From: Phocaeicola plebeius
Lineage (GTDB): Bacteria > Bacteroidota > Bacteroidia > Bacteroidales > Bacteroidaceae
Assembly: GCA_022767125.1 (NCBI GenBank)
Contig: JALEPZ010000108.1
Location: forward strand, 1-46,285
Direction of reading: 5' to 3'
DNA length: 46,285 nucleotides
Shown here: positions 1-46,285 of the stretch, in pieces
Layout of the letters: the number at the start of each line of letters is the position of its first letter
How positions within the stretch are numbered: the stretch's first letter is position 1
Notes under the pieces: model-generated
What the model was told of the DNA's origin: nothing
The model's input: only the letters and a program-made list of their open reading frames with translations
Database searches by the model: none
Program-made: the position numbers and the translations under genes

Positions 1-228
1 TCGCTCCAGCTCGGTCATTTCTGATGACGGCTGACGTTCTATAGATCTCTTGCGTGCCATATATACCTGATTTTCCAATTCATTCAGTTCTGATGGCAAA
101 GATAATCCTTTTGACTCGAATGACCTAACCCAACGATAGAAAGTGACATCGTCAACGCCATGTTTCTTGCTGATCTTATACATTGAGCTGCCACTCTCAT
201 AATACTGTCCGTACGCATTGGGATTCAT
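1..228 (-). CDS. IS3-family OrfA-like helix-turn-helix protein (partial, runs off the window)
   Basis: Open frame from an ATG at 228 to the window edge, 76 residues visible and no stop. The N-terminal part (GQYYESGSSMYKISKKHG, then DDVTFYRWVRSFESKG) is a helix-turn-helix of the kind found at the start of IS3-type transposase subunit A, followed by a charged, probably coiled-coil stretch with ELENQVY and EMTELER. OrfA proteins recognise the element ends and are normally followed by a frameshifted OrfB integrase, which would lie outside this window. The ATG overlaps the TGA of hrpB (ATGA), so translation could be coupled. The DNA is visibly more AT-rich than hrpB, as expected for a mobile gene. 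No terminal inverted repeat is recognisable between it and hrpB. It could instead be a stand-alone or domesticated HTH protein. Confidence 0.6.
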   Translation of the reverse strand, partial: MNPNAYGQYYESGSSMYKISKKHGVDDVTFYRWVRSFESKGLSLPSELNELENQVYMARKRSIERQPSSEMTELER

Positions 229-2696
229 TTCCGTTTCACTCCCCTCACCGCTTCTGCCTCCAACGGATTGTCGGGCCAGTAATGCTTAGGGTAGCGGCGA
301 CGAAGCTCCTTGCGCACCTCAAAATAGGTGGTGGACCAGAAACTGCGAAGGTCTTGCGTCAGCTGTACGGGCTTGAAGCCGGGAGAGAGCAGTTCCATCA
401 GAACCGGACGACGACCGTCATCTACCCGCGGCGTGTCGGTCAGGCCGAAACATTCCTGCAGGCGAACACAGACAACGGGGGCTTCCGCACCTTGACGGTA
501 ATCGACACGGATGCGGCTGCCGGTAGGTACCTGCAGGTGCGACGGGGCCAGACGGTCTATCTCGACCTGCTGTTCGTAGGCCAGCAGGTTCCACACCGCT
601 TCGCACAGGTTGATTTTCTTCAGTTCGGCAGCGGTAGATGCCTTGCCGAGGTAGAAGGGCAACCACTCCTCTGTCCGGGAAAGGACGGCTTCGGTCGAGA
701 GGTCGGGGAGCTCCAGCTCGGGATGCCAGGCAGCAACGGCAGCGATGCGACGCTGCAGGCGTTGCACCTCGTCGTTGATATCCAGCAGACTGAGCCCTTC
801 CTTGCGCACGGCATCGCAAATGACCTGTACCCGTTTCTCGGAATCGACCTGGGACAAGGGACGGCTGCCGAGCAGGAGTGTCCCTATCCGCCGTTCCGAG
901 CGGGCCACTACCCGTCCCTCTTTGCTGTCCCAGAACAAGGCGTTCTTTTCTGTCACCAGTTCCGACACCTCCGCTTCCTCTAATGGAGCGGCCAGGAATA
1001 TCCGTGTACCCAGCGAAGCCACGGCCAGGAGGTCGTAGGCGGACAAGGCATCCGCTTCGGCCAGCCGCACCAGCGTACCGCCTCCCGCCAGCTTGTAAGT
1101 GGCATGACCCGCCCGCTGGGCCACCCGCTCGGGGTAAGCGGCTGCCATCAATGCCCCTGCTGCGTGCACATCGTTCCAGGCTATGTCTGCTCCTACCTTC
1201 ATCATGCGGCGGTATTGTGCGGCAATGACGACGATGCGGTTCCATCGTCCGGCGGCTCCTTTCCGACGGGCCTCCTGCAACCCTACCAAACGCGAGCGGA
1301 TGTCGGCATCGTTGTCCGCCAGGAGCGGGTCTTTCTCTTCCAGGAAGGCGGCGATGTCTGCTGCCAATGCTTTCCGGCCAGGCGTTTCCGCCTTGAGCAT
1401 CATCTGCGCCATGCGGGGATGACACGTCAAGGCAGCCAACCGACGGCCATGAGGGGTGATGTGTCCGGCCTCATCCAAGGCCCCCAACCACCGCAACAGC
1501 TGGCGTGCCTGGGCAACTTGGGCCTTGGGCGGAGGGGTCAGCCACGGTAAATCCTCCACTTCCTCACCGCCCCAGGCGGCAATGTCGAGCAAGGTGGGAG
1601 CCAGGTCAGCTTCCAGAATCTCCGGCTGACGGCAGTCTGCCATCCGTTGCTCTGTGGCTTTCGACCACAGCCGGTAGCAGATGCCGGCTGCCACACGACC
1701 GGCACGGCCGCTGCGCTGACGGGCCATGTCCATCGAGATGCGTACCGTCTCCATACGGCTCAGTCCGGTGCGGGCATCCACGGCCATCATCCGGCAGAAA
1801 CCGGCATCGATGACAATCCGCACGCCTTCAATGGTCAGCGAGGTTTCGGCCACAGGAGTGGCCAGCACCACCTTCCGACTGCCCGGTGCAGAAGGAGCAA
1901 TGGCCCTGCGCTGTTCCTGCGGCGGCAACAGGCCGTAAAGAGGACAGACATGTGTCGCCCCCAAGGCTTCGCCCAAGAGGTCCTGGCATTTCAGGATTTC
2001 CGCCTGTCCGGGCAGGAAGGCCAGGATGTCGCCCTCGTGTTCGCGGTGGGCACGGCTGATGGCCCGCGCCACTTGCTCGGCACAATGCTGCACATCGGCT
2101 TCTTCGCCGTAGCGGATATCCACGGGAAACATCCGTCCTTCGCTTTCCACCAACGGGGCATCCAAGGCCCGACAGAGGGCAGCGGCATCGATGGTCGCCG
2201 ACATCACGACAATCCGCAGGTCGGGACGCAGCAGGTCCTGCGCCTCACGGGTCAGGGCAAGGGCGACATCGGAATTCAGGCTGCGCTCGTGGAATTCATC
2301 GAAGACTACGACCGACACGCCGTCGAGGGTGGCATCATCTACTAACAGCCGGGTGAGAATCCCTTCGGTCAACACTTCAATCCGGGTGTCCTTCGACACC
2401 TTGCTCTCGAACCGTACCCGGTAGCCGACGGTCTTGCCTACCGGTTCTCCCAGCATGGCAGCCATGCGTTCGGCAATCTGACGGGCCGCCAGGCGACGGG
2501 GTTCCAGTACCACCACCTTGCCCGCCTCAGTTCCCAGCAACAGGGTCAGGGGCAACAGCGTGGACTTTCCGGCTCCGGGAGGAGCGGTCACCACGAGTCG
2601 CGAATGCGTTTCCAGCTGGCGGTTGACGGTATCGGCAATGGCACCGGCCGGCAGTTCCTGCAGATAAGGGGCGAGCTGTGGAAATTCCATGACCAT
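225..2696 (-). CDS. hrpB: ATP-dependent RNA helicase HrpB (DEAH/DExH family)
   Basis: 823 residues, the usual size for HrpB. Walker A is at residues 39-46 (PPGAGKST), the DExH box at 133-136 (DEFH), motif III SAT follows in VVMSATIDA, and motif VI is RQRSGRAGR, so the helicase core is intact. The C-terminal HrpB-specific region ends with a typical basic tail after YPKHYWPDNP. HrpB is a cytoplasmic DExH-box NTPase whose cellular RNA target is not well defined in most bacteria. It starts 9 bp after the stop of the upstream lipoprotein gene on the same strand, so the two are probably co-transcribed. An alternative start exists two codons downstream (M3). Its stop overlaps the start of an OrfA-like gene. 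Confidence 0.93.
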   Translation of the reverse strand: MVMEFPQLAPYLQELPAGAIADTVNRQLETHSRLVVTAPPGAGKSTLLPLTLLLGTEAGKVVVLEPRRLAARQIAERMAAMLGEPVGKTVGYRVRFESKVSKDTRIEVLTEGILTRLLVDDATLDGVSVVVFDEFHERSLNSDVALALTREAQDLLRPDLRIVVMSATIDAAALCRALDAPLVESEGRMFPVDIRYGEEADVQHCAEQVARAISRAHREHEGDILAFLPGQAEILKCQDLLGEALGATHVCPLYGLLPPQEQRRAIAPSAPGSRKVVLATPVAETSLTIEGVRIVIDAGFCRMMAVDARTGLSRMETVRISMDMARQRSGRAGRVAAGICYRLWSKATEQRMADCRQPEILEADLAPTLLDIAAWGGEEVEDLPWLTPPPKAQVAQARQLLRWLGALDEAGHITPHGRRLAALTCHPRMAQMMLKAETPGRKALAADIAAFLEEKDPLLADNDADIRSRLVGLQEARRKGAAGRWNRIVVIAAQYRRMMKVGADIAWNDVHAAGALMAAAYPERVAQRAGHATYKLAGGGTLVRLAEADALSAYDLLAVASLGTRIFLAAPLEEAEVSELVTEKNALFWDSKEGRVVARSERRIGTLLLGSRPLSQVDSEKRVQVICDAVRKEGLSLLDINDEVQRLQRRIAAVAAWHPELELPDLSTEAVLSRTEEWLPFYLGKASTAAELKKINLCEAVWNLLAYEQQVEIDRLAPSHLQVPTGSRIRVDYRQGAEAPVVCVRLQECFGLTDTPRVDDGRRPVLMELLSPGFKPVQLTQDLRSFWSTTYFEVRKELRRRYPKHYWPDNPLEAEAVRGVKRK

Positions 2697-2705
2697 CGTA
2701 TCGGA

Positions 2706-3530
2706 TTACTCCTGTTCGCGTTCCTGCATCTTCCGCTGGACGAAACGGATTTTCAGCTGGGCATCCTTCTGTTGCTGACGGATTTCTTCCATGGCCGAAA
2801 GGATGCGGGCCAACTTGCTTACAGCGACAATCGCCTTCACATCGGAGGGCTGCATCAGGGTTTTGAAATGGCGGTCGCCGACAAACTCCAGACGCAACGA
2901 CTTCTGGTCCTGATGGGCCGTGATGAAGGCCACTACGCCCCCGTCGGCCCCCAATTTGTAGTCGGCCTTCTCCACCGCCCGTCCCAGGTCGGTACTTTCA
3001 TAGCTGTCGGTGGACATGGGGGTCTGGGCATACGTGTCGCCGTCCACACTCACCTTGACAGAGGTATGATGAATGCTGCCGCCGCAGTAGATCGATGTCA
3101 GCGACATTTCTCCCCGTTCGTTGACCTGCGCCCGCAGGAACGAGCGTCCGATGTTCTTCTCCACCACCTGTGTGGGATAGAAATAATTGCCGGTCTCCTG
3201 GTAGGCCGTATCCTTTTCCAGGACAAACTCCCCCCGGATGGAGTCGAGCGATGCCTGTTTCCTCGCCATCATGCTGTCTAAATAGGCCAGGGTCTTCTGC
3301 TGCTCGTCGAGTTCCACCCGCTGCATCAGTCCGACCGCTGCCTTGCGCACCTCGAACGCCTTGGGGTAGAGCGTGCGAATGCTGTCTATCCGAAGTTTGC
3401 TCGTATTGTAATCACCTTCGGCGTAGGAAGCCTCTGCCCGTGCGAGCAGCTCGCCAGCTTTCTTCCCGTCGCCATTGCAGCCTACTGCAAGCAATGCAGC
3501 CGCCACTATCCATAGCATTTTCTTCTTCAT
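2706..3530 (-). CDS. Predicted lipoprotein with coiled-coil regions, function unknown
   Basis: 274 residues when started at the ATG at 3530, which gives a clean lipoprotein signal: MKKK, a hydrophobic run, then the lipobox AVGC with the acylated cysteine at residue 18. A longer frame starts ten codons upstream but would put a polar stretch before the signal. After the cysteine come a short repeat-like helical segment (ARAEASYAEGDYN, resembling a tetratricopeptide-type helix), a coiled-coil run of Q/K/E-rich residues, a central beta-rich part, and a second coiled coil at the C terminus (RQQQKDAQLKIRFVQRKM). It is probably anchored in a membrane facing the periplasm or surface. A Bacteroidota -7 box lies 28 bp upstream. 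It is followed after 9 bp by hrpB, but nothing suggests a functional link. I do not recognise the family. Confidence 0.8.
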   Translation of the reverse strand: MKKKMLWIVAAALLAVGCNGDGKKAGELLARAEASYAEGDYNTSKLRIDSIRTLYPKAFEVRKAAVGLMQRVELDEQQKTLAYLDSMMARKQASLDSIRGEFVLEKDTAYQETGNYFYPTQVVEKNIGRSFLRAQVNERGEMSLTSIYCGGSIHHTSVKVSVDGDTYAQTPMSTDSYESTDLGRAVEKADYKLGADGGVVAFITAHQDQKSLRLEFVGDRHFKTLMQPSDVKAIVAVSKLARILSAMEEIRQQQKDAQLKIRFVQRKMQEREQE

Positions 3531-3557
3531 AAATGATTCGTAGTTTAGGAGTTCTTG

Positions 3558-3565
3558 CAAAAATA
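3558..3565 (-). promoter_or_regulatory. -7 promoter box for the lipoprotein-hrpB unit
   Basis: Reads TATTTTTG on the minus strand, a full match to the Bacteroidota -7 consensus TAnnTTTG, 28 bp before the lipoprotein ATG. No clear -33 TTTG is seen at the expected distance. Confidence 0.6.
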
Positions 3566-3607
3566 CAATTTAATTGGCATTTCGCCTCATTAGTCCTCTT
3601 TTTTTTC

Positions 3608-3615
3608 TAATTTTG
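3608..3615 (+). promoter_or_regulatory. -7 promoter box for the tRNA nucleotidyltransferase gene
   Basis: TAATTTTG, a full match to TAnnTTTG, 22 bp before the ATG at 3638. With the box at 3558-3565 it forms a compact divergent promoter region. Confidence 0.6.
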
Positions 3616-3637
3616 CAGTCCAATAAGCAGAAACGAC

Positions 3638-5053
3638 ATGGAACTGAAAGAACATTTCACAGACAAGATATTCCGACTGATTTCCGAGACCGCCGACGAG
3701 ATGGGACTGGAATGTTACGTGGTGGGAGGCTACGTGCGCGACATTTTCCTGCACCGCCCGTCGAAGGACATCGACGTGGTAGTGGTAGGCAGCGGCATCG
3801 ATATCGCACAGGCATTGGGCAAGCGCCTGGGAAAAGGGGCCCACGTGTCGGTGTTCAAGAACTTCGGTACGGCCCAGGTGAAATACCACGACAAGGAAGT
3901 GGAGTTTGTCGGGGCCCGCAAGGAATCGTACAGCCACGACAGCCGCAAGCCGGTGGTGGAGAACGGTACGCTGGAAGATGACCAGAACCGCCGCGACTTT
4001 ACCATCAATGCCTTGGCGGTCTGTCTCAACCAGGCCCGCTATGGCGAACTGGTCGATCCGTTCGGCGGACTGGAGGACCTTGAAGACCGTATCATCCGCA
4101 CACCGCTCGACCCGGACATCACCTTCAGCGACGACCCGCTACGCATGATGCGCTGCATCCGGTTTGCCACGCAGCTGAACTTCTACATCGAGGACGAGAC
4201 GTTCGAGGCGTTGGAACGGAACCGCGAGCGCATCGAGATTATCTCGCGCGAACGGATTGCGGACGAGCTGAACAAGATTCTCCTGTCGCCGGTACCCTCG
4301 AAAGGGTTCGTCGACCTCGACCGTTGCGGCCTGCTGGAACTGATTTTCCCGGAGCTGGTGGCCTTGCAAGGGGTGGAAGTGAAAAACGGACGGGGACATA
4401 AGGACAATTTTTACCATACCCTGGAAGTGGTGGACAACATTGCCCGCGTGAGCAACAACCTGTGGCTGCGCTGGGCCACCCTGCTGCACGACATCGGCAA
4501 GCCGCGCACCAAGCGGTGGGAACCGAAAGCGGGATGGACCTTCCACAACCATAACTACATCGGCGAGCGGATGATTCCCGACATTTTCCGCCGGATGAAG
4601 CTGCCGATGAACGAGAAGATGAAATACGTGCAAAAACTGGTGGGACTGCACATGCGCCCCATCGTAATTGCCGACGAAGAGGTCACCGATTCGGCGGTCC
4701 GCCGTCTGCTCTTCGAAGCGGGAGATGACATCGACGACCTGATGCTGCTGTGTGAAGCGGACATCACCTCGAAGAATGAGGCCCGCAAGCAACGCTTCCT
4801 CGACAATTTCAAACTGGTCCGCCAGAAGCTGAAAGACCTGGAGGAGAAGGACCGCATCCGTAACTTCCAGCCGCCGGTAGACGGGGCGGAAATCATGCAG
4901 GTGTTCGGACTGGAGCCGTGCCGCGAAATCGGCATGCTGAAGAGTGCCATCAAGGATGCGATTCTTGACGGGGTGATTCCCAACGAACACGATGCGGCCT
5001 ATGCGTTCCTGCTGCAGAAAGCCGCCGAAATGGGGTTGAGTCCGAAACAATGA
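3638..5053 (+). CDS. CCA tRNA nucleotidyltransferase / poly(A) polymerase family protein with HD domain
   Basis: 471 residues. The class II nucleotidyltransferase head has VVGGYVRD at residues 28-35 and the metal-binding carboxylates D44 and D46 in KDIDVVVVG. The RRDFTINAL motif and the FSDDPLRMMRCIRFA motif of the CCA/poly(A) polymerase family follow. The middle of the protein carries an HD hydrolase domain (LLHDIGKPRTKR, H284-D285). Members add or repair the 3' CCA of tRNA in the cytoplasm; the HD domain adds phosphohydrolase activity in some. The only tRNA gene in this window does not encode CCA, so such an enzyme is required by the cell. Monocistronic by layout: it converges with murF on a perfect inverted repeat. 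Confidence 0.88.
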   Translation: MELKEHFTDKIFRLISETADEMGLECYVVGGYVRDIFLHRPSKDIDVVVVGSGIDIAQALGKRLGKGAHVSVFKNFGTAQVKYHDKEVEFVGARKESYSHDSRKPVVENGTLEDDQNRRDFTINALAVCLNQARYGELVDPFGGLEDLEDRIIRTPLDPDITFSDDPLRMMRCIRFATQLNFYIEDETFEALERNRERIEIISRERIADELNKILLSPVPSKGFVDLDRCGLLELIFPELVALQGVEVKNGRGHKDNFYHTLEVVDNIARVSNNLWLRWATLLHDIGKPRTKRWEPKAGWTFHNHNYIGERMIPDIFRRMKLPMNEKMKYVQKLVGLHMRPIVIADEEVTDSAVRRLLFEAGDDIDDLMLLCEADITSKNEARKQRFLDNFKLVRQKLKDLEEKDRIRNFQPPVDGAEIMQVFGLEPCREIGMLKSAIKDAILDGVIPNEHDAAYAFLLQKAAEMGLSPKQ

Positions 5054-5091
5054 GTCCGCAACAATGAGATGGTGTCAATATACCCATTGTC

Positions 5092-5160
5092 ATGCTGAAC
5101 GAAGTGAAGCATCTGTCAACGTCCAGTGGATGCATACAGATGCTTCACTTCGTTCAGCAT
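5092..5160. repeat. Perfect 25-bp inverted repeat, dispersed palindrome family, likely bidirectional terminator
   Basis: Arms 5092-5116 and 5136-5160 are exact reverse complements (ATGCTGAACGAAGTGAAGC...), separated by 19 nt. It fills the gap between two convergent genes, the CCA-enzyme gene (stop at 5053) and murF (stop at 5163), so it could end transcription from both sides. Related sequence occurs at 9144-9217 and 27933-28009. Confidence 0.85.
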
Positions 5161-5162
5161 TT

Positions 5163-6467
5163 TTATAAATCCTCACATTCCGCCAACTGGGCCAGCTTCA
5201 TGCTGTTCGAGCCTTTGATGAGGATGTAACAGTCCCGAGGAGGGTCCTGGTGTAACAAATCCTTGACCTGCTCCACTGTCGCACACGTCGGGAAAGGAGG
5301 ACAGGCAGCAGCAAATTCCGGTCCGACCAATACAACGCGGTCGAACGAACAGGTTTTCAGCAGTTCCACTATCTGCCGGTGCTCTTCCCCACTGCTGGCT
5401 CCCAATTCCTTCATATCGCCCAGAATGACCATCTTGCGGGGAGCCTCCATCTGCCGAAAATTCAGCAGGGCCGCCCTCATGCTGGTGGGGTTGGCATTGT
5501 AGGCATCCACCACCAAGCGGTTGCGGGCGGTCTGCTTCAGCTGCGAACGGTTGTTCTGCGGTTCATACGTCGCCAAAGCCTGACAGATTTGTTCGTCGCC
5601 GACGGCAAAGAAACGCCCTACGGCTACCGCCGCCAAGGCATTGTCGAGGTTGTAGGCACCGATCAGCCGGGTCTGCACGTCGTGGCTCGTGCCGTCTGCC
5701 GTCCACCGGAACTTCAGGAAGGGCGAGCAACCGGTGACACGACCGCTCACATACAGTCCCTCCGACTGCCCATAGCGGAGACAGCGTAGTCCATGCGCGA
5801 TTTCGTTCAGGTAGGGATTCTCGTTTTGCAGGAAGACCGTCGCCCCCTCCGGACGGGTACGGAGATAGTCGTACAGCTCCCCTTTCGTACGGATCACTCC
5901 TTCTAGCGAACCGAATCCTTGCAGGTGAGCCAGCCCCACGTTGGTAATCAGTCCGTAGTCGGGCTCTACGATTTCCACCAGTTCGCGGATGTCGCCGGGA
6001 TGGCTGGCTCCCATCTCCACCACTGCCACCTCGTCGGCCTCAGTCAGCCGCAGCAGTGTCAAAGGCACTCCGATGGCATTGTTCAGGTTGCCTTGGGTAG
6101 CCAATACCCGATACGTTTGTTTCAGCACTGCCGAAAGCAGTTCCTTGGTCGTTGTCTTCCCGTTGGTCCCCGTCACTCCGACAATGCGGGTCCCCAACTT
6201 CCTACGGTGGAAACGGGCCAGCTGTTGCAAGGTCTGCAGGCAATCATCCACCTGCACGATAGCCGGACAGGCAGGGTCGGCATAGGCAGCCTCGTCCACC
6301 AAGGCATAGCGGCAGCCCGCCTGCACGGCCTGCGCGGCAAAGGCATTCCCGTTGAAAGTAGCCCCCTTCAAGGCAATGAACATCGACCCCTTCGGACAAT
6401 GGCGGCTGTCGGTCGTCACCTCACCGCACTCCTGAAAGAGCCGGTAGATTTCTTCTATTTTTTCCAT
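5163..6467 (-). CDS. murF: UDP-N-acetylmuramoyl-tripeptide--D-alanyl-D-alanine ligase
   Basis: 434 residues, standard for MurF. The N-terminal domain binds the UDP-MurNAc tripeptide (TTDSRHCPKGSMFIALKG). The ATP-binding P-loop of Mur ligases is VGVTGTNGKTTTKELL at about residues 97-111. Further Mur-family landmarks are EMGASHPGDI, TNVGLAHLQGFGS, and the C-terminal VVDAYNANPTSMRAAL and LGDMKELG. The enzyme adds D-Ala-D-Ala to the peptidoglycan precursor in the cytoplasm using ATP. The gene stands alone, away from a division and cell wall cluster, with its own promoter upstream and a palindrome directly after the stop. Confidence 0.95.
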   Translation of the reverse strand: MEKIEEIYRLFQECGEVTTDSRHCPKGSMFIALKGATFNGNAFAAQAVQAGCRYALVDEAAYADPACPAIVQVDDCLQTLQQLARFHRRKLGTRIVGVTGTNGKTTTKELLSAVLKQTYRVLATQGNLNNAIGVPLTLLRLTEADEVAVVEMGASHPGDIRELVEIVEPDYGLITNVGLAHLQGFGSLEGVIRTKGELYDYLRTRPEGATVFLQNENPYLNEIAHGLRCLRYGQSEGLYVSGRVTGCSPFLKFRWTADGTSHDVQTRLIGAYNLDNALAAVAVGRFFAVGDEQICQALATYEPQNNRSQLKQTARNRLVVDAYNANPTSMRAALLNFRQMEAPRKMVILGDMKELGASSGEEHRQIVELLKTCSFDRVVLVGPEFAAACPPFPTCATVEQVKDLLHQDPPRDCYILIKGSNSMKLAQLAECEDL

Positions 6468-6496
6468 GATTTCTTCGGTTTACGTTTATCCGGTCG

Positions 6497-6526
6497 CAAA
6501 GATAATGGAAACCGAACGCTGCGCAA
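6497..6526 (-). promoter_or_regulatory. murF promoter
   Basis: On the minus strand: TTG at 6526-6524, 19-bp spacer, then TATCTTTG at 6504-6497, a full match to the Bacteroidota -7 box. The box ends 29 bp before the murF ATG. Confidence 0.65.
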
Positions 6527-6614
6527 TAGAAAATCCGTAAGGATTTCATGTCCGTTCCGGCGGAATCGAAGAAAATTGGAGGATGGGGATACAACAAAAA
6601 CCAATAATTGTAGC

Positions 6615-6622
6615 TACCTTTG
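6615..6622 (+). promoter_or_regulatory. -7 promoter box for folP-cdaA operon
   Basis: TACCTTTG, a full match to TAnnTTTG, 27 bp before the folP ATG at 6650. It argues against the longer in-frame start at 6620, which would lie inside the promoter. Confidence 0.65.
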
Positions 6623-6649
6623 TGGTGTTTTTCTAAACCTATTGATGAC

Positions 6650-7504
6650 ATGAACGACTCAAAGAACCAATCTATCAATGTGAACGGACAACTGATGGAT
6701 CTCTCTACCCCACAGGTGATGGGAATTCTCAACATAACCCCCGACTCTTTCTACAGCAACAGCCGCAAACAGACGGAGGCGGAGATAGCGGAACGCGCCG
6801 CACAGATCATTGCCGAAGGAGGCAGCATCATCGACATCGGTGCGTATTCGTCCCGTCCTAATGCCGAGCACATCTCTGCACAAGAAGAGATGGACCGCCT
6901 GCGCAAGGGACTGGCTGTAGTCTGTCGCGAACAGCCCGGTGCCGTCATTTCGGTCGATACGTTCCGGGCCGATGTGGCACGGATGTGCGTGGAGGAGTAC
7001 GGGGTGGCCCTCATCAACGACATTGCCGCCGGCGAGATGGATGCCGACATGTTCCGCACGGTGGCCGACCTTCGCGTACCTTATATTATTATGCACATGC
7101 AAGGCACTCCGCAGAACATGCAGCTGCACCCTCACTACGACCATGTGGTGAAGGAAGTGATGTATTACTTCTCAGAGAAAGTGGCCCGCCTGCGCGACCT
7201 CGGCGTCCGCGACATTATTCTCGACCCGGGATTCGGATTCGGCAAGACACTCGACCACAACTACGAACTGCTGGCCGGCATGGAAGAACTCAGTTCCTTC
7301 GGACTGCCCGTACTGGTAGGGGTCTCCCGGAAATCCATGATCTACAAGCTGCTGGGCGGCACGCCGGCCGAGGCACTCAACGGGACAAGCGTCATCCATA
7401 CCCTCTGCCTGCTGAAAGGGGCCGACATCCTGCGGGTACACGATGTGAAAGAAGCCGTCGAAGCCGTACGGATTGTACAGAAAATGAAGCAGTTTACCCT
7501 TTAA
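6650..7504 (+). CDS. folP: Dihydropteroate synthase
   Basis: 284 residues from the ATG at 6650. Pterin-binding TIM-barrel motifs are all present: VMGILNITPDSFYSNSR near the N terminus, IIDIGAYSSRPNA, ISVDTFRADVA, LINDIAAGEMD, YIIMHMQGTPQNMQ, DIILDPGFGFGKT and LVGVSRKS. It condenses p-aminobenzoate with dihydropterin pyrophosphate in folate synthesis and is the sulfonamide target. It is followed after 12 bp by cdaA and then a nitrilase gene, so the three probably form an operon. Promoter box at 6615-6622. Confidence 0.96.
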   Translation: MNDSKNQSINVNGQLMDLSTPQVMGILNITPDSFYSNSRKQTEAEIAERAAQIIAEGGSIIDIGAYSSRPNAEHISAQEEMDRLRKGLAVVCREQPGAVISVDTFRADVARMCVEEYGVALINDIAAGEMDADMFRTVADLRVPYIIMHMQGTPQNMQLHPHYDHVVKEVMYYFSEKVARLRDLGVRDIILDPGFGFGKTLDHNYELLAGMEELSSFGLPVLVGVSRKSMIYKLLGGTPAEALNGTSVIHTLCLLKGADILRVHDVKEAVEAVRIVQKMKQFTL

Positions 7505-7516
7505 TCTCCATCAGCC

Positions 7517-8287
7517 ATGCCATTCGATATCAGCCTCATCGGTGTTAAAGACATTCTGGACATCCTGCTGGTGGCCTTCCTGCTCTACAAGAGCTACAAA
7601 CTCATGAAGTCGTCCGGTTCGCTCAACGTCTTCGTAGGTATATTGGTTTTTATCGTTATCTGGGTCATCGTGTCGCAAGTGCTGCAAATGCGGTTGCTGG
7701 GGTCTATTTTTGACAAGCTGGTCAGCGTAGGTGCCCTGGCCCTCATTGTCCTGTTCCAGGACGAAATCCGCCGTTTCCTCCTCACGCTGGGATCGCGCCA
7801 CCATACCATCAGCATCCTGCGCTTCTTCAAAGGCACCCATAAAGGGGAGACCAGCAAGGAAGACATCATGCCCATCGTCATGGCGTGCATGAGCATGGGG
7901 AAGGGAAAGGTGGGAGCTCTCATCGTTATCGAGAAGAATTTCCCCCTCGACGATATCGTGCGGACGGGGGATGTCATCGATGCCAACATCAACCAGCGGC
8001 TCATCGAGAACATTTTCTTCAAGAACAGTCCGCTGCACGACGGAGCCATGGTCATCAGCAACAAGCGCATCAAGGCTGCCGGTTGCATCCTGCCCGTATC
8101 GCACAATCTCGACATTCCCAAGGAACTGGGGCTGCGCCACCGGGCGGCCATGGGCATCTCGCAGGAGACGGATGCCATTGCCATCATCGTGTCGGAAGAG
8201 ACGGGCAATATCTCCATCGCCCATCAGGGACGGTTCTACCTGCGGCTGACAGCGGAAGAGCTGGAGCGCAAACTGACGGATAACTGA
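7517..8287 (+). CDS. cdaA: Membrane diadenylate cyclase CdaA (c-di-AMP synthase)
   Basis: 256 residues. Hydrophobic segments lie at about residues 10-27, 38-55 and 62-82, followed by a cytoplasmic DisA-N type cyclase domain. The catalytic signature is intact: DGA at 175-177 (SPLHDGAMVI) and RHR at 207-209 (GLRHRAAMGIS). It joins two ATP into the second messenger cyclic di-AMP at the inner membrane. The folP-cdaA order is common in Bacteroidota. No cdaR-like partner is next to it; the following gene is a nitrilase 13 bp on. Confidence 0.94.
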   Translation: MPFDISLIGVKDILDILLVAFLLYKSYKLMKSSGSLNVFVGILVFIVIWVIVSQVLQMRLLGSIFDKLVSVGALALIVLFQDEIRRFLLTLGSRHHTISILRFFKGTHKGETSKEDIMPIVMACMSMGKGKVGALIVIEKNFPLDDIVRTGDVIDANINQRLIENIFFKNSPLHDGAMVISNKRIKAAGCILPVSHNLDIPKELGLRHRAAMGISQETDAIAIIVSEETGNISIAHQGRFYLRLTAEELERKLTDN

Positions 8288-8300
8288 AGCTGGACAAGTC

Positions 8301-9065
8301 ATGAAAGTGATTCTATTGCAAACAGACATTGTATGGGCCGACCCCGGACGGAATGTCCGTAGGGCGGAGCAGTTGATGGACCGGCATCCCGACGGAGACC
8401 TGTTTGTCTTGCCGGAAATGTTTTCTACGGGTTTCTGTACCCTACCGGAAGGCATCGCCGAACCGGCCGCCGGCAGTGTCACCCTGGCATGGATGAAACG
8501 CCAGGCACAGGAACGACAGTGTACCATTGCCGGCAGCATCGCCATCGAGGACGAAGGGCGGTTCTTCAACCGCTTCCACTTTGTGTACCCCGACGGGAAG
8601 ACGGTCTGCTACGACAAGCGGCACCTCTTTACTTATGGAGGAGAAGACAGGCAGTACACACCGGGGACGGAACGGGTGGTGGTGGACTACCGGGGCGTAC
8701 GCATCCTGCTCCAAATCTGTTACGACCTCCGCTTCCCGGTATTTGCCCGCAACCGGAATGACTACGACATGATGGTCTACATTGCCAGCTGGCCTGTTGC
8801 ACGCATCGATGCATGGAAGACCCTGATACGGGCCCGCGCCCTGGAAAACCAGTGCTACGTGGCAGCCGTCAACCGTATCGGAAGCGACCCGTATTGCCGG
8901 TACAATGGGGGAACTGCCCTCATCGACCCGTATGGCCGTACGCTGGCCGCCTGTCCCGACGATGAGGAGGGAGCAGCCATCGCGGAGATCAACGTACAGG
9001 CACTGGCTGCCTTCCGGAAAAAATTCCCCGTCCTGGATGATGCTGACATGTTCACGCTCGACTGA
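8301..9065 (+). CDS. Carbon-nitrogen hydrolase, omega-amidase (YafV/Nit2) type
   Basis: 254 residues, typical for this nitrilase branch. The catalytic triad is visible: E39 in LPEMFSTGF, K106 in YDKRHLF, and C140 in LLQICYDLRFP. Omega-amidases of this type hydrolyse alpha-ketoglutaramate and related omega-amides, a metabolite-repair reaction in the cytoplasm. It sits 13 bp after cdaA and is probably the last gene of the folP operon. Substrate cannot be told from sequence alone; the family call is firm. Confidence 0.88.
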   Translation: MKVILLQTDIVWADPGRNVRRAEQLMDRHPDGDLFVLPEMFSTGFCTLPEGIAEPAAGSVTLAWMKRQAQERQCTIAGSIAIEDEGRFFNRFHFVYPDGKTVCYDKRHLFTYGGEDRQYTPGTERVVVDYRGVRILLQICYDLRFPVFARNRNDYDMMVYIASWPVARIDAWKTLIRARALENQCYVAAVNRIGSDPYCRYNGGTALIDPYGRTLAACPDDEEGAAIAEINVQALAAFRKKFPVLDDADMFTLD

Positions 9066-9143
9066 CGTTCTCCTGCGCTTTCTTTTCCTCGGACAACCCG
9101 CCCCAGGCTATCCGAGAACTGTTTTCCGCTCTTCTTTTTCCCC

Positions 9144-9217
9144 GTCATTTCGAACGGAGTGAGAAATCTGTTAGCGCAAGTGGATGTATTCAGATGCTTC
9201 ACTACGTTCAGCATGAC
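9144..9217. repeat. Imperfect inverted repeat of the dispersed palindrome family
   Basis: Arms 9144-9170 (GTCATTTCGAACGGAGTGAG...) and 9191-9217 pair at about 20 of 27 positions. The right arm is nearly the same sequence as the palindrome at 5136-5160. Confidence 0.75.
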
Positions 9218-9259
9218 AATTGGATAGATGACAATTGAATAGATGACTGTTGGATAAGT
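9215..9259. repeat. Three imperfect 15-nt tandem repeats
   Basis: GACAATTGGATAGAT (9215-9229), GACAATTGAATAGAT (9230-9244), GACTGTTGGATAAGT (9245-9259). The second unit differs from the first at one position. Directly abuts the palindrome. Confidence 0.8.
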
Positions 9260-9413
9260 GGCCGAAAGTTTTCGGACAGGCTCCCTATCAATTTTCATTC
9301 ATCACCAGTCGAAAAACTGCCATTCAAGGGCATTTTCTGCTATAAAACAGGTGGAGTTTACTATTTTCCACCTATTTTGCACCATTTTCCACCTCTCTCC
9401 CCGGCAATTTACC

Positions 9414-9421
9414 TACTTTTG
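9414..9421 (+). promoter_or_regulatory. -7 promoter box for GH89-acetyltransferase unit
   Basis: TACTTTTG, a full match to TAnnTTTG. It implies transcription from about 9427, so the in-frame ATG at 9446 is the best start and an ATG at 9428 would be essentially leaderless. Confidence 0.65.
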
Positions 9422-9445
9422 CGTCAAATGAAAAACGAAAAACAC

Positions 9446-11674
9446 ATGAAAGCAGTAAGACTCATTCTCATGACACTGATGGTGCTTGCCGGTTCTGTAG
9501 CAACGGCCGGACCTATCGAAGGGATGCTGGAACGCATTGACAAGGGTGCCTCCAAAAAGTTCATTACCGAACTGCGGAAAAGCGACACCGACTTCTTTGA
9601 ACTCGACCAACGGGGCAGCAAAGTGGTGGTGCGCGGCAATACCTATATTAATATAGCGTGCGGCATCAACTGGTACCTTAAATATTATGCCGGCATCCAT
9701 CTGTCGTGGAACGGCATGACGGCGAAGCTACCTGCCGTTCTTCCTCCTGTCACGAAGAAAGAACGCCGCGAGACAGACCTCACCCTGCGCTACGATTTCA
9801 ACTATTGCACGTTCTCCTACAGCATGGCCTTCTGGGACTGGGCCCGCTGGGAAAAGGAAATCGACTGGATGGCCTTGCACGGTGTCAACCTGCCGCTGGC
9901 AGCCGTGGGCGAAGAGTGCGTATGGCGCAATATGCTCCTGAAACTGGGCTATACCTCCGATGAAATCAACCGCTTCATTGCCGGTCCGGCGTTCCTGGCC
10001 TGGTGGGAGATGAACAACCTCGAAGGCTGGGGCGGACCGAACCCCGACAGCTGGTACACCCAGCAGGAAGCCCTGCAGAAAAAGATCTTGAAACGCATGA
10101 AGGAATACGGCATCGAACCGGTCTTCCCAGGCTACTCGGGCATGGTGCCGAGCAATGCCAAGGAGAAACTGGGCTTGAATGTCACCGACCCGGAAATCTG
10201 GAACGGGTACCTGCGTCCGGCCTTCCTGCAGCCCACGGATGCCCGCTACCAGGAAATCGCTGCCCTGTACTATCAGGAACGCGAGGCCCTCTTCGGCAAG
10301 GCCAACTACTATTCCATGGACCCCTTCCACGAAAGCAAGGCCGGCGACGAGACCGACTTCAACGGGGCCGGACAGGCCGTACTGAAGGCCATGAAGAAAG
10401 CCAACCCCAAGGCGGTATGGGTGATTCAGGGATGGACGGAGAATCCTCGTCCAGCCATGATCGGGAACATCCCTACCGGCGACCTCCTGATTCTCGACCT
10501 GTTCAGCGAATGCCGTCCCATGTGGGGAATCCCTTCTATCTGGAAGCGCGAGAAAGGCTATGAGCAGCACGAATGGCTGTTCTGCCTGCTGCAGAACTTC
10601 GGAGGCAATGTGGGACTGCACGGACGCATGGACCAGCTGCTGAACAACTTCTACCTGACGAAGAACCACCCGCTGGCCGCCCTTCTGAAAGGCATCGGCT
10701 TCTCTATGGAAGGCAGCGAGAACAATCCCGTCATGTTCGAACTGATGAGCGAACTGCCCTGGCGACCCGAGAAGTTTACCAAGGAAACCTGGATCAAGGA
10801 ATATCTCACGGCCCGCTACGGACAATACGACGAGAACATTGCCGAGGCCTGGAACCTCCTCATCCATGGCATCTACAACTGCCCGGCCGGCAACAACCAG
10901 CAGGGGCCTCACGAGTCCATCTTCTGCGGACGCCCGTCCATGGACAGCTTCCAGGCATCCAGCTGGTCGAAGATGCAGAATTACTACGACCCGAACTCTA
11001 CCGCCGAGGCGGCCCGCTGCATGGCAAAGGCAGCCGAACGCTTCCGGGGCAACAACAACTATGAATACGACCTGGTGGACATCACCCGTCAGGCAGTGGC
11101 CGACTGCGGACGCATGGTGTACAACTATGCCATTGCCGACTTCAAGAACTTCGACCGCCAGGCGTTCGACCGCCACAGCCAGCAGTTTCTCGACCTGCTG
11201 CTGATGCAGGACGAACTGCTGGGCAGCCGTAGCGAGTTCCGCGTGGGACGCTGGACCAGCGAGGCCCGTCGGCTGGGCAATACCCCCGAGGAGAAAGACC
11301 TCTACGAATGGAATGCCCGCGTACAGATTACTACTTGGGGCAACCGCACCTGTGCCGACCGAGGCCTGCGCGACTATGCCCACAAAGAATGGAACGGACT
11401 GCTGAAGGACTTCTACTACACCCGCTGGAACACCTGGTGGAGCTTGCTGCAACAAGAGATGGACGCCATGAGCCACGAACAGCCTATCCATGCGGGACTG
11501 GCCAGCACGATGGACGAGCTGAGCGCCAAGCGCAAGCAGCCGGTCACCGTAGACTGGTATGCCATTGAGGAACCGTGGACCCTGGACCATACCCCTTATT
11601 CGGCCGCCCCGGAAGGCGACTGCATCCACCTTGCCCGCAAAGCCCTTCACCTCATTGAAACGACAAGAAAATGA
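9446..11674 (+). CDS. GH89 alpha-N-acetylglucosaminidase (NAGLU family), secreted
   Basis: 742 residues from the ATG at 9446, beginning with a signal peptide (MKAVRLILMTLMVLAGSVATAG). The NAGLU N-terminal domain is followed by the catalytic barrel with the family hallmarks YSMAFWDWARWEKEIDWMAL and GVNLPLAAVGEECVWRNML. Candidate catalytic glutamates are E296 in YYSMDPFHES and E422 in FSMEGSENNP. The C-terminal NAGLU helical domain is complete. GH89 enzymes remove terminal alpha-linked GlcNAc, as in heparan sulfate ends, GlcNAc-alpha-1,4-Gal mucin caps, and other alpha-GlcNAc glycans. The stop overlaps the start of an HGSNAT-like acetyltransferase gene by 4 bp, and the SusC/SusD locus follows, so it probably works in the periplasm on that locus's substrate. 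Confidence 0.93.
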   Translation: MKAVRLILMTLMVLAGSVATAGPIEGMLERIDKGASKKFITELRKSDTDFFELDQRGSKVVVRGNTYINIACGINWYLKYYAGIHLSWNGMTAKLPAVLPPVTKKERRETDLTLRYDFNYCTFSYSMAFWDWARWEKEIDWMALHGVNLPLAAVGEECVWRNMLLKLGYTSDEINRFIAGPAFLAWWEMNNLEGWGGPNPDSWYTQQEALQKKILKRMKEYGIEPVFPGYSGMVPSNAKEKLGLNVTDPEIWNGYLRPAFLQPTDARYQEIAALYYQEREALFGKANYYSMDPFHESKAGDETDFNGAGQAVLKAMKKANPKAVWVIQGWTENPRPAMIGNIPTGDLLILDLFSECRPMWGIPSIWKREKGYEQHEWLFCLLQNFGGNVGLHGRMDQLLNNFYLTKNHPLAALLKGIGFSMEGSENNPVMFELMSELPWRPEKFTKETWIKEYLTARYGQYDENIAEAWNLLIHGIYNCPAGNNQQGPHESIFCGRPSMDSFQASSWSKMQNYYDPNSTAEAARCMAKAAERFRGNNNYEYDLVDITRQAVADCGRMVYNYAIADFKNFDRQAFDRHSQQFLDLLLMQDELLGSRSEFRVGRWTSEARRLGNTPEEKDLYEWNARVQITTWGNRTCADRGLRDYAHKEWNGLLKDFYYTRWNTWWSLLQQEMDAMSHEQPIHAGLASTMDELSAKRKQPVTVDWYAIEEPWTLDHTPYSAAPEGDCIHLARKALHLIETTRK

Positions 11675-12741
11675 AACGGTTACTCTCACTCGACATACTG
11701 CGGGGCATCACCGTGGCAGGCATGATCCTGGTGAACAACGGGGGAGGCCCTCACACCTTCACCCAGCTGCGCCATTGCGCCTGGAACGGGATGACCGCCT
11801 GCGACCTGGTTTTCCCCTTCTTTCTCTTCATGGTGGGCATCTCTACCTACCTCTCGTTGAGCAAGTCGGCTTTCCGTCCTTCGGGAACGCTGGTGCGGAA
11901 AATCCTCAAGCGCACGCTGCTCATCGCTGCCGTGGGATGGGGCATCCACTGGTTCGCCGCCATCTGTGGCGGTGACTTCCTGCCCTTCGACCACCTGCGC
12001 ATAACGGGCGTACTGCCCCGCATCGCCCTCTGCTACGGACTGGTATCGCTCATGGCCATCACCCTTCCGCACAAGGGATTCCCTTGGATGGCCGGCGGAC
12101 TGCTGGTGGTGTATGCCGGACTGCTCAACCTGGGCAACGGCTATGCACAGGATGCGGACAACCTCATCGCCGTCATCGACCGAGCTTTGCTGGGCGAAGC
12201 CCATCTGTACCACAAGAGTCCGGTCGACCCGGAAGGGCTGCTCAGCACGCTCTCGGCTGTGGCCCATACCCTCATCGGCTTCTGCTGCGGCCGCATCCTC
12301 CTGACCACCGCCGACAAGAAGGACAAGGTCATCCGCCTGTTCGTCACCGGATTCCTGCTGCTGGCCGTAGGGTTCCTGCTGACAGATGCCTGGCCGCTCA
12401 ACAAACGCATCTGGTCGCCCACCTTCGTACTGGTATCGTGCGGAACCGCCTCCCTGTTGCTGGCTGCCCTGATGGTGGCCATCGACCTCCGCGGGCAGCG
12501 AGGCAGCTGGCAGACGTTCTTCCATGTCTTCGGTGTCAACCCGCTGTTCCTCTATGTGGCGAGCGAAGCGGTGGCCATCGTCGTGGACAGCCTGCATGCC
12601 AAAGCCCCCGTCTATCAGGCGCTGGAAGCAGTGGTGGTCAATCCCTACCTGGCCTCACTGGCCTATGCCGTCCTGTTTGTGGGAGCCATGGGGGCCCTGG
12701 GCTATCCCTTATACAAGAAGAAGATTTATATAAAACTATAG
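11671..12741 (+). CDS. HGSNAT-like transmembrane acyltransferase (DUF5009/NagX type)
   Basis: 356 residues with about ten hydrophobic helices. The N-terminal signature LDILRGITVAGMILVNN is typical of the family, and RHCAWNGMTACDLVFPF matches the human HGSNAT stretch around its catalytic histidine (QHASWNGLTVADLVFPW as I recall it); the equivalent residue is H35. HGSNAT moves an acetyl group from cytoplasmic acetyl-CoA across the membrane to terminal alpha-glucosamine. Translation is coupled to GH89 through an ATGA overlap, so I infer that it N-acetylates alpha-linked GlcN in the periplasm to make it a substrate for GH89. The acetyl acceptor is unproven; relatives could acylate other sugars or export intermediates. 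Confidence 0.85.
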   Translation: MKRLLSLDILRGITVAGMILVNNGGGPHTFTQLRHCAWNGMTACDLVFPFFLFMVGISTYLSLSKSAFRPSGTLVRKILKRTLLIAAVGWGIHWFAAICGGDFLPFDHLRITGVLPRIALCYGLVSLMAITLPHKGFPWMAGGLLVVYAGLLNLGNGYAQDADNLIAVIDRALLGEAHLYHKSPVDPEGLLSTLSAVAHTLIGFCCGRILLTTADKKDKVIRLFVTGFLLLAVGFLLTDAWPLNKRIWSPTFVLVSCGTASLLLAALMVAIDLRGQRGSWQTFFHVFGVNPLFLYVASEAVAIVVDSLHAKAPVYQALEAVVVNPYLASLAYAVLFVGAMGALGYPLYKKKIYIKL

Positions 12742-12819
12742 CATACCGCGTAAAAAGAGGTTTTCAGGATAATTTTTAAAGAAACCACAGGCAGAAATAA
12801 AGATGTAATAATGAACCTA

Positions 12820-12827
12820 TAACTTTG
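12820..12827 (+). promoter_or_regulatory. -7 promoter box for SusC/SusD of locus 1
   Basis: TAACTTTG, a full match to TAnnTTTG, 38 bp before the SusC ATG. It sits in an AT-rich 120-bp gap after the acetyltransferase gene, so SusC/SusD can be transcribed apart from GH89. Confidence 0.6.
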
Positions 12828-12865
12828 ATTTTGAATTAATAACTTACTTACCAATTTTAAGAACC

Positions 12866-15865
12866 ATGCTAAACGTACAAACAACAAGCAAACGGATGTA
12901 CACGCAGATGATTGTTCTGGCGTTACTCCTCTTCAACAGTGCAGTAGCGTTCGCACAGAGTAAGGTTTCAGGTCTTGTGACCGACAAGACCGGCGAACCG
13001 TTAATCGGTGTTAACGTACTGGAAAAGGGAACTACCAACGGTATGATTACCGATATCGATGGTAAATTTGTGCTCAACGTGGCTAAGGGTAAGACCCTGG
13101 TCTTCTCTTATGTAGGCTACAAGACCCAGGAAGTAATCGTTAACGGCGCCACCTTGAAGGTAGTGCTCGAAGACGACACTGAGACCCTGGAAGAAGTGGT
13201 GGTCATCGGTTACGGCTCGATGAGCCGCAAGGACGTGACCTCCTCCATCACGACCGTGAAAGCCGACCAGCTGAACAAAGGTGTATTCACCGATGCCGGC
13301 AGCATGCTACAGGGTAAGGTGACCGGTCTGACCGTCACGACTACCGGCGACCCCAACGGCTCGCCCAGCATGACCCTGCGCGGTGCCTCCTCGTTGCGTT
13401 CCGGTGCCATGAGCCCCTACTATGTCATCGACGGCATCCCCGGTGTGGACATTTCGATGGTGGCTCCCGACGACATCGAGAGCATCGACGTGCTGCGGGA
13501 TGCTACCGCTACGGCCATCTACGGTTCGAAGGCAGCCAATGGTGTGATCATCGTGACCACCAAGAAAGGCAAGAAGAACCAGGAACGCGTCAATGTGACC
13601 TACTCGGGCTATGTGGCCTTCGACAAGGCCCTGAAGACCCTCGACATGGCTTCGGCTGAGGATATCCGCAACTACGTGCAGAAGAACAACATCGACTACA
13701 TGTACGATGGAGGCAGCAACACCAACTGGCAGGACGAGGTGATGCAGACGGCCCTGAGCCACAACCACAACCTCTCCATCAACGGCGGTGGCCAGAAAAC
13801 CACCTACATGGCTTCAGTCACCATCGTGAAGCGCGAAGGTGTCGTGACCGGTTCCAAGATGGACCGCGCCAACTTCCGCTCGTTAGTCAGCACCAAGGTA
13901 CTGAAAGACAAGCTGGAACTCAGTGTCGGTGTGAACAGCATGTTCGGCAAGAACATCGGTGTCCCCATGGGCAATGAAGGAGCCTCCGTACTCGACGCGA
14001 TGAACTACTTCAACCCCACCCTGCCCATCCGTCAGGACGACGGCGACTGGTCGCACGGTGATGGTTCGAGCAACTACAACCCCCTCTCGCTGATTTACGA
14101 GGACAAGTCGCAGACCGAATGGAAGCGCAACCAGATTCTGGCAAAGGCCACCCTGAACGTCCTCGACGGGCTGACTTGGAACGCCAACTACTCGTACAAC
14201 AACACTCAGCGTACCTACAGCGCCTACCACTCGCACAAGACGCAGATCATCGACAAGGACGGCAATGTCAGCCCGTCGATGAACGGTGTGGCCCAGCGCA
14301 GCACGTACTTCGGTCATTCTCAGACTTTCGAGACCTACGGCAACTTCGACAAGACCTTCAACGATATCCACAAGGTAGGTCTTATGGCCGGTTTCTCGTG
14401 GGAAGAAACCGTGAACAACGACGGTTTCGGCGTATCGGTCCACAACTTCTTCGACGACCAGCTGGGCTGGAACAACTTGACCTATGCCGGTATGATCGAC
14501 GGTCCCCACAAGGTAGAGAGCGGTACCATCGAGACCATCCGCAACATCTCCTTCTACGGTCGTGCCAACTACTCGTTCAACGGCCGCTACATGCTGCAGG
14601 CCACCATCCGTCGCGACGGTTCTTCCGTCTTCGGCAAGGACCACCAGTGGGGTACCTTCCCCTCTGTATCCGTGGCCTGGAACATCACCGAAGAAAACTT
14701 CATGAAGAACCAGCGTCTGTTCGACACCCTGAAGCTCCGCACCGGTTACGGTGTCAGCGGTAATGCCATGGGCTTCGGTGCCTACTCGGCCGTGGCCACC
14801 TACGGTTCTACCAGCAAATACGACAACGGCTACGTGATGCTGGGTGCTACCAAGCTGGCCAACCCCGACCTGAAATGGGAATCGACCGGCATGTTCAATG
14901 TCGGCATCGACTTCGGCCTGCTGGGCGGCCGCCTCAGCGGTAACGTGGAATACTACATCAAGAAGACCAAGGACCTGATTTGGGACTATCCCGTATCTTC
15001 CTATCTCTATCCGTTCGGTACGATTGCCGCCAATGTGGGCAAGATTACCAACAAGGGTATCGAATTCAGCCTGACCGCCATCCCCGTGAAGACCAAGCAC
15101 TTCAACTGGACCTCTACCCTGAACCTGTCGCACAACAAGAACACCGTGGACAAGCTGTCCAACGAGCTCTACAAGACCTCTACCTTCTCGCAGGGTGACC
15201 CGATGGTAGCCGGCGTATCGGCCAACGGCTGGACCCAGCGCGTCATGGAAGGCGAACCCCTCGGTACGTTCTATACCTACGAATGGGCCGGCACGGATGC
15301 TGACGGTGTGTCTGTCTACTATACGCGCGACGCCAACGGCAACCGCGATGGAGGCACCACCCGTGCTCCCGAATACAAAGACCGCACCATCACCGGCTGC
15401 GCACAGCCGAAGCTGAACCTGGGTTGGAACAACAGCTTCACCTACAAGAACTTCAGCGTAAGCGCCTTCCTAACGGGTGTATTCGGCCACGATGTCTACA
15501 ACGGCCTGCGTGCTCACTACACCGCTCCCGACTTCTTCGCCGGCGGCAAGAACGTGCTGAAGGAATTCATCTACGAACGCGACGCGAAGGATACCGGTTC
15601 GAACATTCCTTCCGACCGCTTCATCGAAGACGGCAGCTACGTGCGTCTGCAGAGCCTGTCCGTCGGTTACACCTTCGACAAGTTCAACGACTGGATCAAC
15701 AACCTGCAGCTCTACGTAACGATGAACAACGTCTTCACCATCACCGGCTACAAGGGCCTCGATCCTGAAGTCAACTTGGGTGGTATCGACCCGGGTGTCG
15801 ACTACCGCTGGTCTACCTATCCCCATACCCGTACCATCATGATCGGTACTAAAATTAACTTCTAA
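12866..15865 (+). CDS. SusC/RagA family TonB-dependent outer-membrane transporter (locus 1)
   Basis: 999 residues. A signal peptide (residues 1-31, ending AVAFAQ) is followed directly by a carboxypeptidase-regulatory-like domain (about 33-110: VSGLVTDKTGEPLIGVNV), a TonB-interaction stretch (LEEVVVIGYG), the plug with SIDVLRDATATAIYG and ANGVIIVTTKKG, and a beta-barrel ending in aromatic IGTKINF. It imports oligosaccharides captured by the partner SusD through the outer membrane with TonB energy. There is no N-terminal STN domain, so anti-sigma/ECF control through this protein is unlikely. Strongly biased, GC-rich codon use suggests high expression. SusD follows after 15 bp. Confidence 0.96.
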   Translation: MLNVQTTSKRMYTQMIVLALLLFNSAVAFAQSKVSGLVTDKTGEPLIGVNVLEKGTTNGMITDIDGKFVLNVAKGKTLVFSYVGYKTQEVIVNGATLKVVLEDDTETLEEVVVIGYGSMSRKDVTSSITTVKADQLNKGVFTDAGSMLQGKVTGLTVTTTGDPNGSPSMTLRGASSLRSGAMSPYYVIDGIPGVDISMVAPDDIESIDVLRDATATAIYGSKAANGVIIVTTKKGKKNQERVNVTYSGYVAFDKALKTLDMASAEDIRNYVQKNNIDYMYDGGSNTNWQDEVMQTALSHNHNLSINGGGQKTTYMASVTIVKREGVVTGSKMDRANFRSLVSTKVLKDKLELSVGVNSMFGKNIGVPMGNEGASVLDAMNYFNPTLPIRQDDGDWSHGDGSSNYNPLSLIYEDKSQTEWKRNQILAKATLNVLDGLTWNANYSYNNTQRTYSAYHSHKTQIIDKDGNVSPSMNGVAQRSTYFGHSQTFETYGNFDKTFNDIHKVGLMAGFSWEETVNNDGFGVSVHNFFDDQLGWNNLTYAGMIDGPHKVESGTIETIRNISFYGRANYSFNGRYMLQATIRRDGSSVFGKDHQWGTFPSVSVAWNITEENFMKNQRLFDTLKLRTGYGVSGNAMGFGAYSAVATYGSTSKYDNGYVMLGATKLANPDLKWESTGMFNVGIDFGLLGGRLSGNVEYYIKKTKDLIWDYPVSSYLYPFGTIAANVGKITNKGIEFSLTAIPVKTKHFNWTSTLNLSHNKNTVDKLSNELYKTSTFSQGDPMVAGVSANGWTQRVMEGEPLGTFYTYEWAGTDADGVSVYYTRDANGNRDGGTTRAPEYKDRTITGCAQPKLNLGWNNSFTYKNFSVSAFLTGVFGHDVYNGLRAHYTAPDFFAGGKNVLKEFIYERDAKDTGSNIPSDRFIEDGSYVRLQSLSVGYTFDKFNDWINNLQLYVTMNNVFTITGYKGLDPEVNLGGIDPGVDYRWSTYPHTRTIMIGTKINF

Positions 15866-15880
15866 TTCGATTTGGCAGAT

Positions 15881-17575
15881 ATGAAAACAAATAAATTTCT
15901 TCTTTCAGCTGGACTGCTTGCATTGACCCTGTCCAGCTGCACGGACTTGGACGTTGACGTGAAGTCCCAATATACCAGTCTTGTCAATACACCGGAAGCC
16001 GTTACGGCCAATATGGCCAATGTATTCTTCCAGTTCCGCGACCCGCTGGGCCGCCGCTACATGGAAGCCATGACCCTTTCGAGCGACGAATATACCTCGC
16101 TGGCCTACAGCGGTAACTGGGTGGATGCCTATGCCTATGCACACCCCTCCTACCATACTTCCCGACCGGAAGATGCTACGGTGGACTGGATGGGTGTATT
16201 GGGCCGCGCCAACGTGTTGGCCAACGAAATCATCGAATCCAATTATTCGGAGGAAAATAAATGCGCTGCTCGTGCTGTACGAGCTTTCTATACCTTCCTC
16301 ATCATGGAAAACTTCGGCGATGCTCCTATCCCTGATGCCGGCTACAAGGAGGAAAACGGCCTGGACATGTTCGACCGCAACCCACGTCCCGAAGTCGCCA
16401 AATGGATCGAGAAGGAACTGCTGGAAGTGTACGACAAGCTGCCCGAAGCCACGACCGGCGACAACTACGGAAAGCCCAGCAAGTACATGGCCTTGGCATT
16501 GCTGGCCAAGCTGTACATCAACTGGCCGGTCTACACGACGGCCAAGGTAGCCGACTACGAGGCTGCCTCTGCCAAGAACGAAAAGCTGGCCGACTGCATC
16601 AAGGTCTGCGACCAAATCATCAGTTCCGGCAAGTTTGCATTGGGTCCCGTGGCCTATCGCTTCAAGTTTAATCACAATAATACCGAATTGGTTGAAAGTG
16701 GACAAATCAAAGACTTTATCTACGCTATGCCGTATGATACATATAGTGCGCAGGGTATGCAATGGGGCCGTTCGCATGTCTACAAGGACATCAAGGCTAT
16801 GAATCCCAGTTATTTTGGAGAAAAATTGGGAAATTCAGGAGGTGCATACATGACTTTGACTCCAGAATGTGTAGATCGTTTCAACCTGCCGGGTGACGAG
16901 CGTAACTGGATGATTGCAGGTCTACTTGATAAAGATGGTAATCCTGCCAATGGTCAGGTTTATGTGTATGATCCAGAAACTCTTCTTCCTACGGATCAGA
17001 TTGCCATGGAAGGTACCCCAGAAAAGATTTATGATGAACAAGGGAATGAAATCGGTAAAAAGCCATTAAGACCATTGGTGTTTTCTAAGACAATTCATGT
17101 TGTGCTTGATCCAGCGGCAAATGATGTAGGTAATGATTTGGACAGTTGGTGCCAAGGTTACCGTTCTATGAAGTGGTTCCTTTGTAACCGCGACTACTCG
17201 AACGGACGCAACCAGTCGAACGACGTGCCCATCTTCCGCTACGCCGACATCCTGCTGACCAAGGCAGAAGCCCTGGTACGCAGCGGACAGGGCGGTGCCA
17301 AGGACCTGTTCAACCAGATCCGCAGCTATGTCAAGGCTCCCGAACTTGCCGGCGAACCGACACTGGACGACCTCTATATGGAACGTGGCCGCGAATTCTT
17401 CGACGAACTGTGGCGCCGCAACGACATGATCCGCTTCGGCCACTACGAGGACGAATGGTTCCCTCACTACAAGAGCAATCCGAACGCCAGCTTCGACAAG
17501 AACATGCGCGTCTTCCCCGTATCGAAGAACGACCTGGACTTGAACCCCACCTGGACTCAGAACCCTGGTTACTAA
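15881..17575 (+). CDS. SusD/RagB family surface glycan-binding lipoprotein (locus 1)
   Basis: 564 residues from the ATG at 15881; a TTG three codons earlier is less likely. The lipoprotein signal ends in TLSSC with C20 acylated, followed by an acidic DLDVDV export-like stretch. SusD landmarks include RAVRAFYTFLIMENFGDAP and the C-terminal PIFRYADILLTKAEALVRSG and ERGREFFDELWRRNDMIRFG. It sits on the SusC barrel at the cell surface and binds the glycan. Oddity: the DNA from about 16668 to 17195 (residues about 263-438) switches to AT-rich, unbiased codons and then reverts, which looks like a recombined segment inside the gene. The reading frame is intact. Confidence 0.95.
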   Translation: MKTNKFLLSAGLLALTLSSCTDLDVDVKSQYTSLVNTPEAVTANMANVFFQFRDPLGRRYMEAMTLSSDEYTSLAYSGNWVDAYAYAHPSYHTSRPEDATVDWMGVLGRANVLANEIIESNYSEENKCAARAVRAFYTFLIMENFGDAPIPDAGYKEENGLDMFDRNPRPEVAKWIEKELLEVYDKLPEATTGDNYGKPSKYMALALLAKLYINWPVYTTAKVADYEAASAKNEKLADCIKVCDQIISSGKFALGPVAYRFKFNHNNTELVESGQIKDFIYAMPYDTYSAQGMQWGRSHVYKDIKAMNPSYFGEKLGNSGGAYMTLTPECVDRFNLPGDERNWMIAGLLDKDGNPANGQVYVYDPETLLPTDQIAMEGTPEKIYDEQGNEIGKKPLRPLVFSKTIHVVLDPAANDVGNDLDSWCQGYRSMKWFLCNRDYSNGRNQSNDVPIFRYADILLTKAEALVRSGQGGAKDLFNQIRSYVKAPELAGEPTLDDLYMERGREFFDELWRRNDMIRFGHYEDEWFPHYKSNPNASFDKNMRVFPVSKNDLDLNPTWTQNPGY

Positions 17576-17598
17576 TCTGAAATAAATCAATTGTTAGC

Positions 17599-17653
17599 AA
17601 GAGCGTGTGTCAAAACGCACCGATAGGCGATGCTGATTTTGGCACACCCTCTT
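17599..17653. repeat. Inverted repeat between susD and GDPD gene, possible attenuating terminator
   Basis: Arms 17599-17615 (AAGAGCGTGTGTCAAAA) and 17637-17653 (TTTTGGCACACCCTCTT) pair at 15 of 17 positions around a 21-nt loop. It lies 24 bp after the susD stop. Such a hairpin could reduce read-through so that SusC/SusD are made in excess over the enzymes. Confidence 0.7.
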
Positions 17654-17675
17654 CCACCTCCAAAAAACACTGAAT

Positions 17676-18485
17676 ATGAACGTACGTACACTTTTCCTTT
17701 TCCTCCTGTGTGCCTGCCCCGTCGGAAACCTGCTGGCACAATACATCCCCTCGGCCTATCCCATCGAGATGGTCGTCCACCGGGGAGCCAACCATCTGGC
17801 TCCTGAAAACACGGAAGCCTCGGCCTTGGCAGCGATTGACCACGGAGCAAACTGGGTGGAAGTGGATGTACGTACCACCCGAGACCGTCGGCTGTACAAC
17901 CTGCACGACGAGACCCTCGACCGTACCACCAACGGAACAGGGAAACTGGCCGACTGGATGGCTGCGGATGTCGATACCCTCGATGCCGGCAGCTGGTTCG
18001 GTCCGGAATTCAAGGGACTGCACGTCCCCACCATTGCCGCCATGCTCGATGCCCTGAAGGGAAAGGCCAACGTGTTCTTCGACGTGAAACGGGGTACCCC
18101 CGTGGCCGAACTGGTGAAACTGGTGCGCGACAAAGGCTTTTCCGACAACAGTTTCTTCTGGTTTGCCGACCCCGAGATGCTGAAGGAATTTGTCCGCATC
18201 GCCCCCGAAATGAAGGTCAAGGTGAATGCCTCGACCATCGAACGACTCCAAGAATGGATGGCCGTCTGTACGCCTTCCTATGTGGAAGTGACCGCCGATG
18301 CCATCACCCCGGCGTTCCGCACGTTCTGTCACGAACACCACGTGAAAATCATGGCCGCCATCCAGCAGGCCAACGAGCAGGACTACCTGAATGCCATTGC
18401 CGCCCGTCCCGACCTGGTCAACCTGGACCAGCCGGAGCTGTTTGTCCGACTGCTGGGCGCCCCCTCTTTAGAACATTCCCGATAG
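17676..18485 (+). CDS. Secreted glycerophosphodiester phosphodiesterase family protein (GDPD)
   Basis: 269 residues with a signal peptide ending near LLAQ. The GDPD TIM-barrel motifs are complete: H35-R36 in VVHRGANHLAPENT with E44, the metal ligands E62 and D64 in WVEVDVRTT, and H77 in YNLHDETLDRTTNGTG. Family members hydrolyse glycerophosphodiesters (for example glycerophosphoinositol) to glycerol-3-phosphate and an alcohol, and related folds include phospholipase D-type enzymes. Placement between SusD and a GH92 gene in a tight + strand series (37 bp to the next gene) suggests that it cuts a phosphodiester in the glycan imported by the locus. The actual diester is not known. Confidence 0.9.
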   Translation: MNVRTLFLFLLCACPVGNLLAQYIPSAYPIEMVVHRGANHLAPENTEASALAAIDHGANWVEVDVRTTRDRRLYNLHDETLDRTTNGTGKLADWMAADVDTLDAGSWFGPEFKGLHVPTIAAMLDALKGKANVFFDVKRGTPVAELVKLVRDKGFSDNSFFWFADPEMLKEFVRIAPEMKVKVNASTIERLQEWMAVCTPSYVEVTADAITPAFRTFCHEHHVKIMAAIQQANEQDYLNAIAARPDLVNLDQPELFVRLLGAPSLEHSR

Positions 18486-18521
18486 CCGAGCTATCGTCAC
18501 CATAAAAAAGAAGAAGAAAAG

Positions 18522-20792
18522 ATGATGAAAAGAACTTACCGATTATTCATAGGTCTCTGCGCAACGGCCTGCATGGCCTGCCAGCGCCAGGAAGCAACGC
18601 TGCTTCCTTATGTCAACACGTATGTAGGAACGGCCCCCAGCGAAACCCACACCGCCGGCCTGTTCGGCAAGAACACCGAAGAATACGGGCAGACCTTGCC
18701 AGCCGTACTGGAACCCAACGGCATGAACTTCTGGACCCCACAGACGCAGGATACCGAACGGAAATGTAAGGCACCTTATTATTATAAGGACAACCGTCTG
18801 CAAGGTTTCCGCAACTCTCACTGGATTGTGGGAGGCTGCACCCAGGACTACGGCAGCATGACGCTCATGCCGCTGTTCGGCACCCTGCGTTGCCAACCCG
18901 AAGAGCGGGCTGCCGAGTTCTCGCACGCAAAGGAGACCAGCACGCCGGCCTACTACGCCGTGGCACTTCCTTCCGAACAACTGACCGCCGAGATGACCGG
19001 ACGCTCCCGTTCCGCCATCTTCCGCTTCACCTACCAGCAGGCGGGCGATGCCTATCTGGTGGTGAATCCGAACAGTGACGAAGGACAGGGCTTTATTGAA
19101 ATCGATACGCTCCGTCACCAGATACGTGGCTACAACCCCGTCCACCGCATTTACCAGGGTTGGGGAGAGCCGGCCGGCTACAGCGGTCATTTCCTCATCG
19201 AATATGCAGACACCCCGACAGCCGTCGGTACCTTCCACGGAGACACGGTCTTTGCCGGACGAACGGCCATCGGACAAGGGGCCGCCATCGGTGCCTACCT
19301 GCAGTTCCGCGTCAAGCCCGGACAGACGCTGGTGGTGAAGGCTGCCTCGTCGTTTACCGGCCAGGAGGGAGCAGCAAAGAACCTGACAGCTGAAATTCCC
19401 CATTGGAACTTCGACCAGACCCGTCAGGAACTGGAGGCCATCTGGGAAGAACAGCTGGCCAAGATAACCGTAGAGACCAACGACCTGCAGGAGAAGCGCA
19501 AGTTCTACAGCGCCCTCTACCGGGCCTCGTTCCTGCCGCGCACCTTCAACGATGTGGACGGTCGCTATCCTTCCTTCAGCCAGGGAACACCGTTGCAGCA
19601 GACCGCCGAAGGACGCACCTACTACGAAGACTATAGCATGTGGGACACCTACCGGGCCTTGCATCCGCTCATCAACCTGCTGGCTCCCTCGAAGTCGGGC
19701 GACATGATGCAGTCGCTGGTGGACAAATATGAACAGGGGGGATGGATGCCCATTTTCCCTTGCTGGAACAGCTATACCGCCGCCATGATAGGCGACCATT
19801 GTATCGCTGCCATCGGCGATGCTTACGTGAAAGGTATCCGCCATTTCGATATCGACAAAGCGTATGAAGGCATGCGCAAGAATGCCTTCGAAACCCCGTC
19901 GTGGTTTGAAGACTACCAGAACGGCATGGGCCGCCGGGCCCTCGACTCGTACCTCCAATACGGTTACATCCCCTTGGAGGACAGCGTGAAGGAGGCCTTC
20001 CACACCTGCGAGCAGGTGTCGCGCACCCTGGAATATGCCTACGATGACTTTGTGCTGGCCCAGGTGGCCCAAGCATTGGGCAAGACCGATGACTACGAAC
20101 AGCTGATGGAGCGTTCGCGCAACTACCGCCATGTCATCGACCCGGCCACGGGATATGCACAAGGCCGTCATGCCGACGGCTCGTTTCTGACGGAGAGAGA
20201 AAATGCGTTCCGCTTTACCCGTTTCATTACGGAAGGGGCTCCCTGCCACTACACGTGGTATGTCCCCCACGATGTAGAAGGACTCATGGAATGCATGGGA
20301 GGGAAAGAGGCGTTCATCGCCAAGCTCGACTCCATGTTCAGCGAACGCCGCTACTGGCACGGCAACGAGCCTTGCCACCAGATAGCCTACCTCTACGACC
20401 ATGCAGGGCAACCCTGGAAAACGCAGCGGCAGGTGCGCCACATCCTGGCCACCGAGTACCTGGATACACCGGGCGGATTGTCGGGCAACGATGATGCGGG
20501 GCAGATGTCAGCCTGGTATATCTTCTCGGCCATGGGCTTCTACCCCGTATGTCCCGGTACCCCCTATTATTGGATGGGCAGCCCTGTATTCCCCAAGCTG
20601 GAACTCCACTTGGAGAACGGTAAGACCTTCACCCTTATCGCCGAGAACACTTCTGCCGAGAACATTTACATCGAATCGGCAGAACTGAACGGAGAGCCGT
20701 ACGACAAGCCCTACCTTACGCATGAAGATATCCTGAACGGAGGTACGCTGAAGGTGAGAATGGCCTCCACACCAATCTCTCTAAACGAATAA
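18522..20792 (+). CDS. GH92 alpha-mannosidase, lipoprotein
   Basis: 756 residues (start MMKRT; the second Met is equally possible). The signal peptide ends in a lipobox-like ACMAC with an acylable cysteine, so the enzyme is probably membrane-anchored. GH92 N-terminal beta-domain features include LLPYVNTYVGTAPS and the barrel stretch YYEDYSMWDTYRALHPL. The catalytic-region motifs HGNEPCHQIAYLYD (E616) and LSGNDDAGQMSAWYIF are canonical. GH92 enzymes are calcium-dependent exo-alpha-mannosidases acting on 1,2-, 1,3-, 1,4- or 1,6-linked mannose, and some on mannose phosphodiesters. Next gene 19 bp downstream, so operonic with the GH28-like gene. Confidence 0.95.
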   Translation: MMKRTYRLFIGLCATACMACQRQEATLLPYVNTYVGTAPSETHTAGLFGKNTEEYGQTLPAVLEPNGMNFWTPQTQDTERKCKAPYYYKDNRLQGFRNSHWIVGGCTQDYGSMTLMPLFGTLRCQPEERAAEFSHAKETSTPAYYAVALPSEQLTAEMTGRSRSAIFRFTYQQAGDAYLVVNPNSDEGQGFIEIDTLRHQIRGYNPVHRIYQGWGEPAGYSGHFLIEYADTPTAVGTFHGDTVFAGRTAIGQGAAIGAYLQFRVKPGQTLVVKAASSFTGQEGAAKNLTAEIPHWNFDQTRQELEAIWEEQLAKITVETNDLQEKRKFYSALYRASFLPRTFNDVDGRYPSFSQGTPLQQTAEGRTYYEDYSMWDTYRALHPLINLLAPSKSGDMMQSLVDKYEQGGWMPIFPCWNSYTAAMIGDHCIAAIGDAYVKGIRHFDIDKAYEGMRKNAFETPSWFEDYQNGMGRRALDSYLQYGYIPLEDSVKEAFHTCEQVSRTLEYAYDDFVLAQVAQALGKTDDYEQLMERSRNYRHVIDPATGYAQGRHADGSFLTERENAFRFTRFITEGAPCHYTWYVPHDVEGLMECMGGKEAFIAKLDSMFSERRYWHGNEPCHQIAYLYDHAGQPWKTQRQVRHILATEYLDTPGGLSGNDDAGQMSAWYIFSAMGFYPVCPGTPYYWMGSPVFPKLELHLENGKTFTLIAENTSAENIYIESAELNGEPYDKPYLTHEDILNGGTLKVRMASTPISLNE

Positions 20793-20811
20793 CCATCAAC
20801 AACTAACCAAT

Positions 20812-22188
20812 ATGAAACTGAAAACATACCTTTTCATGACCCTGGGACTCCTCGCAGCAGGTGTCCTCTCCGCGAAAGACTACAACGTGCGCGACTACGG
20901 AGCGGTAGGCGACGGACGGACGGACGATGCAGCCGCTATCCAACGGACCATCGAGACCTGCTCGAAAGACGGGGGAGGCCGGGTAGTGATTCCCTCCGGA
21001 CACACTTTCCTCTGCAGCCCCTTCCACCTGGCTTCGAACATTGATCTGCATCTGGAAGCGAATTCCCGCCTGCTGGTCCATCCCGACGAAGGGAAATACA
21101 AGGAAAGTGCCTTCCGGGCCAACGAAGGAGAGGGCATGATGTGGATCAGCGGAAAAGACCTGAAGAACGTGAGCATCACGGGTACCGGCGAAATCGACGG
21201 CAACGGAGTGGCCTTCATGGGCAAAGAACTGGACGACTCGTTCGAACTGAAACCCGTCACGGACTTTGACCCGCGTCCGCACGTGCTGACCCTGATCAAC
21301 ATCGAAAAGGTGGTCATCCGCGATGTCACCATCCGCAACAGCGCCTACTGGACCGTCCACCTCATCGGCTGCTACGATGCGTCCGTACTGGGCATCTCCC
21401 TGCTAAACAACCTGAAGATCCGCAACGGCGACGGCATCGATGTGGACCACAGCCGCAAGGTGCGCATTGCCGACTGCTTCATCGAAAGCGGCGACGACTG
21501 TATCTGCTTGAAAAACCGCCGCGAATTTGAAGAATACGGCCCGTGTGAAGACATCGTGGTGAGCAACTGTGTCATGACCTCGCGTTCGTGTGCCATCAAG
21601 ATTGGTTCGGAGAACATGGACAAGATTGAGAACGTGCTGTTCAACAACTGCATCGTGCGCAACAGCAACCGAGGTATCGGCATCCAGAACCGCGATGAAG
21701 GCACAGTGAAGAACGTCATCTTCTCGAACATGATTGTGGACTGCCATTTCTTCTCCGACGTGTGGTGGGGCAAGGCCGAGCCAATCTATGTCACTGCCTA
21801 TCCCCGGGCTGTCGGCAACCACAAGGATGCCGGGTGGCGTTTCCCCAAGGGAGCGAAGGAAGGCAAGGTGGGCGAAGTGAGTCACATTTACTTCCATAAC
21901 ATCAAATGCAACAGCGAGAACGGGTGCTTCGTGGGTGGAGACACTCCCGCCAAGGTCCACCACATCTACTTCGACCAAGTGGACCTGAACCTGAGCAAGC
22001 GTACCGGTTACGAAGGCGGTATCTACGACAAACGCCCCTGCCTGGGAGAAGGCTTCATCCACGATGACACCTACGGCTTCTATCTCCACACGGCTTCCGA
22101 CATCTTCATGGATGGATGCACCGTGCAATGGAACGAACCGTTGCTGCTCCACCAAGGAGGGGATGTGAAACGAATCAACATTCAATAA
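20812..22188 (+). CDS. GH28-family (polygalacturonase-like) right-handed beta-helix hydrolase, atypical active site
   Basis: 458 residues with a signal peptide (ends VLSAKD). The N-terminal pectate-lyase-type cap YNVRDYGAVGDGRTDDA is followed by the beta-helix. Two GH28 catalytic aspartate motifs are kept: NGDGID (205-210) and SGDDC (226-230, D228-D229). The third motif, GHG with its histidine, is replaced by SRSCAIKIGSE (257-267), and the usual RIK motif is not clear (SNRGIGIQNRDEG). Canonical GH28 enzymes hydrolyse alpha-galacturonosides. This subgroup may cleave another alpha-uronide or sugar. Located between two GH92 genes. Family call firm, substrate unknown. Confidence 0.85.
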   Translation: MKLKTYLFMTLGLLAAGVLSAKDYNVRDYGAVGDGRTDDAAAIQRTIETCSKDGGGRVVIPSGHTFLCSPFHLASNIDLHLEANSRLLVHPDEGKYKESAFRANEGEGMMWISGKDLKNVSITGTGEIDGNGVAFMGKELDDSFELKPVTDFDPRPHVLTLINIEKVVIRDVTIRNSAYWTVHLIGCYDASVLGISLLNNLKIRNGDGIDVDHSRKVRIADCFIESGDDCICLKNRREFEEYGPCEDIVVSNCVMTSRSCAIKIGSENMDKIENVLFNNCIVRNSNRGIGIQNRDEGTVKNVIFSNMIVDCHFFSDVWWGKAEPIYVTAYPRAVGNHKDAGWRFPKGAKEGKVGEVSHIYFHNIKCNSENGCFVGGDTPAKVHHIYFDQVDLNLSKRTGYEGGIYDKRPCLGEGFIHDDTYGFYLHTASDIFMDGCTVQWNEPLLLHQGGDVKRINIQ

Positions 22189-22211
22189 CCGATCATATTT
22201 GTACATTCAAT

Positions 22212-24542
22212 ATGATAAATTTCCATTTTTTTAGTTTTTGGAGACTGCTCTTCCTGCTGCCGCCCGTGACGGTTGCCGCAGAGGGAGGCAGTCTCTCTGT
22301 TTCTACTTCTGTGGAAACAACTGCCAAGACGTATTCCGGTGCTCCCGTCACCGGACGAGTACAATATATCGACCCGCGAATCGGTTCGGAAGGGTTGGGC
22401 CGTGTGTTCATCGGTCCCTCCTGCCCCTTCGGGATGGTGAAGCCGTCGCCAGACTGTACCGAATCGCCCAACAGCGGCTGGCTGCCGATGCCCGAACAGG
22501 TCAACGGCTTTGCCCAGGTTCATGTCAGCGGTACGGGGGGAGGCCCCAAATACGGCAACATCCTGGTCATGCCGTACAGTACAGCGGCCAACCCCACTGC
22601 CCCCGTCGCCCACCGGGAGTGGGAGACCATCCTGCCCGGTTATTATGCCACGGCCTTCTGCGAGAACGGCATCCAGACAGAAATCACCACTGCCGAGCGG
22701 GCATCGTTCTATCGATTCACCTATCCGGCGGATTCCCTCAAATCGCTGGTCATCGATGCCGGCTTCTACCTGGGCCGCCAGCCGATTCCCGACGGACGCG
22801 AAGCCCAGCAGTTCGTCGGCTCCGAGGTACAGCTTCTCTCCGACCATGAAGTGTGCGGCTACTCCCGCATCCGTGGCGGATGGAACAACGGACGGGCCTA
22901 TACGGTCTACTTCTATGCCGAAACAGATGTACCCTTCACCGAGGCAGCCACGTTCAAGGACGGACGCATCCGTCCGGAGCGGGCACAATACGACTCTGGC
23001 CAGCCGACCGGTGCCTTGCTGCATTTCCCCACATCGGCCCGCCAGGTGCAACTGAAAATCGGCATTTCGTTCCTCAGCTGCCTCAAGGCCCGGCAGAACG
23101 CCCGTGAAGGAATCCCCCACTGGTCGTTCAGCGAAACCCACCGCCGAACCCTCCAGCAGTGGGAAGACCTGCTCGGCCGCATCGAGATTGCCGCCGATAC
23201 GCCTGCCGCCCAGCAGCGGATGTTCTACACAGGGCTGTACCACACGATGCTGATGCCGGTCGACCGCAGTGGCGAGAATCCGCTGTGGACCGACCCGGAA
23301 CCCTACTACGATGACTTCTATGCCATCTGGGACACCTACCGCACCTCTACACCGCTCATCACTCTGATTGACCCGCAACGCGAGAGCGATATCGTCCGTT
23401 CGCTTATCAATATCTACAAGCGCGACGGCTATATGCCCGATGCCCGCAGCGGCAACTGCAACGGGCGCACACAGGGCGGGTCGAACGCCGAAATCGTCAT
23501 TGCCGATGCGTTCGTGAAGGGACTGACCGGCATCGATTACGAACTGGGATTGGAGGCCATGCTGAAGGATGCGACCGTGCCTCCCGGCGGCAACGAAGAA
23601 GCCGAAGGCCGGGGCGGACTGCTGCCGTATCGGGAACTGGGGTACATTCCCTATGGCATTCCCCGGGCCGGCAACCGGACCATCGAATATGCGTTCTGCG
23701 ACTATGCCATCGCCACTGTCGCCAAAGGATTGGGCAAAGAAGACCTCTACCGCCAGTACCTGCAACAGAGCGGCAACTGGAAGAACCTCTGGCGCAAAGA
23801 CTATGAGCACGAGGGAGTGAAAGGCTTCATCCTGCCCCGTGACGGGCAAGGCAATTGGCTCGACCAGGTGCCTTACGGCCACTCGGACTTGCAGCGGCCC
23901 ACGTTCACCTATACGCCGGTCACCTTCGAAGGTCCGTGGTACACCCCCTGGTGGAACATGTTCTTCTATGAAGCCTCTTCCTGGGAATATTCGCTGAGCA
24001 TTCCCCACGATGTGCCCGGCCTCATCGAACAATGCGGTGGTCCGCAGGCGTTCGATGCCCGTCTGGACACGTTCTTCGACAAAGGGTTCTTCAATGTGAA
24101 CAACGAACCATCGTTCCTCAGTCCCTGCCTGTACCATTGGATCGGTCGTCCCGACAAGAGCAGCGACCGGGTCTTGTCCATCATCGGCCGCCACTACAAC
24201 GACGGTCCTGTAGGTCTGCCGGGCAACGACGATTCAGGAGCCATGTCGTCGTGGCTGGCGTTCCACATGACGGGCCTTTATCCGAATGCCGGCCACGATT
24301 ATTACCTCATCCATACCCCAGTGCTGACGGCCACGACCTTCCATCTGGCAGGAGGCAAGGACTTCACCATCCGTACGGAAGGCTTATCGGCCAAGAACCG
24401 CTACATCCAGTCGGCCACGCTCAACGGCAAGGAGTATCCCTGCTCCACCCTTCGCCACAGCGACCTGATGGCCGGCGGCACCTTAGTGCTGAAGATGGGC
24501 TCCCAACCCGGGAACTGGGGAAAAACCTTATTCAATCATTAA
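22212..24542 (+). CDS. GH92 alpha-mannosidase, divergent subgroup, secreted
   Basis: 776 residues from the ATG at 22212, which supplies a hydrophobic signal peptide (MINFHFFSFWRLLFLLP); longer in-frame starts lie inside the GH28 gene. GH92 features include YIDPRIGSEGLGRVFIGPS, YDDFYAIWDTYRTSTPL and LPGNDDSGAMSSWLAFH. The motif around the putative acid is NVNNEPSFLSPCLYHWIG (E632), unlike the NEPxH form of the other GH92 in the locus, so the two enzymes probably cleave different mannosidic linkages or contexts. It follows the GH28-like gene after 23 bp and precedes the phosphatase gene by 21 bp. Confidence 0.93.
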   Translation: MINFHFFSFWRLLFLLPPVTVAAEGGSLSVSTSVETTAKTYSGAPVTGRVQYIDPRIGSEGLGRVFIGPSCPFGMVKPSPDCTESPNSGWLPMPEQVNGFAQVHVSGTGGGPKYGNILVMPYSTAANPTAPVAHREWETILPGYYATAFCENGIQTEITTAERASFYRFTYPADSLKSLVIDAGFYLGRQPIPDGREAQQFVGSEVQLLSDHEVCGYSRIRGGWNNGRAYTVYFYAETDVPFTEAATFKDGRIRPERAQYDSGQPTGALLHFPTSARQVQLKIGISFLSCLKARQNAREGIPHWSFSETHRRTLQQWEDLLGRIEIAADTPAAQQRMFYTGLYHTMLMPVDRSGENPLWTDPEPYYDDFYAIWDTYRTSTPLITLIDPQRESDIVRSLINIYKRDGYMPDARSGNCNGRTQGGSNAEIVIADAFVKGLTGIDYELGLEAMLKDATVPPGGNEEAEGRGGLLPYRELGYIPYGIPRAGNRTIEYAFCDYAIATVAKGLGKEDLYRQYLQQSGNWKNLWRKDYEHEGVKGFILPRDGQGNWLDQVPYGHSDLQRPTFTYTPVTFEGPWYTPWWNMFFYEASSWEYSLSIPHDVPGLIEQCGGPQAFDARLDTFFDKGFFNVNNEPSFLSPCLYHWIGRPDKSSDRVLSIIGRHYNDGPVGLPGNDDSGAMSSWLAFHMTGLYPNAGHDYYLIHTPVLTATTFHLAGGKDFTIRTEGLSAKNRYIQSATLNGKEYPCSTLRHSDLMAGGTLVLKMGSQPGNWGKTLFNH

Positions 24543-24563
24543 TTTCAGCTACACCACCCCATC

Positions 24564-26315
24564 ATGAAACGCCTTACCGCTTTTTGTATCGGACTGCTCG
24601 CTGCGGGCAGCCTGTCGGCACAGAGCTTCGTGCCCGATACCTTATTATATACGTACCACCTCCACGGCCAGACCCGCAAGTACGAATGCCACTTCCAGTC
24701 CTCTGACAACGGACTGCGACTGAACTGGCGCATCCTGCGCAACGGTGCCTGGCAGACAGGCAGCTATACGATGACGGCCGCTGCCCTACAGACGGGCACT
24801 GCCCTGAGCCTGCTCCAACCGGAAGACCGACGACACCTCACGCTGCCGGCCCACGAGACCTTCGGCATCCTCTCCGCCGGCGCCCTGCAAGCCCTGAAAT
24901 CGCAGCAGCAGTTCACCTATAGCGGCGTGACCTACCGGTTGGAGGATACCGCCGAACAGGCCTTAGGACGGCCCCTCCTCCATGCAGTGGATGAACGGGA
25001 AGGCGGAGAACTGTGGGTACTGGACTGCCCGGCCTGTCCCGTTATCTGGAAGATGCGTAACAATCCGCTGGAAATCAACTGGACCGTATCCCCGTATTCA
25101 GTGCGGACCCGACAGGCCACTGCCGGCGATGACTTGAAAAGCCAGCTCCTGCAATGTCCGGAGAAACTGGGCAGCATCTACTATGCCTACCCCACCCCAT
25201 CCGGGCAACGGACTCCCGAACCCGAAGGGTATCGCCCCGTCTACATCAGCCATTATGGACGGCACGGCTCGCGCTATCTGACCGACGACAGCCGTTATAC
25301 CCCTTCCGTACAACTGTTTGACAGCCTGTCTGCCTGCCAGGAACTCACCGCCCTGGGAGAAGATGTCCACCGACGCCTGCAACAGGTGTGGGCCGATGCG
25401 GAAGGACATGGCGGACAACTGAGTGCCATCGGCGACCGGCAGCACCGGGAGATTGCCCGGCGTATGTTCCAGTCCTTCCCCTCCGTCTTCGAAGGCGAAA
25501 CCCCAGTGACTGCCGTTGTCAGTACCTCCCAGCGGTGTATCATGAGTATGGCCGCATTCTGTGAATCCCTGAAAGAGCAGAACCCCCGGCTGCAGGTGAC
25601 GCGATGGACCGGCGATCGGTACATGCGCTATATCCACTACTCCACACCCGAAGTGAAGTTCATGGAAAGCCCGCAGGCCCCCTGGTACGACGATTACCTG
25701 GCCTTCTGTCGGAAACACATCCGTCCCGAACGCTTCCTGGCCCAGCTGTTCCTCCACCCGGAGCGTATCAGCCGTCCCGACGAAGTCATGATGGGCCTCT
25801 ACTGGATTGCCGTTGACATGCAGGACACGACTCCCGAGCGCACGTTCTTCGACCTGTTCACTCCCGAGGAACTGTTCGGTATCTGGCAGACCATCAACTA
25901 CCGGATGTATATCTGCAATGCCTGTGCTCCAGCCGGCCAGCAAGCCGGTCCCCGGAGTGCCCGCTCCTTGCTCGACGACATTGTGCAAAAAGCCGATGCC
26001 GCCCTGCAAGCGGAAGCACCGAGTGTCGACCTCCGTTTCGGACACGACACCAACCTCATCCGCCTGCTGGCCCTCATGCAGGTAGAGGGATGTGCCCACC
26101 GCGAAAGTAATCCCGACCGCTACTACCTCGCCTGGCAGGATTACCGCGTCTCTCCCATGGCCGCCAACCTCCAGCTCATTTTCTACCGCGACGGAAAAGG
26201 CCATGTGCTGGTCAAGCTGCTGCACAACGAGGAAGAGGCTTACCTGCCGCTCCCCGATGCCACTGCTCCCTATTACGACTGGAAAGCCGTGAGACGGCTG
26301 TTTACGCAGGAATAA
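24564..26315 (+). CDS. Secreted histidine acid phosphatase, MINPP/inositol-phosphate phosphatase type
   Basis: 583 residues with a signal peptide (MKRLTAFCIGLLAAGSLSAQ). The clade-2 histidine phosphatase domain starts near residue 200: the phosphohistidine motif is HYGRHGSRY (R233-H234-G235-S236-R237), and the proton-donor HD pair is H494-D495 in LRFGHDTNL. Bacterial MINPP-like proteins of Bacteroidota remove phosphates from inositol phosphates including phytate. An extra N-terminal region of about 190 residues, beta-rich and not recognised, precedes the catalytic part. It is the last gene of locus 1; no clear terminator follows, and the next 180 bp hold the gdhA promoter. Confidence 0.88.
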   Translation: MKRLTAFCIGLLAAGSLSAQSFVPDTLLYTYHLHGQTRKYECHFQSSDNGLRLNWRILRNGAWQTGSYTMTAAALQTGTALSLLQPEDRRHLTLPAHETFGILSAGALQALKSQQQFTYSGVTYRLEDTAEQALGRPLLHAVDEREGGELWVLDCPACPVIWKMRNNPLEINWTVSPYSVRTRQATAGDDLKSQLLQCPEKLGSIYYAYPTPSGQRTPEPEGYRPVYISHYGRHGSRYLTDDSRYTPSVQLFDSLSACQELTALGEDVHRRLQQVWADAEGHGGQLSAIGDRQHREIARRMFQSFPSVFEGETPVTAVVSTSQRCIMSMAAFCESLKEQNPRLQVTRWTGDRYMRYIHYSTPEVKFMESPQAPWYDDYLAFCRKHIRPERFLAQLFLHPERISRPDEVMMGLYWIAVDMQDTTPERTFFDLFTPEELFGIWQTINYRMYICNACAPAGQQAGPRSARSLLDDIVQKADAALQAEAPSVDLRFGHDTNLIRLLALMQVEGCAHRESNPDRYYLAWQDYRVSPMAANLQLIFYRDGKGHVLVKLLHNEEEAYLPLPDATAPYYDWKAVRRLFTQE

Positions 26316-26421
26316 CGTGCAACGGTGAAATAGCATACGCCCGACAAATAATCATTTCGCTATATTTATACGCAAAAATAAGGGAAAATGATATATTCCG
26401 TCAACTTTTATTGCAAAAGTG

Positions 26422-26452
26422 TTGCAGGTTTGAAATAGAATATATACTTTTG
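26422..26452 (+). promoter_or_regulatory. gdhA promoter
   Basis: TTG at 26422-26424, 20-bp spacer, then TACTTTTG at 26445-26452, a full match to the -7 box. The ATG follows 46 bp after the box. Confidence 0.7.
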
Positions 26453-26498
26453 TCCCGTCAAACAACAAGAGATAATAACTAAATAAGAAATAAGTGAT

Positions 26499-27836
26499 AT
26501 GAATGCAGCTAAAGTATTGGAAGATCTGAAAAGAAGATTCCCCAATGAGCCTGAATATCATCAGGCAGTAGAAGAAGTATTAGGTACAATCGAAGAAGAA
26601 TACAACAAACACCCCGAGTTCGACAAGGTCAACTTGATTGAACGCCTGTGCATCCCCGACCGCGTGTATCAGTTCCGCGTTACATGGATGGACGACAAAG
26701 GCAACATCCAGACCAATATGGGTTACCGTGTACAGCACAACAATGCCATCGGCCCGTACAAAGGCGGTATCCGTTTCCATAGTTCCGTGAATTTGGGTAT
26801 CCTGAAGTTCCTGGCTTTCGAACAGACCTTCAAGAACTCGTTGACGACCCTCCCCATGGGTGGCGGTAAAGGTGGTTCCGACTTCTCTCCGCGTGGCAAG
26901 TCCAACGCAGAGGTGATGCGTTTCTGCCAGGCCTTCATGCTCGAACTGACCCGTCACATCGGTCCTGACACAGACGTACCTGCCGGTGATATCGGCGTAG
27001 GTGGTCGTGAAGTCGGCTATATGTTCGGGATGTACAAGAAACTGACCTGTGAATTCAGCGGTGTATTGACCGGTAAAGGTCGCGAATTCGGTGGCTCACT
27101 GATTCGTCCGGAAGCAACGGGTTATGGTAACGTATATTTCCTGATGGAAATGCTGAAGACCAAAGGCATGGACTTGAAGGGCAAGACCGTACTGATTTCC
27201 GGTTCGGGTAACGTGGCCCAGTACACAGCCGAAAAGGTCCTCCAGTTGGGTGGTAAGGTACTCACCATGAGTGACTCTGACGGTTATGTCTATGACCCGG
27301 ACGGTATCGATCGCGAGAAACTGGATTACATCATGGAACTGAAGAACCTCTATCGTGGCCGTATCCGCGAATATGCCGAACAGTATCCGGGTGTGAAGTA
27401 CGTGGAAGGTCAGAAGCCGTGGAACGAAAAGGCCGACATCGCCCTTCCTTCTGCTACCCAGAACGAAATCAACGGGGATGCAGCCCGTGCGCTGGTAGCC
27501 AATGGCGTGATTGCCGTGAGCGAAGGTGCCAACATGCCTTCTACTCCTGAAGCCATCAAGGTGTTCCAGGAAGCCAAGATTCTCTATGCTCCGGGTAAGG
27601 CCGCCAATGCCGGTGGTGTATCGGTATCGGGTCTGGAAATGACACAGAACTCTGAACGTCTGTCTTGGAGCGCTGAAGAGGTTGACCAGAAACTCCACTC
27701 CATCATGGAAAATATCCACGAGAACTGCGTGAAGTATGGTACAGAGTCCGACGGTTATGTCAACTACGTGAAGGGAGCTAACGTTGCCGGCTTCATGAAG
27801 GTGGCCAATGCCATGATGGCGCAGGGAATTGTTTAA
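26499..27836 (+). CDS. gdhA: Glutamate dehydrogenase (hexameric, probably NADP-specific)
   Basis: 445 residues, the length of the small hexameric GDH class. Glutamate/ammonia site motifs are GPYKGGIRFH (residues 86-95) and LPMGGGKGGSDF with catalytic-region K124. The dinucleotide fold follows with LISGSGNVAQYTAEK. It makes glutamate from 2-oxoglutarate and ammonium, the main ammonium assimilation route in Bacteroidales. Monocistronic: own promoter before it and a strong intrinsic terminator after it. Confidence 0.96.
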   Translation: MNAAKVLEDLKRRFPNEPEYHQAVEEVLGTIEEEYNKHPEFDKVNLIERLCIPDRVYQFRVTWMDDKGNIQTNMGYRVQHNNAIGPYKGGIRFHSSVNLGILKFLAFEQTFKNSLTTLPMGGGKGGSDFSPRGKSNAEVMRFCQAFMLELTRHIGPDTDVPAGDIGVGGREVGYMFGMYKKLTCEFSGVLTGKGREFGGSLIRPEATGYGNVYFLMEMLKTKGMDLKGKTVLISGSGNVAQYTAEKVLQLGGKVLTMSDSDGYVYDPDGIDREKLDYIMELKNLYRGRIREYAEQYPGVKYVEGQKPWNEKADIALPSATQNEINGDAARALVANGVIAVSEGANMPSTPEAIKVFQEAKILYAPGKAANAGGVSVSGLEMTQNSERLSWSAEEVDQKLHSIMENIHENCVKYGTESDGYVNYVKGANVAGFMKVANAMMAQGIV

Positions 27837-27888
27837 ATGAAAAAAAACGAAGAAGGAAGAATTTTCATTCTGAGTGACATAGAGCTAT

Positions 27889-27926
27889 AGAGGCACGGAG
27901 CGTCAGCTTCGTGCCTCTGTTTTTCT
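27889..27926 (+). terminator. Intrinsic terminator of gdhA
   Basis: A 9-bp perfect stem AGAGGCACG (27889-27897) with CGTGCCTCT (27910-27918), extended inward by three weaker pairs around a 6-nt loop and followed by a run of T (27920-27924). Confidence 0.88.
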
Positions 27927-27932
27927 CCCGTT

Positions 27933-28009
27933 GTCATACAAGGGAACGTCAGTGAAGAATCTGAATGCATTCTGTGTCCTAACAGATTTTTCACTTCGTT
28001 CAAAATGAC
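27933..28009. repeat. Imperfect inverted repeat of the dispersed palindrome family
   Basis: Left arm 27933-27963 begins GTCAT and ends GAATCTG; right arm 27983-28009 reads CAGATTTTTCACTTCGTTC then AAAATGAC. Same consensus as the repeats at 5092-5160 and 9144-9217. Lies just after the gdhA terminator. Confidence 0.7.
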
Positions 28010-28079
28010 AGAAGAGAAAATCCTCATTCATCATTCCTCATTCTTCATTAAAAAATTTTTCATTCTTCAGTAATTTTAC

Positions 28080-28087
28080 TACCTTTG
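28080..28087 (+). promoter_or_regulatory. -7 promoter box for the sugar MFS transporter
   Basis: TACCTTTG, a full match to TAnnTTTG, 31 bp before the ATG at 28119; preceded by AT-rich DNA. Confidence 0.65.
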
Positions 28088-28118
28088 TGCATTATACTAA
28101 CTTTAAACCTTACCTAAC

Positions 28119-29330
28119 ATGAACCAAACCAAAAACAGTTTTCTGATTCCTTTGTCATTCATCGGAATTATGTTCTTTGCCATCGGATTCGCCTTGGGCA
28201 TCAACTCCCTCTTAGTACCCGTATTGCAAGGATCGTTGGGCATTTCCAATGCCGCCTCCTACCTGATTATCGCCGCCACCTTCATCCCCTTCCTGGTATT
28301 CGGCTATCCGGCAGGACTGACCATCAAGGCCATCGGCTACAAAAAGACCATGAGTCTTTCGTTCTTCATCTTTGCCGTTGCCTTCTATCTGTTTATTCTT
28401 TCTGCCAACGAACGCAGTTTCTCCCTCTTCCTTCTTGCATCGTTCGTCAGCGGTGGTGCCAACGCCTACCTGCAGGCGTCCGTCAATCCCTACATCACCA
28501 TCCTCGGCCCGCTGGACAGTGCCGCCAAGCGCATCAGTATCATGGGTATCTGCAACAAGCTGGCATGGCCCATCCCCAGCCTCTTTATCGTATGGCTATT
28601 GGGCAAGGATGTCAGCCTCATCCAAATTGAAGACCTCGACAAAGCCTTCTATATCATCATCGCTGCCTTCATCGTACTGGGTATCATGGCCTTCATGGCT
28701 CCGCTGCCCGAAGTGAAAGCCGCCGGTGAAGACGAAAGCGACGACAATGCCGACGCTTGTCCCTATGCTGCCGGAAAGACCTCCGTCATGCAGTTCCCCC
28801 ACCTGCTGCTGGGCTGTCTGGCCCTGTTCCTGTACGTAGGTGTTGAAACTGTCTCACTCGGTACCCTGGTTGACTACGCCAATTCGCTCGGCCTTCCGGG
28901 TGCTGCCAACTACGCGTGGATTGCCCCCATCGGCATCGTTATCGGCTATATCTGCGGTATCATTTTCATTCCGAAATACCTGAGCCAGGCAGCAGCCTTG
29001 AAAATCTGTTCCTGGCTGGCCATCATCGGTTCTCTGCTGGTAGTGCTCACTCCGGCGGAGATGTCCATCTACTTCATCTCGTTCATGGCATTGGGTTGCT
29101 CCCTCATGTGGCCTGCCCTGTGGCCGTTGGCTATGGCAGACCTCGGCAAGTTCACCAAAGCAGGTTCATCGCTGCTGATTATGGCCATGTTCGGCGGTGC
29201 CGTCATCCCTACCCTCTATGGTTGGCTGAAGGATATGGTAGGTGCCCAGCAGGCTTACTGGCTCTGCCTCCCCTGCTTCCTGTTCATCCTATACTACGGA
29301 GTAGCCGGCTATAAGATTCGCACGAAGTAA
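28119..29330 (+). CDS. Sugar MFS transporter, FucP/GlcP (fucose/glucose/galactose:proton symporter) family
   Basis: 403 residues, about twelve hydrophobic helices, no signal peptide. Family-like features are FFAIGFALGINSLLVPVLQ in helix 1, VFGYPAGLTIKAIGYKK between helices 2 and 3, and GGANAYLQASVNPYITILGP in helices 4-5, where the FHS family carries its conserved asparagine-rich motif. A charged, acidic cytoplasmic loop near residues 195-215 (GEDESDDNADA) separates the halves. It would take up a monosaccharide released by the periplasmic hydrolases; mannose, galactose or glucose are all possible. Own promoter and a downstream hairpin show a single-gene unit. Confidence 0.88.
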   Translation: MNQTKNSFLIPLSFIGIMFFAIGFALGINSLLVPVLQGSLGISNAASYLIIAATFIPFLVFGYPAGLTIKAIGYKKTMSLSFFIFAVAFYLFILSANERSFSLFLLASFVSGGANAYLQASVNPYITILGPLDSAAKRISIMGICNKLAWPIPSLFIVWLLGKDVSLIQIEDLDKAFYIIIAAFIVLGIMAFMAPLPEVKAAGEDESDDNADACPYAAGKTSVMQFPHLLLGCLALFLYVGVETVSLGTLVDYANSLGLPGAANYAWIAPIGIVIGYICGIIFIPKYLSQAAALKICSWLAIIGSLLVVLTPAEMSIYFISFMALGCSLMWPALWPLAMADLGKFTKAGSSLLIMAMFGGAVIPTLYGWLKDMVGAQQAYWLCLPCFLFILYYGVAGYKIRTK

Positions 29331-29364
29331 ACCGAAGTAAGCCCACCCCACCTAGAAAACTTTG

Positions 29365-29407
29365 CATCCCGCAGAGCTCTCCTTTCTTTGGAGAGTCCTG
29401 CGGGATG
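29365..29407 (+). terminator. Hairpin terminator of the MFS transporter gene
   Basis: Arms 29365-29382 and 29390-29407 (starting CATCCCGCAG, ending CTGCGGGATG) pair at 16 of 18 positions around a 7-nt loop, followed by TTT. The rest of the gap to 29601 is GC-rich without a gene and ends in a promoter. Confidence 0.78.
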
Positions 29408-29531
29408 TTTGGGTTGGTCCGAAAAGAACCCCGGTGCCGACGGACGGAATTCCTTCCCCTCCATCACGAACGGCAGCGGCCGATAGGTAGAGCCACCGAA
29501 GTCCAAGAAGAGAGAAAACCCGGCGCTTCCC

Positions 29532-29562
29532 TTTGCCGCCTGCCAAGAAACGCGTATCTTTG
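29532..29562 (+). promoter_or_regulatory. Promoter of the Rpn-type nuclease gene
   Basis: TTTG at 29532-29535, 19-bp spacer, TATCTTTG at 29555-29562: full matches to both the -33 and -7 Bacteroidota elements with the preferred spacing. This is the most complete promoter in the window. Confidence 0.78.
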
Positions 29563-29601
29563 TGGAGAAAAGCAATCATCCACCCCTAAAGCACCACGAC
29601 T

Positions 29602-30492
29602 ATGGCAAAGAAATACCTCGACCCCAAAGCCGACCTCACCTTCAAGAGGGTATTTGGCGAGCACAAGGAGCTACTCATCAGCTTCCTCAATGCCCTGCTC
29701 CCCCTGCCACAAGGAAAGGAAATCATCGACATCCAGTACAGGTCGCCGGAGCTGATACCCATCAGTCCCGACAAGAAGGACACCATCGTTGATGTGCGCT
29801 GCGAGGACAACGACCACCGGCACTTCATCGTCGAGATGCAGATGTACTGGACGAACGCCTTCATCAAGCGGGCCCTGCTCAACACCTGCAAGGCCTACTC
29901 CTACCCCGCCGGGAAGGGCATGCTCTACGACGACCTCAAGCCCGTCTATACCCTCAGCCTCGTCAACGACATCGCCTTCCCCCAACTCAAGGACTTCTAC
30001 CATGTCTATCAGCTACGCCATGCCAAGGCACAAGGATACACCATCGACGACATCCAGATGGTCTTCATCGAGCTCCCCAAGTTCACCCCCACCTCCACCT
30101 CCGACAAGCGACTGAGGTGCCTCTGGCTGAGGTTCCTCACCGAAATCAACGAACACACGCAGGAACCCGACCCTGAACTGCTGGCCGACAAGAATGTGTC
30201 GAAGGCAATCGAGCTCGTGGAGGAGTCCGCCTACAACGAGGAGGAACTTTACACCATCGACAAGTACTGGGACGCCGTAAGCCGGGAGCGCACCGTCATG
30301 GCCGAGAAATACGGACTGGGACTCGCCAAGGGACGAGCGGAAGGACGGGCAGAAGGACTCGCCGAGGGACGAGCAGAGGGACGAGCAGAAGGCATCCTAC
30401 TCACAGCCAAGAACCTCAAAGCCATGGGACTCAGCACAGCCGACATCATGCGAGCCACAGGTCTGACAGAGCAGGAAATTGGCAGACTTTGA
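29602..30492 (+). CDS. Rpn-family recombination-promoting nuclease / PD-(D/E)XK transposase-like protein
   Basis: 296 residues. The start YLDPKADLTFKRVFGEHKELLISFLNALL is the hallmark of the PD-(D/E)XK transposase-like (PF12784-type) family. Candidate active-site residues are D64 (TIVDVRC) and E78-x-Q80 (FIVEMQM). Residues 244-263 are five GRAE/GLAE repeats encoded by 12-nt DNA repeats, linking the nuclease to a C-terminal helix-turn-helix-like tail (LKAMGLSTADIMRATGLTEQEIGRL). Rpn proteins cut DNA and raise recombination in E. coli; the natural role is unclear and they spread widely in Bacteroidota genomes. The gene has a perfect promoter and converges with the locus 2 regulator. Confidence 0.88.
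   Translation: MAKKYLDPKADLTFKRVFGEHKELLISFLNALLPLPQGKEIIDIQYRSPELIPISPDKKDTIVDVRCEDNDHRHFIVEMQMYWTNAFIKRALLNTCKAYSYPAGKGMLYDDLKPVYTLSLVNDIAFPQLKDFYHVYQLRHAKAQGYTIDDIQMVFIELPKFTPTSTSDKRLRCLWLRFLTEINEHTQEPDPELLADKNVSKAIELVEESAYNEEELYTIDKYWDAVSRERTVMAEKYGLGLAKGRAEGRAEGLAEGRAEGRAEGILLTAKNLKAMGLSTADIMRATGLTEQEIGRL
30331..30390 (+). repeat. Five in-frame 12-nt tandem repeats inside the Rpn gene
   Basis: Units GGACGAGCGGAA, GGACGGGCAGAA, GGACTCGCCGAG, GGACGAGCAGAG, GGACGAGCAGAA. Changes in copy number would lengthen or shorten the protein linker by four residues each without a frameshift. Confidence 0.9.
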
Positions 30493-30523
30493 AACTGAGA
30501 GGCAAACTTCTTAAGATAGCAGG

Positions 30524-32170
30524 TCATGAAAGAACATTGCAAATGGTCTCTACGTTCTGGTCAAAATTATCCTTATCTATGGCCCGGTTCTTCATGGCAG
30601 AACGGTAATTGTATATCGTCTGTGGTGTATAGAACAACAGCGTGGATATCTTCTGTATGTCTTTGACCCCCAAACGGATGAGTGCCATAATCCTCAGTTC
30701 GTTCGTCAGGAGCTCTCCTTTCTTTGGTTCTATCTGTTTGTCAGGATACAACAGTTTGTTGAATTCGTCGATGAAAGTCGGGTAAAGGGTAAGGAACGCT
30801 TTGTCGAAATACAAAAAGAACTCTTTGGTATCAGCGTCTTTCATCCGGTGTTGATGTAAGACAGACAGGATATCGTCCGTCTGATGAGCCTTTACCTTTC
30901 TTTCGACACTGATGATGAATTTGTTGTATTTGTCGATGTAGGCAGCACATAGGTCGATGAACAGAGACACATACTGTTCCCGGATGTGGTTGGTCCGTTT
31001 CAGCTGCAGATTGGCAGATTGCAATTCTTCATTCAGACTGTTCAAATCCTTGTTCAATTGGATGCGGATCTTTCTCTGTGCCTTGAGAATCCTGTTGTAG
31101 CGCAGGATATACCATGCAAAGGCGAACAGCAGAACGGTAAGCAGGCACACAATGGTGATGATCAGCGTCTGCATCTGCTGAATATTATCCTCATGAGTCT
31201 GGTATTTCACGACAACGCCGGGGAACTTTCTGGCAATCTGTGTCAGTCTCAGTCGGTTGTTGTAGAAAATGGCATCTTCCAACGAACAGAGCAGATACCT
31301 GTTGGCCCGGACTATTTCATTTTTCTGTGCAAGATATTCTGCCAATTCCTGCATGGCGAGGTTCTCTTTCAGCGGGATTTTCTGGTCGGCGATGGCTGAC
31401 AGAATCATGTATTTCTCAAACTCCTCCATCTTGTTCTGCTCGTGGCAGGCGAAAGCCATGGAGCAGGTGATGCTTGCATACCTTCGTGAAAGAGGCGACA
31501 TCTTGCTGATGCCGATTCGGTATTGTTCTTCGGCCTTTGCATATTCCTTGGTGTTCCAATAGTGCTCTCCCAGCCAATAGTGATAATCCACGTCCGTCTG
31601 GGGCACAACGGTCAGCATCGAATCATTGTAGGCTATGACCTTGTCTTGATATTCAGCCAGATTTTCCTCCACGCGCAAGTACGCATTCCATGTAATGTAC
31701 AGCCAGCGGTAGCTTTCGTAATAGTTCCTATAATTGTCGTTGGTAAACGTACTTTTGTCCAACCTCTTCAAGATGGCTTCGGCTTTGTCGAAGACCCCCG
31801 ATGTAGAAAGCAAGGCCGATTGCTTGATTTCCGTGTCGTTGATATACTCCTTGTTGCCGATGCGTCTTGCGATGTCCGATGTAATGTTTAGGAATTTCTG
31901 TGCGGAATCAGCCTTATAGGCCAGGTATTCTTCGAATATTCTGTTGCAGATATGATATTTTGCCTCTAAACTGATATTGGGGGTAATCTGATGCTGCAGG
32001 TTAGCAATATTGGCCTCTTTCTTTTGCATATATTGTTCCCTCTCAGCCACGGCTTTGTCGAGCTCTTCATAGCAGCTTTCCCTCGAATGAGAGCACGACG
32101 CAACGATGAGCCATGCAAGATAAACAATGCATTTTGTCGTCAGTTGATAAACAGGTATTCTTGGATTCAT
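30524..32170 (-). CDS. DUF6377-type membrane regulator with TPR-like periplasmic domain and C-terminal HTH (locus 2)
   Basis: 548 residues. The N terminus has a signal or lipobox-like stretch (AWLIVASC, C26). Residues about 35-330 are helical, with repeated YWNTKEYAKAEEQYRIG-type tetratricopeptide patterns. A single transmembrane helix lies at about 335-356, followed by a coiled coil (LNKDLNSLNEELQSANLQL) and a C-terminal domain with a LuxR-like helix-turn-helix (LIRLGVKDIQKISTLL then TPQTIYNYRSAMKNRA). The layout fits a one-component sensor that reads a sugar in the periplasm and binds DNA in the cytoplasm, as for SusR-like regulators. It is divergent from SusC of locus 2 across a 446-bp gap, so it probably controls that locus. 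Confidence 0.85.
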   Translation of the reverse strand: MNPRIPVYQLTTKCIVYLAWLIVASCSHSRESCYEELDKAVAEREQYMQKKEANIANLQHQITPNISLEAKYHICNRIFEEYLAYKADSAQKFLNITSDIARRIGNKEYINDTEIKQSALLSTSGVFDKAEAILKRLDKSTFTNDNYRNYYESYRWLYITWNAYLRVEENLAEYQDKVIAYNDSMLTVVPQTDVDYHYWLGEHYWNTKEYAKAEEQYRIGISKMSPLSRRYASITCSMAFACHEQNKMEEFEKYMILSAIADQKIPLKENLAMQELAEYLAQKNEIVRANRYLLCSLEDAIFYNNRLRLTQIARKFPGVVVKYQTHEDNIQQMQTLIITIVCLLTVLLFAFAWYILRYNRILKAQRKIRIQLNKDLNSLNEELQSANLQLKRTNHIREQYVSLFIDLCAAYIDKYNKFIISVERKVKAHQTDDILSVLHQHRMKDADTKEFFLYFDKAFLTLYPTFIDEFNKLLYPDKQIEPKKGELLTNELRIMALIRLGVKDIQKISTLLFYTPQTIYNYRSAMKNRAIDKDNFDQNVETICNVLS

Positions 32171-32616
32171 AATGAGTTTTCTTATAGCATTTATTAAGGT
32201 CTCATAGCATAGGGAAATGTCACCTTGCCATAGCTATGAATATCCATGCGTAAAGGTAGTACAAATTCGTCAAACAGCCAAGTCCTCTCTCGATATTTTT
32301 AGGTTTCTCCCATCATTTTTATTGTAATCGGGAACTACTTTCCCGCTCATCAAATGAAGCAAGAACAAACTGAAGCACAATTAGATATCTACATAAATCC
32401 ATAACAGAAAGCTACTCAAAGTCTAATTCGGCGGTCAGGTGGTTCCTTTGTAGCCTAACTTTGCGTCATCGTTCGAAACAAGCTTGGTTATGCGATAGAT
32501 TGTGAAAGGATTCCGTCAGTTAACTTTAGGTCTTAGTTTTTGAAAGGTAGAAAGATTGTTTTCAGGATTGCATGAAGAGAAGTTTATCATTAACATTAAT
32601 CTAATTAAACGTAACA
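32171..32616. other. 446-bp divergent control region of locus 2
   Basis: AT-rich, no credible gene. A near-consensus -7 box for the regulator (TACCTTTA, minus strand 32258-32251) lies 81 bp before its ATG. A perfect -7 box for SusC is at 32456-32463, leaving an untranslated leader of about 150 nt. A further TAACTTTA (7 of 8) is at 32520-32527. I see no clear operator palindrome, but this is the place for the DUF6377-type regulator to bind. Confidence 0.6.
32456..32463 (+). promoter_or_regulatory. -7 promoter box for SusC/SusD/GH36 of locus 2
   Basis: TAACTTTG, a full match to TAnnTTTG, 153 bp before the SusC ATG, implying a long 5' leader. Confidence 0.55.
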
Positions 32617-35600
32617 ATGAAAATCAAACAGTTCTTGAGTACGCTGTTGTTACTTCTGGTAATAACGACAGCCATGGCACAGACCCGGCAGATTACAGGT
32701 ACTGTGTATTCGAAAAGTGACGGCGAAACCATTATTGGCGCCACCGTTCGTGAAGTAGGTAATGAGAGTAACGGTACCATTACCGATCTCGACGGTAAGT
32801 TTACCCTTACAGTCCCCAACGGCAGTGAGTTGAAGTTTTCCTATGTCGGCCTAAAGGAAGAAATTGCAAAAGCTGTCGATGGTATGAAAGTTTATCTCTC
32901 TGAGGAAGGACAGGTCATGGATGAAGTGGTGATTGTCGGTACGGTCATGAGGAAGAGCGACCTTACCGGGTCGGTAGCGATGATTGACTCGAAGGCTCTT
33001 TCCGAGCGTCCGGTAACCAGTGTCAACGAGGCCCTGCAAGGTCGTATGGCCGGAGTCAGCATCAATACGAATGCGAATCCCGCCGACGATTCCAGCATCA
33101 AGGTGCGAGGAATCAACACCATCAACTCGGGCAGCGAGCCAATCTATGTAGTAGATGGCCAGGTTATGACCAACGACTTTGGCGGATTCAGTTCCATCAA
33201 TCCCAACGACGTGGAGAACATCCAGGTGCTGAAGGATGCTTCTGCGACTGCCCTCTATGGCAGCCGTGGCGCCAACGGTGTAGTGCTGATAACGACAAAG
33301 AAGGCCAAGAAAGGGGAAGGCTATGTGACGTATGACGGTTGGGTGAGCCTGACCAGTGTATGTAGCCGTCCGTCAACCATGAATGCGCAGCAGCTGGGCC
33401 ATCTCCGTGTGGAGGCCTTTGCCAACGGGTACATGATGAGCAATCCCGATGCCAACCGACAGGCCTACATCGACAACACCCTGTTAGGAACCAATCTGGC
33501 CTTCAGTGAGGAAGAATTGAATACGTACCGGTCGGGGAAATCATACAACTGGCTTGACCAGAATCTCAGAACCGGCGTACAGCATAACCACACTGTCAGC
33601 TTTGCCAAGGGAGCAGAAAAGAACAATGTCTATCTCTCTTTAAATTACAGCGGTGTAAACGGCATTCTCGGCAACTCGTCGCAAAGCAAGTACAACGGCC
33701 GTATCAACGCAGACACGGAAATCAATAGCTGGCTGAAGGTCGGTACCAGCACTTACGTATCCTACCAATCCGATGACATGAACGACAACACGGTTTTCAC
33801 CAAGTCGCTCGCTGCCAATCCTCTGCTCGACTATGCTCCCTATCAGGATCCTGCAACAGCTTATGATGCCAACCACCAGTACTGGTACTATCAGGCCATG
33901 AGCTCGAACTATAACAACGAGTTCAACCCCTTCACCATGAAGGATGTGCAATACCAGCGTATGCGTAGCCACATTACCAGCACCAACTACTTGAACATCA
34001 AGTTTATGGAAGGACTTAACTTCCGTTCTACCCTGGCGGTTGACCTGAGCAACCAGAAATGGTTTGAATATCTGCCCAGCAACTCTCCCACATCAGTGCG
34101 CAACGAGCCACAGACACCCACAAGGGGAGATGCCCGTGCCAAGCAAGAGCGTTGGAGCAGAAACAACTGGCAGTGGGACAACACTATTACCTTCGACCAC
34201 ACCTGGAACCAGGTGCACCATCTCAATGCCCTGATTGGTACATCGGCCACAAAGACCATCGGCGACTACACCAAGGCACAGGGTATGCGTTTTGCCAGCG
34301 ACGAACTCGGATACAAGGATCTGGGAGGAGCCAGCAAATTCGAGAGTACAGAAATCGACTCCGACTTCTACACACAGACACTCCTGTCTTACCTGGTGCG
34401 TGGCAACTATGTTTATGCAAACAAGTACTATATCACAGCTACGGCGCGTTACGACGGTTCGAGCAAGTTTGCCAGCGGCAACCAATGGGGACTTCTTCCT
34501 TCCTTCTCTTTGGCATGGGATATTCGTCAGGAGAAATTCATGGACAAGGCCGACTGGCTGGACAGACTGAAACTGCGTGTAGGATTCGGTATAGTCGGCA
34601 ACCAGGACATCGAAAACTATGCCTACAACACATGGTATTATCAGACAGCCAACCGTACCACAGTGGCAGGTTCGACGGTAGGCGTAGCCGGTATCAGCGG
34701 CAGCACCAACCGGGGTACGAAGAACTTGACATGGGAGAAGCAGAAACAATGGAACGTAGGGGTGGACTTCTCCGTACTGAACCGACTGAGCTTTAGCCTC
34801 GATTTCTTCCATATCGTCAATGACGACCTTCTCATGCAGCACTCACTGCCCAGTACCAGCGGATATTCAACCACTTGGGAAAACATCGGACAGGTGACCA
34901 ACAACGGTATTGAGGCAAGTGTGCAGGCGTCGCTCGTAACCACCAAAGACTTCTCTTGGAACATGGGATTCAATGTCTCGCACGACAAAAACAAAGTGAC
35001 AAAGCTGTATGGTGATGTAAAGGAAATCCTGAACGGGACCAGCCGTGAGGGCAACATCTTCCTCGACAAGAGCCTCCACACCCTCTATACACTGCAATGT
35101 GGCGGCATCGCTACCGAGGCCAACCGCAGCCAGTGGGAAGGTATCAACCAGAATGGACATACAGTCGGCATTGGCGACCTGTTCATGATTGACCAGAACG
35201 ACGACAAGAAAATCAGCGAACAAGACAGAGTGGTGGTAGGAAAGACCGATCCGAAAGTCTATGGCGGTCTCAACACAGACTTCTCCTACAAAGGATTCAG
35301 ACTGAATGCTGTGTTTACCTATTCACTCGGAGCAAAGAAGATTTCTCCTTATTATGAGGACCTTATCAGCAGTGTAGGACTTTCACAGGCAAGCACCGAC
35401 TTGCTGGACGCCTACTCTTCCACTAACACAAATGGCGCATTCCCCCGCCGTGTGACGAATACGTCAAGTTATAATGGATGGAGTGTCTATGACTGTGACT
35501 TTGCCGTGCAAAAGGCCGATTATCTCCGCTTGTCAACACTGTCTTTGTCGTACAACTTCTCCAGCAAACTCTTGAGCCCCCTGCACCTCGGTTCGTTACG

Positions 35601-35724
35601 CCTGTATGCCACAGCCAACAACCTCTTCTGTATCACTCAATACAAGGGATTCGATCCGGAAACGGGAGACTACGGTTATCCTCCATGCCGTTCATATACA
35701 CTCGGCTTGAATGTAAGCTTCTAA
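32617..35724 (+). CDS. SusC/RagA family TonB-dependent outer-membrane transporter (locus 2)
   Basis: 1035 residues. Signal peptide 1-22 (ends AMAQ), then the carboxypeptidase-like domain (ITGTVYSKSDGETIIGATV), the TonB-interaction stretch (MDEVVIVGTVMRKSDLTG), the plug with NIQVLKDASATALYGSRGA, and a barrel ending in LGLNVSF. It pumps oligosaccharides, probably alpha-galactosides given the linked GH36, through the outer membrane. Codon use is more mixed and less GC-rich than in SusC of locus 1. SusD follows after 26 bp. No STN domain, consistent with control by the divergent regulator rather than an anti-sigma factor. Confidence 0.96.
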   Translation: MKIKQFLSTLLLLLVITTAMAQTRQITGTVYSKSDGETIIGATVREVGNESNGTITDLDGKFTLTVPNGSELKFSYVGLKEEIAKAVDGMKVYLSEEGQVMDEVVIVGTVMRKSDLTGSVAMIDSKALSERPVTSVNEALQGRMAGVSINTNANPADDSSIKVRGINTINSGSEPIYVVDGQVMTNDFGGFSSINPNDVENIQVLKDASATALYGSRGANGVVLITTKKAKKGEGYVTYDGWVSLTSVCSRPSTMNAQQLGHLRVEAFANGYMMSNPDANRQAYIDNTLLGTNLAFSEEELNTYRSGKSYNWLDQNLRTGVQHNHTVSFAKGAEKNNVYLSLNYSGVNGILGNSSQSKYNGRINADTEINSWLKVGTSTYVSYQSDDMNDNTVFTKSLAANPLLDYAPYQDPATAYDANHQYWYYQAMSSNYNNEFNPFTMKDVQYQRMRSHITSTNYLNIKFMEGLNFRSTLAVDLSNQKWFEYLPSNSPTSVRNEPQTPTRGDARAKQERWSRNNWQWDNTITFDHTWNQVHHLNALIGTSATKTIGDYTKAQGMRFASDELGYKDLGGASKFESTEIDSDFYTQTLLSYLVRGNYVYANKYYITATARYDGSSKFASGNQWGLLPSFSLAWDIRQEKFMDKADWLDRLKLRVGFGIVGNQDIENYAYNTWYYQTANRTTVAGSTVGVAGISGSTNRGTKNLTWEKQKQWNVGVDFSVLNRLSFSLDFFHIVNDDLLMQHSLPSTSGYSTTWENIGQVTNNGIEASVQASLVTTKDFSWNMGFNVSHDKNKVTKLYGDVKEILNGTSREGNIFLDKSLHTLYTLQCGGIATEANRSQWEGINQNGHTVGIGDLFMIDQNDDKKISEQDRVVVGKTDPKVYGGLNTDFSYKGFRLNAVFTYSLGAKKISPYYEDLISSVGLSQASTDLLDAYSSTNTNGAFPRRVTNTSSYNGWSVYDCDFAVQKADYLRLSTLSLSYNFSSKLLSPLHLGSLRLYATANNLFCITQYKGFDPETGDYGYPPCRSYTLGLNVSF

Positions 35725-35750
35725 TAATAAACCTTTAACAGAACATCATT

Positions 35751-37331
35751 ATGACTATAAATAATTCATACACAGTAAAATCCTTTGCATCATTGATGAT
35801 AGGATTAACAGTAAGCCTTACCAGCTGTTCAGACTTTCTCGACCAGACGAATGAGACAGCATTGACACAAGAGCAGGTAGTATCCGATGTAGAAATGGTA
35901 GAGACCAGCGTGAAGACCATCTACTCCAATTGGAAGGAGAACTACCGTGACGAAAACTGCTGGCTGACACTGATCGGTACCGACGAAATACAGGCCGGTG
36001 CGCTCAACGCACTGAGGGAAGGCACAGCCACTTCTGCTGCCTGGGACTGGAACTGCGGTTATCTGAATGCTGAAAACGAAAAAGTAAAGTCCCTGTGGGA
36101 AAACCGTATGAGAGTCATTGCAGAAACGTCCAAGTTTATCAAGCCTCTCATGGAAGAAGACGCACAACCGGGCAGTATCAAAGAGCAGCTGCTGGCTGAA
36201 CTGTCCTTCATCCGTGGTATCCTCAACTATCAGTGCACTATGTTCTGGGGAAGAATCCCGGTCCTGGATGGAAACGAGGATTATTCAAGAAAGAGTGAAA
36301 AAGAAGTATGGCAGTTCATTTTGGACGACTTCACCCGTGCCACAAAAGCTCCTGAGACCAATGATGTGGGCCGAGCCAACAAATGGGCCGGATATGCCAT
36401 GTTGGGCAAGGCATATATGAGTGCTCCGGAAAGCACCGGCCTTCGGAATTTCCAGAAAGCCGCCGAGGCCTACAAACAGGTCATCGATGGAGGACACTAT
36501 CGGCTGATGGACAACTTTGCCGACCTTTATGACTACACAAAGAGTGCGGCTGACGAAGTGATCTTTGCCCATACCTTCTCACCCGCACGTGGATATGCCA
36601 ACCAGGTGCAGTTCCAGATAGGCAGTCGTGCGGCGCAGAACTGGTTTTCGGATGCATGCAGTTTTGCCGGCTATGACAAGGCTGTTCCCACCCAGTATGC
36701 CTATTCGGCCAAGTCAGAAGGCGGACTGTGGGAAGACGGTGACGTACGCTATGATGCCTCGCTGCGCACGGACTTCTCTTACAACGGTGTGACCCCAGAC
36801 CTCTCGACGCTCGTATGGGAAGGACTTGGTGATGACTACGACGAACTGCTTCCTCACATCAAGAAATACGAGGATCCCCGTACGGATGCCAACGCAGGCC
36901 TCAACATCAACAATATGTGGCTGTCAGGAAAGGACATTCCGGTCATCCGCTATGCCGATGTCCTCCTCTCCTACGCCGAATGTCTGAACGAGACCGGCGA
37001 TCAGCCTGCCGCCTTGCACTATGTCAATAGCGTCCGCCAAAGAGCCCATGTAGCGGACTGGACACCCATGTCCAAGGACAACTTCCGCACCGAGATGCTT
37101 GACGAGCGGATGAGAGAGCTGTTTGCCGAAAACTGGCGTCGTTTTGACCTGATACGTACCGGTACGTGGAAGGAGCTGGTAAGTGCCCGCAACAAATGGA
37201 CGGCCCGCTCTGTCGCTGCAGGAACATTCGTAGAAAGCAACATGCTGTTCCCGATTCCCCAGACGGAGCTGAACCAGAATGACGACATGAGAACAGAAAA
37301 CGGCGAGATGGACCAGAACCCTAATTATTAA
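35751..37331 (+). CDS. SusD/RagB family surface glycan-binding lipoprotein (locus 2)
   Basis: 526 residues. The lipoprotein signal ends VSLTSC with C26, followed by SDFLDQTNETALT, typical of the SusD N terminus. Other landmarks are LLAELSFIRGILNYQCTMFWGRIPV, NKWAGYAMLGKAYM, and C-terminal VIRYADVLLSYAECLNETG and DERMRELFAENWRRFDLIRTG. It binds substrate at the surface and caps the SusC barrel. It shows no internal composition switch, unlike SusD of locus 1. The GH36 gene begins immediately downstream. Confidence 0.95.
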   Translation: MTINNSYTVKSFASLMIGLTVSLTSCSDFLDQTNETALTQEQVVSDVEMVETSVKTIYSNWKENYRDENCWLTLIGTDEIQAGALNALREGTATSAAWDWNCGYLNAENEKVKSLWENRMRVIAETSKFIKPLMEEDAQPGSIKEQLLAELSFIRGILNYQCTMFWGRIPVLDGNEDYSRKSEKEVWQFILDDFTRATKAPETNDVGRANKWAGYAMLGKAYMSAPESTGLRNFQKAAEAYKQVIDGGHYRLMDNFADLYDYTKSAADEVIFAHTFSPARGYANQVQFQIGSRAAQNWFSDACSFAGYDKAVPTQYAYSAKSEGGLWEDGDVRYDASLRTDFSYNGVTPDLSTLVWEGLGDDYDELLPHIKKYEDPRTDANAGLNINNMWLSGKDIPVIRYADVLLSYAECLNETGDQPAALHYVNSVRQRAHVADWTPMSKDNFRTEMLDERMRELFAENWRRFDLIRTGTWKELVSARNKWTARSVAAGTFVESNMLFPIPQTELNQNDDMRTENGEMDQNPNY

Positions 37332-37350
37332 CATGTTAACGCCCCTGAAT

Positions 37351-39552
37351 ATGAAAAGAAAATATATCGTATCGATTCTCATATCGATGGCCTGTATCTG
37401 TCTTTCTTCGGCTGCATCGCGGCAGCAGATCCTGCGCATATCCACAGACAGACTGGACCTTATCATGGAAGTGGCCGACGACAACAGGCTGTACCAGATC
37501 TATTTCGGAGAACACCTGACCGACACGACAGACATGGCATGGATAGGCCGGCCGGTCTGCAAGTCGGACAATGGGACACTGGAAAAACGTCAGCGTGAAG
37601 TGTATTCCTGCTCAGGTAACGAAGATTATTTTGAGCCGGCATTGGGCATTGTCCATGCCGACGGAAACCGTTCCACTTACCTGTATTTCCAGGGCATTGA
37701 CAAGCGTCCTGTGGAAGGTGGCGAAGAGACCATCATCCGTCTCGCCGACGACCGGTATCCCGTGAAAGTAGATTTGCACTATGTAGCCTACAGCAAGGAA
37801 AACATCATCAAGACATGGTCTGTCATTTCTCATAACGAAAAGGAAGCCGTACGTTTGACCTCCTTCAACTCCACCATGCTCTATCTGGATGCTCCCAAGT
37901 ACTATCTCACAGAATTTCATAGCGACTGGGCAGAAGAGATGCGGGAAAAGACCCTCGAATTGGGATTCGGCAAGAAGGTAGTGGACACCAAACTCGGCTC
38001 CCGGTCCAATATGTTCTGCCAGCCGCTCTTTGAGGTCGGCATCAACCAGCCTGTCCACGAGCAACAGGGCACCGTACTGATGGGAACCATCGCCTGGACG
38101 GGCAACTGGAGATATACGCTGGAGGTGGATAACAATAACCTGCTTTGTGTCCTTCCGGGAATCAATCCTGCAGCTTCCGACTACCTGCTGGCTGCGAATA
38201 CGGAATTTGTCACGCCAGAATTCATCTTTACGCTCTCGCTTTCGGGCAGGAGTCAGGCTTCTCGCGATTTCCATGACTGGGCCCGCCGGTACCAGATCAA
38301 GGACGGCATGGGACGCCGTGTCACCTTGCTGAACAACTGGGAGAATACCTATTTCGACTTCGACGAGGCGAAGCTGGCAGAATGCATGAGAGAGGCAAAA
38401 GGACTAGGTGTTGACCTGTTCCTACTCGACGACGGATGGTTTGGCAACGACGAAAATGCCCGCAACAGCGATAAGGCAGGACTGGGAGATTGGGGCGTGA
38501 ACCGCTCAAAATTGCCCAACGGCATCCCCGGGCTGGTGAAAGCCGCAGAACAGGCGGGCGTCCAGTTCGGCATATGGATTGAGCCGGAAATGATCAATCC
38601 GAAATCCGAGCTGTTCAAGAAGCATCCCGACTGGGTCATTACCCTGCCTAACCGAGAGACCTATTACTATCGTAACCAGCTTGTGCTGGATCTGGCCAAC
38701 CCCAAAGTGCAGGATTATGTATTCAAGGTGGTAGAGGACATCATGACTGAAAATCCCGAAGTGGCATTTTTCAAATGGGACTGCAACTCGCCCATCACAA
38801 ACATCTATTCTCCTTATGAAAAGGCACAGCAGGGGAATCTCTACATTGATCATGCCAGAGGAGTGATGAACGTCATGAAACGGGTCGCAGAGAAATACCC
38901 CGATATCCCGATGATGCTGTGCTCCGGCGGCGGTGGACGGTGTGACTATGAAGCCATGAAACACTTCACCGAGTTCTGGTGTTCAGACAATACCGACCCT
39001 GTAGAGCGAATCTTCATCCAATGGGGCTTCTCACAATTCTTCCCTGCAAAAGCCATGTGTGCCCATGTCACTTCATGGAACAAGGATTCGTCCATAAAGT
39101 TCCGGACCGATGTGGCATCTATGTGCAAGCTGGGTTTCGACATAGGCCTCAAGGAAATGTCGGATAAGGAGCTGGAATATTGCAGAAAGGCCATCAGCAA
39201 TTGGAGGCGGCTCAATCCTGCCATCATGGACGGAGACCTGTACCGGCTGGTATCGCCTTACGAGACCAACCATATGGCCGTGAACTATGTGTCAAAGGAC
39301 CGGTCCTCTGCAGTCATGTTCGCTTACGACATACACCCCCGCTTTTCGGAGACGGTGCATCGTGTATGCCTGCAGGGACTGGAGGCAAAGGCAAGATATA
39401 AAATCACGGAAATCAACCTGATGCCTGGCTCACTATCGGAGCTGCAGCTCGATGGTAAAGTGGTCAGTGGCGAGTACTTGATGAAGGTAGGATTAGACGT
39501 ATTTACCGGAAAGCAGATGAGTTCTCGGGTCATAGAGCTTACGAAACAATGA
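37351..39552 (+). CDS. GH36 alpha-galactosidase, secreted
   Basis: 733 residues from the ATG at 37351, which starts a good signal peptide (MKRKYIVSILISMACICLSS); an ATG six codons earlier adds a non-basic leader. The supersandwich N-terminal domain leads to the barrel with LLNNWENTYFDF and LFLLDDGWFG. The nucleophile is D477 in FFKWDCNSP and the acid/base is D546 in WCSDNTDPVER, with LCSGGGGRCDYEA between them, all as in GH36. It removes terminal alpha-1,6-galactose from raffinose-type sugars, melibiose or galactomannan. Cotranscribed with SusC/SusD. As the only hydrolase of locus 2, it suggests a small alpha-galactoside as substrate. Confidence 0.95.
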   Translation: MKRKYIVSILISMACICLSSAASRQQILRISTDRLDLIMEVADDNRLYQIYFGEHLTDTTDMAWIGRPVCKSDNGTLEKRQREVYSCSGNEDYFEPALGIVHADGNRSTYLYFQGIDKRPVEGGEETIIRLADDRYPVKVDLHYVAYSKENIIKTWSVISHNEKEAVRLTSFNSTMLYLDAPKYYLTEFHSDWAEEMREKTLELGFGKKVVDTKLGSRSNMFCQPLFEVGINQPVHEQQGTVLMGTIAWTGNWRYTLEVDNNNLLCVLPGINPAASDYLLAANTEFVTPEFIFTLSLSGRSQASRDFHDWARRYQIKDGMGRRVTLLNNWENTYFDFDEAKLAECMREAKGLGVDLFLLDDGWFGNDENARNSDKAGLGDWGVNRSKLPNGIPGLVKAAEQAGVQFGIWIEPEMINPKSELFKKHPDWVITLPNRETYYYRNQLVLDLANPKVQDYVFKVVEDIMTENPEVAFFKWDCNSPITNIYSPYEKAQQGNLYIDHARGVMNVMKRVAEKYPDIPMMLCSGGGGRCDYEAMKHFTEFWCSDNTDPVERIFIQWGFSQFFPAKAMCAHVTSWNKDSSIKFRTDVASMCKLGFDIGLKEMSDKELEYCRKAISNWRRLNPAIMDGDLYRLVSPYETNHMAVNYVSKDRSSAVMFAYDIHPRFSETVHRVCLQGLEAKARYKITEINLMPGSLSELQLDGKVVSGEYLMKVGLDVFTGKQMSSRVIELTKQ

Positions 39553-39566
39553 TCTGACAGAAACAA

Positions 39567-39667
39567 GAAGCCGTGGCGGAAAAACCGTTACAGTTGTCGG
39601 AGACCTTTCGGTTGGGTATTGATACGCCGGGGCTCGCCTTAGTAACGGATTTTTCCGCCACTGCTTC
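39567..39667. repeat. Long inverted repeat after the GH36 gene, possible terminator or small mobile remnant
   Basis: Arms 39567-39591 and 39642-39667 are nearly exact reverse complements (25 and 26 nt, one substitution and one extra base), holding GTGGCGGAAAAACCGTTAC and its partner. The 50-nt loop is GC-rich and can fold further. It lies 14 bp after the alpha-galactosidase stop and before a tRNA gene on the other strand. Confidence 0.75.
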
Positions 39668-39765
39668 TATCACAGCGAAAACGGTGGAAGTGTTCTAGTA
39701 AAGGCTCTGGGACATGATGACACCGGATATACCGATACTGGTTGTGAGGGTCTTGGGGAATCAAG

Positions 39766-39837
<72 letters not shown>

Positions 39838-39874
39838 AAGCTGGCAAGTGTTGCCTGACTAATTTTTGCGGGTG

Positions 39875-39905
39875 CAAAGATAGGGATATTTTTTGAAACC
39901 ACCAA
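39875..39905 (-). promoter_or_regulatory. tRNA-Thr promoter
   Basis: Minus strand TTG at 39905-39903, 20-bp spacer, TATCTTTG at 39882-39875 (full -7 match), 37 bp before the mature tRNA 5' end. Confidence 0.65.
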
Positions 39906-40042
39906 CTTGAATAATCATAAAATACAGAAGAAAGTACCGATACGCCACGCTTGGAAAAGTCTGGATAGAAATGTCCGGCAAGAACGGCCGGCGGCGGAAC
40001 GACCGGTCGGAGAGAGCCTCCAAAAACGACTGGCGAGTATTT

Positions 40043-40528
40043 TCACGGTTCGGCCGCCTGCAAAGTGTCTTCTTCGGCCGGAGGGTAAGGCCTGACCTGA
40101 CGGTCCTGCAGGTAGATGCAATGGAGTGTGTAGGCCAAGGACTCCAGCGTCTGTTCAAGCACGGGAGGCTTGAGCTGGCACTCCCACACTGTGATGCAGT
40201 GCCAGCCCATACGGGCCAGTTCCTGCTGTACCCGCCTGTCGCGCTCTTGGTTCCGAGTTATCTTCCGCTCCCAGAACTCCACGTGGGTCTGCGGCAAACG
40301 GAAGTAACGACAGCCTTCATGGCCGTGCCAAAAACAGCCGTTGACAAAGATGGCCGTACGGTATTTCCTCAACACGATGTCGGGATGACCGGGCAGACGG
40401 GGATGGTTCAGCCGGTAACGGAATCCCCTGCTGAACAGGAACTTCCGCACCAGCAGTTCAGGACGGGTACCTTTGCCCCGAATGGCCGCCATACACCGGT
40501 GGCGTTGCTCCTTCGTCAGTTTGTCCAT
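40043..40528 (-). CDS. vsr: Very short patch repair endonuclease Vsr
   Basis: 161 residues, close to the E. coli length. The start MDKLTKEQRHRCMAAIRGKG is a normal Vsr N terminus. The catalytic aspartate is D50 in GHPDIVL, and FVNGCFWHGHEGC carries C65, H68, H70 and C73; with C117 in WECQL these match the zinc and active-site residues of Vsr. It nicks 5' of T in T:G mismatches arising from 5-methylcytosine deamination. Normally it accompanies a cytosine-5 methyltransferase, but none lies in this window. It starts 4 bp after the stop of a shortened RND-adaptor fusion gene on the same strand. Confidence 0.93.
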   Translation of the reverse strand: MDKLTKEQRHRCMAAIRGKGTRPELLVRKFLFSRGFRYRLNHPRLPGHPDIVLRKYRTAIFVNGCFWHGHEGCRYFRLPQTHVEFWERKITRNQERDRRVQQELARMGWHCITVWECQLKPPVLEQTLESLAYTLHCIYLQDRQVRPYPPAEEDTLQAAEP

Positions 40529-40532
40529 TACC

Positions 40533-43500
40533 TCACTTCATGCGAGCCCGCACGTACATCCCCGGACGGAAGTCGGGAATAGCCTCCTTCACACGGGCAT
40601 AGACCTTGATGGAATAATCGGTTGCATCAATCGACTGGTCAACGGCCACCAAGGTGGCTGCGAAGGTCTGCTTGTCCATGCCGTTGACCCGGAACTCCAC
40701 CGGTGCACCGATACGCATCAGGGCGAGATCCTTCTCATACACCGTGAGCTGCAACAGAAGCTGAGACTTGTTGATCAGGTCGCACAGTGGTTCTCCAGCT
40801 TCCAGATACTTACCAAGATTGGCCGTAAGGCGGGTCACATAACCGCTGATGGGGGCCACCACCGGCAAGTACGGACTGATGCCCTGTGTCTGCAAGGTCT
40901 GGGGAGAAACCCCCAGCGCCGTGAGCCGGGCCTCCGCAGCCGAACAGCGGGCCTTCATGGAGAGATAGTCGGCCTTGGCCTGCTGCACCGTCTTCTGGGC
41001 AGTTGCGCTGCTTTGGCCCAGCGTCTGCTGACGGGCATATTCCTGTTCCAGGAACTCCAGCTGAGCCGCCGCATCGAGATACGTTTCCTGCAAGGCCACA
41101 TATTCGGGATTGTCAATCGTAGCCAGCACCTGTCCTCGCTTCACCTCCTGACCGGGCATGACGGAAAGGGTATGCACTTTTCCGCCGAGAGTCAGGGAGA
41201 TCGTCGCTTCCTGCTGGGGCGATGCCTTCATCACCCCGTTGAAGGTCGGACGGTTCGCCACGTTCGTCGCAGCGGTCACTCCGTCTACCGCCGCACTGTC
41301 CGCAACCACCGCTGCCGGGGCTTCCACCTGTGGCGGCACTGCCTGCGTCACGCCTTCCGGTTTCGGTGAACTCGAACAGGCAGAAATTCCGACGAGAACC
41401 GCAGCCAGAAAGACATATTTCCGCCACATCACCGGTACGATATTCACCACCCGGTAAAAGGCAGGAATGACAATCAACGTGAGTAAGGTGGACACAATCA
41501 GACCACCAATAACCACCGTTGCCAACGGACGCTGAACTTCTGCTCCAGCGGACTGGGCCACTGCCATCGGCACGAAGCCGAGCGAAGCCACCAATCCCGT
41601 AAGGAAGACCGGCCGGAGCAGGTGGCGGCATCCCTGGAAGATGATTCTGTCTGTACACATAGTATAAGTGCTTGCCTGACGCAAGTCGTTGAAATGGTTA
41701 ATCATTAGAATACCGTTGAGCACCGCCACACCAAACAGGGCGATGAAGCCGACACCGGCCGAAATGCTGAAGGGCAGGCCACGCAGCCAAAGGGCCACGA
41801 CGCCTCCGATGAGCGAAAGGGGGACCGTGGAGAAGACCACCAGGGAATAGATCACACTCCGAAACGCGAAGAACAGCAAGAGCAAAATCAGCAGCAGGGC
41901 AATGGGAATCACCACCATCAGCGTGCGGATAGCATTCTGCAGGTTCTCGAACTGACCACCGTACTCAAAATAGTAGCCTGGCTTCAGCCGGATGTGCTTG
42001 TCGAGGGTCTCGCTGATTTGCGCCACCACCTGCTGGATATCGGCATCGCGCACGTTCACCCCAATGACAATGCGGCGCTTGGTCGCGTCGCGGTTGATTT
42101 GCAATGGACCATTGACCAAGCTGATAGTGGCCACCTCACTGACCGGCACCTGTACCCCGCTGGAAGTGCGCACATAGAGACGGTTCAGGTCGAGGTCACT
42201 CACCTTCTCCGAATCGAGGCGCACCACAAGGTCGAAGCGGCGTTCATTCTCAAAAACCACACCCGCCGTCTCACCGGCATAGGCCGTGCGGACAATGTCG
42301 TTGAGGGCCTGGATGTCGATGCCGTAACGGGCAATCTTGGTACGGTCGTAGCTCACCACCAGTTGTGGCAGTCCCATGGCCTGTTCCACAATCACATCGG
42401 CTGCCCCCGGCACCTGCTCCACATACGTGGCCGCTTCCGTGGCCCGGGCATAGAGTTCCTCCATGTCCTCGCCGTACAACTTGACGGCAATGTCGGCCTT
42501 CGCCCCCGTCATCAGTTCGTTGAAGCGCAACTGGATGGGCTGGCTGAAGTTGAATTCTGCCCCTTCCACCTCCTCCAGGGCCGCCTTCATCTTCTCCACC
42601 ATCTCCGCCCGGCTGGAGGCCGAAGTCCACTCTTTGAACGGCTTCATCACAATCATCACGTCGGCATCTTCCACCGACATCGGGTCGGTGGGTACCTCAG
42701 CCGTACCGATTTTCGCCACCACATGACGGATTTCAGGAAACTTCTCCTTCAGCACCCGCTCCGCCTCGACCGACACCTTGATGCTGCGGCTCAACGAGCT
42801 GCCGGCAGGAAGAGTCATCTGCATGGCAAAGTCGCCCTCGTCGAGGGTCGGGATAAACTCTGCTCCCAAACGGGTAAACAGCCACAGCGAAACCGCCAGC
42901 AGGGCAAAGGCCCCTCCCAAGGTCGGCAACACCCGACGCATACACGCATGCAATATCTTATTATATATTCTCCCTACCGAAGTGAAGAAACGGTCGGCCA
43001 GGGTAGGATGTAGGGAGATGGTCCGTTTCAGAAATACGGAAGCCATCATGGGTACATAGGTCAGCGAGAGCAACAAGGCACCGATAATACAGAACACCAA
43101 GGTCTTGGCCATCGGCGTGAAATACTTTCCCTCGATGCCAGTCAGCGTCAGGATGGGGAAGAATACAATCAGGATGATGAGGACGGCAAACGTGGAACTC
43201 TTCACCACGCGGGCTGCTCCCTGCTCCACCTCGGCATTCATCTCCTCCGCCGTCAGGGTACGCCCCGACAACCGGCGCGTAGAGAGGTGGGCCAGGATGC
43301 CTTCGAGCAGGACAATGGAACCATCGACCACAATCCCGAAATCAATGGCTCCCAAGCTCATCAAGTTGGCCGACACCCCGAAGACCCGCATCAGGATAAA
43401 TCCGAACAGCATGGCCAAGGGAATGACCGAAGCGACAATGATGCCGGCACGGACATTGCCCAGGAAGACCATCAGCACGAGGAAGACAATGACGGCTCCT

Positions 43501-44546
43501 TCTATCAGATTATAAACCACGGTGGAAATATTGCGGTTGACCAGCTCCGAGCGGTTCAGGTAGGGCTCGATGGTAATGCCCTCGGGCAGCATCTTCTGCA
43601 CTTTCGCCACCCGCTCCTCGAGCACCTGCGTCACCACGTTGGCATTGGCCCCCTTGAGCATCATGGCAATTCCGCCGACACATTCGCCCTCGCCGTCTAT
43701 CGTCATGGCTCCGAAACGTTTCGGGGCACCGAAGCTGACACGGGCGATATCACTGACATGGACTGGCATTCCGCCGCGGTTGGTCACCACGATACGCTCC
43801 ACATCTTTAAGGGACGAAATCATGCCTTCCGAACGGATATAATAGGCCCGATTGGCCTTTTCAATATAGCTGCCCCCCGTGTTCTGATTGTTCTTGGAGA
43901 GGGCATCGAAAACATCCGCCAGGGTAATCTGGAGGGCGGAAATCACGTCGGGGTCGATGGCTATCTCGTACTGCTTCAGGTAACCGCCGAAACTGTTAAT
44001 CTCCACGATGCCTGGAATGCCGGACAGCTGCCGCTTCACAATCCAGTCCTGAATTGTCCGTAGATCCATGGCATCGTACTGTCCCCGATATCGTTCGTCC
44101 ACCCGTAGCACGTACTGGTAGATTTCCCCCAGTCCGGTAGTAATCGGCATCATTTCCGGCGTCCCCAGTTCGGGAGGGATGTCCCCGGCCACCGTCTGGA
44201 TTTGCTCGTTGATCAGCTGCCGGGCCTGTAGGGTAGGCACACTCTCCTTAAACACCACGGTGACCAGCGAGAGTCCGAAACGCGACACCGAACGGATTTC
44301 CTCCACGTTCATGATGTTGCTCATGGCAATCTCAATCGGCATCGTGATCAGCTGTTCCACTTCCTGCGGGGCCAGCGTAGGCGACACCGTGACAATCTGC
44401 ACCTGGTTGTTAGTGATGTCCGGCACTGCATCTATGGGCAATGTCAGCATCGAATAGATTCCACCCGCCAGCAGAAACAATGTCGTCAGCGCGACGAAGA
44501 GCTTCTTCCGGATGGAAAGCTGGACCATCTTCTCAAACATATACAC
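40533..44546 (-). CDS. CusA/CzcA-type heavy-metal RND pump fused in frame to a shortened lipoprotein membrane-fusion adaptor
   Basis: 1337 residues. Residues 1 to about 1039 are a complete HME-RND pump: helix 1, two large periplasmic loops, and the proton-relay motif IDFGIVVDG with D402 and D408 exactly as in CzcA. From M1040 (ATG at 41429-41427) the chain continues as an efflux adaptor with its own lipoprotein signal MWRKYVFLAAVLVGISAC (C1057), the biotinyl-lipoyl stretch VHTLSVMPGQEVKRGQVLATI, a coiled-coil hairpin (QLEFLEQEYARQQTL and following), and the beta-barrel up to FRPGMYVRARMK. It stops there, without the membrane-proximal domain usual in adaptors. The retained signal could act as a thirteenth membrane helix that places the adaptor in the periplasm. 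No outer-membrane channel gene adjoins it. Likely export of divalent metal or copper/silver. M3 is an alternative start. Confidence 0.9.
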   Translation of the reverse strand: MYMFEKMVQLSIRKKLFVALTTLFLLAGGIYSMLTLPIDAVPDITNNQVQIVTVSPTLAPQEVEQLITMPIEIAMSNIMNVEEIRSVSRFGLSLVTVVFKESVPTLQARQLINEQIQTVAGDIPPELGTPEMMPITTGLGEIYQYVLRVDERYRGQYDAMDLRTIQDWIVKRQLSGIPGIVEINSFGGYLKQYEIAIDPDVISALQITLADVFDALSKNNQNTGGSYIEKANRAYYIRSEGMISSLKDVERIVVTNRGGMPVHVSDIARVSFGAPKRFGAMTIDGEGECVGGIAMMLKGANANVVTQVLEERVAKVQKMLPEGITIEPYLNRSELVNRNISTVVYNLIEGAVIVFLVLMVFLGNVRAGIIVASVIPLAMLFGFILMRVFGVSANLMSLGAIDFGIVVDGSIVLLEGILAHLSTRRLSGRTLTAEEMNAEVEQGAARVVKSSTFAVLIILIVFFPILTLTGIEGKYFTPMAKTLVFCIIGALLLSLTYVPMMASVFLKRTISLHPTLADRFFTSVGRIYNKILHACMRRVLPTLGGAFALLAVSLWLFTRLGAEFIPTLDEGDFAMQMTLPAGSSLSRSIKVSVEAERVLKEKFPEIRHVVAKIGTAEVPTDPMSVEDADVMIVMKPFKEWTSASSRAEMVEKMKAALEEVEGAEFNFSQPIQLRFNELMTGAKADIAVKLYGEDMEELYARATEAATYVEQVPGAADVIVEQAMGLPQLVVSYDRTKIARYGIDIQALNDIVRTAYAGETAGVVFENERRFDLVVRLDSEKVSDLDLNRLYVRTSSGVQVPVSEVATISLVNGPLQINRDATKRRIVIGVNVRDADIQQVVAQISETLDKHIRLKPGYYFEYGGQFENLQNAIRTLMVVIPIALLLILLLLFFAFRSVIYSLVVFSTVPLSLIGGVVALWLRGLPFSISAGVGFIALFGVAVLNGILMINHFNDLRQASTYTMCTDRIIFQGCRHLLRPVFLTGLVASLGFVPMAVAQSAGAEVQRPLATVVIGGLIVSTLLTLIVIPAFYRVVNIVPVMWRKYVFLAAVLVGISACSSSPKPEGVTQAVPPQVEAPAAVVADSAAVDGVTAATNVANRPTFNGVMKASPQQEATISLTLGGKVHTLSVMPGQEVKRGQVLATIDNPEYVALQETYLDAAAQLEFLEQEYARQQTLGQSSATAQKTVQQAKADYLSMKARCSAAEARLTALGVSPQTLQTQGISPYLPVVAPISGYVTRLTANLGKYLEAGEPLCDLINKSQLLLQLTVYEKDLALMRIGAPVEFRVNGMDKQTFAATLVAVDQSIDATDYSIKVYARVKEAIPDFRPGMYVRARMK

Positions 44547-44600
44547 TATTTATTATTTAGGTTAGTCATCCCGTTAAGTCCTGCCGCGACAAGACAAGAA

Positions 44601-44608
44601 CAAAAATA
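44601..44608 (-). promoter_or_regulatory. -7 promoter box for the RND pump gene
   Basis: TATTTTTG on the minus strand, a full match to TAnnTTTG, 54 bp before the first ATG. Confidence 0.55.
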
Positions 44609-44649
44609 GGTATTTTCAGAATAACGTATATGCAATGAGCCGAAAAAAA

Positions 44650-45576
44650 TCACACGCGCTGTTCGGTATTGTTCAGTTTCAGCATGCGGGGCGGCACACA
44701 GCGGACAATCGATTCCACCAGCAGGTCGCGCAAGGAATGACGGACAAAGTCACGGGCGGTCAGCAGCACAATCTGCCGTGTAGGAATAGGCAAGGCAAAA
44801 GGACGCACCAATGCCTTCTGCTGGTCGGTGAGCTGCTCCAATGCCAGCTCAGGAATGAAGGTGACCCCCTGTCCGCCTTCCACCATGCGCATGAATGTCT
44901 CAATGCTGCCCAGCGTATAAGCCTCCTGTGCCTCCCGCGCCGACTTGAGGTTACAGAACTTCACCAGCTGGTCGCGGAAGCAATGCCCCTCATCGAGCAG
45001 CCATAGCATCTCTCCGTCCAAGTCTGCCGTGCGGATGGAACGATGGCTGAACAAGGAATCATCGTGAGACACATACACCACGAACTGCTCGTAGTACAAC
45101 GGAGTCTGCTCGAACTCTTCCAAGTCGGGCACATTCACCAATACGGCCGCATCGATCGTGCCCTCATGCAGTGCCTGACAGATACCCTTCGTCTTCAGCT
45201 CCACCACCCGTATGTCGGTCTCCGGATGCTCCCTGCGCAGACGCGGGAAGAAACGGGGCAGCAGGTAAGGGGCGATGGTGGGCAACACGCCCAGACGGAA
45301 GGTGCCTGCCAGCGAATGCTTCTCTTCTTCCACCAGCTCCTTTATCCGGGCTGCTCCTGCCAGCACCTCTACCGCCTGCTCCACCACTTTCCGTCCCACT
45401 GCAGTAGGTACCACCTGCTGGGAAGAGCGTTCAAAGAGCCTCAGCCCCAGTTCTGCCTCCAGCTTCTGAATCATGGCACTCAGCGTAGGCTGTGTCACCC
45501 CACACTGTTCGGCAGCCTTGGCGAAATGACGCATGCGATAGACCGCCACAATGTATTCCAGTTGTTGTAATGTCAT
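44650..45576 (-). CDS. oxyR: OxyR, LysR-type hydrogen peroxide sensor and transcription factor
   Basis: 308 residues from the ATG at 45576 (a longer frame exists upstream but overlaps the promoter). The winged HTH is at the N terminus (LEYIVAVYRMRHFAKAAE, then VTQPTLSAMIQKLE). The effector domain holds C199 and C208 in LDEGHCFRDQLVKFCNL, the same numbers and spacing as the peroxide-sensing disulfide pair of E. coli OxyR. The oxidised form activates catalase, Dps and peroxidase genes. It is divergent from a PTPS/QueD family gene, with a candidate OxyR half-site between. None of the classic target genes is in the window. Confidence 0.95.
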   Translation of the reverse strand: MTLQQLEYIVAVYRMRHFAKAAEQCGVTQPTLSAMIQKLEAELGLRLFERSSQQVVPTAVGRKVVEQAVEVLAGAARIKELVEEEKHSLAGTFRLGVLPTIAPYLLPRFFPRLRREHPETDIRVVELKTKGICQALHEGTIDAAVLVNVPDLEEFEQTPLYYEQFVVYVSHDDSLFSHRSIRTADLDGEMLWLLDEGHCFRDQLVKFCNLKSAREAQEAYTLGSIETFMRMVEGGQGVTFIPELALEQLTDQQKALVRPFALPIPTRQIVLLTARDFVRHSLRDLLVESIVRCVPPRMLKLNNTEQRV

Positions 45577-45607
45577 AATCGAATCCTTATTCTCCTTCAA
45601 CTGGGAA

Positions 45608-45615
45608 CAAATATA
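45608..45615 (-). promoter_or_regulatory. -7 promoter box of oxyR
   Basis: TATATTTG on the minus strand, a full match to TAnnTTTG, 31 bp before the oxyR ATG at 45576. Confidence 0.6.
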
Positions 45616-45688
45616 CAACAAAGAAGCGAAAGCAGGAACAGCCTTTCCAAAAAAACACCATCCTTGACTACCTTCAGGCGAAGAATAA

Positions 45689-45703
45689 ATAGATTTCGTC
45701 TAT
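45689..45703. promoter_or_regulatory. Candidate OxyR half-operator (ATAG-N7-CTAT)
   Basis: ATAGATTTCGTCTAT matches the E. coli OxyR half-site ATAG-N7-CTAT in both outer blocks. The adjacent second half after 7 nt is poorly conserved. It lies about 20 bp upstream of the -33 element of the rightward gene, a position suited to activation. Confidence 0.5.
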
Positions 45704-45723
45704 TTTCTCATTGGAATTGTCTG

Positions 45724-45754
45724 TTGATTGTATCAAAAGAAATGCGTATATTTG
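45724..45754 (+). promoter_or_regulatory. Promoter of the PTPS/QueD family gene
   Basis: TTG at 45724-45726, 20-bp spacer, TATATTTG at 45747-45754 (full -7 match), 51 bp before the ATG. Confidence 0.65.
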
Positions 45755-45805
45755 TTTCATCTTAAAACTAACAACAAAGTAACTAACCATTAAAAATGAA
45801 ATGCC

Positions 45806-46285
45806 ATGAGAAGTATTACTACATTAGATTTACAGTATGCACACAGATTCTACGGATTCCAGGGTGAAGCACAATACCTTCACGGACATACAGGTGTGCT
45901 GACCATCGAAGTTGAAGACAACGTGAACACCGGCGTGAACATGGTCTATCCGTGCAACGAGATACAGAAAGTGGCTTGGGACGTGTTGAAGAATTTCGAC
46001 CATGCCCTTGTGCTCCGCGAAGATGACCCGTTGCTGCCCGCCATCCTCGACGTGTACGAGAAGCAAGGCATCAAGAACGGCCACCCGCAGAACACGATGA
46101 AAGGTGTGGCGTTCAAAACGGAACTTGCCACCGCCTATCCCGACTGCCGCCTCGTGGTGACAAAAGAAACCATGACCGTGGAAGGCATGATTAAAATTGT
46201 CTATGACCTGCTCAAAGACAAACTCAACATCGTGAAACTCACCTTCACCAGCGGCGTGAACGCTGCCACCTGCGAGTTCCCCTCC
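45806..46285 (+). CDS. 6-pyruvoyl-tetrahydropterin synthase / QueD family protein (partial, 3' end outside window)
   Basis: 160 residues visible, no stop before the window edge. The start is the ATG at 45806; an ATG at 45801 runs into a stop at once. The zinc-binding histidines of the family are present: H13 in YAHRFYGF, and H26 and H28 in YLHGHTG. FDHALVL supplies the conserved Asp-His pair, and the visible C-terminal part ATCEF resembles the family's closing beta strand. Members convert dihydroneopterin triphosphate to carboxy-tetrahydropterin (queuosine precursor) or tetrahydropterin intermediates. Downstream queuosine genes, if any, are beyond the window. A possible OxyR site lies upstream. 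Confidence 0.85.
   Translation, partial: MRSITTLDLQYAHRFYGFQGEAQYLHGHTGVLTIEVEDNVNTGVNMVYPCNEIQKVAWDVLKNFDHALVLREDDPLLPAILDVYEKQGIKNGHPQNTMKGVAFKTELATAYPDCRLVVTKETMTVEGMIKIVYDLLKDKLNIVKLTFTSGVNAATCEFPS

Follow-up and report, generated by a model that had tools for sequence, protein, structure and literature searches.

The nearest described relatives of the locus reported here are the Sus-like polysaccharide utilization loci (PULs) of Bacteroidota, with which it shares a SusC-SusD pair and co-directional exported glycosidases; it differs from them in its proposed target, the inositol-phosphate-containing head group of a lipid, and in that phosphoesterases and a domain that we call c1 belong to the set. 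In the lysosome, HGSNAT acetylates terminal GlcN, and the GH89 enzyme NAGLU then removes it. The same two steps are proposed for the window, whose acetyltransferase and GH89 protein can be aligned with HGSNAT and NAGLU chains of known structure, but here sulfatases and other heparan enzymes are lacking and the proposed partner sugar is GlcA on inositol. The acetyltransferase and an MFS carrier also match the GlcNAc genes NagX and NagP (NCBIfam models SO_3504 and SO3503), although both window proteins score under the curated cut-offs. The closest solved relatives of the phosphatase are those of BtMinpp, the Bacteroides multiple inositol polyphosphate phosphatase, from which it differs in having HDT rather than HAE and in being fused to c1. 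The plant N-glycan enzymes of Bacteroides massiliensis are similar in their GH92 mannosidases and in serving a gut Bacteroides on dietary plant glycans, but that set has a PNGase, and the main text of PMC9522356 names no GH89, GH28 or inositol. No locus of the kind proposed here was found in the open-access literature searched. We suggest, with a probability of roughly 0.6, that it is of PUL type and acts on head groups of the glycosyl inositol phosphate kind, most likely from plant glycosyl inositol phosphoceramides (GIPC), which are membrane sphingolipids.

Gene content of the locus

The window (the whole stretch of DNA analysed, 46,285 nucleotides from Phocaeicola plebeius) carries a + strand series of nine genes, from GH89 to a histidine phosphatase. 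This series had been proposed from the sequence alone and was borne out, at the coordinates below, by Pfam and NCBIfam domain calls. The last open reading frame encodes two domains, an exported N-terminal c1 of ~175 residues and a MINPP-like histidine phosphatase.

9446..11674, + strand: GH89 alpha-N-acetylglucosaminidase; NAGLU 431.8 bits; signal peptide by eye
11671..12741, + strand: NagX/HGSNAT-like membrane acetyltransferase; Pfam HGSNAT_cat 33.4 bits (cut-off 22)
12866..15865, + strand: SusC TonB-dependent transporter; TIGR04056 798.7 bits
15881..17575, + strand: SusD lipoprotein; SusD_RagB 89.1 bits; lipobox-like LSSC
17676..18485, + strand: exported GDPD-family phosphodiesterase; PF03009 82.1 bits; 1zcc E 9.9e-41
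18522..20792, + strand: GH92a, probable alpha-mannosidase; GH92 597 bits; N-terminal lipobox-like ATAC
20812..22188, + strand: GH28-like enzyme (GH28a, a distinct subfamily), presumed uronidase; GH28 89.9 bits
22212..24542, + strand: GH92b, divergent GH92 subfamily; GH92 478.9 bits
24564..25115, + strand: c1 domain, exported, fused to the phosphatase; 237.7 bits to the c1 profile
25170..26315, + strand: histidine phosphatase, branch 2; His_Phos_2 41.9 bits; 205 bits to BtMinpp-type chains
28119..29330, + strand: NagP-like MFS sugar transporter; NF046060 249.8 bits (cut-off 625); gluP TIGR01272 205.7 (cut-off 202.55)

SusC and SusD are adjacent, and the GH89, GH28 and two GH92 genes are co-directional, with N-termini that appear signal-like by eye. 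The tight spacing noted earlier downstream of SusD was confirmed by the ORF coordinates (gaps of 100, 36, 19, 23 and 21 bases, the 23-base gap holding if GH92b starts at 22212, a start codon that is our choice). An HTCS regulator, usual but not obligatory in Sus-like PULs, was not detected among the window genes scanned; the Flavobacterium-type loci have it in 42 of 48 cases, the Bacteroidales-type loci in 4 of 32. By Pfam, the nine locus genes include no sulfatase and no GH88 or GH20 enzyme.

The GH89 protein contains three NAGLU domains by Pfam and matches the solved chains 2vc9 (440 bits) and 4xwh (386 bits), which we take to be a Clostridium GH89 and the human enzyme, respectively. For its neighbor, the HGSNAT-like family assignment made from the sequence alone held, but the DUF5009 label did not (19.8 against a cut-off of 25), and NagX/HGSNAT-like is the better description, with 145.7 bits to the NagX model NF046061 (cut-off 480). 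When aligned to solved HGSNAT, its LRHCAWNG matches FKHASWNG, whose His is presumably catalytic. The GDPD protein shows the motifs HRG, PENT, EVD and HD by eye; its N-terminus can be read as a lipobox-like LCAC or as a plain signal peptide, so that its cellular place is uncertain. The NagP-like carrier, possibly a GlcNAc transporter, is linked to the locus, although its membership is uncertain; it is 97% identical in locus L003, where it also lies downstream of the phosphatase.

Recurrence of the gene set and its linkage to myo-inositol oxygenase

The gene grouping is beyond chance: of the seven further genomes with c1 in the window's family, all have SusCD and GH92b together with c1, five have GH89 with them, and four also have HGSNAT and GH28. 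No c1 was found in the four other sampled genomes of the window's genus, which counts against the proposal. Using GH92b as the locus marker, we compared 80 fetched relatives. In the window's family, much of the gene set is found again in another order, and Flavobacterium and Mucilaginibacter have it too, there with members of more distant subfamilies. Identity to the window's proteins is mostly 25-30% for the GH89 and the partner GH92 of Flavobacterium. Non-conserved gene order had been named beforehand as a refuting result, and order is indeed shuffled between lineages, but gene content is kept. GDPD, which the sequence-only reading had counted as part of the set, lies near only 3 of the 80 GH92b relatives, the closely similar L003 among these three, and is an accessory outside the conserved core.

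Phosphoesterases of four families (histidine phosphatase, GDPD, calcineurin-type and PI-PLC) occur at the loci or fused into them. None of histidine phosphatase, c4-type metallophosphatase and PI-PLC could be seen in 15 of the 32 Bacteroidales-type loci (of all 32, 18 span less than 22 kb), in 6 of the 48 Flavobacterium-type loci, or in the part viewed of G283 and G513 from the window's own family. L011 has a GDPD in place of these enzymes, and L066, of the Flavobacterium type, has another calcineurin-type gene. Of the 33 genomes possessing PI-PLC, just 2 have it at the locus, where its presence would be telling.

If the substrate were an inositol-phosphate glycan, as had been proposed from the sequence, inositol genes should travel with the gene set, and myo-inositol oxygenase does. 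It is present in 43 of 45 GH92b-bearing Flavobacteriia/Mucilaginibacter genomes, in all 43 at 8.2-17.6 kb from GH92b; this survey took in 46 of the 48 Flavobacterium-type loci, and in 24 of the 48 the oxygenase is directly visible in the fetched DNA. In the reverse direction, we scanned 395 genomes sampled evenly across the phylum, and 14 of 28 oxygenase copies had at least two of five marker groups (GH89, GH92, GH28, HGSNAT and c1) within about 20 kb, compared with 0 of 10 control loci, which represent one gene in one genus and are thus not independent. The 14 copies span four families and five genera; 13 of the 28 had no marker, and one more had GH92 alone. The oxygenase was found in 10 of 14 c1 genomes against 18 of 381 others (Fisher 5e-10, kinship ignored). 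Two of these ten, G125 and G183, have just a weak c1 match, located on a different contig from the oxygenase, and their loci are without GH92b. The window's own genome yielded no myo-inositol oxygenase, a point against the proposal, and has UxaC, a uronate enzyme, a point in its favor. The oxygenase linkage, outside the window, is the strongest evidence for the inositol-phosphate proposal.

Motifs of the enzymes and the c1 domain

GH92a (447 bits to the 2wvx/2wzs sequences) and GH92b both exceed the GH92 domain cut-off and have the aligned acid Glu and the GNDD motif, which we take to be functional in this family. GNDD is present in 79 of the 80 GH92b relatives and GNDDSGAMSSWL in 75 of the 80. 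GH28 catalysis uses three Asp residues (NxD, DD), and polygalacturonases have in addition an active-site His and an RxK motif. The catalytic Asp motifs of GH28a, NGDGID and SGDD, are kept in 10/10 relatives, while SRSCA stands in place of the polygalacturonase His in 10/10 and GIGIQ in place of RxK in 9/10, the tenth giving no pattern match. The residues usual for uronate binding are gone in this subfamily, which counts against a GIPC substrate.

In the PDB, the phosphatase matches MINPP chains best (E 1.7e-59), with ~205 bits across the full domain. The earlier assignment to the MINPP type is right insofar as Bacteroides MINPP is closest, but the motif is GHDT(N), in the window and in 11/11 relatives, instead of HAE, the proton-donor motif of MINPP, and the extra c1 domain precedes it. 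HAE is present in the MINPP chains u171954 and u171956, and other MINPP chains differ at that site.

Judged by its sequence, c1 is a new, undescribed domain; a stand-alone relative (L012:12381-12923) had no Pfam or NCBIfam match. Its fusion partner differs between genomes (histidine phosphatase, GDPD, calcineurin-type phosphatase or GH92b), which links this new domain to four families of enzymes. By analogy with lysosomal saposins, it is conceivable, though doubtful, that c1 keeps hold of the lipid end while offering the head group to the enzymes, as part of an undescribed phylum-wide plant GIPC head-group pathway common to gut and soil/rhizosphere Bacteroidota.

Candidate substrates and a proposed pathway

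The substrate is very likely an inositol-phosphate glycan. The sequence-only reading had left the choice between GPI anchors and GIPC, and the uronate enzymes favor the latter: GH28 enzymes occur in 12/32 Bacteroidales-type and 10/48 Flavobacterium-type loci and GH115 in two (L043 and L071). A further family, c10, counted with the uronate-acting enzymes, gave a hint of a lyase-like fold. Together, the sugar- and uronate-directed enzymes match GIPC head groups, that is, GlcN, GlcNAc or Man on GlcA on inositol phosphate, and we judge plant GIPC to be the best single candidate, ahead of GPI anchors.

A GPI anchor glycan, from plants or other eukaryotes, is an unlikely substrate. Its Man-GlcN-inositol phosphate would suit GH92, the acetyltransferase with GH89, and the phosphoesterases, and the oxygenase linkage fits it equally well. 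However, we know of no uronic acid in GPI cores; the GH28-like enzyme would have to serve another side group, and the recurrence of GH28 and GH115 argues against this. We regard as quite unlikely a glycosyl inositol phospholipid from fungi or protists, such as GlcN-inositol-P-ceramide with mannoses. Lipids of this kind do carry Man, and some of them GlcN, on inositol-P-ceramide. Mannosyl-IPC occurs in fungi according to PMC9113257. That paper describes GlcA on IPC as plant-specific, so the uronate enzymes would have no work on such a lipid. Several carriers are, moreover, named after plants or the rhizosphere, habitat being read from the names.

There is a slim chance that the locus serves an ordinary glycan (a host or plant N-glycan, a heparan-like chain or a pectin side chain), its phosphatases merely supplying phosphate. 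Such loci often contain GH92 and GH28, and in the lysosome GH89 and HGSNAT form the heparan pair; yet the missing sulfatase, GH88 and GH20 and the contrast with the Bacteroides massiliensis set speak against it, and the oxygenase linkage would be left unexplained. Scavenging of phytate or free inositol phosphates, with glycosidases added on, would agree with the BtMinpp-like phosphatase and the nearby oxygenase but is very improbable, as phytate holds no substrate for GH89, GH92 or GH28 and the phosphatase relatives lack HAE.

For a glycosyl inositol phosphate head group, most likely of plant GIPC, we infer each reaction, its order and its cellular place as follows. The exported GDPD, or other phosphoesterases in relatives, would sever the head group from the lipid, and SusCD would import the glycosyl-inositol phosphate. 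Periplasmic GH92 enzymes may then take off mannose, and the NagX/HGSNAT-like protein may move acetyl across the inner membrane to turn terminal GlcN into GlcNAc, which GH89 could release for uptake through the NagP-like carrier. Removal of the uronic acid would fall to the GH28-like enzyme, and release of inositol from phosphate to the histidine phosphatase; in aerobic relatives, inositol would be burned via the oxygenase. If true, this would put names to the genes for head-group breakdown, set out an order of enzymes that can be tested and account for GH89 and a GlcN acetyltransferase lying beside mannosidases and phosphatases; the enzymes could also serve in sequencing and remodeling GIPC and GPI glycans.

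According to PMC9113257 and PMC12201980, GlcA-IPC bears Man in Arabidopsis, GlcN or GlcNAc in tobacco and rice, and HexN/HexNAc in barley; the outer sugars are Ara, Gal, Man and Fuc. Island L118 has an arabinofuranosidase and a GH95 enzyme, and L062 has a fucosidase, which we count in favor of a GIPC substrate.

Gene set of the locus

Pfam and NCBIfam scans recovered every gene named in the sequence-only reading, all on the + strand and where that reading had placed them:

9446-11674, +, GH89
11671-12741, +, NagX/HGSNAT-like acetyltransferase
between the acetyltransferase and the last ORF, +, SusC, SusD, GDPD, GH92a, GH28-like gene and the divergent GH92b
24564-26315, +, histidine phosphatase ORF, with c1

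The upstream genes (helicase, poly-A polymerase, Mur ligase, CdaA and nitrilase family) look like housekeeping genes, and the scans placed glutamate dehydrogenase and a NagP-like MFS carrier 3' of the locus. The Bacteroides -7 promoter element is TAnnTTTG, and a similar sequence, TACTTTTG, lies slightly 5' of the GH89 start (9446). A second GH89 in the host genome (G000, contig C106, L204:14940-17093, -) is 58% identical to that of the window. Elsewhere, the window carries another SusC-SusD pair plus a GH36 alpha-galactosidase-type gene (32617-39552, +), adjoining a DUF6377 protein (- strand) and a PDDEXK_2 transposase-type gene, and a single 1337-aa ORF (40533-44546, -) in which an RND permease (ACR_tran) occupies residues 7-1034 and an HlyD-type adaptor domain lies behind it at 1103-1332; this is either an unusual permease-first fusion or an incomplete second gene.

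The last ORF of the locus, previously read as a MINPP-type phosphatase, has two domains, c1 at residues 1-~180 and the phosphatase after it. The phosphatase has Bacteroides MINPP as its nearest match (205 bits), but HDT replaces HAE, as it does in 11/11 relatives. The c1 family comprises small exported proteins, mostly free-standing beside GH92b in relatives; one stand-alone c1 gave zero matches to Pfam or NCBIfam models. Across genomes, c1 (window 24564-25115 and relatives) has four different enzyme families as fusion partners, one of them GH92b, in whose frame it lies in G440, G467, G489, G510 and G513 of the window's family too.

Fusions of c1 among the 80 fetched loci
GDPD: L011, L019
Calcineurin-type phosphatase: L069, L070
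Window-type histidine phosphatase: L003, L023, L027, L077
End of GH92b: L051, L076

Conservation across relatives

A GH92b scan with one genome per species gave 134 relatives, of which 80 loci were analysed and sorted by record titles into 32 Bacteroidales-type (14/32 at least 22 kb; L014 is titled Clostridia) and 48 Flavobacterium-type (48/48 at least 22 kb, taking in Confluentibacter, Mucilaginibacter and one Bacteroidia MAG, L051).

Genes at Bacteroidales-type and Flavobacterium-type loci (lower bounds; many loci end at contig ends or the 10 kb flank)
c1: 29/32; 48/48
SusC: 17/32; 47/48
GH89: 6/32; 42/48
Another GH92: 9/32; 42/48
GH28: 12/32; 10/48
HGSNAT: 7/32; 1/48
Histidine phosphatase, c4 metallophosphatase or PI-PLC: 17/32; 42/48
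HTCS regulator: 4/32; 42/48

GDPD was near only 3/80 GH92b relatives and is a weak pillar of the substrate reading; PI-PLC was at the locus in 2/33 genomes possessing it. Two proteins that join glucosamine-6-phosphate-isomerase and PIG-L (GlcNAc-PI de-N-acetylase) domains (L067:233-2161, L066:13822-15741) belong to a family found at 11/48 Flavobacterium-type loci. The ~600-aa c10 protein (L024:12809-14605, L120:5033-6859 and relatives) has no Pfam match above cut-off; a weak model suggests a resemblance to uronate lyases.

In the window's family (f1, taken as Bacteroidaceae by inference), c1 was found in 8/81 sampled genomes, the window counted. When 25 kb of each of the other seven was viewed, all had GH92b with SusCD, five had GH89, and HGSNAT, GH28 and the histidine phosphatase were each present in four; one, G504, had the c1-metallophosphatase fusion (L070 probably derives from that genome too), and no phosphatase was found within the 25 kb of G283 and G513. 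The distribution of the locus is patchy, since c1 was missing from the four further genomes sampled from the window's genus.

Linkage to myo-inositol oxygenase

Among the neighbouring genes in Flavobacterium-type loci is one for myo-inositol oxygenase (PF05153). The genomes of 46/48 such loci (45 genomes) were searched, and 43/45 held one copy above cut-off; judged by coordinates, the distance between that copy and GH92b ranged from 8.2 to 17.6 kb. The other two, those of L039 and L047, had no oxygenase, and GH89 was also missing from both loci.

Because these genomes had been picked by GH92b, a reverse search was seeded on the oxygenase, using an even draw of 395 genomes from across the phylum; 28 of these had it. 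Within ~20 kb on either side (shorter at one contig end), at least two of five markers (GH89, GH92, GH28, HGSNAT, c1) were present in 14/28, one in 1/28 and none in 13/28. The 14 marker-rich neighbourhoods span four families and five genera: eight come from g9, a genus that carries the Flavobacterium island, GH92b and c1 included, and six from outside it, with neither GH92b nor c1 in the neighbourhood itself. In two of these six, G125 and G183, the larger part of the window's gene set is present again (SusCD, GH89, HGSNAT, GH28 and GH92a, plus a calcineurin-type phosphatase), with a weak c1 match elsewhere in the genome. None of ten control loci, built on a gene whose match to the oxygenase model was no better than chance, had two or more markers; eight were in island-bearing genomes, and all ten represent a single gene of one genus, hence are not independent. 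The oxygenase occurred in 10/14 genomes with c1 vs 18/381 without (presumably the same 395 genomes; uncorrected for kinship). By this linkage, utilisation of inositol-phosphate glycans, GPI or GIPC, as the sequence-only reading had proposed, is well supported as the predicted function of the locus.

Myo-inositol oxygenase was not found in the host genome; the enzyme requires oxygen, so its absence would be expected in a gut anaerobe. The host has inositol-phosphate synthase, and inositol could be reused; for uronate, it has UxaC.

Plant GIPC and GPI as possible substrates

Plant GIPC is ceramide-phosphate-inositol-GlcA, topped by mannose in Arabidopsis and with GlcN/GlcNAc on GlcA in tobacco and rice (PMC9113257); barley grain contains HexN-HexA-IPC, HexNAc-HexA-IPC and series of greater length, and the sugars of plant GIPC include arabinose, galactose, mannose and fucose (PMC12201980). 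By predicted activity, every gene class of the locus is matched by a bond in plant GIPC. GH92 would remove the mannose, the acetyltransferase together with GH89 would act on GlcN and GlcNAc, and the phosphoesterases would take the phosphate. The uronic acid may fall to GH28, to GH115 in L043 and L071, and to the possibly lyase-like c10, present in 21/80 loci; outer sugars would be left to arabinofuranosidase, GH95 and fucosidase, each in single islands scanned. A GPI anchor would account for all of these gene classes except the uronate enzymes, which it does not explain. Plant GIPC is the best single candidate substrate, with a probability of roughly 60%.

The GH28 subfamily keeps the three catalytic Asp and has lost the His and RxK positions of the polygalacturonase active site; its substrate therefore likely differs from homogalacturonan.
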